Origin: Aliamphritea spongicola
GTDB taxonomy: Bacteria > Pseudomonadota > Gammaproteobacteria > Pseudomonadales > Balneatricaceae
Assembly: GCA_024347235.1 (NCBI GenBank)
Contig: AP025283.1
Coordinates: forward strand, 868,001 to 932,000
Direction: 5' to 3'
DNA: 64,000 nt
The notes under the pieces are model-generated. The model had not been told where the DNA came from. It saw nothing but the letters and a program-made list of their open reading frames with translations, and searched no databases. Numbering within the stretch: position 1 is the first letter of the stretch; the number at the start of each line of letters is the position of its first letter. This document shows positions 1-64,000 of the stretch, piece after piece. The position numbers and the translations under genes are program-made.

Positions 1-1480
1 AGAACCTTGCGGATCTTATCTTCAGGCATATCCATACGTTCAGCCAGTTCTTCAGGGGTAGGTTCACGACCCATTTCCTGCAGCATCTGACGTGAGATAC
101 GGTTCAGCTTGTTGATGGTTTCGATCATGTGTACCGGGATACGGATGGTACGTGCCTGGTCAGCAATCGAACGGGTGATTGCCTGACGGATCCACCAGGT
201 TGCGTATGTGGAGAATTTGTAACCGCGACGGTATTCAAACTTATCCACTGCTTTCATCAGGCCGATGTTACCTTCCTGAATCAGATCCAGGAACTGTAAG
301 CCACGGTTGGTGTATTTCTTAGCGATTGAGATTACCAGACGCAGGTTGGCTTCAACCATTTCCTTTTTCGCGCGACGGGCACGTGCTTCACCGATAGACA
401 TGCGACGGTTAACGTCTTTCATCTCATTCAGTGTCAGCTGGATGTCACCTTCAATCTGGATCAGTTTTTCTGTGCGCGCTTGAGTTCGATCTCATGGCGT
501 TTCAGTGCAGGCGCATAGGCTGCATCTGAATTGATCAGGTTCTGAAGCCATTCAGTGTTGGTTTCATTGCCTGGGAATTCTTTAATAAACTGACGGCGCG
601 GCATTTTTGCACGCTGGGTGCAAATCTGCATGATGGTACGCTCCTGACGGCGAATGCGGTCAATAGCGTCACGTACGTTATCAACCAGCATGTCGTAATA
701 ACGCGGGGCCAGTTTAATCGGTGAAAACGCATCGGTCAGTTCGTTAAAAGCTTTCGCGGCAGCTTTGCTGTCACGGCCCTGACTTTCGGTTGCTTTCAGA
801 TACGTGATGTAAGTGCTGCGTACCAGATCGAAGCGGCGTTTTGCTTCTTCCGGATCCGGTCCGCGCTCTTTCTCTTCGTCATCATCGTCTTCTTCTGATT
901 CGTCATCATCTTCAGAATCGGTTTCAGCAACAGTCGAAGGTGCGGCAGTTGGGATTTCATTACCTTCATCCGGATCAATATACCCACTGAAGATATCGCT
1001 CAGGCGGCCTTCTTCTTCCAGGGTGGCATCGTAAGCACCCAGAATAGCTTCTACAGAGCCTGGGAACGCAGCCAGACCAGCCATGACTTCACGCAGGCCT
1101 TCTTCGATGCGTTTTGCGATTTCAATCTCGCCCTGGCGGGTCAGCAGTTCTACAGTACCCATTTCACGCATGTACATGCGGACCGGGTCAGTTGTACGGC
1201 CGGCATCTGATTCAACGGCAGCCAGTGCGGCAACGGCTTCATCGTCTGCTTCTTCTGCAGAATCGCCTTCGGTCATCAGCAGAGTTTCTGCATCAGGCGC
1301 TTCTTCGGTTACAGAAATGCCCATGTCGTTGATCATGCGAATGATGTCTTCGACTTGATCCGGATCGGCAATATCTTCTGGCAGGTGGTCATTGACTTCA
1401 GCGTAGGTAAGGTAGCCTTGTTCCTTACCGCGTGCGATCAGTTCCTTGAGGCGTGACTGCTGCTGGGAGGTGTCTGACAT
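1..1480 (-). CDS. rpoD: RNA polymerase primary sigma factor sigma-70 (3' part outside window, frameshifted)
   Basis: Housekeeping sigma factor that directs core RNA polymerase to most promoters. The first 339 codons read cleanly from ATG, with AAGGG about 5 bases upstream. They show the region 1.1 start, region 1.2 ([11 protein letters not shown]) and the acidic non-conserved insert near residues 175-205. The frame then stops after IELKRAQKN. One extra A in the A-run near 465-469 gives [12 protein letters not shown] and continues through regions 2.1-2.4 ([32 protein letters not shown]) into region 3, ending at the window edge with [20 protein letters not shown]. Region 4 lies outside. It is the last gene of the rpsU-yqeY-dnaG-rpoD operon. 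A truncated sigma-70 would be lethal, so the break is surely a sequencing error. Confidence 0.97.
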
Positions 1481-1693
1481 AAGTGCCCTTCATGATGATG
1501 ACAGAGTGAAAAATTAGCCCGACATTATAGCGACAGACCGTTGTGATTACTACCGATATACTCGGTTGGATCGTATCAAAGTGGTTAAAAAGTTTACGAT
1601 TTTTGCTGTTTAATTCAGGTGTCAGAAATACTTTCTTAAAGTCTCTGATTAAGCATAGTAAATAGATGGGGTAATGCCCAATACTTCAAGGGC

Positions 1694-3680
1694 TTAGCGT
1701 CCGGATCTGCTCGAGTGTTGCTGCATTAAAAGCTGATTCAGACGTTGATTATCTTCGGCTGAGCGCTGTTTTAATGATTTCAGTTCATCGATTTGCTGAT
1801 CGATGCTGCGTTCTTGCAGACGTTGCAGAGAGTCACTGAGAACATTCTGGGCGCTGTCAGTATTCTGAATCGGCTCTAAATGGGAAATTTCGTTGAGTGT
1901 ATGCAAGTAGCCAGCGAGCTCAGAATCTGATTCCCAGTCAACAAACAACATTCCCAATGTTGCGTCAGGTGTCAGGCGAAGATATTCCACTAACCGATAC
2001 AGCAACAGTTCTGTCTGGTTTTTACTCTTGGCCAGAAAGTCGAGCTCGCAGCCATTTGCCAGATGCGGCGCATGCAGCAGAATAGAGATGGCGCTGCTTG
2101 CCGGTGTGATCCGGATATTCAGATCCTGAGGAGGTCGGAATTCCTGTTTATCCTGGCGGAAATTCTTGTTTTTAAACTTGCCTTTGCCCTTGTTGCCCCG
2201 GCCTTTGCTTTTTGGCGAGAAATCGTTGCCACTGTGCTGCTGGTCGTTACTGTAGCCTGAATAGTCATTGTCATAATAACTGCCACCCTGATCGTATTCA
2301 GGCTGGGGTAGTCATCGTACTGCATAGCCGGTTCGTGTTCGTAGCTATGGGCAGCAGGTTGCTGAGGGGCTCTGGTAGCTTCCTGCAGGTTGGTAATGCT
2401 GTTTAGTTGTTCAAAGCTCAGGCCGGTAAGTTCGCTGATTTTTCCTGCATCATCTGCTGGAGAATGCTTGGCTGCATAAGCTGAATCATTGGCAGGGCCT
2501 GATTACTGAAGCTGGCGCGGCCGTCCAGACTGTTCAGGTCAGCATCTTCTCCGAGGGTACGGAAGAAAAAGTCCGACAGGGGTAGGGCCTCCTGCAGGCG
2601 CTGCTCAAAATTTTCAGTGCCTTCCTGGCGAACCAGACTGTCAGGGTCTTCGCCTTCGGGCAGGAATAGAAAACGGGCCTGTTTACCGTCTTTGATGACC
2701 GGTAATGTCGTTTCCAGTGCGCGGCTTGCTGCTTTACGGCCGGCCTGGTCACCATCGAAGCAAAAGATAACTTCGTCGACCATTTTAAAAATGCGTTCCA
2801 GGTGCTGAGCGGTAGTGGCGGTACCCAGGGTTGCAACCGCATAACTGATGCCGTACTGGGCAAGGCCGACGACATCCATATAGCCCTCAACAATGATCAG
2901 TTTGGTCAGATTCTGGTTAAATTTGCGGGCTTCATAAAGGCCGTACAGTTCGCGGCTTTTATGGAAGGTTTCGGTTTCCGGTGAGTTGAGGTATTTGGGT
3001 TTTCGTCCCCAGAACCCGACCGCCGAATGCAATAACCCGGCCGCGCATATCCCGGATCGGGAACATGATGCGGTCACGGAAACGGTCGTAGTAGCGGTCG
3101 CTTTCTTCTTTGTGAATAAGCATGCCTGCCTGTTCCAGGCGGGGCTTATCCGCGTCAGACTGAGTCAGTTTTTCAGCAGGTTATCCCAGCCAGGCGGGGC
3201 ATATCCGATACCAAACAGAGCCGCTATTTTGCCGGTAAGTCCACGGCCTTTCAGATAATCTACGGCCTTGGCTTTCTGGCTGTGCTGTTTAAGTTGTTCC
3301 TGATAAAAGTCAGAAGCTTCTTCCAGCAGGGCAAAGATGTCTTTACGGCGCAGCTCCCGCTGATGGTCTACCCGGGATTCATCCCGCGGCACTTCAACAC
3401 CGGCCAGTTTGGCAAGCTCTTCCACAGCTTCAGGAAAGCTCAGCCGGTCGTGCTCCATAATGAACCCCAGTGCGTTGCCGCCGGCGCCGCAGCCAAAACA
3501 ATAATAAAATTGTTTTTCGTTATTGACGGTAAACGAAGGGGATTTTTCTTTATGGAACGGGCAAAGGCCTGAGTAGTTTTTGCCGGTACGCTTGAGTTTT
3601 ACCCGTGACTCGACAATGTCCAGCACGTTAATGCGGGCGAGCAGGTCGTCAATGAAGGATTGTGGGATTTTTCCTGCCAT
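1694..3680 (-). CDS. dnaG: DNA primase (frameshifted)
   Basis: Synthesises RNA primers at the replication fork with DnaB helicase. The N-terminal CHC2 zinc ribbon is visible ([12 protein letters not shown], then [10 protein letters not shown]), followed by the catalytic RNAP core and Toprim domain ([23 protein letters not shown]), a low-complexity Q/G/K-rich linker and the DnaB-binding C-terminus. Corrected length is about 660 codons, normal for the family. At least five single-base losses are inferred: the A-run near 3165, two close together near 3000-3013 (G and A runs), the A-run near 2435, and the C-run near 2310. Each repair joins the pieces without loss of conserved sequence. It lies between yqeY and rpoD on the same strand, as in the classical macromolecular synthesis operon. 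Confidence 0.96.
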
Positions 3681-3776
3681 GGAACATTCGCCTGGGTAAC
3701 CAATTACCGGGTATGTTAACGGTTAAGGGAATGGTTGTCAGTATGACTGACTGGCCTGCTGGTGCAGGCAAATCGC

Positions 3777-4225
3777 TCAGGAGGTCAGGCGGTCTTTAAC
3801 CAGTTGACTGATTGGGCCCATATCGGCGCGACCCTGTACCTGAGGTTTAACCAGTGCCATTACTTTACCCATATCCTGCATGCTTTGCGCCTGGGAATCA
3901 GTGACAGCCTGATCAATGATGCTGATGAGTTCAGCTTCTGAAAGTGCCTGAGGCAGGAACTCTTTGATGACAGCGAGTTCCTGCTGCTCAATATCGGCCA
4001 AATCATTTCGGTCAGCCGCTTCAAACTGGCTGATCGAATCGCGACGCTGTTTTTGCATTTTATCCAGCGTGGCGACAATACGGGCATCGTCAGGTGTAAT
4101 CCGCTCATCGACTTCGATGCGCTTGATTTCAGCGAGAATCATACGGATGGTTGCCAGGCGGTCTTTTGCTTGGCGCGCATAGCTGCTTTCATCTCATCAC
4201 TGATGCGTTGCTTCAGTTCAGACAT
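3777..4225 (-). CDS. GatB/YqeY domain protein (frameshifted)
   Basis: Small cytoplasmic protein of the GatB/YqeY family, related to the tRNA-binding tail of the GatB amidotransferase subunit. Its exact role is not known. The true start is ATG at 4225 (MSELKQRISDEMKAAMRAKQ); the frame breaks in the A-run near 4164-4167. One added A gives KDRLATIRMILAEIK and then runs to the end (DMGPISQLVKDRL). Corrected length is about 149 residues, typical. It sits between rpsU and dnaG, a position it commonly holds in gammaproteobacteria. Confidence 0.93.
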
Positions 4226-4337
4226 AATCGCTCCGTTAGAATTCTTAAATAGCTGTTGGGTGAAATAATCAGGTCTTCAGCGTTTGCTCAGGACCTGACT
4301 CAATCAGTATGTCACCGGTTGACGAACCCGCCGATGA

Positions 4338-4552
4338 TTAGTACAGACGTACGCGACGCTGGTTTTCGCGCTGAACTTTTTCAGGTGGCGCTTTACAGCA
4401 GCAGCAGCCTTACGCTTACGAACAGACGTTGGCTTCTCGTAGAATTCACGACGACGTACTTCAGCCAGAACACCTGCTTTTTCGCAAGAACGCTTGAAAC
4501 GACGCAGAGCTACGTCAAATGGCTCGTTTTCTTTAACTTTAACTGCTGGCAT
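4338..4552 (-). CDS. rpsU: 30S ribosomal protein S21 (frameshifted)
   Basis: Small-subunit protein needed for initiation on natural mRNAs. It begins [19 protein letters not shown] and carries the basic body [18 protein letters not shown]. As read, the frame runs past the usual end. Adding one A in the run near 4378-4382 gives [15 protein letters not shown] and a stop at 4338, exactly 71 residues, the standard length. It is the first gene of the operon with yqeY, dnaG and rpoD, and diverges from tsaD across a 273-base intergenic region. Confidence 0.97.
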
Positions 4553-4825
4553 ATTAAATACCTTACCTTCCTTAAAAATTTAATCTGATTAGGCTGAGTT
4601 TAGACTCAGCTGGCCAATAAGGGCGAACATTCTATTCTGATGCAATGGCACTGTAAAGGCTAAATGCGATGAAATCTTCTCTAAATTGAAGCATAATGGC
4701 GCCGCTTTTATGCCGCTTGGGCAAAGTCCGCGGCATCTTACAGTAAAGTCCGGATAAGAGCAGGCTGAATTTGAATTTTTGGCCAGAAAAGCATTTTTAG
4801 CAATTTTTAACCTGTGGAAGCCAGC

Positions 4826-5850
4826 ATGCGTGTATTGGGTATTGAAACTTCATGTGATGAAACCGGCGTAGCGATCTACGACACCGATAAAGGTTTATTG
4901 GGTGATGCTTTATATAGCCAGGTGGCAATGCATGCGGAATACGGTGGTGTAGTACCTGAGCTGGCATCCCGGGATCATGTACGTAAGTTGTTACCGCTGG
5001 TGCGTGAAACCCTACAGCAGGCAGACACGACGCCTGATCAGCTGGATGCGGTCGCATATACCGCAGGCCCAGGGTTGATAGGGGCGCTTATGGTTGGAGC
5101 AGCAACCGGCCGGGCTATGGCGCTGGGCTGGGGTATACCTGCGTTAGGCGTGCATCATATGGAAGGCCACCTGCTGGCACCTATGCTGGAGGAGACGCCA
5201 CCGAAGTTTCCGTTTGTAGCCTTACTGGTATCCGGCGGTCATACCCAGTTAGTTCGGGTGGATGCTATTGGTGAATACAGCTTGCTGGGAGAGTCGCTGG
5301 ATGATGCTGCCGGTGAAGCATTTGATAAAGCCGCCAAGATGCTGGGGCTGGCGTATCCTGGCGGGCCGGAAGTTGCCCGTATGGCAGAGCTGGGTGATCG
5401 CAGCCGTTTTCGGTTCCCACGACCGATGACAGACCGTCCGGGTCTGGATATGAGCTTTAGTGGTCTGAAAACCTTTACTCTGAACACCAGTAATAATTTA
5501 CGGGTTGATGGCGAGCTGGCTGAGCAGGATCAGTACGATATTGCCGCTGCTTTTGAGGATGCAGTGGTTGAAACTCTGGCCATTAAATGTCGCCGGGCGC
5601 TTCAGCAGACAGGTTTTAAACAGTTAGTGATTGCCGGAGGGGTGAGCGCTAACCAGCGTTTGCGCCGTAAACTGGGCGATATGGTTGCTAAAGAAAAGGC
5701 TGAACTTTTTATGCGCGGCCACGGTTCTGTACGGATAACGGTGCAATGATTGCGTTTGCCGGCGCACAGCGTCTGATGGCCGGCCAGCAAAGTGATCTGA
5801 CCATTTTAGCTCAGCCGCGCTGGCCGTTGGATACTCTGCCGGGTATCTGA
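4826..5850 (+). CDS. tsaD: tRNA N6-adenosine threonylcarbamoyltransferase (frameshifted)
   Basis: Transfers the threonylcarbamoyl group to A37 of ANN-decoding tRNAs, working with TsaB and TsaE. Start chosen at [14 protein letters not shown], the invariant N-terminus; the upstream in-frame GTG (4814) would add four unlikely residues. The metal-binding histidines [10 protein letters not shown] and the ASKHA-fold motifs SGGHTQL and [11 protein letters not shown] are present. The frame breaks at the T-run near 5706-5710; one extra T gives [21 protein letters not shown] and a stop after LPGI. Corrected length is about 342 residues. It converges on plsY with a 45-base overlap of the coding ends. 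Confidence 0.96.
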
Positions 5851-6443
5851 GCTGTCAGGCTTTTTCAGTAAATGACTGATATTCTGATGATGACTGGCAA
5901 ACAGGATGCAGGATATCAGCAGGCTGAGCAGCAGCCATTGTGGGGCAAGCAGCCAGGCAAACAGGGGGTTAACAGCGCCATTCCCAGTGCCGCCAGTGCC
6001 GAAACCTTTAACAGTCCGATAAGTGCCAGCCAGCATATCGCCTGAGCCAGCCCCAGATGCCAGTCTAATGCCAGGCAGGCCCCCACGGTGGTAGCGACGC
6101 CCTTACCACCGTTAAAGCGCAGGAATACTGACCATATATGGCCGCCCAGTACGGCCAGCACTGCCAAAGCCATCCATAAGGTGGTTGAGTGATCAGTAGG
6201 TAACAGGTATTGCGCAAGCCAGATGGCAGCCAGTCCTTTAAGCAGATCACCGGCCAGAGTCATAACCGCAGCTGCTTTGTTGCCAACTCTCAGTACATTA
6301 GTGGCGCCGGGATTACCTGAGCCTTTCTGGCGGGGATCGCTGATTTGCATGCAATGACAGACGATAACCGCTGTGGGGATAGACCCCAGCAGATAAGCGG
6401 TCAGCAAGATTGCAATGTTGATAGCGATATCAGGGCTGTTCAT
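5806..6443 (-). CDS. plsY: Acyl-phosphate:glycerol-3-phosphate acyltransferase (frameshifted)
   Basis: Inner-membrane enzyme making lysophosphatidic acid from acyl-phosphate, the first step of phospholipid synthesis. The family signatures are all visible: [20 protein letters not shown] and [10 protein letters not shown], with several hydrophobic membrane segments. The frame breaks in the C-run near 5968-5972 (read as LLTPCLPG); one extra C gives [14 protein letters not shown] and a tail ending RPARLS. Corrected length is about 212 residues. It is divergent from folB. Confidence 0.95.
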
Positions 6444-6633
6444 GGTCAGAACCGGTATTCATGTGTCGTCCTATATACCGCGTATTGTGTAAAGATACAA
6501 ACAACTTGCCGGAATTTGGCAGTATATTCAGGGTTCGGACGGTTTCTTATTTTCCGGTATTTCATCAGTGAAGTGGGACGGAAATAAGCAAGCTTCTGAC
6601 CGTCAGACGTAATACACTGCCTGTATAACAGTA

Positions 6634-6662
6634 TTGACATCCTGATGTCCTATGTTGACTAT
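6634..6662 (+). promoter_or_regulatory. Possible sigma-70 promoter upstream of folB
   Basis: A perfect TTGACA lies at 6634-6639, with GACTAT as a weak -10 match 17 bases further on, about 70 bases before the folB start. The 290-base plsY-folB interval must hold divergent promoters. This is the best match I see, but the -10 is poor. Confidence 0.3.
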
Positions 6663-6733
6663 CAGGTCATCCGTTTATGCACTGCATTTACACGTGTTTT
6701 TAATTCGATTTATCAACAGGTTACAAGATAGTA

Positions 6734-7090
6734 ATGGATATTGTTTATATTAAAGGTCTTGAGATTGAAACCATTATCGGTATTTACGACTGGGAACGGG
6801 AGATCCGCCAGCGTGTGGTACTGGATATTGAGATGGGGACCGATATCCTGTCGGCGGCTTCCAGTGAAGATGTGGATAACACACTTAACTACAAAACTAT
6901 CTCTGAACGGTTGATTGATTTTATTGCGAACAGTGAGTTCCAGCTGATTGAAACTATGGCTGAAGAAGTCACTAAGATCCTTGCCAACGAGTTTGGAGTG
7001 CGCTGGGTGCGTTTGCAGCTGGGTAAACCCGGTGCAGTCCCGGCGGCTCAGGATGTGGGGATCATTATTGAGCGGGGAGAGCGTTTTTAA
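6734..7090 (+). CDS. folB: Dihydroneopterin aldolase
   Basis: Cleaves dihydroneopterin to 6-hydroxymethyl-dihydropterin and glycolaldehyde in folate synthesis. Intact, 118 residues. It shows the start MDIVYIKGLEIETIIGIYDWER, shortened here to its key part LEIETIIGIYDWER, and the conserved C-terminal lysine motif GKPGAVPAAQDVGI. Its stop codon overlaps the folK start by one base (TAATG), so the two consecutive folate enzymes are translationally coupled. Confidence 0.96.
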   Translation: MDIVYIKGLEIETIIGIYDWEREIRQRVVLDIEMGTDILSAASSEDVDNTLNYKTISERLIDFIANSEFQLIETMAEEVTKILANEFGVRWVRLQLGKPGAVPAAQDVGIIIERGERF

Positions 7091-7599
7091 TGGCAAAAGT
7101 ATTCGTCAGTATCGGCAGCAATCAGGAACGTGAACATAATATTTGTGGCGCTCTGGATGCATTGCAGGCAACTTTCAGTGAGTTGCGCTTGTCGCCGGTC
7201 TATGAAAGTGATGCTGTCGGTTTTGACGGTGCACCGTTTTACAATCTGGTTGCTGAGTTTACGACTGATCTTGAGCTGGCGGCGCTGAATGCGACGCTGA
7301 AGGATATTGAAGATCAGCACGGACGCTGTCGCAAGAGTGACAGCCTGGGCCGGACGCTGGATATTGATATCCTGACTTATGATAATCTCATCGGCGACTT
7401 TGACGGTGTTCAGTTACCCCGTGCAGAAGTGCTGGTGAACAGCTTTGTGTTACGGCCTCTGGCGGAACTGTCACCAAAATCACGTCATCCGGAGTCCGGT
7501 GAAACGTATCAGGATTTGTGGCGGGATGCGGATAAAGACAAGCAGCCGTTAACGGCGGTGGACTTTATCTGGCAGGAAAAGCAAATTTCGGCGGTTTAA
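7090..7599 (+). CDS. folK: 6-hydroxymethyl-7,8-dihydropterin pyrophosphokinase
   Basis: Transfers pyrophosphate from ATP to the pterin made by FolB. Intact, 169 residues, with the N-terminal VFVSIGSN and the family signature LGRTLDIDIL that binds metal and ATP. Translationally coupled to folB. The last 20 residues are less conserved, as is usual. Confidence 0.96.
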   Translation: MAKVFVSIGSNQEREHNICGALDALQATFSELRLSPVYESDAVGFDGAPFYNLVAEFTTDLELAALNATLKDIEDQHGRCRKSDSLGRTLDIDILTYDNLIGDFDGVQLPRAEVLVNSFVLRPLAELSPKSRHPESGETYQDLWRDADKDKQPLTAVDFIWQEKQISAV

Positions 7600-7632
7600 A
7601 ACATCAGTTAATTCGGCTTAGGGAGTGGCGTT

Positions 7633-8229
7633 ATGGATCTGACAACCATTATCAGCATTGTTGTGGCGGTCATTGTTATCGGTTATGTGATTACAGTGTT
7701 TAACAGTCTGGTCAGCCTGCGTAACCGGCATCAGAACGCGTTTTCGCAAATAGATGTGCAGTTAAAACGCCGCTATGACCTGATACCGAATCTGGTGGAA
7801 ACAGCTAAGGGTTACCTCAAGCACGAGCGTGAAACCCTGGAGGCGGTTATCAGTGCCCGCAATCAGGCGCGGGCAGGGCTGGATAGTGCTATGGCCAGTG
7901 CTCAGAGTGCCGACTCTTTACAGCAGCTGGGGATGGCTGAGTCCGGTTTACAGGCTGCGCTGGGGCGATTTAATCTGGTCGTTGAAGATTACCCTGAGCT
8001 GAAAGCTGATGGTCAGATGCAGCAGCTCAGTGAAGAACTTACATCAACCGAGAATCGTGTGGCGTTTGCCCGCCAGGGGTTTAACGATGCGGTTACCGAC
8101 TACAACGAATATAAACAGAGTTTTCCGCCAGTGATTTTTGCGGGCCTGTTTGGGCATAAAGCCGATGCCAGCTTGCTGGAAATCGCTGACCGGGAACAGA
8201 TCCAGAAAGCCCCTGAAGTCAGTTTCTGA
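7633..8229 (+). CDS. lemA: LemA family protein
   Basis: Membrane-anchored helical protein of unknown molecular role. It has one N-terminal transmembrane segment (residues about 3-24, TTIISIVVAVIVIGYVITVF), followed by the LemA core motifs FSQIDVQLKRRYDLIPNLVE and VISARNQAR. Intact, 198 residues. It lies 12 bases before an M48-type membrane metallopeptidase, a frequent genomic pairing that suggests a joint function at the inner membrane. Confidence 0.92.
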   Translation: MDLTTIISIVVAVIVIGYVITVFNSLVSLRNRHQNAFSQIDVQLKRRYDLIPNLVETAKGYLKHERETLEAVISARNQARAGLDSAMASAQSADSLQQLGMAESGLQAALGRFNLVVEDYPELKADGQMQQLSEELTSTENRVAFARQGFNDAVTDYNEYKQSFPPVIFAGLFGHKADASLLEIADREQIQKAPEVSF

Positions 8230-8241
8230 TTTTAAAACCGG

Positions 8242-10119
8242 ATGAACTTCTACGAAGCACAGGCACAGGCCGGTAAGCGAAGCTACTGGCTGGTTGCTCT
8301 GTTTCTCTGCATTACCCTTCTTATCATCGGATTAACCACCTTGTTTGTGGTGACCTGGCTGTGGATTGATGATGGCGGTTACTACAATCAGCAGGCAGAA
8401 CTGCTTGAATATTATACTTTGCAGCGGTTTGCCTGGGTTGCGGTTGCGGTTTGCAGTGGCCTGATCATTACCGCGTGGCTGAAGTGGCATGAAGTCTGCC
8501 GTGGTGGTGCAGCCATTGCAGACTCCATGGGGCAACGCAGGTATTACCCGCTACCCGGTATGCCGAACAGCGGCGTTTACTCAATGTTACCGAAGAAATG
8601 TCAATTGCGGCGGGGATTCCGGTGCCGCCGGTTTACCTGTTAACCCAGGAAGCCGGGATTAACGCATTTGCGGCTGGCCTGCGGCCCTCTGATGCCGTTG
8701 TGTGTGTCAGTCAGGGCGCACTGGATCATCTCAGCAGGGATGAACTACAGGGGTGGTAGCCCATGAGATCAGCCATATTTTTAACGGCGATATGCGTTTG
8801 AATATGCGTTTGCTGGTGTTGCTGCACGGGCTGATGTGGATCGGTGAAATTGGCCGTGAGCTGCTGTACAGCCGAACATCTGTGCGGGCGAAACCGTTTG
8901 GGCTGGGGTTGTTTGTAATCGGCTGGACAGGTATTGCCGGTGCCAGAGTCATTAAGGCTGCCGTGGGGCGTCAGCGGGAGTTTCTGGCAGATGCCGCCGC
9001 GGTACGTTTAACCCGTAATCCGGCAGGTATTGGTGGCGCACTGAAAGCGATTGGCAGTATTAAGAGCAGCAGCCGGATCGATAATCACCGTTGTCATGAA
9101 GCCAGCCATTTGTTTTTGCCAACATTAATGGTGCGGCTATGAGTTTACTGGCGACACATCCGCCATTACGGCAACGTATTTTGGCAATTGAGCCGAACTG
9201 GGACGGTCGTTTTTCTGAAGATCGCTGGCAGAAAGCCAGAGAGCATGTCAAAGAACATGAGGGTGACCACAAGCAACAGGTGTTGGGCGCGGTGACGACC
9301 ATGATTCTCAGCAGTGCCGTACTGGATGTGGCTGAAATCTCGGATCTGGATCTGGTATCTGAAACTGAATTGCCGGAAGCATTGGTCGCGATCGCCCATG
9401 ACGCTTTTGCTGCCCGGGCAATTTTACCGGTGCTGCTGTTGGCAACCGATACCTCTTTACGTGAGCAGCAGATGCATATGTTGTCCGGATTTGATCCTGC
9501 ACTGGCGGAACAGACAGAAAAGCTCACAAAGATGCTTAAGGATGTTTCCCGCGGTGTATATTTGCCCTGGGTGTTAATGGCGATGCCTGCCCTGAAACTG
9601 CAGTCTGCTGAACAGTACCGTGGGTATAAGCGTTTACTGATGCAACTGATCAGAGCCGATAAGCAGATTGATCTGTTTGAGTGGTGCCTGTATCAGTTAA
9701 CCGGTCATTATTGTGACGGCCACTACGGCATACGCCGCCGAGCCCGGATGCTCGAGCAGTCCGAGGATGATCAGGCGGGGGCATTTGAGCGGGTCGCATC
9801 AATGCTTGTCTGGCATGGACGGCAGTCTGACAGCAGTGGGGCTGACCTTGAACGGCACTTTAATCTGGCCGCCAGCACCGCCGGCTTTTATAACATCGAA
9901 CTACTGCCTCAGCAGCCCTGCGCTGAAACTGAGCTGAAGGCGTTCAGTGAAGCGGTATTTATTCTCGCTGCTGCGGGGCCGTTATTGAAATCCCGCTACC
10001 TTAAGGGACTGGTACGATGTGCCCGTCAGGATGGCAAAGTTTCTGTGGTTGAGCGTGAGTTACTCACAGCCGTCGCGGCTGTGATGGAGAGTCCGCTTAT
10101 TGGTCTTGAGGATCAATAG
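8242..10119 (+). CDS. M48 family membrane zinc metallopeptidase with long C-terminal extension (frameshifted)
   Basis: Two hydrophobic segments (about residues 15-42 and 60-78) precede a cytoplasmic peptidase domain with the zinc site HEISH (in VVAHEISHIFNGD) and the third ligand region GRQREFLADAAAVRLTRNP, where Glu is the expected ligand. After the active site come about 330 residues not found in HtpX, ending in a TerB-like stretch (CARQDGKVSVVERELLTAV). Three one-base losses are inferred: the G-run near 8528-8531, the G-run near 8750-8753 (within LQGVVAHE) and the T-run near 9112-9116. Corrected length is about 626 residues. Its partner is the adjacent lemA. The substrate is unknown. Confidence 0.9.
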
Positions 10120-11195
10120 CCTGTTCGCAGATGGTGAGCTGGCGCCGTTTTATTTCCTCTCCCAGCGCTTTACCTTTAAAACCCTCTGCCATGATGTCCC
10201 GGGGAACTATGCTGCCTAGCTGGCTCAGGAGTTCAGGCAGTTGTGTTTCAGCGGCAAGAGCCTGTTGGTCATTAAGCGTTTTGCAGGCTGCAAACAGGTT
10301 TGTCAGCCGCTCAGGGCGACGGATTAGGTCTAAATCCAGAATTAACTGCAGGCAGGCATCCGCTGTCAGGTGTGGAAAGTTCAGCAGGTCATCGGCACCG
10401 CGGAACAACTGCAGCGCCAGATCGCGAAACAGATTGGGCAGCCGTTGGCGTTCACTGAAAGTCTTAATGACTGAAGCATCTGTAGCCGCTTTAAATAACA
10501 GCAAAGCACAGCGGACTTCAGCAGATACCGGTGTATTCAGAAGTATCAGTTCTGAGGGGAAATCGTCAGTTCCGGGAACAGTTTACCGTTGGCGTGACAC
10601 TCTTCCAGTATTTGGAAAAACGTTTGTGGGCTTTGCTCTCCCAATGCCCGCTGCATTTCCTGCCAGACCCGTTCCGGGGTGAGAAACTCAAGTTCGTCAC
10701 TGCTGGCCAGCTGTTGCATCAGTGCCAGTGTTTCCGGTGCAAGGGTAAAGCCCAGGTGGGCATAGCGGGCAGCAAACCGGGCGACACGTAACACCCGTAA
10801 CGGGTCTTCTGCAAAAGCGGGGAGACATGACGCAGAATGCGTTGTTGCAGATCCTGCTGGCCGTTATACGGGTCGATAATCTGGCCATCAGCACTTTCCG
10901 CCATCGCGTTGATGGTCAGGTCGCGGCGCAGTAAATCTTCTTCAAGGGTGACATCCGGGCTGGCATGGTACTGAAAGCCTGTATAGCCTTTACCCGATTT
11001 ACGTTCGGTGCGGGCCAGCGCGTATTCCTCACCGCTGTCCTTGTGGATAAACACAGGGAAGTCCTGTCCGACAGGCCGGAAACCCTGCTGCAGCATGATA
11101 TCCGGTGACGCACCGACCACGACCCAGTCCCGGTCATACACCGGATACCCCAGAAGTTTGTCGCGAACCGCGCCGCCCACCAGATAGATTTGCAT
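10097..11195 (-). CDS. cca: CCA-adding tRNA nucleotidyltransferase (frameshifted)
   Basis: Adds or repairs the 3' CCA of tRNAs. The nucleotidyltransferase head is clear: LVGGAVRD, the catalytic aspartates of [10 protein letters not shown], and [15 protein letters not shown]; then [15 protein letters not shown]. Two base losses are inferred, in the G-runs (plus strand) near 10830-10833 and 10557-10560. Corrected length is about 366 residues, some 45 shorter than the E. coli enzyme, and I see no HD-phosphohydrolase domain. The 3' end overlaps the convergent M48 peptidase gene by 23 bases. Confidence 0.93.
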
Positions 11196-11197
11196 AT

Positions 11198-11524
11198 TCA
11201 GGCCTCAGGGGCGCTGCACATTTCAGGCTTATTTGCCTGCCAGAGCTGATAGCCACCGTCGAGGCTGTAGACCTGATCAAATCCCTGACCAATCAGCAGC
11301 TGTGCCGCAGACTGGCTGCTGTGACCGTGATAGCAGCAGACAATGACCGGCTGATCCATATCCGCACCGGTGATAAATGTATGCAGGTTTTCATTGCTCA
11401 GATGGCTGGCGTTTACAATGTGGCCGGCAGCAAAGCTTTGTGGGTCACGAATGTCTACAACGACTGTACCGTCTTCCATCAGGGCAACAGCCTGTTCGAT
11501 ATTAATACACTGATAGGTTTCCAT
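11198..11524 (-). CDS. glpE: Thiosulfate sulfurtransferase (rhodanese) GlpE
   Basis: Single-domain rhodanese that moves sulfane sulfur from thiosulfate to thiophilic acceptors. Intact, 108 residues. The active-site loop is [12 protein letters not shown], with the catalytic Cys in the position of E. coli GlpE (CYHGNSS), and the C-terminal SLDGGYQLW also matches. It lies between apaH and cca with gaps of only 2-4 bases, so it is part of the lptD-to-cca transcription unit. Confidence 0.93.
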
Positions 11525-11528
11525 CGGG

Positions 11529-12345
11529 TTACTCCGGTTGTTTCAGACTTGGGACACTGAACAGCTGCTGGTCTTCGAGACGCATGGCTGTCAGGGTATT
11601 ACCCCACACACAGCCGGTATCGAGGGCAAATACGTTATGGTGGTCGGCTTTGCCTTCCAGTGCTGCCCAGTGGCCAAAAATAATACGGTGTTTATCGACA
11701 GTTTTTCCCGGATGTTCAAACCAGGGTAAAAGCCTTCCGGCTGGCTGCTCAGGCCACCTTTGGCGAGAAAGTCGAGCCGGCCTTTGTCGCTGCAAAAGCG
11801 CATCCGGGTGAAGTAGTTGGTGATCATCCGCAGCCGTTCCCAGCCCTGGATTGATTTTTCCAGCGGTCTGGTTTGTTGCCGTACATATTGCGGAAGTATT
11901 CAATAGCCAGCGTACTTTGCAGGACCTGTTCAACTTCTTTGGCACAGCTGCGGGCTTTCTTTAATGACCAGTTAGGCGGAATACCTGCATGCACCATGGT
12001 ATAGCCAAGGGCTTCATCATGAACAAGCAGAGGCTGGTGGCGTAACCAGTCCATCAGGTCTTCCCGGTCTGGCGCATTAAGAATTTCGTCGAAGGTATCA
12101 CTGCGACGCTGGGTCGTGGTGCCGTAATGAATAGCAAGCAGGTGCAGGTCATGATTGCCGAGCACAATTCTGGTCTGACTGCCGAGCTCTTTGAGAAAGC
12201 GCAGAGTTTCCAGAGACTTAGGCCCGCGGTTCACCAGGTCGCCGGCAACCCATAGCGTATCTTCAGGGCTGAAGTTCAGGGTGTCCAGCAGTTGTATAAG
12301 TTCATCAAAGCAGCCCTGTATATCACCAATGGCGTAATGGGTCAT
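11529..12345 (-). CDS. apaH: Symmetrical bis(5'-nucleosyl)-tetraphosphatase (frameshifted)
   Basis: Hydrolyses Ap4A and caps of Np4-capped RNA. Calcineurin-type metal motifs are present in order: GDIQGC, GDLVNRGP, LGNHD, then VHAGIPP and, near the end, FGHWAALEG and LDTGCVWG. Breaks are inferred in the A-run (minus-strand sense) near 11856-11860, giving DRWKKSIQGWERLRM, and in the C-run near 11724-11727, giving FYPWFEHPGK. Corrected length is about 272 residues. Adjacent to apaG as in E. coli. Confidence 0.95.
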
Positions 12346-12356
12346 AGCAGGCCTGA

Positions 12357-12741
12357 TCAGTGCAGCGCGTTTGGTTGTGCCAGTGTAAACGGCGCAATTT
12401 CAGCATTGAAGGTCTGGCCATCTTCGGCCTTCATTTCATAATGTCCCTGCATACTGCCGACATTGGTGGCCAAAACGGTGCCGCTGGTATAGCTGTAGCT
12501 TTCTGTGGGATCAATGACCGGTTGCTCACCGACCACACCTTCACCTTTCACTTCCTGTACCTGTTCATCACCGTCAACAATCAGCCAGCGGCGGTTAAGC
12601 AGCTGAACCGGCTGATTCGCATGGTTAGTGATAGTGATGTGATAGGAAAAACAAAGCGTTTTTATCCGGGTCAGACTGCTCCGGGAGGTACGATGTTTCC
12701 ACGTTAATGGCGATACTTTCTTGTTCTAATGCGGCAATCAT
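12357..12741 (-). CDS. apaG: ApaG protein (frameshifted)
   Basis: Small beta-sandwich protein (about 128 residues) with a metal/ligand-binding fold; its role is not settled. Start is MIAALEQESIAINVETSYL. Two nearby one-base losses (A-run and T-run, near 12646-12662) hide the segment that should read DPDKKRFVFSYHITITN, after which the frame gives RRWLIVDGDE, GEGVVGEQPVI and GTMQGHYEM-like VGSMQGHYEM to the end ALH. The start codon lies 5 bases downstream of the rsmA stop, in keeping with the conserved rsmA-apaG-apaH order. Confidence 0.93.
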
Positions 12742-12745
12742 CTGT

Positions 12746-13551
12746 TTAGTCGCTCTGTTGAGTGCTGATGAAATCACTGATGCGGATAAATTCCTGCAGG
12801 CTCAGGCGTTCCGGGCGCAGACCCGGATCTATATCCAGTGCCTGAATATCTTCGGCGCTGATCAGCGGCTTCAGGTTGTTCCGTAAAGTTTTGCGGCGCT
12901 GGCCGAAAGCGGTTCTGACGACGACCTCCAGTTTATCAACATCCTTAGCCGGGTGCGGGATTTTTGTACGGGATCAGCCGGACAATTGCGGAGTCAACTT
13001 TAGGTGCCGGATCAAATGCTTCTGGCGGCACAATAAAGAGTGGTTCTACGTGGCAGTAGTACTGAGCCATGATCCCCAGACGGCCATACGCACTTTCTCC
13101 CGGTTGTGCCGCAAGACGGTCAACCACTTCTTTCTGCAACATGAAGTGCATGTCTTCGATCTGTTCAGCATAGCTCAGCAGATGAAAAATCAGTGGCGTG
13201 GATATGTTGTACGGCAGGTTACCGACGACACGGAGTGGCTGAGGAGGTTGGTGCAGGGAGGCAAAGTCAAACTTCAGGGCATCCGCTTCATGAATATTAA
13301 ACTTGTCTGCATAGCTGAAGAATTTGGTACGCAGAATAGGAATCAGGTCGCGATCCAGTTCAACCACATTTAGTTGCTGGCATTCAGGCAGTAATTCTTC
13401 GGTAATAGCACCCAGACCCGGGCCGATTTCTACCAGATGCTGGTCTTCCTGCGGTGCGATTGAGCGAATGATCCGGCGAATGATGCCCTGATCCTGCAGA
13501 AAGTTCTGGCCAAAGCGTTTACGGGCTTTGTGGCCGACGGGTTTTACTCAT
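12746..13551 (-). CDS. rsmA: 16S rRNA (adenine1518/1519-N6)-dimethyltransferase (frameshifted)
   Basis: Dimethylates two adenines at the 3' end of 16S rRNA (KsgA). After repair of two breaks close to the start (minus-strand A and C runs near 13535-13546) it reads [19 protein letters not shown]. The SAM-binding motif [10 protein letters not shown] and the catalytic [11 protein letters not shown] are present. Two further losses near 12955-12972 give [17 protein letters not shown] and the C-terminal NNLKPLIS region, ending QQSD. Corrected length is about 269 residues. The start position is certain within a base or two. Confidence 0.94.
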
Positions 13552-13578
13552 GAATGACGTTCCGTTGGGGTTTCTTGT

Positions 13579-13608
13579 GGATAACTGAGAATGATAGCTC
13601 AGTTATCC
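13579..13608 (-). other. Stem-loop over the pdxA stop codon
   Basis: Perfect 11-base-pair inverted repeat: GGATAACTGAG and CTCAGTTATCC with an 8-base loop. On the coding strand it includes the pdxA stop and lies just before rsmA. No T-run follows, so it is more likely an intra-operon processing or stabilising hairpin than a terminator. Confidence 0.6.
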
Positions 13609-14598
13609 TGATTGCTGTGGCTGGCCATTTCTGCCGCGTAGTCGATGGCAGTTAGCAGGCTGCCGGTATCGGCTTTGCCGCTGCCGGCCAGATCAAGGGC
13701 GGTGCCGTGATCCACAGATGTGCGGATAATGGGCAGGCCCAGCGTAATATTGACGGCGTTGCCAAAGCCTTTGTATTTTAGAACAGGTAATCCCTGATCG
13801 TGATACATCGCAAGGACAGCATCTGTTTGCTGCAGGTACTTTTCAGTAAAGAGGGTGTCTGCTGGTAACGGGCCAGTAAGGTTTATACCCTGTTGGCGCA
13901 GGTTTTCAAGGGCTGGCTCAATGGTATCGATTTCTTCCCGGCCCATGTGTCCACCTTCCCTGCATGAGGGTTCAGGCCGGCAACCAGAATACGTGGCTGT
14001 TGTAAGCCAAAGCGTTGCTGTAAATCCTGATGCAGAACCCCGATAACCTGATGAAGTAACGGTTCAGTAATCGCGCCCGGTACTTCCAGTAATGGCAGGT
14101 GGGTAGTGGCCAGGGCAACCCGTAGTCCTCGGTGGCCAGCATCATAACGACTTTATCGCTGCCAGTCAGGGCTTCAAGAAACTCTGTGTGACCGCTGAAC
14201 GGAATGCCGGCATCGTTAATAATGCCTTTGTGTACCGGAGCCGTAACAATGGCTGAAAACTCGCCATTCATACAGCCGGTTGTCGCCCGGGTCAGGGTGT
14301 CCAGCACATACTGTGCATTTGCGGCGTTAAGCTGGCCCGCCACAACAGGGGCTTTGCAGGGAACTGTTTCTACCCACAGGCAGCCGGGTGGGGTGCTTTG
14401 TGCCGGCTGCCTGGCATCGTACTGGCGGATTTCCAGAGGGAGTGCCAGTTGTGCAGCCCGTTCAGCAAGCATGTGAGGGTCAGCAATAGCAATCAGTTGC
14501 TGTTGGTGGCCTTGCTGGGCAATCTGAATGCAGAGATCCGGGCCGATGCCTGAAGGCTCGCCCGGTGTCAGTGCTAACTTGAAGATCTGTTCCGGCAT
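13599..14598 (-). CDS. pdxA: 4-hydroxythreonine-4-phosphate dehydrogenase (frameshifted)
   Basis: NAD-dependent step of the DXP-dependent pyridoxal phosphate pathway. Visible features are the N-terminal [15 protein letters not shown], the metal-site histidines in [20 protein letters not shown] and [12 protein letters not shown]. Two one-base losses are inferred, near 14123-14128 and in the G-run near 13957-13961 ([16 protein letters not shown] after repair). Corrected length is about 333 residues. The start overlaps the surA stop by one base (TAATG). Confidence 0.95.
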
Positions 14599-15901
14599 TA
14601 TTTCAGCTCGATATATGCCTTGGCACGGATCTCCCGTAACCAGTTTTGCAGTTCTTCGTTGAACTTACGTTCACGGATGCTGGCCCGTGCCTGATTGATC
14701 AGCATTTCTTCACCCAGATCCTGCTGGCGGCGGTCAGTTACCTGAAGAATGTGCCAGCCAAAGCGGGTTTCAAACGGAATACTGACTTCACCAATCGGGG
14801 TTTTACGCATGACTTCTTCAAACTCCGGTACCATCTGGCCCGGCTGCGCCCAGCCTAAAGCACCGCCTTCTGCGCCGCTGCCCGGATCATCACTGAATTC
14901 TTTTGCCAGTTCAGCAAAAGGCTCACCCAGTGCCAGACGGTTGTAGAGGGATTTAATTTCCCGCAGGGTCTGAGCTTTGGAACGGATTTCAGTCGGCTTA
15001 AGCAGGATGTGGCGTACTTCGGTCTGATCAACCATCTGTACGTTGCCCTGCTGGGTATCGTTTACTTTAAGAATGTGGAACCCGTTCGGGGTGCGGATTG
15101 GTGCCGTTACCTGACCTTTTCCAGAGACTGAAGAGCCTGAGCAAAAGCCGGAGGTAATTCAGCGGCTTTCTTCCAGCCCAGCTGGCCGCCCTTTAAGGCG
15201 TTATTACCGGCGGAGCGTTCCAGGGCCAGTTCAGCAAAATCTGCACCGTTCTGTAATTCAGCGCTGATTTCAGCGGCGGTTTCAGCGGCCTGTTGAATTG
15301 TAGTGGCATCAGCCTGCGGTGGAACGGCTACCAGAATAAGGCTCAGGTTATAGCTTTGCGAAGCAGCCAGCTTACCCTGATCTGAACTGAGGAAGTTGTC
15401 GATTTCCTGCTGAGATACGTTGATACGGCTGTTAACCAGCTGGCGCTGGGTTTCATTGATCAGTAATTCCTGACGGATCTGGTTACGTACCTTGGCGTAG
15501 TCCTGACCTTCAGCAATCAGTGTTTCACGGAACTGCGCCAGACTCAGGCCTGACTGGCCGGCGATACGGTTAAGTGCGGCATTGAGCTCGTTATCGCTGA
15601 CACGGATTCCCCGCTCATCTGCCAGTTGCATCTGGACCCGATCGATAATCAGGCGGTTCAGTACCTGTTTACGCAGAGCCTCAGCCGGTGGCTGGGCGGA
15701 GTTGCTGCGGGCCAGGCGGCGCAGGATCATGTTTTCACGGGCTTCGAGTTCACTTTGCATGATGATGTCGTCATTGACGATCGCAATAACCCGGTCCAGT
15801 GAGGTCGCAGCAAAGGCTGAAACGGATGCGCTGAGCGCGATTGCCGCCAGTGCCGGCTTGATGAGCTTGGCCCCGAACGGGCGCATACACTTAATAGTCA
15901 T
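14598..15901 (-). CDS. surA: Periplasmic peptidyl-prolyl isomerase / chaperone SurA (frameshifted)
   Basis: Chaperone delivering outer-membrane proteins, including LptD, to the BAM complex. It has an N-terminal signal peptide ending SASVSAFA, the SurA N-domain (VIAIVNDDIIMQSELEAR) and two parvulin domains; the second is well preserved (VRHILLKPTE to GWHILQVTDRR). A single loss in the A-run near 15117-15120 separates them (SLEKGQVTAPIRTPNGFHI after repair). Start chosen at 15901 (MTIKCMRPFGAKL); MRPFGAKL at 15886 is equally possible. The start overlaps the lptD stop, so translation is probably coupled. Confidence 0.95.
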
Positions 15902-18402
15902 TTTGTTTTTCACGTTCTTCAAAACCGGTAATGTTATCGAATAAGCCTTTGCCTTGGCCGAAAGCGCCCAGTCCTTTCAGGACAAACTGTACGTAAATTC
16001 CGCTGTCTCTTTCGGTACTGCCGCTGGGCAGATATTCTCTGGCGGCCACCCGTACCTGCCAGCAACAGTCGGAGTATTCAACACCTAAGAGTGCTTCCGG
16101 GGTCGTATTGTTCCGGATATCTTCCTGCCAGCGTCCCAGAACGCTCCAGTTTTTAGCAACCGGCCAGATAAATGACAGGTCTGCCTGCTCACGGGTGTCT
16201 TCCCGGTCGCGGAAGCCCAGGGTGAATACTTTGTTGATGTTCGGAGAGTAACTGAATTTAAGATTGTTTTCGATTAAATGATAGTCACTGGCATCCAGTT
16301 CGCTGTCATTACTGATCCGCAGGGCGTCGGTGACATTCCAGCTGGCTTCCAGTGCCACATTGGAACGCTTGCTGGTATCTGCGGCAGTGGTGCTTTCCAG
16401 CTGGACCTCACGATCGGCAAAGTAATGGGCCTGGGCAATGCCCATACGGGCCACTTCACTGCCGTTGCTACGGTAGAAACCGGAGCTCAGTCCCAGCGTC
16501 AGCTGTTGTGTATCACCGATCTTGTCATAACCGCTGAAGCGGTTTTCACGGAACAGTGAGCTGTAGGTGAAGCTGTATTCGGCGGTATCGAAGTTCGGAA
16601 TTGCCGTCTGGTCTTCTTCAGGCACGTAGAGGGCAAACAGGCGCGGCTCCAGAGTCTGAATCATGCCTGATTCATTAACAGTACGCTCAAAGCTCAGACC
16701 ACTGTCGACGCTGAATACACCCACTGTGCGGCTGATGCTGTCGGACTCGCCGGCAACCTGATCATCAAGCTTGTACTGAGAAGACCAGAGAGTCGCTTTT
16801 GGTGTGACGTATGCCCATGGCCAGCGGAAAGGAATACTGACAGAAGGCTGCAGGTGAACACGCTGGCCATTCACACGGTCAATGCCGATCAGGTTGTCAT
16901 TATCCCGTTCAAAGGATGTGAAGTCTGCCAGGTATTCCAGTTCAAGATCAGAACCGTCCACCAGATCACTCTGGCTGCCTTTAAGGGAAATCTGCGGCAG
17001 TTTCCGGTAAGGCTGGGTGGCGCTGGTAATGGTCTGGTAAGACTGGACGCGGGCGGTTGCCGTCCAGTTATCAGTGACATATCTTGCCTGGGCAATCTGG
17101 TCCAGGTGATCCTGGCGATTTACTTCAAGGCCGGTATTCAGGTCATTGAAGTAGTCATCATCGCTGACCCGGGTGTAATCAATCGTTGAACGCCAGTTAC
17201 CCTGATAACCGCGATGCTGCGCATCAACGAGCCAGCGGTCTTCGTCGGCTTTACGGTCATTAGGCAGATAGGCGGTACTCAGTACGTTATAGCTGTAGCT
17301 GTTCATGTACCGCAGTTCGTTATCCAGTGACAAGCCACGGCTGCTGTACAGGTGCGGCGTCAGCGTATCATCGATGTTCGGGGCAATATTGAAATAATAC
17401 GGGGTAGCCAGTTCCAGTCCGTCACCGTCGGAGTAGCCCATGGTCGGGTAAAGGAATCCGGAGCGGCGCTTATCGTCAATCGGGAAGGTGAAGTATGGGT
17501 AGTAGAATACCGGTACATCACCAATGCGAAGGGTCGCATGTTTAGCGGTACCAAAGCCTTCTTCCGGATCAAGCACCACTTCGTCGGCGTTGATTTTCCA
17601 GCTCTCGTCCCCGGAGGACACTTGGTGTACGAGGTGTCTTGCAGGTTGATCTTGCTGTCCGGCTGACGGGTAATGCTTACGGCAGAACCACGGATCCCTT
17701 GCTGATGCATCACATAATCGGCTGCTTCAATCCGGGTTTCGCTGGTATCAATGTTCGCCTGAGCGTTATCTCCGACAATCAGTAATCCGGGTTCCCGGTA
17801 AACCACATTGCCTTGTAAGGTTGCGGTATTGGTGGCTTCGTACAGGGTTGCTTCATCACTGCTGATTGTCCGGTTGCCCTGTCGGACGCGGATATCTCCC
17901 CGCATTGTGGATGTCTGGCCAATCTGGGTCAGGGACTGATCCGCGTTAATGATAATTTCTTCTTCTTTGCCTGCTTCGGCAACAGGATATTGCGGCTCAA
18001 CGTAGCGGCCGCACTGGCCGCCTTCGCCCGGTTGCCAGTCCAGTTGTTGGGCTGCCAGGTCAGCAACAGGGGCGCTCAGTACTGCCTGCTGCGCTGCTGG
18101 CTGTGGCTGTTTTTCTTCTGTGCCGATGACTGCAGGAGCAACCGCCGGTGCTGATTCAGCAGGGGTCACATTTACCGATTCCGGTTGAGTAACTGTTTCT
18201 GTAGCGTTCAGTGGCCGGGTTGGCACGCTGGCCGGTTCGGTAAAAGATGGTTCTGCAGGGGTATCGTTGCCGGCGCATTGCCAGCTGCCGTCGGCCATGG
18301 TCTGACATTGCCATAAATCGGCGGGTGCAGCATATAACGAAGGCGACATAGCGGCAGCGACCGCTAAGGTAAGTAAATATGAAGATTGTCTTTAAAGGGC
18401 AT
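15891..18402 (-). CDS. lptD: LPS-assembly outer membrane protein LptD (frameshifted)
   Basis: Outer-membrane beta-barrel that, with LptE, inserts lipopolysaccharide in the outer leaflet. It has an N-terminal periplasmic OstA-type domain (LTQIGQTSTMRGDIRVRQGN) followed by a large barrel rich in aromatic/acidic strands. The cysteines needed for its disulfide switch are in place: a pair near the mature N-terminus (LWQCQTMADGSWQC) and the adjacent pair YSDCCWQVRV near the C-terminus. A base loss in the G-run near 17611 joins the halves (CPPGDESWKINADEV). The signal peptide is found only after adding one A near 18393-18396: the start becomes ATG at 18402 and reads MPFKRQSSYLLTLAVAAA. Corrected length is about 837 residues. 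Confidence 0.94.
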
Positions 18403-18536
18403 CCGGCCTATCCATTCTACAGCGGAAAAATGTGCTTCGATTTTGTTTATCGCCAAACCGTTATTTCGAGTAATATACGCACTAAAGCGCTGAATGATAA
18501 AACATTCCGGCGCATCTATGCTAGAGGATTAAAATT

Positions 18537-20282
<1,746 letters not shown>

Positions 20283-20339
20283 CTTTTTGCGTCCTCGGTT
20301 TGAGGACGGGACGACTTTATCTGATTTGGGAAATGACCA

Positions 20340-21180
20340 ATGGCATTCGATGCACAGCGTTCCGGTGAAAACTTCGGGCAAATGATCCGCAACAACAGTA
20401 CGGCCCTGGTTATTGGCGGGCTGATTGGTTTGATGTCCGGTGGTCTGTTCGGGCTGTTGCTGGGCGGTGCAATCGGTGTTGCTATATCCAAAGGGCTGAA
20501 GAACCTGGTGGGCAATGCGCTGAATCCGCAGGATGCCTTTTTAAAGCCACGTTTTCTGTAATGGGGAAACTGGCAAAAGCCGATGGCCGGGTCAGTCAGG
20601 AAGAAATTCAATATGCCCGTGACGTGATGAACCGTATGGGGCTGAGCAGCGAACGGCAGAAGCAGGCGATAGAGCTGTTTACCCAGGGAAAGATGAGCAT
20701 TTTGATATTGCTGATGTGTTACGGCCATTAAGTGCCCTGATCCGCTATCGCGTGCCGCTGAAACTGATGTTTGTGGAAATTCAGCTACAAGCTGCAATGG
20801 CTGATGGTCAGGTAAGTGAAGCCGAGCTGGCAATTATCCGTGAGGTCTGTGCCTTGCTGCATATGTCTCAGGCGGAAATGGCAGCATTAATGGCCAGAAT
20901 GCAGTCCCAGTTCTCATATCAGCAACACAGCTATCAGTCCCATCAGCATGGTTCGGTTTCTCAGGCGACCCTGCTGAAAGAAGCGTATGGTGTGCTGGGA
21001 GTGTCTGAAGATGTCAGTGATGCCGAGCTGAAGAAAGCATACCGTCGTCTGATGAGTCAGCATCACCCGGATAAGCTGGTGGCTAAAGGGTTGCCGGAAG
21101 AAATGATGCAGCTGGCGAAGGAAAAGACCCAGGAAATCCAGTCCGCCTACGACCGTATCCGCCAGGCGCGGAAAGGCTGA
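20340..21180 (+). CDS. djlA: Membrane co-chaperone DjlA-like (TerB plus J domain, frameshifted)
   Basis: DnaK co-chaperone anchored in the inner membrane. It has an N-terminal Gly-rich transmembrane segment (GGLIGLMSGGLFGLLLGG), a central TerB-like domain (KLAKADGRVSQEE, then AMADGQVSEAELAIIREV) and a C-terminal J domain with the HPDK tripeptide (QHHPDKLVAKGLP). Losses are inferred in the T-run near 20541-20545 and the G-run near 20687-20689. Corrected length is about 280 residues, the usual size. Confidence 0.92.
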
Positions 21181-21195
21181 GTCAGCCTCCGGGCA

Positions 21196-22399
21196 TCAGC
21201 TGCATGGCTTTTCCGCTTCCAGCCGGCCTTCGGTGGTTCTGGCAAAGTCCGCGTCGATGATGTTGGTTTTCAGGATGCCGCGGACTTTTTCGCCAGCCAC
21301 TGCTGTTCACGTTTGCTGTCATCCGGGCGCTGGTTAATTTTTATCTGGCGGTAATCCGGCAGTTTACTGCGTTTACTCAGGCGCAGCCTTTGTCTGGCCT
21401 GGGCTTTACTCAGTTCAGAGTTTTCAAAATACAGGTCAAGCACAGTTTCACTGTCCAGCAGAGGGATCAGCTCGCTTAGCTGCGGGGCCTCCGGGTCTTC
21501 AGGCTGGCGCGGGTCTATCATCAGCAGGCGGATGTTCTGGTCATCTTGTGCGTACGCTATATAAGCTGCAGCCCAGACTGCACCGGTGCCAACACCTATA
21601 ATAATCTGGCGGTTCTGTTCCCGGTCTGTTAGCTGCGTGCTGGCAGCAATGGCAATTCGGGTGAGTTGATCAATATAGGGTTCTTTCGGTGTGCTCTCCT
21701 CTTTTGCCATGCTGTTTGCCATGGTTTCATCCTGCATGGCGGATTCTGTCATTGCCGCTTCTGAGGCTTCAGTTTCTGTTGCATCTGTCAGTTCGGCATC
21801 AGCGGCAGGATCAGTGTCTGTGCCATCACCGGAATTTGATGGTGCAGATGGCTGCATGTTCCTTTCCGGAACGGGCGCGGGGTTCGGATCAGGTAATGCC
21901 ACAGATAGCGTTGCCCAGCCCTGGTCACTGAGAGACAGTCTTAACGGCCGGATAATGTCTGGCCAGTCCGGGGTGGCCATACTGCCGTGGAATAAAATGA
22001 TCCCGCCATAGGATTCGGTAATACCGCTGGGCATAAACAGGCCCAGTTGGGTTTCTTTATCGGTTTCCAGCCAGATAATTTCTGTTTCCGGAGACTGCTC
22101 CTGTGCCAGGGCAGCAGCCCGCTGGGCGGCCGGGTTGGGAATGCTTCGGGGGCGCTGGAGGTCGGGGTGTCAGACATACCGTCAGTCTGCATGGTGTCAG
22201 ACATTTCAGTCATGCCGGCTGAGTCATTATTCTCTTCGGCCAGTGCAGTAAATGATGCCAGTGCACAGTAAGGAAACAGTGTGGCGCATATAAGTTTCCG
22301 GAGTCCGGTGGGCCAGCGTCGATTTGAGGGATTGTCTGTTGTCTGCACAGGCTGCTTTCGTGTTGTGTTTAGATGTTCCGACAGTACAATAGGCGCCAT
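21196..22399 (-). CDS. DUF3530 family alpha/beta-hydrolase-like exported protein (frameshifted)
   Basis: An N-terminal hydrophobic signal ([20 protein letters not shown]) is followed by a Ser/Thr/Met-rich acidic stretch. The conserved core reads [39 protein letters not shown] and [14 protein letters not shown], matching the DUF3530 family, whose fold is alpha/beta-hydrolase and whose function is unknown. A second low-complexity acidic insert (repeats of [19 protein letters not shown]) splits the fold, and [14 protein letters not shown] stands where the nucleophile elbow should be, without the usual GxSxG serine. Base losses are inferred near 22060-22140 (more than one) and in the A-run near 21290. 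Start may be 22399 or 22426; the latter would overlap rpe. Confidence 0.8.
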
Positions 22400-22424
22400 T
22401 ATTATTTCAAGAGTTGCGACTGCC

Positions 22425-23093
22425 ATGGCCGATTTTAAGATTGCTCCTTCTATATTATCAGCAGATTTTGCCCGTCTGGGTGAAGAAGTTGAAAATGTGC
22501 TCGCTGCGGGTGCGGATTACGTGCATTTTGATGTGATGGACAATCACTATGTTCCGAACCTGACAATTGGGCCGATGGTGTGTAAGGCACTGCGAGACTA
22601 CGGTATTGAGGCTCCAATTGATGTGCATCTGATGGTGCGTCCTGTGGATCGCCTGATCGGTGACTTCGTCGATGCCGGTGCCAGCATTATCACTTTCCAT
22701 CCGGAAGGTTCTGATCATATCGACCGTTCACTGCAGATGATCCGTGACGGTGGCTGTAAGTCTGGTCTGGTATTTAACCCGGCAACCCCGCTGCACTATC
22801 TTGATCATGTCATGGATAAAGTAGATATGATCCTGCTGATGTCGGTTAACCCGGGTTTTGGCGGTCAGAAATTCATTCCTTCGACCCTGGATAAGCTGCG
22901 TCAGGTACGCGAGCGTATCGATGCCAGCGGTTATGATATCCGCCTCGAAGTAGATGGTGGTGTGGGCATTGGTAATATCCGTGAAATCGCTCAGGCAGGT
23001 GCAGATACCTTTGTTGCAGGTTCGGCTATTTTCAATACCGATGATTACCAGGCGACAATTACCAAAATGCGCGAAGAGTTGGCGCAGGCGTAA
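22425..23093 (+). CDS. rpe: Ribulose-phosphate 3-epimerase
   Basis: Interconverts ribulose-5-phosphate and xylulose-5-phosphate in the pentose phosphate pathway. Intact, 222 residues. Start chosen at [19 protein letters not shown], the conserved N-terminus, although the frame is open further upstream. TIM-barrel metal and phosphate motifs are all present: [28 protein letters not shown] and LEVDGGV. Followed by gph as in enterobacteria and pseudomonads. Confidence 0.96.
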
Positions 23094-23101
23094 CGGCGGT
23101 G

Positions 23102-23782
23102 ATGAAATCCCTGTTTGGCGGACAGCTGCCGGCACTGGTGTTGTTTGATTTCGACGGCACACTGATCGATTGCCTGCCGGATCTGGCAGCAGGAATTGAC
23201 CGGATGCTGGCGGATCTTGGCCGGCCAGCGGCCGGAGAAGAAAAAGTCAGTCACTGGATTGGCAACGGTGCAGCGATACTGGTTCGCCGGGCATTGCTGG
23301 ACCGTTACGATATCGCCGACAGTGAACCGGATGCTTTGTCTGAACAGGCGCTGGAACTGTTTCTCCGGCATTATGGTGAAGTGAGCGGTCAGCGAAGCCG
23401 TTTGTACCCCGGCGTGGAAGCTTGCCTTGAAACGCTGGCAAGTCTGAATATTCCGATGGCGCTGGTGACCAATAAACCGCTACCTTTTACAGAACATCTG
23501 TTGCAGCAGTTCGGCCTGGATAAGTATTTCAGGCTGGTGCTGGGTGGTGACTGTTTAGCGGAAAAGAAACCGCATCCTTTACCTTTGTTGCATGCGATGA
23601 AGGTTCTGAATGCAGAACCTTTACATACCCTGATGGTCGGTGACTCGGCGAACGATATATTGGCGGCTAAAGCTGCGGAATGTCCGGTGGTCGCGGTAAG
23701 CTATGGTTTTAACCATGGTAAGTCTGTCGCTGAATATCAGCCGGATCTTATTCTCGACAGCCTGGCTGATTTAGCCGGCTGA
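23102..23782 (+). CDS. gph: Phosphoglycolate phosphatase
   Basis: HAD-superfamily phosphatase that removes 2-phosphoglycolate formed during DNA repair. Intact, about 226 residues. HAD motif I is LFDFDGTLIDC, motif II VTNKP, motif III lysine in GGDCLAEKKPHP, and motif IV MVGDSANDILAA. It lies 8 bases after rpe, so co-transcription is likely. Confidence 0.94.
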   Translation: MKSLFGGQLPALVLFDFDGTLIDCLPDLAAGIDRMLADLGRPAAGEEKVSHWIGNGAAILVRRALLDRYDIADSEPDALSEQALELFLRHYGEVSGQRSRLYPGVEACLETLASLNIPMALVTNKPLPFTEHLLQQFGLDKYFRLVLGGDCLAEKKPHPLPLLHAMKVLNAEPLHTLMVGDSANDILAAKAAECPVVAVSYGFNHGKSVAEYQPDLILDSLADLAG

Positions 23783-23833
23783 TTCATCTTTATAGTCAGG
23801 TCATCTGCAGGGCTTTTCTCGGAGCTTATTAGT

Positions 23834-24834
23834 ATGCAATTTAATGCGATTCCTACCAATGTCATTACCGGCTTTTTAGGCGTTGGCAAAACCACCGCCA
23901 TTCAGTATCTGCTGGCAAATAAACCGGATAATGAGCGCTGGGCGGTGCTGGTTAATGAGTTCGGTGAGGTTGGCATTGATGCCAGCATGATGGGGAAGAC
24001 TCTGACGGCGGCATATTTATGCGGGAAGTGCCCGGCGGCTGCATGTGCTGTACGGCGGGTTTACCCATGCAGATGGCGCTGAATCAGCTTATACAGCGGG
24101 CAAAGCCTGACCGTTTGCTGATAGAGCCTACTGGTCTGGGACACCCTCAGGAAGTGCTTGCCAGCCTGCGCAGTGCGGAATACAGCGATGTAATTCAGTT
24201 ACAGGCGACAATGACCCTTGTGGATGCCCGCAAGCTGTCTGACCCTGAATATGCAACAGACGAAACCTACCAGCAGCAGGTCAGTGTTGCAGACTGCATT
24301 ATTGCCCATAAAAGTGATTTGTATGAAGCGGATGAGCTGCAGCAGTTAGATACTTATCTGGCGCAACTGCAGGTTACAGGCAGACCGGTTTATCCGGTGG
24401 CGCATGGCCAGTTACAGCTACAATGGCTGGATGCTCCCTGCCACTGGCAGCCGCAGCCTGAAGTTGACGTTGAGCCTTCCCATAGCCATGGTCATGGTGA
24501 TGTCTTTGCCGCAACACCGGATATGCCGGCAGAAGGCTATCTGCGTAAAGATAATAAAGGTGACGGATATTTCAGCAGTGGATGGATTTTTCAGCCGGAT
24601 TTTGAATTCGATTTCATTACCCTTGAGTCTATCCTGATGGGCATTGATGCTGAGCGGGTGAAAGGTGTGTTCATCACCGATGAAGGGATTTTTGCCTTTA
24701 ACATTGTGGATGGTCTCATGAGCAGCACCGCATTGGATGAGGTATATGACAGCCGGATTGAGGTGATTGGCCGCGATCCTTCCGCATGGCAAACACTGGA
24801 ATCAGATTTACTGGCTGCCAGCCAGCGGTTGTAA
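23834..24834 (+). CDS. CobW/COG0523 family GTPase, YeiR-like (frameshifted)
   Basis: Metal-handling P-loop GTPase. G1 is GFLGVGKTT; the family's metal-binding CxCC is in PGGCMCCTAG, close to VNEFGEVGIDAS; guanine specificity is IIAHKSD. A His-rich loop (SHSHGHGDVF) precedes the C-terminal CobW domain (GVFITDEGIFAFNI). The wording around NEFGEVGID, GLPMQ and KPDRLLIEPTGLGHP is closest to E. coli YeiR, a zinc-binding member. One G is missing near 23991-23994 (MMGEDSDGGIFMREV after repair). Corrected length is about 333 residues. No zinc-responsive operator was recognised upstream. Confidence 0.88.
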
Positions 24835-24855
24835 CCGGGAAAATCGCTTACTCAG

Positions 24856-25946
24856 TTACCGTCCAGGAAATATCCAGTTCCCCAGGGCGTTCAGATACTC
24901 ATCCAGAGTGATCAGCCCTGTACAAGCCTGTGCGCCGCGTTGCGTTAGCTCACCGTTCAGCAGTTTTCGGGTCAGCAATATGGCAGGCATGCAGGGGATA
25001 AAGGACCATCGCCGGATCTGGCCGTCAGTTCAAAGCAGATTTTCTTTGCATCACCGTTATGATCAGTGCCGCTCAGTTGCATATGAAAGGCGCTGTTTGC
25101 TGTGCCCAGCCAGTCGAACAGAAATGACATGCGCAGTAAGAGAGGTGCAGAGCCGCTCAGGTCTCTGATCAGACCGAAGCGTACGCCCCAGGAAAGCAGC
25201 CAGAGGGTGATGTGAATCAGGGGATTTCAAGGCCGGCATAAAAGCGTATGTTTTGAAGGCCGGGATAACGCTCCGGAAATAGCGTCAGATCCGGAATGTC
25301 GCAGTTGCCCAATAATCGCCAGCCTAACAGTGGATAATTTCTGGCCCTGAGTCCCTGCCAGCCATAAATCGTATCCCGTTTTCCATCGGTGAGTGTTTCT
25401 ACAGGCTTGCCTGTGTAGCCCAGTATTGCGGCGGTAGTTGCCAGACCCGGGTGGTTTTCTGAGCGGTGGTTATGCCGTAATCCAGGCTTTCCAGATGGCT
25501 GAATTCAGGCAGGTATTTATCGACAATAGCGGATGTAAGCCCGGGGACGGAGCTGGCTCCGCTGACAACCAGGACATTATTTTCACTGGCGGCGGTATTC
25601 AGAGCCGTGATGCCGCTGACAAACTCCCGGCCATCAGCCAGATCAATGTAATGGGCACCACAGTCAATGCAGGCCTGAGCGACATCGTATCCCTGTTTTT
25701 GGAAAGGGCCTGATGTGTGTATGACAATGTCTGGTTTAAGGCATTTGAAGTGATCTTGCAGCGGTTCACTGATATCTAACCGATAGCTCTGCACGTGAGT
25801 GCCGTGCTGTAACTCCCTGACCAGCGCTTCTGCCTTTTCTTTCGAGCGGCCGGCAATTGTCAGTTTAATGCCGTTTTCTTTGGCGAGTGTTTGACTGATA
25901 AAAGGCCAAAATTACCGTAGCCGCCAATAATAAGTACATGTGTCAT
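24856..25946 (-). CDS. Saccharopine dehydrogenase-like NAD(P)-binding protein (frameshifted)
   Basis: N-terminal Rossmann fold (MTHVLIIGGYGNFG) and the family's central motif (VIHTSGPFQKQGYDVAQAC, then CGAHYIDLADGREFV and SGASSVPGLTSAIVD). Members of this group are usually of unknown substrate, not true lysine-pathway enzymes. Four base losses are inferred: near 25905, 25442 (G-run), 25216-25220 (C-run in coding sense) and 25002. After repair the C-terminal half reads DGKRDTIYGWQGL to NALGNWIFPGR. Its start overlaps the DUF4166 gene by 4 bases, so it is the last gene of a three-gene operon. Confidence 0.82.
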
Positions 25947-26589
25947 CGGGAGGCTGATCCTTTTGCATCGTTTGTGTCTGGTAGCTGGCTGATCATGAAC
26001 TCACCATCATACTGATAGAGTTTCCCCACCAGGGATGGGAAATATGCATACACATGGCGAACCGGTTTTCATCCAGTGCCCACTCTTCTGCATAACCTTT
26101 GCCTATCAGCCAGCTAACCGGTAAAGGAATTTTGAGTTTTCCCAGACAGATAACGTAACCCTGATGTTTCAGTTTTACCTTCTGATCTTCCCACGAATAA
26201 CGCAAAAGCCAGCCAATATGACCTGACATTCTTTCAACTACCAGGTCGTCTTTAATCGGTTCCATGACTGAACTGAACCGGTAATGGGGCTTTTCTCTGA
26301 ACCTGAACAGACGTTCAAAACGGAAGTGGTTGTTGTCCGGCGAACTGTGGAAATCAACCGTAATCGGTACATCGGTTTCGCTGTGTGGCGGAATGCTTTT
26401 CAGTCGCCAGAGTATCTGTGCACACAGTTTTAATGGGCGGGCGCACCAGACATTGATCGTACCTGTTACCTGAGTATGGTCATTACTATAGGGCCTGTTG
26501 AGATAATGCTTGTGCATGACTGCCGGTAGCAGAGGCCACTGCCTGTCAAACACACGGCTAAAAACCGGTTGGCTGTTATCGGTCGTCAT
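25943..26589 (-). CDS. DUF4166 domain protein (frameshifted)
   Basis: About 216 residues after adding one base near 26021-26024, which replaces a short false tail by HPWWGKLYQYDGEFMISQ, the typical end of this family. Other family-like stretches are LPAVMHKHYLNRPY, VDFHSSPDNNHFRFER and RMSGHIGWLLRYSW. No enzyme motif is visible. DUF4166 domains often occur fused to or next to saccharopine-dehydrogenase-like proteins, as here. Both ends show 4-base ATGA overlaps with the flanking genes, indicating translational coupling. Confidence 0.8.
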
Positions 26590-27051
26590 AAGGGCTTGAG
26601 TACCATCAGGAAAAAATGATCAGAATACTGATAAACGCCGGAATGCCCAATGCAATCCACCAGTGGAACAGTTTACGGTAGTCTGAGGGCAGGGGGCTTT
26701 GGGTGGCGTTGGCCAGAATCAGTTGTTGCTTTAGTTTTATCTGAATCCAGATGACGGGAAACCAGCACAGGCCGATAAGTAAATACAGAACGTAACTTGC
26801 GACCAGCCATGCTGAATCCCAGCTATAGCCGGCCAGGTGAATCAACCAGACACCGGACACAGGTTGGAAAATCGCGGCGGGAGGGTAAACAGATAATCGG
26901 CCAGTACGGTGTTGCGAGCGGCGTATAGCCGGGCACCGGAATCATCACTGAAATAACTGCGAAACATGAAAAATGCAATGCCTGCGCCGGTACCGAACAG
27001 AACCGCGGCGCTCAGGATATGCAGTGTTTTCACCGTCAGGTAAAGAGTCAT
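26586..27051 (-). CDS. DUF2269 family integral membrane protein (frameshifted)
   Basis: About 155 residues with four hydrophobic helices: TLHILSAAVLFGTGAGIAFF, the segment around FQPVSGVWLIHLAG, LVASYVLYLLIGLCWFPVIW and ALGIPAFISILIIFF. The start MTLYLTVKTLHILSA is typical of DUF2269 proteins. Base losses are inferred near 26878-26882 (LPAAIFQPVSG after repair) and in the T-run near 26609-26614. First gene of the operon with DUF4166 and the saccharopine-dehydrogenase-like protein; function unknown. Confidence 0.75.
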
Positions 27052-27315
27052 TGAATAACTGATCCTTCAGTTAAAGCCTGAGCCCTCACTTTAGCAGATT
27101 CCAGAAGCAATGAAATGCTTTGTCCGGTGTATGGAATGCTGGTGGTGTATGAAGCTTTTAAGGTAAATTCAGAAGTGTGCGGGAGTTTATTCTGAAATTA
27201 AAAATGATTCGGAAAAATGGCCTGAAACGTCTGTTTGAGTGGCTTTCGGCTGGTTTTACATTGTCGCAAAGCGTCACCTTTTGCCTTTTGCGGCACGCTA
27301 TTTTTGTTTTGAGCT

Positions 27316-27843
27316 CTAATCTTCTATGGCTCTGGCCTGTTTCTCTGTGTCGTTCAGGGCGGTGTCCTTGGCAGGGGCCCCTATGTCTAACAGCGGCGAA
27401 GCATCTAGGCTTTCGGCGTCCATCATGCTGGCGACACGCTGCAGAGAAGACAAAATCTGGGTCTGTTCCCAGCTCTCAAGACTCTCCAAACGGTCGATAA
27501 ATGCCTCGTGAAGCAAGGGTGGCGCTGTTTCCAATACTTCGATACCTTGTTTGGTAAGGCGGGCGTTCACGATACGTCTGTCGCTGGCGCTACGTACCCG
27601 TTCCACCAGTTGCCGGTCTTCAAGCCGGTTCAGTATGGTTGTTACGGTTGCCTGACTGAGGGATACGTCAACCGACAGGCGCCTGACAGTGACGTCGCCG
27701 AGATTTTTTATCGCTCTTAAAACCATTACCTGAGGAATTGTCAGACCACAGCTTTTTGAAACACGTTTAGACTGCAAATCAGTTGCGCGGATGATCCGGC
27801 GCAGCGCAATCAGAACTTCTTGCCAGCGTGTTGATTCATTCAT
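27316..27843 (-). CDS. MarR family transcriptional regulator (CosR/EctR-like)
   Basis: Winged-helix dimeric regulator, intact, about 175 residues. Start ATG at 27843 (MNESTRWQEVLIALRRIIRA). The helix-turn-helix and wing are clear: LTIPQVMVLRAI, VSLSQATVTTILNRLEDRQLVER, SASDRRIVNARLTKQG. The N-terminal WQEVLIALRRIIRAT resembles compatible-solute regulators of the CosR/EctR type, by recollection. It diverges from proXWV across a 157-base interval with a near-perfect palindrome, so it most likely controls that importer. Confidence 0.85.
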   Translation of the reverse strand: MNESTRWQEVLIALRRIIRATDLQSKRVSKSCGLTIPQVMVLRAIKNLGDVTVRRLSVDVSLSQATVTTILNRLEDRQLVERVRSASDRRIVNARLTKQGIEVLETAPPLLHEAFIDRLESLESWEQTQILSSLQRVASMMDAESLDASPLLDIGAPAKDTALNDTEKQARAIED

Positions 27844-27917
27844 TATTAATTTCAATCAGTTAGTAAGGATGACATAAAGTAATGGCCCCATTATATGACA
27901 AAATGAATAAAGGTTTG

Positions 27918-27936
27918 AACTCTAAATATTAGAGTT
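27918..27936. promoter_or_regulatory. Palindrome, candidate MarR operator
   Basis: AACTCTAAATATTAGAGTT: two 8-base arms that pair perfectly around a 3-base centre. It lies between the divergent marR and proX genes, about 65 bases before the proX start. The length and symmetry fit a MarR dimer site. Confidence 0.6.
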
Positions 27937-28000
27937 GTAAGATGAATTTCAGGCATTATAAAACAATAACATTAGCCCGATTTTATGGGACGGAGATATC

Positions 28001-28988
28001 ATGAAAACACTGTTAGCAGCTGTACCATTGGTAATTGCAAGTTCACTGACACATGCGGCCGATTGCGGTACCGTTACTATTGCTGAAATGAACTGGGCCT
28101 CCGCGGAATTCGCCGCCAACCTGGATAAAATCATTCTTGAAGAAGGTTACGGATGTAACGTTGAGTTAATCCGGATCAACCGTAACCTCCTTTGCCTCTA
28201 TGGAGTCTAAAGGTCAGCCGGACATCGCACCGGAACTGTGGGCCAACGCATTTTTCGATCGTATTGATGCAGCTGTAGAAAAGGGCGACATTGTTCGTGG
28301 CCCGCGTCTGATCACCGATGCTGCAGAAGGCTGGTTCATTTCTAAAGCGGTTGCCGATGCTCATCCGGAAATTAAAACTGTTCAGGACGTACTGAACAAC
28401 CCTCAATTATTCCCAAGCAAAGAAGATCCGAATGTAGGTCAGTTCATGACCTGTCCTGCGGGCTGGGCGTGTCAGATTGCATCTAACAACCTGGCTAAAC
28501 CATCAGCATTCGACTTTGCCAAGCATAACTTCACAGTTGTAGATCCGGGTTCTGCTGCGGGTCTGGACGGTGCAATTGCCAAGTCTTATGACCGTGAAGA
28601 AGCGTGGTTCGGTTATTACTGGCAGCCAACAGTGCCAATCACCAAGTACGAGCTGAAAAAGCTGGACTTCGGTGTTGAGTTCGATAAAGAACACTGGGAT
28701 GGCTGTCTGGTTAACGAAACCTGTGCAGAGCCGAAGAAGTCTGATTACACACCTTCCGACGTAATGACTGTTGTGGTGTCTAAGTTTGCTAACTCTCACC
28801 CTGAAGAAATGAAGTACCTGAACACTCGTTCTTATGATTCCAACATGGCGGGTCAGGTAATCGTTTACATGGATGATAACCAGGCAAACGGTGAAGACGG
28901 TGCATACTTCTTCCTGCAGAACTTTGAAGATGTATGGACTAAGTGGGTACCTGCAGACGTAGCTGAGAAAATCAAAGCTGCCCTGTAA
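28001..28988 (+). CDS. proX: Glycine betaine/choline-type ABC transporter, periplasmic binding protein (frameshifted)
   Basis: Signal peptide MKTLLAAVPLVIASSLTHA, then an OpuAC/ProX-type domain (VTIAEMNWASAEFAANL, DIAPELWANAF, AWFGYYWQPTVP). The aromatic residues expected to form the cation-pi cage for a quaternary ammonium (several Trp and Tyr) are abundant, though I cannot assign them exactly. Two base losses lie close together near 28172-28176; after repair the sequence is VELIPGSTVTSFASMES. Corrected length is about 330 residues. First gene of an importer operon with proW and proV. Confidence 0.9.
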
Positions 28989-29024
28989 TACCGCACAACT
29001 GTTATACACATAATAAGAATCGTA

Positions 29025-29080
29025 GGCAGGGCTGCAGTGGGTAATTATCTGAATACCCACTGCACTTTCGGTACCCTGCC
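29025..29080 (+). other. Long intercistronic stem-loop between proX and proW
   Basis: Inner stem GCAGTGGGTA / TACCCACTGC (10 perfect pairs, 29034-29043 and 29054-29063) and outer stem GGCAGGG / CCCTGCC (7 pairs, 29025-29031 and 29074-29080), separated by an uneven internal loop. No T-run follows. The position after the binding-protein gene suggests protection of the proX mRNA and reduced read-through to the membrane components. Confidence 0.75.
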
Positions 29081-29099
29081 TTCCTGATAAGGAGCAAAA

Positions 29100-29986
29100 A
29101 TGAGCTGGTCTGACTTCCCGAGTATGTCGAGGGCGATCTGCGCAGCATGCGCAAAGCTATCGACGATGGCTTCCGCGAGTTCACCCAGGCTTATGGTGAA
29201 TCGCTAGAAGCGTTTTTCGATCCCCTGTTAACTTTTCTTGTCTGGAGCGAAAAAGTTCTTCTCAATTCTCCATGGCCTCTGGTAATTATTGCGATAGCGG
29301 GACTGGCTTATTTAGGTAGCCGAAGCTGGAAGCTGGTTGTGGGTGTCATTGTTGCTTTCTGCGTCATCGGTTATCTGGGGATGTGGGAAGATACGATGAG
29401 TACGCTCAGTATCATTACCGTATGTACCATTGTTGCGATAGCAATCGGTATTCCACTGGGTATTCTGATGGCGCGGTCTGACAAAGTTCAGGCAGTGGTT
29501 ACGCCGATACTCGATATCATGCAGACCATGCCGAGTTTCGTATATCTGATTCCGGTGGTTATGTTGCTGGGTATCGGTAAAGTACCGGGTCTGATTGCAG
29601 TAATTATTTATGCACTGCCACCAATCGTTCGTCTGACCAACCTGGGTATCCGTCACGTGGACCCGGATGTTGTGGAAGCGGCTAACGCTTACGGTTGTAC
29701 CTCCTGGCAGAAGCTGAAGAACGTTCAGATTCCACTGGCATTACCTTCTATCTTTGCCGGTGTTAACCAAACCATCATGATGGCGCTGTCTATGGTAGTA
29801 ATCGCCTCTATGATCGGTGTTAAAGGTCTGGGTCAGCCGGTACTGAAGGCGATTACCAACCAGTATTTCTCTATGGGTCTGTTAAACGGTCTGGCGATCG
29901 TAGCAATTGCAATTATTTTTGACCGGGTTTCACAGCAGTACGGCTTACGTATTCAGAAACATCGCGAAGGAGGTCACGGTGTCTGA
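29100..29986 (+). CDS. proW: Glycine betaine-type ABC transporter permease (frameshifted)
   Basis: Membrane subunit of the importer. Starts MSWSDFPEYVEGDLRSM after adding one C near 29117-29119, preceded by AAGGAG. Several transmembrane helices are visible (PLVIIAIAGLAYLG, VVGVIVAFCVIGYLGMW, IITVCTIVAIAIGIPLG). The ABC-permease EAA loop is present (VVEAANAYGCTSWQKLKNVQIPLALP, key part EAANAYGCTSWQKLKNVQIP). Corrected length is about 295 residues. Its end overlaps the proV start by 8 bases. Confidence 0.92.
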
Positions 29987-31040
29987 TAAAGATGTAAAAA
30001 TTCGCATTGAAGGGCTATCGAAAATTTTCGGTGCTAACCCTAAGTCGGTGATTCCTCAGGTACAGCAGGGCATCAGTAAAGAAGACCTGCTAAAGAAACA
30101 TAAGCATGTACTGGGTCTGGATAACATCAATATGGACCTGCATGATCACTCAATTGAGGTGATCATGGGATTATCAGGCTCCGGTAAATCGACGCTGATC
30201 CGTCACATTAACCGCCTGATTGATCCGACAATCGGTAACATTATCATCGACGGTGAAAACGTCTGTGATATGAATGACAAGCAGTTGCGAGACTTCCGTC
30301 AGGCAAAAACTGCAATGGTATTCCAGAAGTTTGCACTGTTACCGCACCGTACCGTTATTGATAACGTACGTTTTGGTCTGGAAATGCAGGGCAAAGACGG
30401 TGCCTTTATCAAAGAAAAGGCGCACTACTGGCTGGAGCGTGTAGGCCTGAAAGGCTTTGAAAAGCACTACCCTGCACAGTTGTCCGGTGGTATGCAGCAG
30501 CGAGTAGGTCTGGCACGGGCGCTGGCCTGTGATGCAGATATTCTGATGATGGACGAAGCATTCTCGGCACTGGATCCACTGATCCGTTCCGATATGCAGG
30601 ACATTCTGCTGGAGCTTCAGGTCGAGCTGAAGAAGACCATTGTCTTCATCACCCACGACCTGGATGAAGCACTTAAGATCGGTGACCGGATCGCTATTCT
30701 GAACAATGGCCGTCTGGTACAGCAGGGTCCTGCTCAGGATATCCTGATGAACCCGGCTGACGATTACGTGGAACGTTTCGTTGCCGACGTAAACCGTACC
30801 CGTGTACTGCTGGCTAAGTCGATCATGTCGGCGCAGGTACCATCTGAAATTAATCACACTGATACGGTTGTGGTTGGCCAGGATGATACCGTTCAGGAAG
30901 TACTGCACCAGATGCTGACTGAAGACGCACTGCAGGTTGTAGTCGCGGATGAAGATGGTCAGCACGTTGGTAGTATCGATACTGATACACTGGCAGAAGC
31001 GGTTAGCCATCAGGTTGAAGAAGAGAAAACCACTACCTGA
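29979..31040 (+). CDS. proV: Glycine betaine-type ABC transporter ATP-binding protein
   Basis: ATPase of the importer, intact, 353 residues from a GTG start. The GTG is chosen because a strong GAAGGAGGT site lies 5 bases before it, inside proW; an in-frame start further upstream would lack this. Walker A GLSGSGKST, signature LSGGMQQRVGLARAL, Walker B ILMMDEAF and switch THDLDEA are all present. The N-terminus has the ProV/OpuA-specific extension (IFGANPKSVIPQVQQG). The C-terminal 70 residues look like a CBS region (TVQEVLHQMLTEDALQVVVA), which in OpuA senses ionic strength. Confidence 0.95.
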   Translation: MSDKDVKIRIEGLSKIFGANPKSVIPQVQQGISKEDLLKKHKHVLGLDNINMDLHDHSIEVIMGLSGSGKSTLIRHINRLIDPTIGNIIIDGENVCDMNDKQLRDFRQAKTAMVFQKFALLPHRTVIDNVRFGLEMQGKDGAFIKEKAHYWLERVGLKGFEKHYPAQLSGGMQQRVGLARALACDADILMMDEAFSALDPLIRSDMQDILLELQVELKKTIVFITHDLDEALKIGDRIAILNNGRLVQQGPAQDILMNPADDYVERFVADVNRTRVLLAKSIMSAQVPSEINHTDTVVVGQDDTVQEVLHQMLTEDALQVVVADEDGQHVGSIDTDTLAEAVSHQVEEEKTTT

Positions 31041-31057
31041 TTACAGGTGGTATGACA

Positions 31058-31083
31058 AAAAGGCTGCCCTATGGCAGCCTTTT
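31058..31083. terminator. Bidirectional rho-independent terminator after proV
   Basis: AAAAGGCTGCC and GGCAGCCTTTT form an 11-pair stem with a 4-base loop. A-run on one side and T-run on the other let it serve both proV and the convergent LysR gene. Confidence 0.9.
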
Positions 31084-31093
31084 GTGCCTGTAA

Positions 31094-32026
31094 TTACATG
31101 CGTTCCAGCATGTCCGGCTGGCTGCTGGTGGCCAGTTTTTCAGCCAGCCATTGCTGTAACAGTTCGGCATTATGGCTGATAATTCTGGAAGGTTCGCAAA
31201 GCAAAACATAACCGTAGCCGTTAAGGCCATGATCAAAAGGGCTGACCAGTAAGCCGTTATCCAGCTCGTTACGCATTAACGCATCTGCGAGCATCCAGCC
31301 CTGGCCATCGATGGCTGCCTGCACCCTTACGTTGGCGTCACTCAGTGTTCGGCGGGGATTGGGCAGGTTGTCCTCCTGCCCGTCAAACCATTCCGTCCAG
31401 AAGTCCTGAGCCCGGTCTTCACATAATAAAGTGATATCGCACCATGGTGGCTGCAGCATGGCTTCGCGTGGCAGTTTTACCTGAGCGTTATAACCAAGTT
31501 TCTCCAGCAGTCCCGGACTGCAAACCGGGAACATGGGCATCGTTGCCTGCATGATCCGGTCAGGGGATGAGCTCTGTTTTGACGGACTCCAGCGTAGCGC
31601 CATATCGACATCAGGAAGTTTGAAGTCTGCTGAGTTAACCGTGTGCTGCAGTACGATGGAGACATTCGGATAGCGTTCATTAAAGCCAGCGATGTTAGCC
31701 GATAGCCAGCGCACCGCAACGTAAGTGGTGACCGCCACAGTGACCTGGCTGTTGTGGTCGGTTTTCAGTGCCTCAAAGCTTTGGCGCAACTCAGTAAAGA
31801 CCTGCTGGGTGCTTTTTAACAGGCTCTGTCCTGCTTCAGTCAGGTAGACCTGACGGGTTGCCCGGCGAAACAGCGCACAATTGAGATGATCCTCAAGCTT
31901 TCTTATCTGATAGCTGACGGCGCCTTTCGTGAGGCAAAGTTCGTCAGCAGCCAGACTGAAGCTCAGGTGCCGGGCGGCAGCTTCAAATACTTTCAGTGAA
32001 TCCAGTGCAGGCAGGTCATGTTTCAT
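31094..32026 (-). CDS. LysR-type regulator, GcvA-like
   Basis: Intact, 310 residues. The N-terminal winged helix is FEAAARHLSFSLAADELCLTKGAVSYQIRKLEDHL (key part AADELCLTKGAVSYQIRKLE), followed by an effector-binding domain with the typical CSPGLLEK, WTEWFDGQ and DANVRVQAAIDGQGWML motifs of the GcvA/AmpR group. It diverges from the dimethylglycine-dehydrogenase-like gene, which it probably controls together with mttB. Confidence 0.92.
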   Translation of the reverse strand: MKHDLPALDSLKVFEAAARHLSFSLAADELCLTKGAVSYQIRKLEDHLNCALFRRATRQVYLTEAGQSLLKSTQQVFTELRQSFEALKTDHNSQVTVAVTTYVAVRWLSANIAGFNERYPNVSIVLQHTVNSADFKLPDVDMALRWSPSKQSSSPDRIMQATMPMFPVCSPGLLEKLGYNAQVKLPREAMLQPPWCDITLLCEDRAQDFWTEWFDGQEDNLPNPRRTLSDANVRVQAAIDGQGWMLADALMRNELDNGLLVSPFDHGLNGYGYVLLCEPSRIISHNAELLQQWLAEKLATSSQPDMLERM

Positions 32027-32067
32027 AAAAGCTCTGTGCTAACAGTTTAATTTGATTGAACCATATA

Positions 32068-32096
32068 ACAAATTTTTCGGTTTGTCAGTGATCACT
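32068..32096. promoter_or_regulatory. Candidate LysR binding region between lysR and the DMGDH-like gene
   Basis: ACAAA-N8-TTTGT (32068-32085) is followed immediately by the perfect palindrome AGTGATCACT (32087-32096). Both lie in the 176-base divergent interval. The 10-base string TTCGGTTTGT (32076-32085) recurs exactly before the second catabolic block, at 39826-39835. Confidence 0.4.
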
Positions 32097-32202
32097 TTCT
32101 TGGGGAATATCAGGGAAGAAACATAACCGCACAAACTGTCTGCCGGGTGGGCTAAAACTCAGCGTCCCGGCAGACTTGCTAAGAATAAGAAGGATTTGTT
32201 GC

Positions 32203-34626
32203 ATGAGTGAACCTATTAAAAGCCACGCTAAAGTAGTCGTCATAGGTGGTGGTATTGCCGGCTGTTCAACCCTGTATCACCTGACACAGGAAGGCTGGAC
32301 CGATGTCGTCCTGGTGGAACGTGATGAACTGACATCCGGTTCTACCTGGCATGCGGCTGCACAGGTTACCCAGTTTGGCGGAAACCAGACTATGGTCGCC
32401 CTGAAGCGCCACAGTATTAATCTGTATCGTGAGCTGGCTGCTGATCCGGAAAACCCGATCTCCTATCATATTACCGGCGGCATGCGCACCGCTTACACTC
32501 AGCAGCATATCGATACCTATAAGCACTATGTGGGCATGGCGAAAAGCATGGGTGTTGAGATGGAATTTATTGACGGTGCTGAAGCCGGTCGTCGCCATCC
32601 GCTGATTAATACGGATGGCTTGCTGGGGCCTGGTGGGATCCGCTTGATGGCGATATCGATCCGGCGGGCCTGACCTTGCGCTGGCCCGCAAAGCCCGTGA
32701 AGCCGGTGCCAAGGTATACCGTTTTAATCCTGTGGAAAACATCACCCGTAAGCCCAATGGCGAATTCATCGTTCATACCGCTAAGGGTGACATCACCTGT
32801 GAAATGGTGGTGAACGCCACCGGTTACCGGGTGAACGAAGTGGGCCGGATGCTGGGGGTTGAGCATCCGGTAACATCTATGGAACACATGTATTTCCTCA
32901 CCGACACCATTGCAGAACTGGAGGCGATGGATAAGCGGGTACCGATTATCCGTGACCCGGGTGATGATTTTTATTCCCGTCAGGAAAAGAACGGCCTGCT
33001 GGTAGGGGTTTATGAGCAGGGTTGTAAGACCTTCGGAATGCACGGCATTGATCCGCACTTTACCCAGGCACTCTGCCCGTCAGATCTGGACCGCTGTCTG
33101 GACAATATGGAACGCATTTTTGAACGGATGCCATGCCTGACTGAAACCGGTATCCATACGGTAGTGAACGGCCCGATTACTTACACCATTGACGGTATGC
33201 CCCTCATCGGGCCGGTACCGGGTGTGCCGAATGCATTCTGTGCGATCGGTTTGCGGGCCGGCATCGGTGAAGGCGGTGGCCACGGTAAGATTCTGGCGGA
33301 ACTGATGGTACACGGTGAAAGTGAATGGGATGCCTGGTGTCTGGACCCCCGCCGCTTTACCCAGTACGCCAATACGGAACATACCTGCCTGAAAGCCATT
33401 GAGGACTATCAGAACGAATTCCATTATCACCAGCCCCATGAGCACCGGCCGGCGGCACGTCTGGCCCGGACAACGCCACTGTATCCGGTACTGGATGCCA
33501 AAGATGCTGCCTGGGGTGTCGTGAATGGTTGGGAGCGGGCACTGTTCTTTAAACCGGATGCTGATTTTGTAGACGAGCACGGTTACCGGTTTACGCCGAC
33601 GAAAAATATCGTCGCGCAGGAAATTGCCAATATTCAGCAGAATGTCGGCCTGATGGAGGTTTCCGGTTTTAACCGTTATGAGATTAAAGGTGAAGGCGCA
33701 ACGGCATTCCTGGACCGTATGGTGTGCGGCAATCTGCCGAAAAAGTCGGCAAGGTGGGCCTGTGTTATCTGCTTAATGAAAAAGGCCATGTGCTGGCAGA
33801 AGCCACCATTGCTAAGTTGGGTGAGGAGCATTACTGGTATGGCTCGGCCGCCGCAGCAGAATGGCATGACCGTGACTGGTTGATTGCTTATAAGCCGGAT
33901 ACTGTCAGCCTCACTGAAATGACCGCCAGCCATACCATTCTGGTGGTGGCCGGGCCGAAATCCCGTGAGCTGCTTCAGTCTTTGTCGCCCCGCTGTGACT
34001 GGTCGAAAGAAGCCATGCCATGGATGAGCGTTCAGGAGAAAACTCTGGGACATGCAAAAATGATCGCCATGAGTGTGAGTTTCTCCGGTGAACTGGCCTA
34101 TGAACTGCATATTCCGAATGAACAGCTGTACCTGACCTGGAAGCAGATTACTGAAGCCGGTGAGTCATTCGGGCTTGGGCTGTTCGGCCTCTACGCCACT
34201 GAATCAATGCGGTTGGAAAAAGGCTATCGTCACTGGAAGGCCGATCTGATCTATGAGCGTAACCCGCTGGAATCCTGTCTGGACCGGTTTGTAAATCTGG
34301 AGAAGCCTGACTTTGTAGGCAAAGGCGCATTACTGGAAGAGCAGGCCAGAGGCCCGCAGAAACTGTTTGTCAGCTTAGAAGTTGACTGCGATTTTGCACC
34401 GGCCCATTCCGGCGACTCTATCTATAGTGGTGATGCTTTGATCGGATCAGTGACATCCGGTGGCTATGGTCATCGTGTCGAAAAGAATCTCGCCTATGCC
34501 TTTATAGATCCGGAATTTGCAGCCGTAGGTACAGAGCTGAGTATTGACCTGCTGGGTGAGATGCATCCGGTTAAGGTAATAGAACCTGCGCAGTATGACC
34601 CGGAAAACGCCTTGGTACGGGGGTAA
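32203..34626 (+). CDS. Dimethylglycine/sarcosine dehydrogenase-family flavoprotein with folate-binding domain (frameshifted)
   Basis: N-terminal FAD fold (VVVIGGGIAGCSTLYHL) with STWHAAAQV, where the His matches the covalent FAD-linking position of mammalian dimethylglycine dehydrogenase; the middle has VNGPITYTIDGMPLIGP. The C-terminal half is a GcvT-like folate domain (AGPKSRELLQSL, SFSGELAYELHIP, ESMRLEKGYRHWKAD). This predicts oxidative N-demethylation with the one-carbon unit passed to tetrahydrofolate. Start ATG follows AAGAAGGA. Three base losses are inferred, near 32626-32629, 32673 and the A-run 33741-33745. Corrected length is about 809 residues. Only 5 bases separate it from mttB. 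The substrate could be dimethylglycine, sarcosine or another N-methyl amine. Confidence 0.9.
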
Positions 34627-34631
34627 ACAAC

Positions 34632-36183
34632 ATGACTGAAGAATCAACCAAAGCCAGACGCCGGGGCCGGGGCGGGCCCCGTGCCCGGGACATCATGCGG
34701 GCAAAACGCAGTGCGCCTCCTGCGGTGAATCCGTGCCCGCCGGGGCCGGTGGGAGGGCAGTATAAACCGTTAACTGACGACCAGATTGAAACCATTTATC
34801 ACAGTGCACTGAGGATTCTGGAAGAGATCGGCATGGGGAAGCCCCCAGGTACTGATCGACCAGGCCTGTAGCAAAGGAGCTTTTGTGAATGATGACGGGC
34901 GGCTGTGTTTTCCTCAGAGTATGGTGGAAGAACAGATTGCCGGGGCCTGTAAAAGTTTCACCTACTATGGGCGCAACCCGAAACATGACTTCACGGTCGG
35001 TGGTGACAGTGTGTACTTCGGAACCGGCGGTGCCGCAGTACAGACACTGGATATCGACAGCGGAGAATACCGTCCTTCTACTCTGAATGATCTGTATGAC
35101 TTTACCCGGTTGATGGATACCCTGAATAACGTCAGTTGGTTTACCCGCTGCTGTGTGGCAACGGACGTACCGGATAACTACGATCTGGATGTGAATACGG
35201 CTTATACGTTACTGGTGGGCACAGAGAAGCCAGTGGGTACCAGCTTCACGCTGGCAGAACATGTTGATCCGATCATCGACATGTTTGATATGGCACTGGG
35301 CGGGGAAGGGAAATTCCGTGAACGACCGTTCTGCAAAGCGCATATCAGCCCGGTTATTTCTCCCCTGCGATACGGGGAAGATGCGGTGGATGTCGCACTG
35401 GCCTGTATGCGCAGAGGCGTACCGATAAATAACATCGTGGCGGCACAGTCCGGGGCAACTTCTCCGGCTACTCTGGCGGGTATGCTCAGTTCAACGCTGG
35501 CGGAAACGCTGGCAGCACTGATCATGGTGAATGTGTTTGAGCCGGGTTACCCGATGATTTTCTCGAACTGGCCATTAGTGATTGACCTGCGTACCGGGTC
35601 GTTCTGTGGCGGCGGTGGAGAAATAACCCTGCTGAATGCAGCCTCGGCGCAGCTTTCCAATTATCTGGGGCTGCCCTCCGGTGCTGCTTCCAGTATGAGT
35701 GATGCCAAGGCGGTAGATGCTCAGATGGGGCTGGAAAAGGCGCTGTCGGCGGTGTCAGTAGGGCTGTCCGGTTGCAACATGGTCTATGAATCCGCGGGGA
35801 TGACCGCCAGTTTGCTGGGGGCGTCATTCGAATCTTTCCTGATCGATGACGAGATGATCTCCCACGTATACCGGGTGTTGCGCGGCGTGGAAGTTACCGA
35901 GGAAACTTTGGGGTTTGAAGCGATCCGGGAAGCGGTCAGTGGTGAAGGGCATTTCCTTGGCGGTGAGCACACGCTGGCGGCCATGCAGCGGGATTACTTT
36001 TATCCCAGTGATTTGTCCGACCGGCAGGAGCCGCGTACCTGGCAGGAAACCGGCGGGCAGGATATGTGGCAACGGGCCAATCTGAAAGCGAAGCAGATTT
36101 TAGCGGAGCACCGGCCTAATTATCTGGATCCGGCAACGGATGCTGCTATCAGGGCTAAGTACAATATTCAGCTGACCTTTTAA
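34632..36183 (+). CDS. Trimethylamine methyltransferase (MttB) family protein, non-pyrrolysine (frameshifted)
   Basis: COG5598-type methyltransferase expected to move a methyl group from a quaternary or tertiary amine to a corrinoid protein. A basic N-terminus (ARRRGRGGPRARDIMRAKR) precedes the TIM-barrel family sequence (ALRILEEIGMGEAPQVLID after repair; FGTGGAAVQTLDIDSGEYRP; SAQLSNYLGLPSGAASSMSD). No in-frame amber codon remains once two single-base losses near 34838-34851 are repaired, so it belongs to the pyrrolysine-free branch, of which glycine-betaine methyltransferase MtgB is the studied example. Corrected length is about 517 residues. I see no corrinoid protein gene in the window. 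Confidence 0.9.
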
Positions 36184-36240
36184 GGAAGAGGCACAAACAG
36201 ATGCTTCAGCTCACTGTGTTTCTCGCAGTGATTAGTCGTT

Positions 36241-36268
36241 GAGCAGCTCCCGGGCTGCTCTTTTTATT
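36241..36268 (+). terminator. Rho-independent terminator after mttB
   Basis: GAGCAGC and GCTGCTC pair over a 6-base loop and are followed by TTTTTATT. It ends the DMGDH-like/mttB unit. Confidence 0.88.
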
Positions 36269-36291
36269 CAGGCGATGCCAGTTAAGAGGGA

Positions 36292-37385
36292 CTAGTCAGG
36301 AGAAGTAAGGTGAAGTAATTTCCCGCTGTCTGTCAGTAAATAGAGGCTGCCGTCCATCGATGTGTGGATAAAACGCAGCCTTTCATTCAAGTCGCCGAGT
36401 AATTCATGTTCAGCAACCGGTTGATTACCATCCATTTCGACGTGGCGCAGATGCCGGGCTTTAAGAGTGGTGCTGAGCAAATCCCCTGCAGTTCCGGGAA
36501 CATGTTGCCGTAATACACCGTGATAGAAGAGGGGGCGATGGAAGGCGTCCAGTCTACCAGCGGCTGCTCCATGCCGGGCCGTTCACGGTAGGGGTTATAC
36601 TCAGGCCGGAGTAATCCACGCCATAGGTGATAACCGGCCAGCCGTAATTGTTGCCGGGCTGAATAATATTGATTTCGTCGCCGCCTTTCGGGCCGTGTTC
36701 ATTGAAAAGACCTGCTGGCGTACCGGATCATAAATCAGTCCCTGAGGGTTGCGGTGGCCGTAGGAATAGATTTCAGGGGCACTGCCAGAGTTGCCGGCGA
36801 AGGGGTTATCTGCAGGCGCTTTGCCGTTTTCATCCAGCCGGATAATCTTGCCCAGCAGGCTGTCTTTTTCCTGCGCCTGATCCATATACCGGTAACCGTC
36901 ACCAACGCTCAGCAGCAGCGTATTATCCGGCAGGAACGCGATGCGGCCAGCAAAATGCAGTCCGCTACTCTTATCCGGGCTGGCGCTGAAGATTACCTGC
37001 TGATCTGTTAGTTGATTACCTTCCAGTTTCGCCCTCATCAGGCGTAAGCGGTTACTACCACGTGTACCCTGTGCATAACTGAGATAAAGCCAGCTGTTTT
37101 CTGCAAAGCGGGGTGAAGTTTAATGTCCAGCAGACCGCCCTGACCGACATCCAGTACATCCGGTACACCGGTGATACGGTGAACCTGATCGGCATTTATA
37201 CGGATCAGCCTGCCCCGACGTTCAGTAATTAACAGCTGCCCGTCCGGTAATTCTGCCAGTGACCATGGACTGTCCAGCTGGTCAGTGATTTCTGTGATCT
37301 TGAAGCGTGGTTGGCTGACAGTCAGTGTACTGATACTCAGCAGCAGGGCAGAGGTCAGTAGCATGTAACAGGCACGAATAGACAT
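36292..37385 (-). CDS. Soluble PQQ-dependent aldose dehydrogenase, YliI-like (frameshifted)
   Basis: Periplasmic six-bladed beta-propeller quinoprotein that oxidises aldoses. Signal-like start [20 protein letters not shown], then the family motifs [77 protein letters not shown] and, after repair, [14 protein letters not shown] and [11 protein letters not shown]. Four or more base losses are inferred, near 37110, 36705, 36595-36610 and 36477-36484. Corrected length is about 366 residues. No PQQ biosynthesis genes are in view. Unrelated in function to its neighbours as far as can be seen. Confidence 0.88.
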
Positions 37386-37635
37386 AGTGCTTCTCTGGCA
37401 GAAAGTTAAAGGGGCACGGGATGTATCCCGGACAATCATTAAAGCTGTTATTAATACTTCTCTTAAGACTATAGCGATCAGACACAGGAATCAGCAAATC
37501 ATTCCATGTACGGTGAATCCGGGTCCTGAGGCGACACATAACACCGGCAGGCGACTACTGAACATTTTTCCATTGAATTAATTGCCGCAGCACCGTATAT
37601 ATTCCCCATTTAATTTTTCAGTGAAGAGAGCTGGC

Positions 37636-38042
37636 ATGCAACAAGAAGTACCGCAATACGGTGTGGAAGACACCTCCTTCCGGGCTGCCGGAGGGCAGGA
37701 TGGCATTTTCCGGCTGGTGGATGAGTTTTATCTGCAGATGGATACGCTGGAAGAAGCCCGGACAATCCGTGCCATGCACCCTGAGGATATCAGTGGCTCC
37801 GCCGATAAACTGGCACGTTTTTATGTGGCTGGCTGGGCGGACCGAAGTTATATCGTGAGAAATATGGCTCAATTCATATTCCCCAGGCCCATAAGCCCTT
37901 TGATATAGGCTGTGATGAGCGGGATGCCTGGCTGCTGTGTATGCGCAAAGCGCTGGAAAAACAGCCCTATGAAGAAGACTTTAAGACTTACCTGCTGGAG
38001 CAGTTATGGCGTCCGGCAGAGCGCAGCCGTACCCGTGACTGA
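37636..38042 (+). CDS. Group II truncated hemoglobin (frameshifted)
   Basis: Heme protein of the TrHbO class, about 135 residues. GGQDGIFRLVDEFYLQMD contains the B10 Tyr. Adding one T in the run near 37819-37823 gives KLARFLCGWLGGPKLYREKYG, then PQAHKPFDIGCDERDAW with the proximal His (F8) and the G8 Trp. As read, the second half is lost. Start ATG follows GAAGAGAG. Likely binds oxygen or handles peroxide or NO; no partner reductase lies next to it. Confidence 0.9.
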
Positions 38043-38184
38043 GGGTGAATTACTCAAAGTGGGCCATGCTGCGTGCTGTAACCCGCTGTATTAACTATTG
38101 TTGTTGTAAGATGTAATCACTGTGCGGGGAACGAGCCCTTATGTTTGCCCTGCCCAATCACACAACACAACCGGAAGTGATGGT

Positions 38185-39042
38185 ATGTCATTACGAAACC
38201 TGGACGGCAATGGAAATCAGGCGCTGACGTTTAGCATTGGCGATAGCCTGTATGGCATAAATGTCGGAAACATTCTCAGCTTTTCTGATACCTTTAGCGA
38301 CATACAGTATTCGGGCGGCCAGGAAGAAGAAGGTTTTCTGGGGTATCTGGATTTTCGTAACACCCTTGTGCCGGTATTTGAGTGCGCAACCTCTCTGGGG
38401 CACCGGCGTGAGCGGGACGACCTGATGAGCCTTGTAGATGAAATCGCCGACTATCAGAAAGCTCATATAGACTGGGTTGCTGCACTGGAGCAGTCTATTA
38501 CATCCGGCGACCCCTTTACCCGGTCACGAAATCCCCGAACCTGTGATTTCGGCAAATGGTATTACAGTTTTGAAACCAAAGATGAAAGTTTGCGTTCCCT
38601 GCTGGACAAAATTGAAGAGCCACATGAGCGCATTCATTCCATGGCAGACATCCTGCTGGACATGGTTGCAGCCGGTCAGGCTGATGAAGCGGTGGCTAAA
38701 CTGCGGATTGAAAAACAGACCACCCTGCGGGTGCTGCTCAGAACACTGGACCATATCACTGAATTTCTGAAGAACGGTGTGCATCCTGTGGTACTGCACC
38801 TGACCCGTGAAGGACAGAATACCTGGTTTTCACTGGTGCTGGATAATATCGGCGATGTCATTGATTACAACTCTGAAACCATGGAAACCGTTAACCGGGA
38901 GAACAGCCGGGAGCCGCTGGAAGGCTTTGTTCGTGACCCGTCCGGCTTAAGTTTTATGCTGTTGTCGCTGGAAAAACTGCATCAGCAACTGAGCAGTCAG
39001 GAAGTGGCTGAGCCTGCGGAGGCTGAAGCCCCCGCCGCTTAA
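38185..39042 (+). CDS. CheW-like protein with an inserted CZB (chemoreceptor zinc-binding) domain
   Basis: Intact, 285 residues. Residues about 10-72 look like the first half of a CheW fold (FSIGDSLYGINVGNIL, GYLDFRNTLVPVFE). Residues about 88-155 form a CZB domain with its full 3His/1Cys ligand set: H94 in AHIDWVAAL, C120 in CDFGKWYY, H147 and H151 in EPHERIHSMA. Residues about 200-275 resume CheW (PVVLHLTREGQNTWFSLVLD, FVRDPSGLSFMLLSLEKLHQ). CZB domains bind zinc and respond to hypochlorous acid or zinc in chemoreceptors and diguanylate cyclases, so this adaptor may modulate CheA coupling. No other chemotaxis genes are nearby. A long N-terminal extension to 38122 is possible but lacks a good ribosome site. 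Confidence 0.85.
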   Translation: MSLRNLDGNGNQALTFSIGDSLYGINVGNILSFSDTFSDIQYSGGQEEEGFLGYLDFRNTLVPVFECATSLGHRRERDDLMSLVDEIADYQKAHIDWVAALEQSITSGDPFTRSRNPRTCDFGKWYYSFETKDESLRSLLDKIEEPHERIHSMADILLDMVAAGQADEAVAKLRIEKQTTLRVLLRTLDHITEFLKNGVHPVVLHLTREGQNTWFSLVLDNIGDVIDYNSETMETVNRENSREPLEGFVRDPSGLSFMLLSLEKLHQQLSSQEVAEPAEAEAPAA

Positions 39043-39058
39043 GTAATCATCGGCAAAG

Positions 39059-39086
39059 AAAAGCGCTTCTTAATGAAGCGCTTTTT
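39059..39086. terminator. Bidirectional terminator after the CheW-CZB gene
   Basis: AAAAGCGCTTC and GAAGCGCTTTT give an 11-pair stem with loop TTAAT and a T-run on the plus strand and A-run/T-run in the other sense, serving also the convergent MAPEG gene. Confidence 0.9.
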
Positions 39087-39113
39087 ATATCTGTCAGACA
39101 TATCCGGGCGCTT

Positions 39114-39514
39114 TTACAGGCAACTGGCTGCAATGGCCAGAATTGCAAACCAAGACAGCAGATAGACCGGAGTACGTAAGTATGGAATACCCAGAATATA
39201 CACAGCCGCGTGTCCCAGTCGTGCCCAGAAGAACACACTTATCCACATAGCCACTTCGGCAATATTGGCCTGCAGGCCGATTGCAGCAAACACTACCGCA
39301 ATAAATGCCGGCATGGTTTCAACCATATTCAGGTGAGCCCGTTGTGCCCGTTCAGCCCAGAGTGGCTGTTGCGGAGCCTGTTGCGGATAGCCTTCAGGAT
39401 AATTATTCAGAAAGGTTGGTATTCCCCAAACCGCCGCGCGGGCAAGAATGTAGGGGTCCACAACAGTAATGTCAGGGCCCCGCTAAGCAGTAAATAGGTA
39501 TAGATCTGTTGCAT
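39114..39514 (-). CDS. MAPEG family membrane protein (frameshifted)
   Basis: About 134 residues with four hydrophobic helices. Starts MQQIYTYLLLSGALTLLLW with AGGA upstream. One C lost near 39459-39462 separates this from TPYILARAAVWGIPTFLN. The family core is ERAQRAHLNMVETMPAFIAVVF, where Arg-Ala-x-x-Asn-x-x-Glu matches the eicosanoid/glutathione (MAPEG) signature, and the end is WARLGHAAVYILGIPYLRT. Function in bacteria unknown. Confidence 0.87.
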
Positions 39515-39874
39515 GGCTTTTTCCTCATTGACGATTATTGATGGCCGTAACCACCGTGTTTCTGATGAGTTAATGATGATCCCGCTGATGCGGACTAACC
39601 ATGATCAGATATGCGAAATCCTTGACCGATCATTCTTTTGACGCGCTTCCGGCAGTTTTCCCCAGACATATTTTGTTATCAGACATGCTGTCGCATGTGT
39701 CTTTTCTGAGTGAGTAGTCTGTTCGCTCCTGAACTTTCCCTGTGGATATTTCATGTTAACAAGGATTGACAGCTCCGGTCTCTTAATGACAATATCCAAA
39801 ATATATTAAAAATATATTTATATTATTCGGTTTGTGTTCGAGTGATATTTTTAAATTATGTGAAAGGGTCCGTC
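39515..39874. promoter_or_regulatory. 360-base intergenic region with AT-rich palindrome
   Basis: Contains no convincing gene. It holds the divergent control signals of the MAPEG gene and the FAD oxidoreductase. An AT-only inverted repeat (arms AAATATATT and AATATATTT, 3-base centre, 39799-39819) lies 55 bases before the oxidoreductase start, followed by TTCGGTTTGT (39826-39835), the same 10-mer seen before the DMGDH-like gene. Confidence 0.5.
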
Positions 39875-41195
39875 ATGACATACCGCAATAATCTGCCGGC
39901 TGATTATAAAAACCAGCTCCCTTGCTTTGGCACGTTCGACATCATCGTTGTAGGTGGTGGCCCTGCAGGCATTGCCGCCGCTGTCAGTGCCAGCGAGCTG
40001 GGCAACAAGGTACTGCTGATTGAACAGCTGGGCTTTCTGGGCGGAGCGGCCGTATCCGGTATGTCCGGTACCATCTGTGGCCTGTATATGACGGTTGCTG
40101 ATCCGCTGGTGGCTAAACCTGAACAGATTATCTTCGGCTTTGCCGAGCGTTTCCGTGATGCTCTCTATCAGGCCGGCGGTTTAACCGACCCGCAGATTTA
40201 CGGTAAGACCTGGGTCGCTACCCATGACTGCGCGACTTACAAGCGAGTCGCCACGGATATGACCCGGCAGGCAGGCGTGACCGTGCTGTACCACACCCAG
40301 ATGGTCGATGTGATTACTGAGGATGACGCTTTCAAAGGCATGGTGCTGCATACCAAGTCCGGCTTTACCCGGGTGAATGCGAAGAAAGCCATTGATGCCA
40401 GTGGCGATGCCGACGTGGTTTACAAAATGGGCCTGAAAACCAGCAAGGGGAACGACGGTGTTATCCAGAACCCGACTATGATGTTCAAAGTGGGCAATGT
40501 GGATATGCAGCAGTATCTGTCGTACTGGGGGCAGGACACTATTTCACCGCCGAAGGTTGTCAGCATGCTGGAAGCCGAAGACGAACTGCTGCGCAAAAAG
40601 TCTGGCTGTTCCCAACGGTGAACCCGGGTGAGCTGTTGGTGAATGCCACCAAGGTAACCGGTTTTGACGGCCGTGCGCTGGATGTGACCAATCCTGTGGA
40701 TCACTCTGAAGCAGAGCAATTCTCCATCTATCAGGCGCAGAACTTCTTTAAGTTTATGCGGGATAACATTCCCGGTTGTGAAAATGCCTATTTCATCGAT
40801 TACGCCACGGAAGTGGGCGTACGGCAGACCCGTTCCATCGACGGTATTGCCAAACTGATGAACGACGATGTTATTAACAAGCGTAAGCGTGAAGACAGCA
40901 TCGCCAAAACCTCCTGGCCAATCGAGCTGCACTACGGTGCCAAGCCAAAAACAGAATGGCTGGTGGATGATTACTACGATGTCCTTTCCACACCCTGGTA
41001 CCGAAAAGTGGCCAGGATGTGATCGTTGCCGGGCGTTGCCTGAGCAGTGAACACGAAGCACTGGCCAGCTGCCGGGTGACAGCGCAGTGCTTCGAGTACG
41101 GACGGGCTGCAGCCTTTGCTGCAGACCTTTCCATTAAGGAAGATCTGGCTTTCCAGGAAATGGAAGCCGCCCAAATTGTTGCACTCATGCAGTAA
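39875..41195 (+). CDS. FAD-dependent oxidoreductase (FAD_oxidored family, frameshifted)
   Basis: About 440 residues. Start ATG at 39875 (MTYRNNLPADYKNQLP) preceded by GAAAGGG. Rossmann motif DIIVVGGGPAGIAAAVSASELG, key part VVGGGPAGIAAAV, with LIEQLGFLGGAAVSGM directly after; KKAIDASGDADVVYKMG is the family's second FAD motif. One A lost near 40596-40600 (LRKKVWLFPTVNPGE after repair) and one C near 40984 (DVPFHTLVPKSGQDVIVAGRC after repair). The substrate is not known; its position before a BCCT transporter suggests oxidation of an imported betaine or a derived hydroxy or amino acid. Confidence 0.85.
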
Positions 41196-41204
41196 TTCTT
41201 TACC

Positions 41205-41263
41205 CCGCAAGGCTTCGGCAGGCTGTGCCATCCGGTTTGGATGGTATGGCTGCTTGCGGTTTT
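41205..41263 (+). terminator. Long stem-loop with T-run between FAD oxidoreductase and BCCT genes
   Basis: Outer stem CCGCAAG / CTTGCGG (41205-41211, 41253-41259) encloses an inner stem CCATCC / GGATGG (41228-41233, 41239-41244) and is followed by TTTT. It could be a partial terminator or an attenuator that lowers transporter expression relative to the enzyme. Confidence 0.5.
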
Positions 41264-41286
41264 AAAACCCTAACAGGACAAAAATA

Positions 41287-42795
41287 ATGAAGACTGTTGA
41301 AACCAACCGGCAGATGCAAATTGTCAGTCTGGCGGTGATCCTTCTGGCGGCATTACCTCTGGTCATGTATCCGGATGCATCAAAAACGGTGATCAAAGAC
41401 ACCATTTTCAAGTGGATGACCAACTCGTTTGATTTCGCTTTTCTGGCGATCGGGCTGGCAGCACTGATGTTTCTTGTCACACTGGCATTCTCAAGCTATG
41501 GCAGCATTAAGCTGAGTAAAGATAAAGACCAGCCGGCTGAATTCTCCAAAGGCTCCTGGGCAACCATGGTATTCCTGGCGGGGATCGCCTCCGGTCTGAT
41601 GTTGTGGGCCGGTACCGAATGGGGTTACCACTATGCCTGGACACCGTTCGGTCTGGAAGCCAAGACAGAACAGATGTTCACCGTGGGGCAGGCCTATGGT
41701 CTGTTCCACTGGGGCCCAACAGCCTGGGCGCTGTACTGCGTGCCAACCATTGCGATTGCTTACGTGTATTACATCCGTCAGGTGCACACCTACGGCATCA
41801 GCGAAGCTTGCCGTGGCGCGCTGGGTGGTCTGGTTGACGGCCCGCTGGGTACCTTACTGAACTACCTGTTTATTTTTGGTGTACTGGGTGCCGCAGCCAC
41901 TTCGCTGGGGCTGGGTACGCCGATGATCAGTGGTGCGTTTGCTGAAGTATTTGGCTTCGAGCGCAGCACCTATCTGGATGTCAGCATCATTCTTGCCTGT
42001 ACGGCTATCTTCACCGTATCCAGTGGTTTAGGTCTGGATAAAGGGATTAAAAACCTGTCTAACTTTGCAACCACCATTTCCATTGCGGTTGTGATCTACG
42101 TGTTTGTTGTCGGTCCGTCTAACTTCATTCTGGGTCTGGGTATGGACTCAATCGGCTATGCGGTCAGCAACTACATTAAGATGAGTACCTGGACTGACAG
42201 CATTTCCGGCAGCGGCTTCCCGCAGGCCTGGACCGTTTTCTACTGGGCATGGTGGGTTTCCTATGCACCGTTCATGGGGATGTTCGTTGCCCGTATTTCC
42301 CGTGGTCGCACTATCCGTGAAGTAATTCTGGGCATGCTGACCTGGGGTACCCTGGGCTGTGCCATCTTCTACATCGTACTGGGCGGTTACAGCATCGACC
42401 TGCAGGTTAACGGCGGCGTTGATTTCCAGGCGATTGTGAACAGCTCCGGCCCTGCGGTAGCGATCATAGAACTGTTCAAGACCTTACCTATGGCCAGCAT
42501 GGTGCTGATTGCTGTGGGTATCTCCGGCATCGTGATGCTGGCAACCACCTTTGACTCTGCGGCCTACACCATGGCCTGTGCGAGCACCAAAGAACTGGAT
42601 GAAGGCCAGGAGCCGGCGCGTAATAACCGCCTGTTCTGGTGTTTCGCCATTGCAGTAATGCCGGTCATTCTGCTGTTCCTGGGCGGTCTGAAGACCATGC
42701 AGACAGCAGCCGTCATTACTGGTCTGCCTATCATGTTTATTCTAATCTTTATGATGTACACCACCTGGAAGTACATCCGTGAGGACAATCCATAA
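41287..42795 (+). CDS. BCCT family betaine/carnitine/choline transporter
   Basis: Intact, 502 residues, twelve predicted transmembrane helices. The BCCT signature is WTVFYWAWWVSYAPFMGMFVARISRGRTI, key part FYWAWWVSYAPFMGMFVARI, where the tryptophan box builds the cation-pi substrate site. The helix-3 region GIASGLMLWAGTEWGYHY lacks the GxGxG of sodium-driven BetP and is more like CaiT-type members, by recollection, so antiport is conceivable. It lacks a long C-terminal osmosensing tail (ends TTWKYIREDNP), which favours a catabolic rather than osmotic role. The stop overlaps the next start by one base. Confidence 0.93.
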   Translation: MKTVETNRQMQIVSLAVILLAALPLVMYPDASKTVIKDTIFKWMTNSFDFAFLAIGLAALMFLVTLAFSSYGSIKLSKDKDQPAEFSKGSWATMVFLAGIASGLMLWAGTEWGYHYAWTPFGLEAKTEQMFTVGQAYGLFHWGPTAWALYCVPTIAIAYVYYIRQVHTYGISEACRGALGGLVDGPLGTLLNYLFIFGVLGAAATSLGLGTPMISGAFAEVFGFERSTYLDVSIILACTAIFTVSSGLGLDKGIKNLSNFATTISIAVVIYVFVVGPSNFILGLGMDSIGYAVSNYIKMSTWTDSISGSGFPQAWTVFYWAWWVSYAPFMGMFVARISRGRTIREVILGMLTWGTLGCAIFYIVLGGYSIDLQVNGGVDFQAIVNSSGPAVAIIELFKTLPMASMVLIAVGISGIVMLATTFDSAAYTMACASTKELDEGQEPARNNRLFWCFAIAVMPVILLFLGGLKTMQTAAVITGLPIMFILIFMMYTTWKYIREDNP

Positions 42796-43918
42796 TGAAC
42801 CAACCGGTTGTCGAGTCAATTGACATCTATGGTATCGGTCCCGACGGTGAGAAGGTCTCCTGGTCTTCTTTCCTGGGGCCCATGTACGAGGCGATGATTG
42901 TCGTCGAGTTGACCTTTGATAACGGTCTGGTCGGCATTGCCGGCTCGACCGTCTATACCGAACACGAATTTGACCGCAGCGTGGTCGAAAGTGCCTCGCT
43001 GATGGCGCCTTTCCTGCTGGGTAAAGGCCTGTTCGATATACCGAAGATCTATGCCGAATGTATGTCCCGGTATGTGCCACTGAAGAATGTCGCCACCTCG
43101 CTGTTCGATATCGCCATGCACGATGCCAAGGGCAAACTGCTGAACCTGCCGATCTATAAAATGCTCGGTCAGGCGCAGCCGAAAGTCCGGCATATGCTTC
43201 CAGCCCGCTGCTGGAAGATAATCAGCAATACATTGAGTACTGTCACCAGATGCTGGCACAAGGTTTTAATGCCATTAAAATCCATCCGCGCTGTGTCTTT
43301 CAGGAAGACTACGCACTGGTGAAAGCGCTGCAGGCTGAATTTGCTGATCAGGACATTGGCTGGAGTCTGGATGTTGATGCCAACTACAACCGGCAGCAGG
43401 CGCTGCGTATGGGGCGCCTGCTGGATAAATACGAGTGGGACTTCTTTGAAGAACCCTTAAGCGATACCGACTTTGAAGGTTATCGCTACCTTTCAGAAAA
43501 TCTGGATATCGACATTGTGGCCGGCGGTAACGCGGTGCCTAACCTGCAGCTGATTAATCAGGCACTGCAGCGCGGCAGCTGGGACCGGGTGCGCTTTGAC
43601 TTTACCACCATTGGCGGTTTTACCAACGGTAGCCGGGTAATGGCGCTGAGTCAGGCCTACGGGTTGAAAGCCGAAGTGCAGTCATGGGGCTACACCCTGA
43701 CGCAGGCGGCTAACCTGCACATGATGTTATCCAACTCTAACTGTGAATACTTTGAACAGGCCGCGCCGTATGAAAAATACGAAGTGGGTGCCAAACAGGT
43801 TTTCCGGCCGGACAGTGACGGCTATATCAGCCCGACTGAACTGCCGGGACTCGGCGTTGAGCTGGACTGGGATGTACTGGATCCGCTGGTGTATTTCCAC
43901 CGGCGCTTTAGCCGTTAG
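42795..43918 (+). CDS. Enolase-superfamily enzyme 1 (mandelate racemase/muconate lactonizing type, frameshifted)
   Basis: About 374 residues. N-terminal capping domain, then barrel motifs NAIKIHPRC (catalytic Lys), SLDVDANYN (first metal Asp), WDFFEEPLS (second ligand Glu). The third ligand position reads VAGGNAVPN, so the usual Glu/Asp of GGE seems replaced by Asn; the later segment is AEVQSWGYTLTQAANLHM. One G lost near 43187-43190 (VRAYASSPLLEDNQQYIEY after repair). Start codon overlaps the BCCT stop (TAATG), so uptake and this enzyme are coupled. Likely dehydrates, epimerises or racemises the imported acid; exact reaction unknown. Confidence 0.85.
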
Positions 43919-43954
43919 CAGGGCCGCCACTTAGCGACTCCGTTGTAAGAACAG

Positions 43955-43986
43955 AAAACCCGGTTGCCGTGCAGGCACCGGGTTTT
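43955..43986 (+). terminator. Terminator-like hairpin after enolase 1
   Basis: AAAACCCGGT and ACCGGGTTTT pair over 10 bases with a 12-base GC-rich loop, ending in TTTT. It lies just before the enolase 2 start, so it may be partial or the second gene may have its own promoter. Confidence 0.75.
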
Positions 43987-44002
43987 ATGCGTGTGTTAGA
44001 AA

Positions 44003-45144
44003 ATGTCTGTCAGAATTGAAAATATTCAGGTGCTTTGTCTGCAGGACCCGCAGGCAGACTATGTGCGCTTTGAAGGCAGTTACCAGAATGTGCTGGTAAT
44101 TGTTCACGGGGATAACGGCCTGTATGGCATCGGCGAGAGTGACTCTCCGCCGGCGGTCATCAAGGCACTGATTGATGCCCCCGCCTATAACCATTTGTCC
44201 TGCGGGCTGGCCGGATTACTTAAAGGTGAATATCTGGATGATCCGGTGCGTTTGTGGCACAAGATGTTTAAACATACCAGCTGGCACGGCCGGCATGGGG
44301 TGGCGATTCATGCGATCAGCGCGCTGGATATTGCCCTGTGGGATCTCTATGCCCGCTCCGAAGGCAAGCCGTTACTGAAATATTTCGGCCCACAGCAACA
44401 CCGACGGTTACCGGCTTATGCCACGGTGTATCCCATGAAGGAACAACCGGAAAGTTTCAAAATCCAGATCGGCGAGTTCCTCAGTCAGGGCTTCCGGCGA
44501 ATTAAAATCTGTGTGGAACCCTGGTGGCATGACTTTGATCTGGCCTGCAGTAATCTGGAAGAACTGCGGGCCTTTATCGGCCCGGACATTGAACTGATGC
44601 TGGATGTGGCGCTGGAGTTCCAGCATTACGCCCAGCTGGAACCCTTTGTTGACCTGCTGGAAGCGCTGGATATCAAATGGCTGGAAGCGCCGTTTCCACT
44701 GGATAACCCGGGGACCACCAACGTCTGAAACAGAGAACCCATTTGCCGCTGGGGTGGGAGATCTGGGGCTGACCACCGTGCGGGAATATCAGCCCTGGCT
44801 GGATGCCGGGGTAGTGGATATTGCTCAGCCGGATATCACCATGTTCGGCGGTGTCAGTGAAGTGATGAAGTTACAGAACACCCTGGCGGATACCGACAGC
44901 CGGATCATTCCCCATGGCTATAACACGGATATCACCATTGCCGTAAACGCCCATTTTCTTGCTGCGCAAACAATCTGTGAACCACTTGAGTATTCCACCA
45001 GCCCGTCGGAATTGCGCCGGCAGCTGGCGCTGAACCCTCATCAGCTGGACGATGACGGCATGATTGCTGTGCGTTCAGAATTACCGGGGCTGGGGTAGAC
45101 CTGAACTGGGAGTTGGTCAGGAATGTGCGCTGCCGGGGCAGTGA
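44003..45144 (+). CDS. Enolase-superfamily enzyme 2 (acid-sugar dehydratase/racemase type, frameshifted)
   Basis: Different from enzyme 1: barrel motifs are FRRIKICVEPWW (Lys), LMLDVALEF (metal Asp), KWLEAPFPLDN (metal Glu), PLGVGDLGLTT (third ligand Asp instead of Glu), VDIAQPDITMFGG and the catalytic His of IIPHGYNTDI. One G lost near 44710-44713 and one near 44752-44755. The 3' end is also damaged (G-run near 45095 and possibly near 45112); the best corrected ending is VDLNWELGQECALPGQ with a stop at 45142-45144, which would put the stop inside the hairpin that follows. Corrected length is about 381 residues. Confidence 0.8.
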
Positions 45145-45184
45145 GCCCCGGAAGTATCAGGGGACCAGTCCTGCCACGGCAGGA
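45133..45184. terminator. Double hairpin between convergent enolase 2 and lysR genes
   Basis: CCGGGGC / GCCCCGG (45133-45151) and TCCTGCC / GGCAGGA (45169-45184), the second followed by TTATT. Located exactly between the ends of two convergent genes. Confidence 0.6.
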
Positions 45185-46067
45185 TTATTCTGCGTCAGGG
45201 AAGAAGGCTTTCACCCAGTTGCAGAAGGTCCGGCCGCTGGCATTGCGTTCGTTGTCCGCCGGGCTGAGCAGGTAGTAGTTTTCTTCCATGGGCATGTTGA
45301 TGTCGAAAGGCTTGACCAGTTCGCCACTGGCCAGTAAATCCGCACAGACCAGCGGATGGCCCAGGGCGATACCCAGCCCCGCCGGGCCATATCCATGGAG
45401 ACCACAAAGGTAGAGGTGGAGTGTACCGGCTGGCTGCCCTGTGCTTCGCAATCGGCATAGCTGAGCCAGTTTTCCCAGCGGTCTGCGGACCCCTGAGTCT
45501 CCCAGCGGTTGAAATTGAAGATATCAGCAGGGGAGTTGAGCTGAGCAGCAATTTCCGGCGTACACACCGGGAAACAGGTCTGGCGGGGAAAGGGGTATAA
45601 GTCATCCACCTGCCAGTCCCCTTTACCGAAACGTATTTCCACGTGGTCTTCCTCGCCCAGCCCGTATTCCCGTTGCCAGATCATGGTGGTCAGGCTGGTC
45701 TGAATATCTGGGTAACGCTGGTAGAAGTCCGGTAAACGGGGGCAAGCCAGAAGGTGATAAAGGCAATATTCGCCCGCACGGTAATGGCCTGCTGGTGGTC
45801 CTTGCCGGTAAACAGTTCGGTGCCCTGACGCAGGGTTTCGAATGCCTGCTGCACCCAGGGCAGGTACAGACGTCCCGCTTCACTCAGCTCCAGGCTGCGT
45901 ACCCGGCGGATGAACAGGGATTCCCCCAGATGGTTTTCCAGCAGCTTTACCTGCTGGCTGACCGACGACTGGGTGACATGCAGTTCGCTGGCGGCCTGGG
46001 TAAAACTCAGGTGCCGGGCGGCCGCTTCAAAGGAACGCAACCATTGCACCGGGGGCAGTTTATTCAC
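45185..46067 (-). CDS. LysR-type regulator, GcvA-like (frameshifted)
   Basis: About 295 residues after repair. The helix-turn-helix region is FEAAARHLSFTQAASELHVTQSSVSQQVKLLE, key part AASELHVTQSSVSQQVKLLE. The effector domain continues LAPRLPDFYQRYPDIQTSL after a repair near 45736-45741, and RRGLGIALGHPLVCADLLAS after another near 45378-45385. It is paralogous to the LysR at 31-32 kb. It diverges from the desaturase-like oxygenase gene across a 150-base interval with a perfect palindrome, so it probably controls the mocDEF-like genes and perhaps the enolase genes. Confidence 0.88.
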
Positions 46068-46106
46068 AGCAATTTCCTGATATTTGTTGTTATTTTTGTA
46101 ATGGCC

Positions 46107-46122
46107 AACTTATGCATAAGTT
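46107..46122. promoter_or_regulatory. 16-base perfect palindrome, candidate LysR operator
   Basis: AACTTATGCATAAGTT reads the same on both strands. It is 40 bases from the lysR start and 96 bases before the oxygenase start, a position suited to a LysR recognition site that serves both genes. Confidence 0.6.
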
Positions 46123-46217
46123 TGAGTAATGTGATAACAGTAAAATCATCGTTTGTCACTTTTCAGCGGCTGTTTTCTACTGAACTCAGAAAAACAATAA
46201 CGTGATGAAGAGTTCCT

Positions 46218-47231
46218 ATGACTGACTATCAAGCCACCAATGCTGCTTCTTCCGGCATTAGCGTCCCCAAGAAAAATCTCAAAGCGCTGATGCGCCGCAG
46301 CGACAAACCGGGCCTGATCTGGCTGGCCCAGTGGGTAGCATTTCTGCTGATCACCGGTTACGGCGTATACCTGAGTATTGGCACTGTCTGGCACTGGCCG
46401 GCCATGTTCCTGTACGGCATCTTCCTGACGGTGCCCAGCTATGCGTTATCCCACGAATGTGCCCACGGCTCCGCTTTTCGTACCCGTGGCCTGAATGAAG
46501 CCCTGCTGTGGATTTCTTCACTGCTGTATTACGAAGAGCCAAATCATCGTCGTTTTGCCCATGCCCGGCACCACACCTACACCTGGATTGAAGGCAAAGA
46601 TGCTCAGATGCCATTTGCTACGCCGATGAATTTCAAAGGCTGGCTGCTGGAGATCACCGGCTGGGCTTTGTATGTCTACGAAACCCGCCTGTTCGTTCGC
46701 AATGCTTTGGGCAAGTTTGATGCTGAGGTGCTGGATTACACCCCGGCCTCTGAGCTGGGTAAGCTGAAGTGGGGCGCACGTATCTGCCTGGCGGTCTATG
46801 CCAGCCTGTTTGGCATGGCGCTGGCCGGCATCATGTGGCCACTGTGGTTCATCATCATCCCACGTTTGCTGGGGGCGCCGGTGATGCTGCTGTTCACCCT
46901 GATCCAGCACGTGGAAATGCAGGAAAACGATGTGGATATCTGCAAGTCCACCCGCTCGTTTACCAGTAACTGGCTGGGTCGTTTCCTGTACATGAATATG
47001 AACTTCCACATTGAACATCACCTGTATCCGATGGTGCCGTTTCATCAGTTGGAAAACCTCAATGCCGAGATTAAAGACCAGATTCCACAACCGGACCCGG
47101 GCTTTATCCGCACTAATCTGGAAGTGCTGCAGGTGGTCTGGCGCCGTTCCATGGGCGGTTCGACCCGGGCGGCGAGTATCCGTCAGGCACCGCACATGAT
47201 CAATACACCGGACCTGCAGGAAATGTCCTGA
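46218..47231 (+). CDS. Membrane di-iron oxygenase/desaturase, MocD-like
   Basis: Intact, 337 residues. The eight-histidine di-iron motif is present: HECAH (79-83), HARHHT (115-119) and HIEHH near residue 260, with hydrophobic segments at about 35-75 and 190-230. It belongs to the fatty-acid-desaturase/hydroxylase fold, but the small size and the downstream Rieske ferredoxin plus reductase match the rhizopine catabolic protein MocD, where the oxygenase is thought to remove an O-methyl group. Fatty-acid desaturation is less likely in this context. Probable role: hydroxylation or oxidative demethylation of a small zwitterionic substrate. Confidence 0.85.
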   Translation: MTDYQATNAASSGISVPKKNLKALMRRSDKPGLIWLAQWVAFLLITGYGVYLSIGTVWHWPAMFLYGIFLTVPSYALSHECAHGSAFRTRGLNEALLWISSLLYYEEPNHRRFAHARHHTYTWIEGKDAQMPFATPMNFKGWLLEITGWALYVYETRLFVRNALGKFDAEVLDYTPASELGKLKWGARICLAVYASLFGMALAGIMWPLWFIIIPRLLGAPVMLLFTLIQHVEMQENDVDICKSTRSFTSNWLGRFLYMNMNFHIEHHLYPMVPFHQLENLNAEIKDQIPQPDPGFIRTNLEVLQVVWRRSMGGSTRAASIRQAPHMINTPDLQEMS

Positions 47232-47297
47232 CGTCTCACCGGAACAACATAACAACCATAAGAACATCAATAAGAGCGATGCTGTGAGGAATAAATT

Positions 47298-47608
47298 ATG
47301 ACTGACTGGGTGCTGGCCTGTGCCACTGATGATATCGACGAAGAGGATCTGATCCGTTTCGATCACGAAGACAAAACCTATGCTATCTACAATACCGATA
47401 ACGGCTTTTTGCCACCGCCGGTTACTGCACCCATGAAGTGCAGCATCTGGAAGACGGACTGGTGATCGGCAATGTCATTGAATGTCCGCTGCATCAGGGA
47501 CGGTTTGAAATATCCTCCGGTAAGGCGCTGAGTGCCCCGGTGTGTGAGGACCTGGTGACCTATCCGGTGAAAGTGGAAGGTGATCAGATTTACATTCAGA
47601 TCGTCTGA
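47298..47608 (+). CDS. Rieske-type ferredoxin, MocE-like (frameshifted)
   Basis: About 104 residues. Starts MTDWVLACATDDIDEEDL. Adding one T in the run near 47405-47409 gives GFFATAGYCTHEVQHLEDG and IECPLHQGRFEISSG, so both Rieske ligand pairs (CTH and CPLH) are present. Without the repair no ferredoxin is visible, so the gene is easily missed. Expected to carry electrons from the downstream reductase to the di-iron oxygenase. Confidence 0.9.
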
Positions 47609-47619
47609 GAGGTTTCTGC

Positions 47620-48881
47620 ATGACTGAACTGAAAGTTGGCACCCTGATTATCGGGGCCGGGCAGGCGGGGGCCAGCGCGGCGTTTGCCCTGCGGGAAAAA
47701 GGCTACAGTGACCCGGTGTGCATCATCGGTGAAGAAGCCCTGCCGCCCTATGAACGGCCACCGTTATCCAAAGCTGTATTGCGCGACGAGAAAAACCTCG
47801 CCGACATTCTGGTGCGGGATTTACCTGCCTACGATACCCACAATATTCAGTTGATGCTGGGGAGCCGGGCAGAGCAGATTCTGCCACAGGAACAGCGGGT
47901 AAAACTGGGTGACGGTCAGGTAATCCACTATGACCACCTGATACTGGCCACCGGTGGCCGTCCCCGTCAGCTACCGGGTAAAGCCTTGCCCGGTGTGCAC
48001 TACCTGCGCAGCCACGGTGACGGTACCCGGCTGGCTGCCGAACTGAAACAGTATAGAAAACTGGCGGTGATCGGCGGTGGTTTTATTGGCCTGGAAGTAG
48101 CGGCCAGCGCCCGGCAAATGGGGCTGGAAGTCTGCGTGATAGAAGCAGCACCGCGGGTGTTGCAGCGCAGCCTGCCGGAAACCATTGCTGCCGACGTAGT
48201 CGCCCTGCATGAAGACCAGGGGTGGAGTTTCACTGTAACGCCCGCCTGGAGGGCTTTGTCGGCACGGACCGTCTGAGCGGCATTCAGCTGGAAGACCAAC
48301 TGATTGACGTGGACATTGCGGTTGTCGGCATTGGCCTGATTCCCAACACCGAACTGGCGGAAGCGGCCGGGCTGGCGGTGGATAACGGCATCTGCACCGA
48401 TGCGCATTGCCGCACCGGCAATGCGCATATTTACGCCATCGGTGACTGTGCCAACAGCTATCACGGCCATTATCAGCGGGCGGTTCGCCTTGAGTCCTGG
48501 CAGAACGCCAATCTGCAGGGGGCTATTGCTGCCGCTGCTATTTGTGCTGATGCCTGTGCTGATGCCTGTTCTGAGATACAGGCGGTTAAAAACGACGCAG
48601 TCCCCTGGCTCTGGTCAGATCAGTACGACTGGTCATTTCAGGTGGCAGGTATGTTCGACAGTCAGGCACAGCTGATCAGCCGGGGATCGGCAGCTGAAGG
48701 CAAGGTGATTTACTTTATCCACAGTGACGGCGTTCTGACCGGCGTGGTGGGCTGGGGCAAAGGCACATCCGTTGCCAAAGATGTCCGCGTTGGCCAGATG
48801 TTACTCCAGCAGGGTAAGAATCCACCCTTTGAAATGCTGGCGGATGACAGTATCTCCCTGAAAAAATTGCTGAAACTCTGA
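47620..48881 (+). CDS. Ferredoxin reductase, MocF-like (frameshifted)
   Basis: FAD/NAD(P)H-dependent reductase of the BphA4/rubredoxin-reductase type, about 420 residues. FAD motif TLIIGAGQAGASAAFALRE, redox-loop motif PPYERPPLSK, NAD motif LAVIGGGFIGLEVAASAR, second FAD motif IYAIGDCAN, and a C-terminal reductase domain. A G is missing near 48218-48221 (EDQGVEFHCNARL after repair). Eleven bases after the Rieske gene. Completes a three-component oxygenase with the two preceding genes. Confidence 0.92.
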
Positions 48882-48950
48882 CGGGCATCGTTATTGCCTT
48901 ATCAGGCGCGCCCGCAGAACCATAACAAAAACAATTAAGAGTCAAAAATA

Positions 48951-50248
48951 ATGAACCGAGCATCTGATTACGAAACCGGCATTGCCGCCAACCCCAGCCA
49001 ATGACACTGGAGGAAGCGGCCTGGATTACCCCGCCGACACAGCTGACAGATACCGAAGCGATGCTGGATATGCCACGGCTGCGCCGTTACCGCCAGGAAC
49101 GTCTGCGTGAACAAATCAAACTGCACAATCTGGGCGGTGTACTGTTGACTGATCCGCTGTCGATCCGTTATGCCACCGGGGTGCGTAATTGTGCCCTGTT
49201 TCAGACCCATATCCATGCCGGCTATCTGTTTGTACCGGCGGAAGGGCCGGTGGTGTATTTCGATTCATCCCCGGGCCGCTATACCGGCAGTCAGCTGGAA
49301 ACCATTGATGTGATCCGTGATGACCTGTTACCGGTCAGCTATATGTTTGCCGGCAGCCGACATGAAGAATGGTGCCGTAAATGGGCCCTGCAGATTAAAG
49401 AGCTGATGGACCAGTACGGTGGCGGTAACCCGCGTATTGGTCTGGAAAAGGCTGGCACGGAAGGCACCATTGCCTTTCAGAGTGTCGGGCTGGAGGTGCT
49501 GGATGCCGGTGCGCCGCTGGCCATGGCGCGGAAGATCAAAAGCGCCGAAGAGATCCTCTGCATGAACCAGACCATCGCCGTGGCGGAAGACGGCATGACC
49601 CGCATGCGTAATGCGCTGGTCAATGGCATCACTGAAGTGCAGTTGTGGTCGCATATGTGGCAGGCGAACATTGAAGGGGGCGGTGAATGGATTGAATACC
49701 GCCTGCTGGCCTCCGGTGAACGTACCAACCCCTGGCAGCAGGAAGCCGGTTCGCGGATGATCCGCGCCGGTGATCTGGTGTGTTTCGACTGCGGCATGAT
49801 CGGCCCGTTTGGCTACGGTGCTGATATATCCCGGGCGTTCCACTGCGGGCCGGGCAAGCCCACTGATCATCAGCGCATGCTCTATACCCAGGCATGGGAA
49901 GAGATTCAGCACAACACTGAACTGATGCAGCCGGGGGCGGACTTCAACGACATTATCGCCAACCGCTATATTCAGCCGGAAGCCATTGGTCAGCAGACCT
50001 ATCCGGCCCTGTGCCATGGTCTGGGCATGGGGGATGAGTGGCCGGTGGTCTACTACCCGGCGGATGAGCAATTTCATTTCGACGGCCAGCTTGAAGCCGG
50101 CATGGTGATCTGCGTGGAAAGCTACGTCGGTGAAATCGGCGGCAACGAAGGCATCAAACTGGAAAATCAGGTGCTGGTGACCGAATCCGGCCCGATCACC
50201 CTGTCCCGCTATCCGTTTGAAGACGGCCTGCTGAACCGCGAATTCTGA
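48951..50248 (+). CDS. M24-fold metalloenzyme similar to DMSP lyase DddP (frameshifted at start)
   Basis: About 433 residues. The start ATG at 48951 joins the main frame after adding one C near 49004-49007 (GIAANPQPMTLEEAAW). From memory it follows DddP closely: GGVLLTDPLSIRYATG, GGEWIEYRLLASGERTNPW, HGLGMGDEWPVVYYP and GIKLENQVLVTESG. The metal set of the M24 fold appears as Asp in CFDCGM, Asp in YGADISRAF, His of CHGLGMG, Glu of CVESYVGE and Glu of KLENQ. DddP has an extra Asp (DxD) in the first of these; here the motif is DCG. It may therefore be a DMSP lyase variant or a related C-N or C-S bond-cleaving hydrolase (creatinase and ectoine hydrolase share the fold). Confidence 0.82.
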
Positions 50249-50267
50249 ACCCGCTGAGGATGTTGTA

Positions 50268-51088
50268 ATGAAAAAGATTTATACCTACGGCGGCGAATTC
50301 GGTCTGCGTAACTGGACCGCCGCCGATCTGACTGCTCACAAGGGAGGCGCGAAGCTGACACAGGTGACCGCTGTGAATGCTGAAGAAGCGGCCGCCGCTG
50401 AAGCCGCCGGCATCGATATGATCAGCATTATTGCTGATGACCTGGCAGTGACCCGTGCCGCTGCACCGCACACCTTTATTACCGCGGCGCTGCAACTGAC
50501 GGATTACTATCAGGAAGAAGCAGTGATTAACGGTGCTTTTAAGGCAATGGAAGGGGGCGGATGCGGTTTATACCATCCGTAATCTGGAGATGGTCAGTAA
50601 ACTTGCCAGCTTCGATATGCCGGTAATGGGTCATGCGGGGCTGATTCCCCGTAAATCCACTTGGATCGGTGGCCTGCGCGCCTTTGGCCGCACTGCGGAA
50701 GAAGCCATGGAGTTGTATCGGCAGTTTAAACGGCTGGAAGACGCCGGAGCCTGGGCAGTCGAGGTAGAAGTAGTACCGACAGAAGTACTGGCGGCCATCA
50801 ACATGAAAACCAAGCTGGTGACCACCTCTATCGGGGCCGGCTCCGGCGGGATGTGATGTTCCTGTTTACCGATGACATCGTCGGTGAAACGGAAAATCCG
50901 CCACGGCATGTACGTAGTTACCGTAACTTCTTTGAGATCCGCGAACAGATGCGCCGTGAACGGATTGCCGCCCTGAAGGAATTCCGGGCGGATGTGGAAG
51001 AAGGGGCATTCCGGGGATTGCCGAATCCGTGGAGATGAATGCCGTTGAACTGGATAAGTTCCTTGAGGAACTGGATAAACAGCCCTAA
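50268..51088 (+). CDS. PanB-like protein (ketopantoate hydroxymethyltransferase / PEP mutase superfamily, frameshifted)
   Basis: About 274 residues. After repair of G-runs near 50553-50557 and 50848-50851 and a C near 51010 it reads EGGADAVYTIRNLEMVSKLA, PVMGHAGLIPRKSTWIGGLR, AGRTEEEA-like FGRTAEEAMELYRQFKRLE, GAWAVEVEVVPTEVLAAI, SIGAGSGGDVMFLFTDDIVG. These are the PanB barrel signatures. The usual PanB start and KMLTAYD-type motif are weak (KLTQVTAVNAEEAAAAEAAG, with SIIADDLAV). Placed after an M24 enzyme and before a catabolic GntR regulator, it is more likely an aldolase or hydroxymethyl-removing enzyme of this pathway than the pantothenate enzyme. Confidence 0.82.
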
Positions 51089-51100
51089 CCGGCTGTTTTT
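51077..51100 (+). terminator. Rho-independent terminator after the PanB-like gene
   Basis: AAACAGCC and GGCTGTTT pair over a 6-base loop and are followed by TT. It spans the stop codon of the PanB-like gene. Confidence 0.85.
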
Positions 51101-51130
51101 CCACAGGCATTAAAATGGCCACCGACTGGG

Positions 51131-51823
51131 ATGAAACCGCTGGGTATTATGTCGATTTCCGATATAATCCCAGCATGCAAACATCTCTGGAAAAAGACCA
51201 AGGCGGAACTTGCCGCTGAACTGCTGGAAGCAGCCATTATCAGCTGTGATCTGGAACCGGGTTCTGTGATGACAGAAACTGAGGTCAGCGAATACCTGGA
51301 CCTGGGGCGAACCCCGGTCCGCGAAGCACTGACCCGGCTGGCCAATGAAAATCTGGTACGCCTCTCCCGTGCCGGCGTCGTTATTCCTGAACTTAACCCC
51401 ATGACCATGCTGAAGCTGCTGGAACCCCGCAGCATGATGGAACGGCTGTGCATCGAAAAAGCCATCGAGCGTATGGTGGATGAAGACCGCGCCCGAATTA
51501 CACCGGTGATTGATGCCCTGCAGGCGCTGGATAACGGTGACCGCAAAGGCTTTATGGCCCAGTTGCGGGAAATCCATAATATTCTGGCGGACTCTTCCAA
51601 GAACGAATTTATCCTCGACTCAATCAAGTCGACCCAGGGCTTGTCCCGGCGTTTTTGGTATTACTATGCCACCGATGAGGATCAGGCCTACTGTACTGAT
51701 CTCTATGTACGTCAGTTGCAGGCTCTGCTCAGTGGCGACGAAACCACTTCAATGGCCTGCTCGGCCGAGCTGATGCAGTATTTGCAGAACTTCGCCCGCC
51801 AGCAGCTGGAACAGTTTCGCTGA
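51131..51823 (+). CDS. GntR-type transcriptional regulator (FCD group)
   Basis: Winged-helix N-domain (KAELAAELLEAAIISCDLEPGS, key motif LDLGRTPVREALTRLANENLVR) and an all-helical ligand domain (LEPRSMMERLCIEKAIERM, LREIHNILADSSKN, LYVRQLQALLSGD). Typical of regulators of acid catabolism operons. The start is uncertain: the open frame begins at 51131, but ATG at 51175 (MQTSLEK, then KTKAELAAELLEAA) would fit the family better if two bases are missing from the A-run near 51189-51193. Separated from the PanB-like gene by a terminator. Confidence 0.87.
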   Translation: MKPLGIMSISDIIPACKHLWKKTKAELAAELLEAAIISCDLEPGSVMTETEVSEYLDLGRTPVREALTRLANENLVRLSRAGVVIPELNPMTMLKLLEPRSMMERLCIEKAIERMVDEDRARITPVIDALQALDNGDRKGFMAQLREIHNILADSSKNEFILDSIKSTQGLSRRFWYYYATDEDQAYCTDLYVRQLQALLSGDETTSMACSAELMQYLQNFARQQLEQFR

Positions 51824-51960
51824 GAGTCGGTTTACAAGTTCTTCAATTCACAAGAACGTCAGGTGGAAATGATCTGAAACGGCCTGCGGGTACTGGGTAT
51901 CCCGTCACTGTTTGACCGGCTGTTTTGCACGGCTCATGAACCTGATCAGAGAACGATTTC

Positions 51961-51994
51961 GATGCCCTGCTCCTACAACACGGAGCAGAGCATC
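51961..51994. other. Strong stem-loop in the gap between gntR and the AhpD-like gene
   Basis: GATGC-C-CTGCTCC and GGAGCAG-A-GCATC form 12 pairs with a single mismatch and an 8-base loop. No adjacent T-run in either sense. It lies between two convergent genes and may help end transcription. The rest of this 221-base gap shows nothing recognisable. Confidence 0.45.
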
Positions 51995-52044
51995 TCAGCC
52001 ATTAAACACATATTGCTCAGTGATAACGGTCAGGCAATGCCGGA

Positions 52045-52601
52045 CTATCGGTTGGCTGGGTGTGTCCAGCTGTATTGTTTAAAAGCGTCATCCGGTTCTG
52101 TACCTGCCAGAGCATTGGTGAAGTTCGAGATTAATTTTGCTGCTAAGCCTGTCAACACTTCTAACGCTTGCTGCTTTGAATAACCGGCACTGAGAAAGCT
52201 TTCAAGCTTTTCGTTGCCGATATGTCCGCGGTCATTTAACAGATTTTTAGTGAACTCATGCAGTACCTGTAATTTAGGATCAGGAAGGGGATTACCTTCT
52301 CTCAGTGCCTCGATCACTTCTTCGGGCATATTGGCGTGATGCATCATCCAGGTATGTCCGGGGATGCAATAGTGGCAGTTGTTTTCATAGTTTGCCGTCA
52401 TGAATACCACTTGCTGTTCCAGCGGTGAAAATGAACTTTCTTTCATAAACAGGCCGAAGGCTGAGTTGTAAATCTCATAAGTGATCGGGGCTTCAGCCAG
52501 TATTCTGTGAAGGTTAGGCACTAACCCCATCGATTTTGTGATTGTGCAATTAACTGCTGTGATTTTTCCGGCGCAGTTTCGGTGGTGTGATACGTAAACA
52601 T
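52045..52601 (-). CDS. AhpD-like/carboxymuconolactone decarboxylase family protein (frameshifted)
   Basis: About 186 residues. The true start is ATG at 52601 (MFTYHTTETAPEKSQQLIAQ), with GGAGATG before it; an A lost near 52537-52540 conceals this, and the longer frame beginning MHNVYVSHHR is an artefact. The redox motif is NNCHYCIPGHTWMM (CxxC plus His), as in peroxidase-partner AhpD proteins. Likely a thiol-dependent peroxidase or related enzyme; not tied clearly to its neighbours. Confidence 0.83.
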
Positions 52602-52677
52602 TATGCATCTCCGGGCAGGGTGTGTATTTTTAATCTATATAAATCAATAAAAAGCGTTGTACGGGGCTACTTTCAGC

Positions 52678-53052
52678 TTACCGGCGTGCTTCAACGATGA
52701 TGGCGATAACTTCACTGTTGCCGGTATTGGTGACCTGATGTGTCCATGCTTCGTGCCACATCGTATGGCCGTCAGGTACGCTGATATTGAGCGTCTGATC
52801 ACCTTCGGTAATCGTTAAGTGGCCACCTTTCAGGAAATATACGGTTTCATCCTGATGATGGTGTTGAGCATCGGCTTCACCGGGTTGCAAAACCATCTTT
52901 AAAACCAGAACCGAGTCATTTTCCAGTAACAGCGTGTACTGTTCCGGTGAAGCAATGTGCGCGGGCTTATCTTCGGCGAACGTCAGTGCAGCCACCGTCA
53001 GAAGTGCACCTGTAAATAAACCTTTCGTTAAAGGTAAGAGGCTATTCAACAT
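52678..53052 (-). CDS. Exported cupin protein
   Basis: Intact, 124 residues. Signal peptide (KGLFTGALLTVAALTFA) followed by a single cupin: PGEADAQHHHQDETVYFLKGG carries the metal-binding His-His-His and Glu, key part HHHQDETVYFLKGG, with the second motif as GHTMWHEAWTHQVTN. Periplasmic; substrate unknown. Lies between the AhpD-like and quinone-reductase genes on the same strand. Confidence 0.85.
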   Translation of the reverse strand: MLNSLLPLTKGLFTGALLTVAALTFAEDKPAHIASPEQYTLLLENDSVLVLKMVLQPGEADAQHHHQDETVYFLKGGHLTITEGDQTLNISVPDGHTMWHEAWTHQVTNTGNSEVIAIIVEARR

Positions 53053-53067
53053 AGTGTTTTCCTGTGG

Positions 53068-53650
53068 TCAAAACTGGTCAGCGATATGTCTTGAGAACAG
53101 TGAGAAATACTTTTCAGACTCAAAGTTTTTCATGACGTCAAAGCATGCGAACGTAGGTAATGCCGTCATTCCAAAAAGCGGAAATTCATGTGGACAGGAA
53201 AGAACAGATCATCCACGCTTTTGCCCTGAAACAGATATTCATCCGGATCATTGAACGACTCTTCAGGGGCGTTAAAAGTAAGAGAAAGCATGTATTTCTT
53301 GTCTTTGAGCATGCCGCCTGCGCCATAGTTTTCTTTTGGCCGGTCACTGTGACGCCCGTCACCTTCACATAACGTACCGCTCATGCCCGCGGTGTAGATT
53401 TCGTCCATGTATTTTTGAATGTCCATGGAACGCTCATCCAGTTAACAGGGGATTGCACAATAATTGTGTCGGCCCATAAATGATTTTCCAGTTCCTGATC
53501 AACATCCCAGCCGGCGCTGATATCAACAACGCGGGTATGATGGCCTTTGCTGTGCAGGATCTCTTCAGCTAGCCGGACTAAAGCACTGTTTAAAGAGCCT
53601 TCGGCAAAGGGGTAAGGGTGATGGGCGTTGATTATCAGAATATTACTCAT
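53068..53650 (-). CDS. NAD(P)H-dependent quinone reductase / flavodoxin-fold protein, MdaB-like (frameshifted)
   Basis: About 194 residues. Start [18 protein letters not shown], then the flavin loop [28 protein letters not shown] after adding one A near 53418-53422, key part [18 protein letters not shown], with [22 protein letters not shown] lost near 53167-53171 conceals the C-terminus ([18 protein letters not shown]). The motif set matches MdaB/modulator of drug activity B. Divergent from an HxlR regulator, a common pairing in which the regulator senses quinones or aldehydes. Confidence 0.88.
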
Positions 53651-53695
53651 GTGTGCATCCGTTATTGTCAGTGGTAAGTACAAGAATGAGGTATA

Positions 53696-53742
53696 TTTTG
53701 GTAACCTGGTTTATCTTTTCAATTAGTTTACTTTTGGTAACC
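53696..53742. repeat. Direct repeat TTTTGGTAACC, candidate HxlR operator
   Basis: TTTTGGTAACC occurs exactly at 53696-53706 and again at 53732-53742, in the 115-base divergent interval of the MdaB-like and HxlR genes. Each copy contains GGT-A-ACC, itself an inverted repeat. The copies are 36 bases apart. Confidence 0.55.
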
Positions 53743-53765
53743 ACTGGTTAAAGTGATGGGTTTAT

Positions 53766-54121
53766 ATGGAAAGCTACGTAAAAACAGACAGTTATGGTAA
53801 GAAAAAGTTTTTAATGCTTGCCTTGAACCCTGCGCTATTGAAAAGGGATGCGGCTTATCGGCGGGAAATGGACAGGATCAATCATTTATCATCTTAAAGA
53901 CGGGCCTGTGCGCTTTAATGATCTGACCCGAATGCTGGGGGCGCCAGTAAGAAAATCATCGACCAGCGACTGAAAGAGCTGGAATCAAGGGAATGGTCAT
54001 CCGGACGGTTATCAATGACCGGCCGGTCGCGGTGACTTATGAACTTACAGAGTTTGGTAACAGCGCTCTGAAGATATTAGATGATCTTCGAATCTGGTCG
54101 GAAAGGCATGATATCGGGTAA
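53766..54121 (+). CDS. HxlR-type transcriptional regulator (heavily frameshifted)
   Basis: No long open frame survives, but four or more one-base repairs recover the complete family sequence: NACLEPCAIEKGMRLIGGKW (conserved Cys and GGKW), IIYHLKDGPVRFNDLTRML, GGASKKIIDQRLKELESRG, VTYELTEFGNSALKILDDLR. Breaks are near 53809-53813, 53848, 53936-53941 and 53984. About 119 residues. DUF24-class regulators such as this respond through the N-terminal Cys to electrophiles, which fits the divergent quinone reductase. Confidence 0.82.
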
Positions 54122-54203
54122 GGGCTAACCTGACGTCAGAATACCCGGCATGCAGGTCCGGGCATTTTTGTTCAGGGAATTCAATCTGCTGGCAAAGATT
54201 CTG

Positions 54204-55090
54204 TTATCTGAAAAGCAGTTTAAGCTGCTCCACAACCCACATGTGTAACTGGCTGTGATTAGACCGGCTGTGCCATGCAGCAACCACTTCAAATTTAGGG
54301 GTCTTGTTGTCCAGGTGCAACGGGATAACCTTTTCATTCGGCAAGAGTCTGGATGGATAAAATGCAATGACATCCGTGGCCGCCATAATATCCGGTGCAG
54401 CAGAAAAGCTGGGAACAGACATGACAATGTTTCTTTTCAGCCCCTGCATGGCGAACCATTCATCGTGTGATCCCCTCAGGTTTGCACGTGAAGGGGAGAT
54501 GATCAGTTGGGGAGTCCGGCAACATCAGCCAGAGTTAATTGCCGGTCTTTCAGGGAGAGTTTTCCCGGCAATACACACATGCTGCTCTTCAAACAATAAT
54601 TTATACGGCAGGTTATCAGGAATAAAGCTCGGGAAGGTGAGTGCTAAATCAATTTCACCGGAGGCCATTAAGCTGTTGAGATTATCCGACTCAAAATCCC
54701 TCACGATAACTTTCAGTTCCGGTGCTGAACGGCGGATTACTTCTAATAACTGGGGCAGAATCGCCTGAATTGCATAATCGGTCGCGCTGATACTGAATAC
54801 ACCCGTATAAGTAGCGGGGTTAAAGGTTTCAGGGGTCAGTAATGATTCAATGTCCTGCAAAATACCGTTGACCTTACCGCCCAGTTGCTCAGCGATCGGG
54901 GTCGGCACCATCTGATTTCCCTGACGCACAAAAAGCCGGTCATTAAACGTATCTCTCAACTTACGTAACTGTTCACTGATAGCCTGTTGCGTAAGCCCCA
55001 TCTTTCAGCGACGCGGGATAAATTCCGTTCCTGCAGGAGTAATTCCAGTATCCGCAGTTGCTTAAGGTCCAGCCGACTTACACCATTCAT
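54204..55090 (-). CDS. LysR-type transcriptional regulator (frameshifted)
   Basis: About 297 residues. Starts MNGVSRLDLKQLRILELLLQ; one A lost near 55002-55004 joins it to VAEKMGLTQQAISEQLRKLRD, then a NodD-like effector domain (SISATDYAIQAILPQLLEV). Further losses near 54535-54545 and 54450-54500 separate the C-terminal piece MQGLKRNIVMSVPSFSAAPD. Divergent from the aldehyde dehydrogenase gene and so probably its regulator. Of a different subgroup from the GcvA-like LysR proteins of this window. Confidence 0.85.
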
Positions 55091-55102
55091 AATTGTAGCC
55101 TT

Positions 55103-55119
55103 AACAATGACAAGTTGTT
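55103..55119. promoter_or_regulatory. Candidate LysR site between lysR and the aldehyde dehydrogenase gene
   Basis: AACAA-N7-TTGTT, 17 bases, in the 140-base divergent interval. A short direct repeat TAATTGTA flanks it (about 55090 and 55122). Modest evidence. Confidence 0.35.
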
Positions 55120-55230
55120 TCTAATTGTATCCATGTCTCTCTACTATTCCCACCATCTCGAAACCCAGTTAAATCCGGTTTTGTCCGAATACGGCCCCGG
55201 AGTTTTTCAACTAACGACCTGGAGACAGAT

Positions 55231-56732
55231 ATGAATCAAGCGGTTACTCACTTTTCCCCACAGGATACTTACCAGCTGTTTATTGCCGGCGAATGGGTTG
55301 ATAGCAGTACTGGCCGTACGATGGACAGTTTCAATCCTGCGACTGGTGAATTACTTACTCGCATACCTTTAGCGGATGCCAGTGACGTGGACGCAGCTGT
55401 TCAGGCAGCCAGGCAAGCTTTCCCGGTCTGGAAACGAACTTCTTCCGTTGAGCGTCAGAACGCACTGCTCAAAATAGCCGATATGCTTGAAGCAAAGAAA
55501 GATTACTTTGCTCACTTGGAAGCACTGGAAACAGGCAAACCTATCCGGGAAACAAGCGGTATTGATATTCCGTTAGCGATTGATCATTTCCGGTATTTTG
55601 CCGGTGTGATCCGCTCCCACAGCGACGAAGCGGTCATGATAGATGAGCAAACCATGAGCCTTGTTTTCAGTGAGCCGCTGGGGGTTGTTGGCCAGGTTAT
55701 TCCCTGGAACTACCCATTGTTGATGGCAGCCTGGAAAATCGCGCCGGCCATCGCTACCGGAAATACGGTGGTAATTAAACCGTCTGAAATGACTTCGACC
55801 AGCCTGTTGGAACTGGCGAAAATCTTTCGGGCGGTGCTGCCTGCCGGAGTGGTGAACGTTATCACTGGCGTTGGCGCTGAGGCTGGCCAGGCTTTGCTGG
55901 ATCACCCTGATATTGAAAAGCTCGCGTTCACCGGCTCAACCGGCATTGGCTACAACGTTGCCAAAGCGGCGGCGGATAAACTGATACCGGCAACTCTCGA
56001 GCTGGGGGCAAGTCAGCGAACATCGTATTTCCCGATGCGAACCGGGAAAAATCACTGGAAGGTGCTGCTTTATCCATTCTGCTAAATCAGGGGCAGGTAT
56101 GTGAGTCCGGCGCCCGGCTGTTCGTTCACAAAAGTATTTTTGATCGCTTTGTTACGGAGCTGAAAGAGAAATTTGAGGCGGTAAGAGTGGGCGACCCGCT
56201 GAATCCGGATACTCAGATGGGCAGCCAGATCAGTGAAGCACAAATGAACCGCATTCTTGGCTATATCGAAATCGCTAAAAACGAAGGCGCAAAGATTCTG
56301 ACGGGTGGCCGGCGGCGAAAAGCCCGGGCTGGAAAATGGTTTTTACATTGAACCGACCATTATCACCGATGCGAATAATTCGATGAAAGTTGCTCAGGAA
56401 GAAATTTTTGGACCAGTGGTTGTTGTTATTCCGTTTTCTTCTGAGGAAGAAGTGATCGCGATGGCAAACCAGTCAGATTATGGCCTGGCGGGCGGGGTCT
56501 GGACTCAGGATATCAACCGGGCATTACGTGTCGCGCAAGGCGTGGAAACCGGTCGGATCTGGGTGAATACCTATCACGAATTACCCGCGCATGCGCCGTT
56601 TGGCGGTTACAAAAATCCGGCATTGGGCGTGAGACCCATAAGTCGATGATTGAAGCTTATACACAAAAGAAAAATGTCTTTATCAGCCTTAGTGAAAAGC
56701 CGCTGGGACTTTTTAAACGTATAGCAGATTAA
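55231..56732 (+). CDS. NAD-dependent aldehyde dehydrogenase 1 (frameshifted)
   Basis: About 501 residues. N-terminal IAGEWVDSSTGRTMDSFNPA, cofactor loop GVVGQVIPWNYPLLMAAWK, catalytic Glu in TLELGGKSANIVF after adding a G near 56010-56014, catalytic Cys in LNQGQVCESGARLFV, and end GGYKKSGIGRETHKSMIEAY after adding an A near 56612-56616. Another break lies near 56305. Resembles acetaldehyde or betaine-aldehyde type dehydrogenases. First gene of a probable operon with old yellow enzyme, a second aldehyde dehydrogenase and a 2-oxoglutarate oxygenase. Confidence 0.9.
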
Positions 56733-56751
56733 GTGATTACAGGAATACATG

Positions 56752-57874
56752 ATGAAAAATGAAGCGTTATTCAGCGAAATTAATCTGGGGCCATACACCC
56801 TGAAAAACCGTGTTGTACTGCCACCCCTGACCCGGTCGCGTAGTACTCAGCCAGGCAATATTGCCAATGACCTGATGGCTGATTACTACGGACAGCGGGC
56901 TGGTGCCGGTTTTATGGTAACTGAAGGTACTCAGATTGAACCCCGGGGGCAGGGGTATGCCTGGACGCCAGGTATCCACTCACAGGATCAGATTGAAGGC
57001 TGGAAGAAAGTTACCCGGGAAGTACATGACAAGGGGGCATTATTTTTGCGCAGCTTTGGCATGTAGGGCGCGTTTCGCATACCTCACTGCAACCGGATAA
57101 TGCCGCCCCGGTTGCACCATCAGCGATCCGTGCAGATGCGGTTAAAGTTTTCATTGAGACCGGGCCCGGTGAAGGTGCACTGGCTGACCCGAGTGAACCC
57201 CGTGCACTGACAACGGAAGAAGTAAAGAGCTGGTGCAGCTTTATGCACAGGCAGCACGTAATGCGATGGAAGCAGGTTTTGACGGTGTTGAACTGCACTG
57301 TGCCAATGGCTATCTGGTGAATCAGTTTATCTCTGAACACACCAATCAGCGGGACGATGAATACGGTGGCAGCCTTGAAAACCGTCTGCGCTTTCTTAAA
57401 GAAATTGTGACGGCTGTCTCTGACGTTGTTGGCAGTAACCGGTTGGGGGTGCGGTTCGCGCCACTGTTTGAAAGCACCGATGAAGACAGGGTGTATCTGG
57501 GGCTGGTTGAAAGCGATCCGCACACCACTTACATCGAGGCAATCAGGCTGTTGGATCAGGCGGGTATTGCTTATCTCTCGCTGGCTGAAGCTGACTGGGA
57601 TAACGCCCCGGATCTTCCTGAAAACTTCTATCAGGAAGTTCGTGAAACCTTCAGTGGCCGCATTATGTATGCCGGAAAATATTCTGCCGATAAAGCCCTT
57701 CGGGTGCTGCAGGCAGGTAACGGCGATATTTTTGGCTTCGGTCGTCCGTTCATCGCGAATCCGGATTTACCGGAACGTATCCGCAATGAATGGCCCCTCA
57801 ATGATGTGGATCCGGTAACCATGTATGGCGGTACCGACAAGGGGTATACGGATTATCCGGTATACCGGTCGTAA
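56752..57874 (+). CDS. Old yellow enzyme family flavin oxidoreductase, NemA-like (frameshifted)
   Basis: NADPH-dependent reductase of activated alkenes. About 375 residues. FMN-barrel motifs: VVLPPLTRSRSTQPG, AQLWHVGRVSHTSLQPDN after one repair near 57043-57047, ELHCANGYLVNQFISEHTNQR with the substrate-binding His/Asn pair, and DEYGGSLENRLRF. A second loss is near 57222-57225 (EEVKELVQLYAQAA). ATG at 56749 or 56752. Nineteen bases after aldehyde dehydrogenase 1; likely reduces an enone or enal before or after the aldehyde step. Confidence 0.92.
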
Positions 57875-57879
57875 ACCGG

Positions 57880-57905
57880 CAGGCCAGGGACGGCCTGGTT
57901 ATCTT
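57880..57905 (+). terminator. Weak terminator-like hairpin after the old yellow enzyme gene
   Basis: CAGGCC and GGCCTG pair over a 6-base loop, with GTTATCTTTT downstream. The short stem suggests at most partial termination before aldehyde dehydrogenase 2. Confidence 0.35.
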
Positions 57906-57929
57906 TTAAGACATCTGGCAGTAAACATT

Positions 57930-59270
57930 ATGATGAATAGAAAACTGCAATCCTTTGATCCCAGTAATGGCAAGCTGCTGGGCGAAGTATCCGTAACCGG
58001 ACCTGAAGCGCTGGAGCAGGTTATCGCCAATGCGAAAACTGCTGGGCAGTACTGGCGTCGCCTGCGGCCGCAGGCACGGCTGGACCTGGTAAAAGCCGCA
58101 TTTACGCATCTCGAGCCACATATTCAGGAACTTGGTTTACTCCTGAGCCAGGAGATGGGTAAAGACCTCCGGCGTTCAGTTTCCGAAGTTGGCGGTTCTG
58201 TTTATTCCGCCGGTTTCGTCGCTGAACAGGCTTTTGAATCCCTGCAAAGCAAAAAGGTAAGCAGCAATACTGAACTGCAGTATCAGCCACTGGGAGTTGC
58301 TGCTGTTATTTCCCCTGGAACTACCCGGTGGCAATGGCTTGCAACCTGATTGTGCCGGCCCTGATCGCGGGCAACAGTGTGGTGTTTAAACCATCGGAAG
58401 AAACGCCGTTGATAGCACATGCATTCTGCGAGCTGTTAAACGAAATCCTGCCTGATGACGTATTGCAGATTGTCCATGGTGACGGGGAGACCGGTAAAGC
58501 GCTCGTTGAAAGTGCTGTCGATCTGGTTGCGTTTACCGGTTCGATGGCAGCCGGAAAGGACATCATGTCACGGGCGTCGGGCGGTTTAAAAGATTGATCA
58601 TGGAGCTTGGCGGCAATGATCCGATGATCGTTATGAAAGACGCCAATATCGAAGCGGCGGCATATTTTGCTGTCGGAAGCAGTCTGGAAAACACCGGTCA
58701 GATGTGTACTTCGACCGAGCGGATTTATGTGGATGAAGCGATCGCTGAAGAGTTTGAGAACCGGGTTGTTCAGATTGCGTCTGAATTCCGGGCCGGCGCC
58801 TGGAATGAGAGTAATGTTCAGATCGGACCGGTGATTAATAAAAACAGCACCGCAAAATTATGACGCATATCCGGGATGCTGTGGATCAGGGAGCACAGCT
58901 GCGTTTAGGTGAGCTGCATCAGTCACCGCCGTTTATCCGGCCAACGGTGCTGACAGATATCAGGCCGCAGATGCTGGTTGAGAAAGAAGAAACATTCGGA
59001 CCTGTGATTGCTATCAGCCGTTTCAGTAAACCTGAAGAAGCGATTAACCGGGCGAATAACTCTGTCTACGGGTTAGGCGCTGTGGTGTTTGGCGAGGCGG
59101 GTGCGCAGGCGGTTGCTGACCAGTTGGAAGCCGGCATGGTGGCTATTAATCAGGGTGTCGGTGGCAGTGGTGAAAGCCCGTGGGTCGGTGCGAAACAAAG
59201 CGGTTACGGTTATCACGGATCACCTGCCGGCCATCAGCAATTCGCCCAGATCAGAGTTTTGAGTCATTAA
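57930..59270 (+). CDS. NAD(P)-dependent aldehyde dehydrogenase 2, succinate-semialdehyde type (frameshifted)
   Basis: About 447 residues, slightly short for the family. Motifs: VISPWNYPVAMACNLIVPAL after adding a C near 58313-58316, FTGSMAAGKDIM, catalytic Glu in IMELGGNDPMIV after adding an A near 58588-58592, catalytic Cys in NTGQMCTSTERIYV, and NKNQHRKIMTHIRDAV after adding a C near 58846. The end GGSGESPWVGAKQSGYGYHG is typical. Probably acts on a small aldehyde acid; the substrate cannot be told from sequence. It follows the old yellow enzyme gene by 55 bases. Confidence 0.9.
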
Positions 59271-59285
59271 CAAACAGGTGAAAGC

Positions 59286-60052
59286 ATGGTTACAGATAAC
59301 TTTTACGTCGTCGCTAAGGAACCCGGGGCTGAGCACCCGGCGTTACCTACCTGGGCAAACCGGGACGTCAATCCTGTGCAGTTGGCAGAAAAGGCTGACT
59401 GGGAGATTACCCGTACAGATGTTCCTGCTGTACCGGGAGCGTTTCAACTGCATAACGTCTTGAGCAAAGAAGAATGTGAACGCTTTATACAGCTAACTGA
59501 ATCTCTAGGGTATCTGGAGGACGCCGCTGTTTCACTGCCCCGTCAGGTCCGGCATAACCACAATGTAACCTGGGTCGTGGATGAACTGACGGACGGCATA
59601 TTGTGGCAGCGGGTTCACACCTTAATGGGAGATCCCGGTAATGTATTTTCAGGTAAAAAGCCGGTGGGTATAAATGCCCGCTTCCGCTTTTATCGCTATG
59701 AAAAAGGTGACTATTTCAAGCGGCATACCGATGGCGACTGGCCCGGCAGCCGGGTGGTGAATAACCAGCTTCTGCATGACGCTTACCCGGACCGGTGGAG
59801 CCGGATGACGTTCCTTATTTTACTGAGTGAAGATTTTGAGGGCGGCGCTACCCAGTTCTGGGTCAGAAATCATGACTATTTAAACCCTGAAACCCACAGT
59901 AAGAAAACTGAACGGATTGATATCCGCACACCCGCGGGCAGTGTGCTTTGTTTCCCCACGGAAGTCATCCACTGCACTGTTTGCACGGTTCCGAGGAAAT
60001 TTTACAGGGATCAAAATACATTATCCGTACAGATGTTTTGTTTGAAATATGA
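59286..60052 (+). CDS. 2-oxoglutarate/Fe(II)-dependent oxygenase, prolyl-4-hydroxylase type (frameshifted)
   Basis: About 255 residues. Double-stranded beta-helix with the iron site His and Asp in YFKRHTDGDW. The distal His and the 2-oxoglutarate Arg appear only after adding one C near 59962-59965: CFPHGSHPLHCLHGSEE and KYIIRTDVLFEI, ending at 60052. The uncorrected frame continues to 60101 with an unrelated tail and would hide the loss of the active site. The N-terminal 110 residues precede the catalytic domain without clear motifs. Only 15 bases after aldehyde dehydrogenase 2, so an oxidative step of the same pathway is likely. Confidence 0.87.
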
Positions 60053-60128
60053 CTCTCAGATTTTTGATTGCTGGTACGAAGAGACGTATCGCTACCGATA
60101 AAAATAGATTGAAAATAAGGAAACTGAT

Positions 60129-60601
60129 ATGAAGCTGAAAGCAATTATTTTAACTGTCGGGCTGGCTCTTTATTCGGGGTGTTTGCTCAGGAAAAATATC
60201 TTCGCAGACCCTGATCGGTTTTGCAGATATCTTAACTGATCATAAGGACTTAAACGCTGAAACGATGCTTCCGGTTCCTGAGTGGCCTGAAGAAATGAAA
60301 GTTGCAGGTGATTTGAGACACTGGGAGCAGGTCGTTTTTCAGGGTAATGAACTTGTTGGGGTTGTGTGGCTGTCAATGCCGGGAACTCTGAAACTGGAAG
60401 ACTATCCATTTGATCAGATGGTTTTAGTCTTGGAAGGTTCAGTAACCTTAGAGCCGATGGAAGGAGATGTAAGAACCTTCAAAAGGCGATGTGTTCTTTA
60501 TGCCGAAGGGATTTGACGGAATCTGGGATATGAAGGAACAATATAAAGAACTGATTCTGGTAGAAAAGCAGGCATGGGCTGCAATGACCTCAGCCGAATG
60601 A
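60129..60601 (+). CDS. Exported cupin-domain protein (frameshifted)
   Basis: About 158 residues. Signal peptide MKLKAIILTVGLALYSGVFA after adding one G near 60176-60179, mature start QEKISSQTLIGFADIL after one more A. Cupin core: EQVVFQGNELVGVVWLSMPG, PFDQMVLVLEGSVTLEP and, after a repair near 60486-60489, FKKGDVFFMPKGFDGIWDM. It lacks the His-rich metal motif, resembling EutQ/DUF861-type cupins. Periplasmic; it follows the oxygenase gene by 76 bases. Function unknown. Confidence 0.78.
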
Positions 60602-60701
60602 CTGTAAAGTATCGGTAGTCTGGTCGGTGCAATAGTGTTGGCTTTCTCTGTAGCGAACTATGCTGTAAGTATTCAGTTAGCAAAGCTCGCAGGTGAGGAC
60701 C

Positions 60702-61260
60702 ATGCTGCAACAACGTATTTTCCAGATTTTGCTGGCCTGCGCCTTACTGGTGCTGGCCGGCTGTACCGCAACGGGCACAACCTCGGCAGATAAACGTGCC
60801 ACCATCGAACAGATGCACGATCAGGTGCTGAGGGATATTTATGCCGTTAGCCCGCAAGCCCGCTCTCATGTGTCTTCTTCACCGGGATATGCCGTATTTA
60901 GTAATACTCAGCTGAAAATATTTCTGGTGGCTGCCGGTGGTGGCTTTGGGGTGGCAAAATCCGGCGGGCGGCCCACCTATATGAAAATGGGGAAGCCGGT
61001 GTTGGTGTCGGGTTGGGGGTGAAGGATTTCCGGGCCCTGTTTGTTTTCCATACCGCTAAAGCCTACCGGGATTTTGTTGAAAAGGGCTTTGTGTTCAGTG
61101 CCGAGGCGGATGCCGCAGCAAAAGCTTCTTACACCGGTGGGCAGGCTGGTGGAGGTATTCCTTTGGGGACATGACCCTCTATCAGGTGACGGATACCGGG
61201 CTGGCATTACAGGCCACCCTGAAGGGCACTAAGTTCTGGCGGGATCCTGAGCTTAACTGA
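60702..61260 (+). CDS. YSC84-type lipid-binding lipoprotein (frameshifted)
   Basis: About 186 residues. Lipobox LLVLAGCTATG gives a lipidated Cys. The YSC84/SYLF-like domain reads AVFSNTQLKIFLVAAGGGFG, MKMGEAGVGVGLGVKDFRAL after one G repair near 60990-60993, and ASYTGGQAGGGIPFGDMTLYQ after a T repair near 61157-61159. Good AGGTGAGG site before ATG at 60702. Likely a phospholipid-binding envelope protein. Confidence 0.83.
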
Positions 61261-61290
61261 GCCAGATACCCATTGTGCACACCGGTTCAG

Positions 61291-62204
61291 TCAGGGTAAT
61301 GCCTGTTCCTGCAGAAACTGCAGGCAATGGCGGGCGCATATCCGGTCTCTGCCGTGGCTGGTGAGTTTGGCATACAGGCCGCTCTCCAGCGTCAGATAGT
61401 CAGCGGATAACGCCACCAGTGCGCCGCTTTCCAGATAGCGCTCGACCAGTCCCCGCCAGCCCATCGCGATACCTTTACCGGCGGTGGCAGCTTCCAGTAA
61501 GTAAACGTAGTTATCGAATCCGGTGAAGTTAGGTTCGCAGGATTGTTGCTGATGCTCAAACCAGTTTTCCCAGGTAGACCAGCCCATATTGCGTTTGGTG
61601 AGTTTTAAAAACGGCAGTACCTGCCAGTGGCTGAGATCTTCCTGCAATGTGTCTTCGTGTTCTCTGGCAAAGGCCGGGGAGCACACCGGCATCAGGGCTT
61701 CATGAAAGACCCGGGTAGCATTTTCCTGATCAGCCGCGCTGACCTGATAACTGAAATAGACATCAATCTGCGGGTCGAATGACGCTGCCAGCGCGTCGTA
61801 TTCGTAAGTCATGATGCGGATCTGGGTCTGTTCACCGACGGCCTGTTGCAGGCTGGCAAAACGGGGCATCAGAAACAGGTGGGAAATTTCATGGGTGCAG
61901 GCAATTGTCAGCTGTTCATGCTCTGCTGTTTTGGCAATGTCAGTGGCGGCCTGTTGGATCTGATTGAGGCTGTCCACCACTACCCGGTAAAAGTATTCCC
62001 CTGTTCAGTCAGGCTGAGTTTTTGTTTCTGACGTTCAAATAAGCGTACTTCCAGACGGGACTCAAGCCCCGCCACATGGCGGCTGATGGCGGACTGTGAG
62101 GTGTATAGCTCCTGCGCTGCATGGCTGAAATTACAGTGTCTGGCGGCCGATTCAAAGGCCACTAAGGCACTGGTGGAGGGAATTCTGTAGCGCTGTCTGG
62201 TCAT
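61291..62204 (-). CDS. LysR-type regulator, GcvA-like (frameshifted)
   Basis: About 304 residues. Start MTRQRYRIPSTSALVAFESA with helix-turn-helix HAAQELYTSQSAISRHVAGL. One G lost near 62000-62003 (LTEQGEYFYRVVVDSL after repair). Effector domain with CSPAFAREHED, STWENWFEHQQ and AATAGKGIAMGWRGLVE typical of the group. Paralogous to the LysR genes at 31 and 45 kb. Divergent from the PhyH gene and probably controls it. Confidence 0.9.
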
Positions 62205-62303
62205 ATCAAATCCGGTATCAAAGGTCTCACAAATCGGCAATTTTCGCCGGGGAAGTCTTCGGTTACATTTTCAATATGTTCAGAAAATAGCCTATCGGGG
62301 GAT

Positions 62304-63139
62304 ATGGAAATACACAACTCTCTTGAAAATATAAGCGCTTCTGAAATTCAGAACCGCTTTGTAAACGATGGAATTGTTTTCCCCTGCGCCTGATGAGTAC
62401 CGAACAGGCTGCTGGCTATGCCAGTCAGTATTACCACTTCCAGCAACAGGCAATACAACGGTTTGGCAGTGAAATTTATATCAAACCCCATCTGGTCGCC
62501 CCGTGGATTTATGAAATAGCCCGCCAGCGAGCATTGCTTGACCGGGTGGCAGCGCTGCTCGGCGATGAAATTCTGCTCTGGTCGTCGGATATTTTTAACA
62601 AACCCGCCGGCAGCGATAAACGGGTGGGGTTTCATCAGGATTCGCCGTACTGGGGACTGAGCCCGGAGGACGGGCTGGTCAGTGTCTGGATTGCGCTGAC
62701 CAGCAGCCAGCCGGAGAGCGGCTGCATGCAGGTGATTCGCCAGACCCACAATATAGGGCTGTTACCCCATAGAAAAACCTATGCGCCAGACAATATGCTC
62801 AGCGTCGGCCAGGAAGTGGAATATGACTGTGATTCTGCCCTGGTGACCGATGTTGCACTGCAGCCCGGAGAATATTCGATCCATCATTTCAATCTGATTC
62901 ACGGCGGCCAGCCGAACAGCAGCACACAGGACCGTATCGGTTTGGTATTCAGGTTTATCCGTCCGGGAATGGTACAGAGTCAGGGGCCGGATTCGGCCAC
63001 CCTGATGAGAGGCAATAACAGTGGTGGCTATCAGTTGGAAACGCCGCCGGCAACGGAACTGGGTGAACCGGAAATGGCACAACTGCGGCGGGTGTTTGCT
63101 GAAAGCCCCAGTGGCTTTGGCGGCCAGATGCTGGCCTGA
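62304..63139 (+). CDS. Phytanoyl-CoA dioxygenase (PhyH) family 2-oxoglutarate oxygenase (frameshifted near start)
   Basis: About 278 residues. Start ATG at 62304 (MEIHNSLENISASEIQNRFV); one C lost near 62381-62384 joins it to the main frame (FPLRLMSTEQAAGYA). Iron site VGFHQDSPYWG (His-x-Asp) and FNLIHGGQPN (distal His), with 2-oxoglutarate Arg in RIGLVFRFI. Bacterial relatives hydroxylate small substrates such as ectoine or phosphonates. Coupled to the downstream Asp/Glu-racemase-fold gene by a 27-base gap. Confidence 0.88.
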
Positions 63140-63166
63140 CAGAGAATAAAAATAAGGAGTCTGAAT

Positions 63167-63993
63167 ATGAAACCGGAAAAGTGGTCTGACCCGAGCAATA
63201 AGCTGTTTCCCCATCAGGTGGGATTTACGGCGCCGCCAATGGACTTTGACGCGGCCCCAACGGACTTTTGCGCATCAGCCCGGAGACTGTCGGTGTCCAT
63301 GGCCGGTTACTCCATGCGCCGGGCTATGGCCACCAGCTGAGCCAGCGACAGGATAACTTCAGCCTGCTGGAAGAGTTCGTGCACTGTATGTCTAACAGCG
63401 GTGCGGACGTGGTGGGACAGGTGGGCAGCAACTGGGTGCATTGCACCGGCACCACACCGGCGGATATTCGCGCTTACTGTGACCGTATCAGCGATACCTA
63501 TGAGACACCGTTCCACATGGCCGGAATGTGTCTGGTGGAAGGGCTTCGTGAGCTGAATGCCGAGAAGATTGCCATCAACGTGGTGTATTACTGGCCGGAC
63601 TGGCGGGACGGTATCGTCGGTTTTCTCAAACAGGCCGGTTTCGATGTGGTTTATTCCGGCAACTTTGTGGATCAGGGATTTTATGAAACCCAGCAGGAAG
63701 TGAATGATCACACCTGGATTTTCCCCGGTGATCTGGCTTCCCGCTCGATGAACTATGTGGCCGAACAGGCACCGGACGCTGATGCCGTTGTGGTCATCGG
63801 TATGCCCAACTGGCGACGGGCGGATGGCCTGCCCCAGCGCACCGTCAGCCTTGCCCGGGATCTGGAAGCGGAGATTGGTAAGCCTATTGTGTCCTCCGAC
63901 TTCGCCCTTTACTGGCGCATCATGAAAACCCTCGGCATTGCCCCGGTTGGCTCGCAGGGACAACTGCTCAGCCGCTTACAGACAGGAGAATAA
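63167..63993 (+). CDS. Maleate isomerase/arylmalonate decarboxylase-like protein, Asp/Glu racemase superfamily (frameshifted near start)
   Basis: About 275 residues. Start MKPEKWSDPSNKLFPHQVGF with AAGGAG before it; one C lost near 63257-63260 (DAAPNGLLRISPETVGVHG after repair). Catalytic Cys candidate in NWVHCTGTTPAD; the C-terminal PIVSSDFALYWRIMKTLG corresponds to the SSNQALxW region of this family, where racemases carry a second Cys that is absent here. A one-Cys member suggests a decarboxylase or isomerase rather than a racemase. It follows the PhyH gene and precedes another gene at the window edge. Confidence 0.82.
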
Positions 63994-64000
63994 TAATGAA
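63985..64000 (+). CDS. Start of a further gene cut by the window edge
   Basis: AGGAGA at 63985-63990 followed by ATG at 63996, just after the stop of the arylmalonate-decarboxylase-like gene. Only the first codon is present, so no product can be named; close spacing suggests the same operon. Confidence 0.5.

Follow-up and report, generated by a model that had tools for sequence, protein, structure and literature searches.

Analysis of a 64,000-nt window of the Aliamphritea spongicola genome (GCA_024347235.1, contig AP025283.1, positions 868,001-932,000, forward strand) revealed an inserted catabolic gene set of 12 kb at 39.8-51.8 kb, which probably imports and degrades a methylated osmolyte-like compound. 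This island is an operon (operon A: FAD oxidoreductase, BCCT, two enolases and GntR) with a second gene set (block B: LysR2, MocDEF, M24 and PanB-like) inserted inside it. The PanB-like protein belongs to a family distinct from E. coli PanB and strongly linked to oxygenases of several kinds that can remove methyl groups.

Gene content and boundaries of the island

Gene families were confirmed by Pfam and NCBIfam profiles, applied to the frames of the window and to the copies in G236, a genome of the same genus, and by tblastn of G236 proteins against the window (Table 1). All families named in an earlier note on this DNA were recovered in this way, i.e. two LysR regulators, a DMGDH-like protein, an MttB-family methyltransferase, a PF12831 FAD oxidoreductase, BCCT, two enolase-superfamily proteins, the MocD/MocE/MocF-like set, M24, a PanB-family protein and GntR. 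The betaine-type ABC importer was identified by eye rather than by profile scan. However, the listed genes do not form one unit, and 11 of the 17 genes mapped by tblastn are broken between frames in the window.

The same note had proposed a single island of 21 kb. In a relative, G246, block 1 (betaine-type ABC importer, LysR1, DMGDH-like and MttB-like genes, 28.0-36.2 kb) is present without the rest, including its ABC importer, and the site corresponding to 39.8-51.8 kb is empty; no enolase 1 copy above 31% was found there, and the only MocD relative was at 34%. Another genome, G194, contains the complete FAD oxidoreductase-BCCT-enolase-enolase-GntR operon, and no MocD match was found in it. 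From the empty site in G246 and the occurrence of operon A alone in G194, both the insertion and the block structure of the island follow. As G246 and G194 each carry separate parts, one co-conserved island of 21 kb was rejected: the whole set is not conserved together in relatives, whereas its sub-blocks escape this refutation. Dehydrogenase-like and chemotaxis-like genes, named by eye, lie between block 1 and the island (36.2-39.1 kb). Two of 16 other congeneric genomes contained close copies of MocD (96-99%).

Table 1. Features of block 1, operon A and block B (positions within the window)
Feature	Position	Strand	Basis and remarks
Glycine-betaine-type ABC importer (substrate-binding protein, permease, ATPase)	28001..31040	+	by eye; binding-protein gene split
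LysR1 (GcvA-like)	31094..32026	-	Pfam/NCBIfam profiles
DMGDH-like FAD/folate oxidoreductase	32167..34626	+	DAO + FAO_M + GCV_T + GCV_T_C; three stretches in window
MttB-superfamily methyltransferase	34632..36183	+	profiles; two frames in window
FAD-dependent oxidoreductase PF12831	39842..41192	+	Pfam; three frames in window; 79% copy in G194
BCCT transporter	41287..42795	+	Pfam/NCBIfam; 71% copy in G194
Enolase-superfamily protein 1	42795..43918	+	nearest solved structure 4JHM; two frames in window
Enolase-superfamily protein 2	43964..45121	+	nearest solved structure 3SJN; several stretches in window
LysR2 (GcvA-like)	45188..46067	-	profiles on intact G236 copy; three frames in window
MocD-like membrane di-iron oxygenase (FA_desaturase)	46218..47231	+	HxxxH, HxxHH, HxxHH boxes in sequence
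MocE-like Rieske ferredoxin	47298..47608	+	profiles; two frames in window
MocF-like ferredoxin reductase	47620..48881	+	profiles; two frames in window
M24 protein, DddP clade	48989..50248	+	NCBIfam, alignment; block B
PanB-like protein	50268..51085	+	profiles; block B; several stretches in window
GntR regulator (GntR + FCD)	51115..51823	+	operon A end; two frames near start

Block 1, operon A and the MocDEF set

In block 1, the DMGDH-type domain architecture is complete in the intact G236 copy. The MttB-like protein scored 328.4 bits with TIGR02369, below the cut-off of 525, from a frame lacking approximately the first 85 of 517 residues. As for a corrinoid partner, no PF02607 match was present in the window, and two were detected elsewhere in the genome.

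The BCCT of operon A passed the TIGR00842 cut-off (424.9 vs 407.55 bits); the carnitine, glycine-betaine and choline models among the matches listed scored under their own cut-offs. BCCT genes with one or two enolase genes recur in Psychrobacter, Vibrio, Pseudomonas and in a second copy in the source genome, and in G194 a 71% copy of GntR closes the operon. Hydroxyproline-betaine and proline-betaine pathways use an enolase-superfamily epimerase and likewise combine a betaine-type importer with enolase-superfamily genes. However, the island enolases are nearest to other structures, and 2PMQ, a betaine epimerase, was absent among the best 60 of 70 (enolase 1) and the best 60 of 77 (enolase 2) structure matches; their placement in the 2PMQ group was rejected on this basis. 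Unlike those pathways, the island also has no Rieske oxygenase gene. A likeness to them does appear near a block-B-like locus, L202, where an enolase matching 2PMQ is located about 3 kb away.

In block B, the MocD gene, encoding all three histidine boxes, is adjacent to those of MocE and MocF, as in a Moc-type oxygenase, with the MocE-like protein just below the TIGR02377 cut-off (128.2 vs 136.15 bits). For rhizopine, removal of an O-methyl group from a sugar- or inositol-like compound by MocDEF has been proposed. The island shares the gene trio with this ferredoxin oxygenase complex, and mocDEF is described as part of rhizopine catabolism in PMC10107442. In contrast to the rhizopine system, neither a GFO/IDH/MocA oxidoreductase nor a sugar-binding protein is among the scanned island genes, GntR belongs to the FCD type, and M24 and PanB-like genes adjoin the Moc trio. 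A further parallel is the P450 demethylation of 6-O-methyl-D-galactose, in which, according to PMC10033563, an oxygenase with redox partners releases formaldehyde; there, however, a P450 stands in place of MocD, and the conserved neighbour is an alcohol dehydrogenase.

A PanB-like family separate from PanB

The PanB-like protein (G236 copy) passed the gathering threshold of Pfam Pantoate_transf (125.5 vs 28.7 bits), but scored only 90.5 bits with the PanB equivalog TIGR00222, whose cut-off is 207.55. Among the active-site residues of PanB, His136 and Glu181 were retained in all 66 loci of a first set, whereas the catalytic or metal residues Asp84, Lys112 and Glu114 were changed in 65, at least 65 and at least 65 of them, respectively; the G236 copy has all three changed. 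Invariant residues of the family include His, Glu-x-Glu and Asp/His. In the tree, E. coli PanB and one Blastococcus locus fall on one side of a 100/100 branch and the G236 protein with the remaining 65 loci on the other, and the branch setting the family apart from E. coli PanB is long. Equivalog score, residue changes and tree position thus led us to reject a true PanB (ketopantoate hydroxymethyltransferase), and a reading as PanB in the usual sense finds no support. Since the presumed metal ligand and lysine are lost, folate use should not be assumed.

Association of PanB-like genes with oxygenases

Among 295 sampled genomes of one family, 65 contained a PanB-like gene. A profiled oxygenase was located within 5 kb in 55 of these 65 loci, compared with none of 40 control windows on the same contigs; these windows came from the 40 genomes, among the 65, that have contigs of at least approximately 98 kb. 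When loci already in the first set were removed from this second sample, the figure was 48 of 58. Around 31 dereplicated loci, the 133 proteins encoded at a distance of up to 2 kb (136 neighbours, from which a very long ORF and two additional PanB-like copies were excluded) included 12 FA_desaturase, 4 FA_hydroxylase and 6 PhyH members, three families absent among the 25 listed for 133 control proteins, themselves taken from 226 eligible. P450, Rieske and TauD genes were neighbours as well, and within supported PanB-like clades the partner oxygenase types switch or co-occur. As for MocD of the window type, six of eight full-length matches (at least 55%) had a PanB-like gene within 1 kb, or six of ten when partial matches in G810 and G663, for which no PanB-like gene was listed, are included.

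In the first set, 28 of 66 loci, of which 11 are from Actinobacteria (Actinomarina group) and 6 from Verrucomicrobia, were scored without any of the four tested oxygenase families within about 5.5 kb, a count in which some contigs are short and one locus (L096) has an unscored P450-cluster gene 3.5 kb away. Some gene-order pictures rest on a simple ORF picker, with certain genes misplaced.

A possible pathway and its alternatives

The best reading is still, as proposed earlier, that these genes serve catabolism of a methylated zwitterion, considering the recurrent pairing of BCCT and enolases and the position of block B relatives beside or near betaine-type genes (L071, L202). Its full form, in which an N-methylated zwitterion is imported and demethylated by MocDEF and the PanB-like protein handles the one-carbon unit, appears plausible to us, although somewhat short of an even chance. 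The following substrate, sequence of steps and enzymatic activities are all inferred. BCCT would take up the N-methylated zwitterion, and the two enolase-superfamily enzymes would act at the carbon adjoining the carboxylate, by isomerisation or elimination. MocDEF would hydroxylate a methyl group, which would then depart as a one-carbon unit, and the PanB-like protein would accept this unit, as formaldehyde or while still a hydroxymethyl intermediate, and most likely load it onto tetrahydrofolate. A C-N bond may be cut by the M24 enzyme, which is related to DddP but altered at the metal site, and the FAD enzyme may oxidise a product. The 28 loci scored without a tested oxygenase family and the sugar-type surroundings of many MocD-PanB pairs count against this reading. 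So do two published observations: PMC10033563 states that the alcohol dehydrogenase conserved beside the P450 demethylase is not a formaldehyde detoxifier, and in PMC7073904, removal of panB and ltaE left the growth phenotype of an E. coli formaldehyde test strain unchanged.

More tentatively, PanB-like proteins in general might be widespread, undescribed one-carbon enzymes, i.e. PanB-fold barrels without the ketoacid active site, which take hydroxymethyl or formaldehyde from oxidative demethylases that work by at least four mechanisms (membrane di-iron, iron/2-oxoglutarate, P450 and Rieske) and probably pass it to tetrahydrofolate before free formaldehyde escapes.

It is rather unlikely that the PanB-like protein instead cleaves the remaining carbon skeleton (as a retro-aldol enzyme, hydratase or lyase), with the oxygenases acting as hydroxylases that supply its hydroxylated substrate. 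The isocitrate-lyase/PanB superfamily does contain C-C bond enzymes, the lost metal and lysine positions argue for new chemistry, and a class II aldolase is present in some loci (L074, L178, L202). However, one family accompanies differing oxygenases in both sugar-type and betaine-type gene sets, and a shared small product would therefore be the simpler common denominator.

We regard as improbable that block B removes an O-methyl group from a sugar- or inositol-like compound and came to lie beside the BCCT-enolase operon by a coincidence of insertion. Operon A indeed exists without block B, many loci combine relatives of MocDE-PanB with LacI, sugar-type binding-protein and ABC genes, and at the window-type locus L204 a sugar-type binding protein and an FGGY kinase are encoded about 2-5 kb away. 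Against this, close block B relatives in L071 occur with GcvA-like LysR, Rieske GbcA-like and gamma-butyrobetaine/TmpA-dioxygenase-like genes, and those in L202 are near the 2PMQ-like enolase.

Were the frame breaks in the window real, the island would be a decaying remnant in the source genome, which is very unlikely: the corresponding G236 genes are single open frames, and the low completeness of the source genome (just 78.48%, in a single 5.0-Mb contig), together with its canonical panB, encoded elsewhere and likewise split between frames, points to assembly errors.

The M24 protein raises the question of DMSP. DddP was its top NCBIfam match, and its best-scoring solved structures were 4RZY and 4B28, both DddP structures. 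Like the DMSP lyase DddP, it belongs to the M24 family and keeps positions 295, 307, 371, 406 and 421 (4RZY numbering), presumably the five M24 metal ligands, as well as Tyr366 and Asp377. On the other hand, its score was half of the DddP cut-off (299.5 vs 600 bits), and Asp297 is replaced by Gly in the copies of G236, G225 and the window (the last read from the translation). PMC4108388 describes this Asp as not common to methionine aminopeptidases. M24 proteins with Gly at 297 accompany PanB-like genes in L071, L073, L074 and L175; a phylum-wide search of 398 genomes found no M24 relatives above 45% outside the source genome. Since both the DddP cut-off and Asp297 are lacking, the DddP-type cleavage suggested earlier finds no support; a DMSP lyase was rejected, and an island for DMSP or another sulfonium compound is very unlikely.

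Implications

No published account of this gene set was found among the literature listed for BCCT, mandelate racemase, betaine catabolism and M24; that listed for homarine/trigonelline and for proline betaine with enolase/BCCT gave no lead, nor did literature linking PanB with demethylation. Public plasmid records label the PanB-like genes 3-methyl-2-oxobutanoate hydroxymethyltransferase, a public name of the family that relabelling would correct. Whatever chemistry these proteins perform, they are linked to oxygenases strongly enough for the question to be put to a direct test. If the one-carbon role of the PanB-like family is true, it would be a missing partner of oxidative demethylation, by which bacteria take methyl groups off compounds such as betaines and methylated sugars, and would show how the toxic formaldehyde product could be contained.

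Organization of the region

Over 21 kb, the earlier note had placed one catabolic island. The enzyme, transporter and regulator families that it named were recovered with Pfam and NCBIfam in the frames of the window and in the copies of G236, another genome of the genus (the ABC importer was identified by eye), but the single unit did not hold. From comparison across the genus (17 genomes, own genome counted), the window holds a separate betaine-type block, with ABC importer, LysR1, DMGDH-like and MttB-like genes, and an inserted island, because the site of the island is empty in G246 and operon A is uninterrupted in G194. In G246, the ABC/LysR/DMGDH/MttB block is present with up to 98% identity, and at the island site a MAPEG-like gene is directly followed by a lipoprotein-like gene (by eye), with flanks ~73-82% identical to G236. 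In G194, the FAD oxidoreductase, BCCT, enolase 1, enolase 2 and GntR genes form an uninterrupted five-gene operon (operon A, 63-79% identical). Within the island, block B (LysR2, MocD, MocE, MocF, M24 and PanB-like) is positioned between enolase 2 and GntR of operon A.

Among the 17 genomes, the DMGDH-like gene had close copies in G236, G246 and G225 (95-100%) and distant ones in G181 and G194 (64-65%). For enolase 1, G236 and G225 had close copies and G194 one of 71% identity. Close copies of MocD (96-99%) were limited to G236 and G225; in G246 the relative was only 34% identical, and no match came from the remaining 13 genomes, own one apart. A further MocD homologue, distantly related to that of the window (identity mostly 34-43%), also occurs in the genus and is frame-broken in the window's genome. 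The alignment of window and G236 runs at 90.6% over 39113-51819 and the next common stretch starts at 60756; thus, the window has ~9 kb more at the same place. Aldehyde-dehydrogenase-like and Old-Yellow-Enzyme-like genes with broken frames were seen by eye in the stretch not common to G236. Near the same site, a TRAP transporter is accompanied by an N,N-dimethylformamidase-like gene (PF20254) in G236 and G246.

Close copies in the window were found for 17 of 20 mapped G236 proteins; the three without one belong to the TRAP/dimethylformamidase set. Eleven of the 17 are broken across frames (ABC binding protein, DMGDH-like, MttB-like, FAD oxidoreductase, both enolases, LysR2, MocE, MocF, PanB-like and GntR). 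The same genes are single open frames in G236, and G225 has them at 85-97% identity to G236. The assembly of the window's genome looks indel-rich, and assembly error is the likely cause of the split frames, since completeness is 78.48% in one 5.0-Mb contig and the canonical panB elsewhere is likewise split.

Coordinates of features in the window, in genomes of the genus and in loci fetched for comparison
Feature	Genome or locus	Position
Betaine-type block	window	28.0-36.2 kb
Inserted island	window	39.8-51.8 kb
Stretch not common to G236	window	51824-60700
Second MocD homologue	G000:C1 (own genome)	429732-430623
Second MocD homologue	G236:C1	460781
Second MocD homologue	G225:C1	439468
Second MocD homologue	G246:C29	13823
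TRAP/dimethylformamidase-like set	L059	12359-17351
TRAP/dimethylformamidase-like set	L140	10576-15568
Second BCCT-enolase-enolase-GntR set	G000:C1 (L144)	~17.1-21.8 kb
ORF run	L145	12104-18462
Enolase matching 2PMQ	L202	255-1358
LysR-aldolase-MocD-PanB-MocE set	L202	3218-7185
MttB-like gene	L204	1505-3037
Control protein in MocD cluster	L105	3725-4816

Betaine-type block and operon A

The position of the DMGDH-like and MttB-like genes beside a betaine-type importer suggests use of glycine betaine or dimethylglycine. The window gave no match to the corrinoid protein family PF02607, so the MttB-like gene stands without its usual neighbour. Plasmids of Sinorhizobium and Shinella combine a more distantly related M24 (40-41%), MttB-like (30%), DMGDH-like (35-36%), enolase and betaine importer genes in one locus; these families therefore meet elsewhere too, arranged differently.

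BCCT with one or two enolase-superfamily genes is a recurrent arrangement, represented by a Psychrobacter urativorans plasmid (GntR, two enolases, BCCT), Vibrio sp. THAF190c (GntR, FAD oxidoreductase at 51%, one enolase, BCCT) and Pseudomonas sp. MPC6 (BCCT, two enolases). The second such set of the own genome is 44% (BCCT), 35-43% (enolases) and 31% (GntR) identical. Among solved structures, 4JHM and 3SJN come closest to the window's enolases; their molecule names indicate no tested activity.

The M24 protein

The M24 protein can be aligned with DddP, and the five M24 metal ligands (in what we take to be their numbering), Tyr366 and Asp377 are kept, while Asp297 is replaced by Gly. PMC4108388 describes Asp297 as the residue that methionine aminopeptidases do not share, whereas DddP lyases are said there to have invariant Tyr366 and Asp377. 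In an alignment of 18 rows, some of them near-copies, position 297 was Gly in five (two same-genus copies, L071, L073 and L074) and Asp in 13, including DddP. L175 has Gly as well; L032 and L033, in which M24 accompanies MocDE and does not adjoin a PanB-like gene, have Asp. Relatives at E <= 1e-60 occurred in 41 of 398 genomes of the phylum, own one counted, and none outside the own genome exceeded 45% identity. On these grounds, we do not call the protein DddP. L145 includes a series of ORFs close to a further DddP-like M24 gene of the own genome; many are 121 residues long, and they begin identically or almost so.

The PanB-like family

A genome-wide scan yielded at least 66 PanB-like loci. 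In alignment with E. coli PanB, Asp84 differs in 65 of 66 loci, and Lys112 and Glu114 each in at least 65 of 66 (counted from the six commonest letters per position); of the PanB-like rows, the four displayed lack the loop after Asp45. All loci retain His136 and Glu181, and 65 of 66 have a second Glu (column 179); the catalytic roles of Asp84, Lys112, Glu114, His136 and Glu181 are presumed. A tree was built from the 66 loci, E. coli PanB and the G236 protein (68 rows). In it, E. coli PanB groups with the Blastococcus locus L133, and a 100/100 branch sets these two apart from the other 65 loci and the G236 protein, a split at which, as the program warned, long branches meet. The five locus labels needed 13 changes on this tree. 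Sterol-desaturase-type loci L126 and L127 were nested among MocD-type loci, and L070 and L178 contain MocD together with a sterol-desaturase-type gene. Such nesting and co-occurrence are as expected if the family is tied to a common reaction rather than to a single protein partner.

Association with oxygenases

In the first set, a MocD, sterol-desaturase-type, PhyH or P450 gene was scored within ~5.5 kb of the PanB-like gene in 38/66 loci and in none of the other 28, among which L096 was counted although a P450-cluster gene lies 3.5 kb distant. Against the association, scored oxygenases were absent from Actinomarina-group loci (11), verrucomicrobial loci (6) and others. The actinobacterial loci concerned, mostly Actinomarina-group, are L079, L083, L085, L086, L088-L091, L093, L098 and L134. 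A group of alphaproteobacterial genomes (L092, L094, L095, L087, L099) has two tandem PanB-like genes amid PhyH-family dioxygenase genes.

Among 133 proteins within 2 kb of 31 loci dereplicated at 75% identity, there were 12 FA_desaturase, 8 Rieske (mostly MocE-type ferredoxins), 6 PhyH (those checked came from L092 and L099) and 4 FA_hydroxylase members. Among 133 control proteins >5 kb away, Rieske had two members; one of the 133 is actually part of a MocD cluster (Table). FA_desaturase, FA_hydroxylase and PhyH were not among the 25 listed of 127 control families, and so have at most one control member each. Further neighbours were P450 with 2Fe-2S ferredoxin, Rieske oxygenase and TauD-type genes.

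The second set comprised 295 genomes of one family, with the best PanB-like locus taken per genome; 65 had one at E <= 1e-60. With profiles built from the first set, an oxygenase was found within 5 kb in 55 of the 65 and within 2 kb in 51 (MocD 45 loci, sterol-desaturase-type 12, Rieske 5), versus 0/40 control windows (12.8 kb each, ~50 kb off, same contigs). Seven loci coincide with first-set alphaproteobacterial ones, mostly Rhodobacterales; 48 of the remaining 58 had an oxygenase, with significance inflated by kinship. As for the ten misses, three had a match just past 5 kb, in the outermost part of what was fetched, four had MocE ferredoxin without MocD, and three had nothing. Conversely, full-length matches to window-type MocD (>=55% identity) in these genomes had a PanB-like gene within 1 kb in 6/8 cases. 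A MocD homologue occurred in 59/65 genomes with PanB-like versus 78/230 others, kinship again inflating significance. Many genomes with MocD homologues thus have no PanB-like gene, and most PanB-like loci of this family have an oxygenase.

Substrate and role

Relatives of block B occur in several arrangements. MocD (56%), MocE and M24 (55%) are contiguous on plasmids of two Rhodobacterales strains; L071, L073 and L074 (Rhodobacterales) and L175 have a 70%-identity M24 with PanB-like and sterol-desaturase-type genes; and L178, L202, L204 and L206 group LysR2-like (39-41%), MocD (57-59%), PanB-like and MocE, accompanied by a class II aldolase in L178 and L202. In L071, a Rieske gene has weak similarity to glycine-betaine monooxygenase (123.9 bits, cut-off 670), and a dioxygenase resembles TmpA (280 bits) and gamma-butyrobetaine dioxygenase (272.7 bits), each score being under its cut-off. 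An enolase of L202 matching 2PMQ, which we take to be hydroxyproline-betaine epimerase, at 510 bits lies ~3 kb from the LysR-aldolase-MocD-PanB-MocE set. Based on these neighbours, the substrate may, indirectly, be read as a quaternary ammonium compound; contrary to this, a sugar-type binding protein and an FGGY kinase are found a few kb off in L204. The same locus has an MttB-like gene (35%) two genes upstream of its LysR2-MocD-PanB-MocE set. Overall, what the earlier note described is confirmed in part, and its reading as catabolism of a methylated zwitterion has partial support, but not as one 21-kb unit nor with M24 as DddP.

Since many MocD-PanB pairs accompany LacI and sugar-type genes, use of the pair is not confined to betaines. 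Loss of the presumed PanB active site counts against a one-carbon role. According to PMC10033563, what is conserved beside the P450 demethylase of porphyran degraders is a dehydrogenase, with no formaldehyde handling. In PMC7073904, some PanB variants condense formaldehyde with 3-methyl-2-oxobutanoate, making a one-carbon role chemically plausible, but an E. coli test strain kept the same growth phenotype after removal of panB and ltaE.

Searches of the open-licence literature yielded no description of the PanB-like family or its oxygenase tie. What is new in the region is less the gene list than this family and its association with oxygenases of demethylating types.
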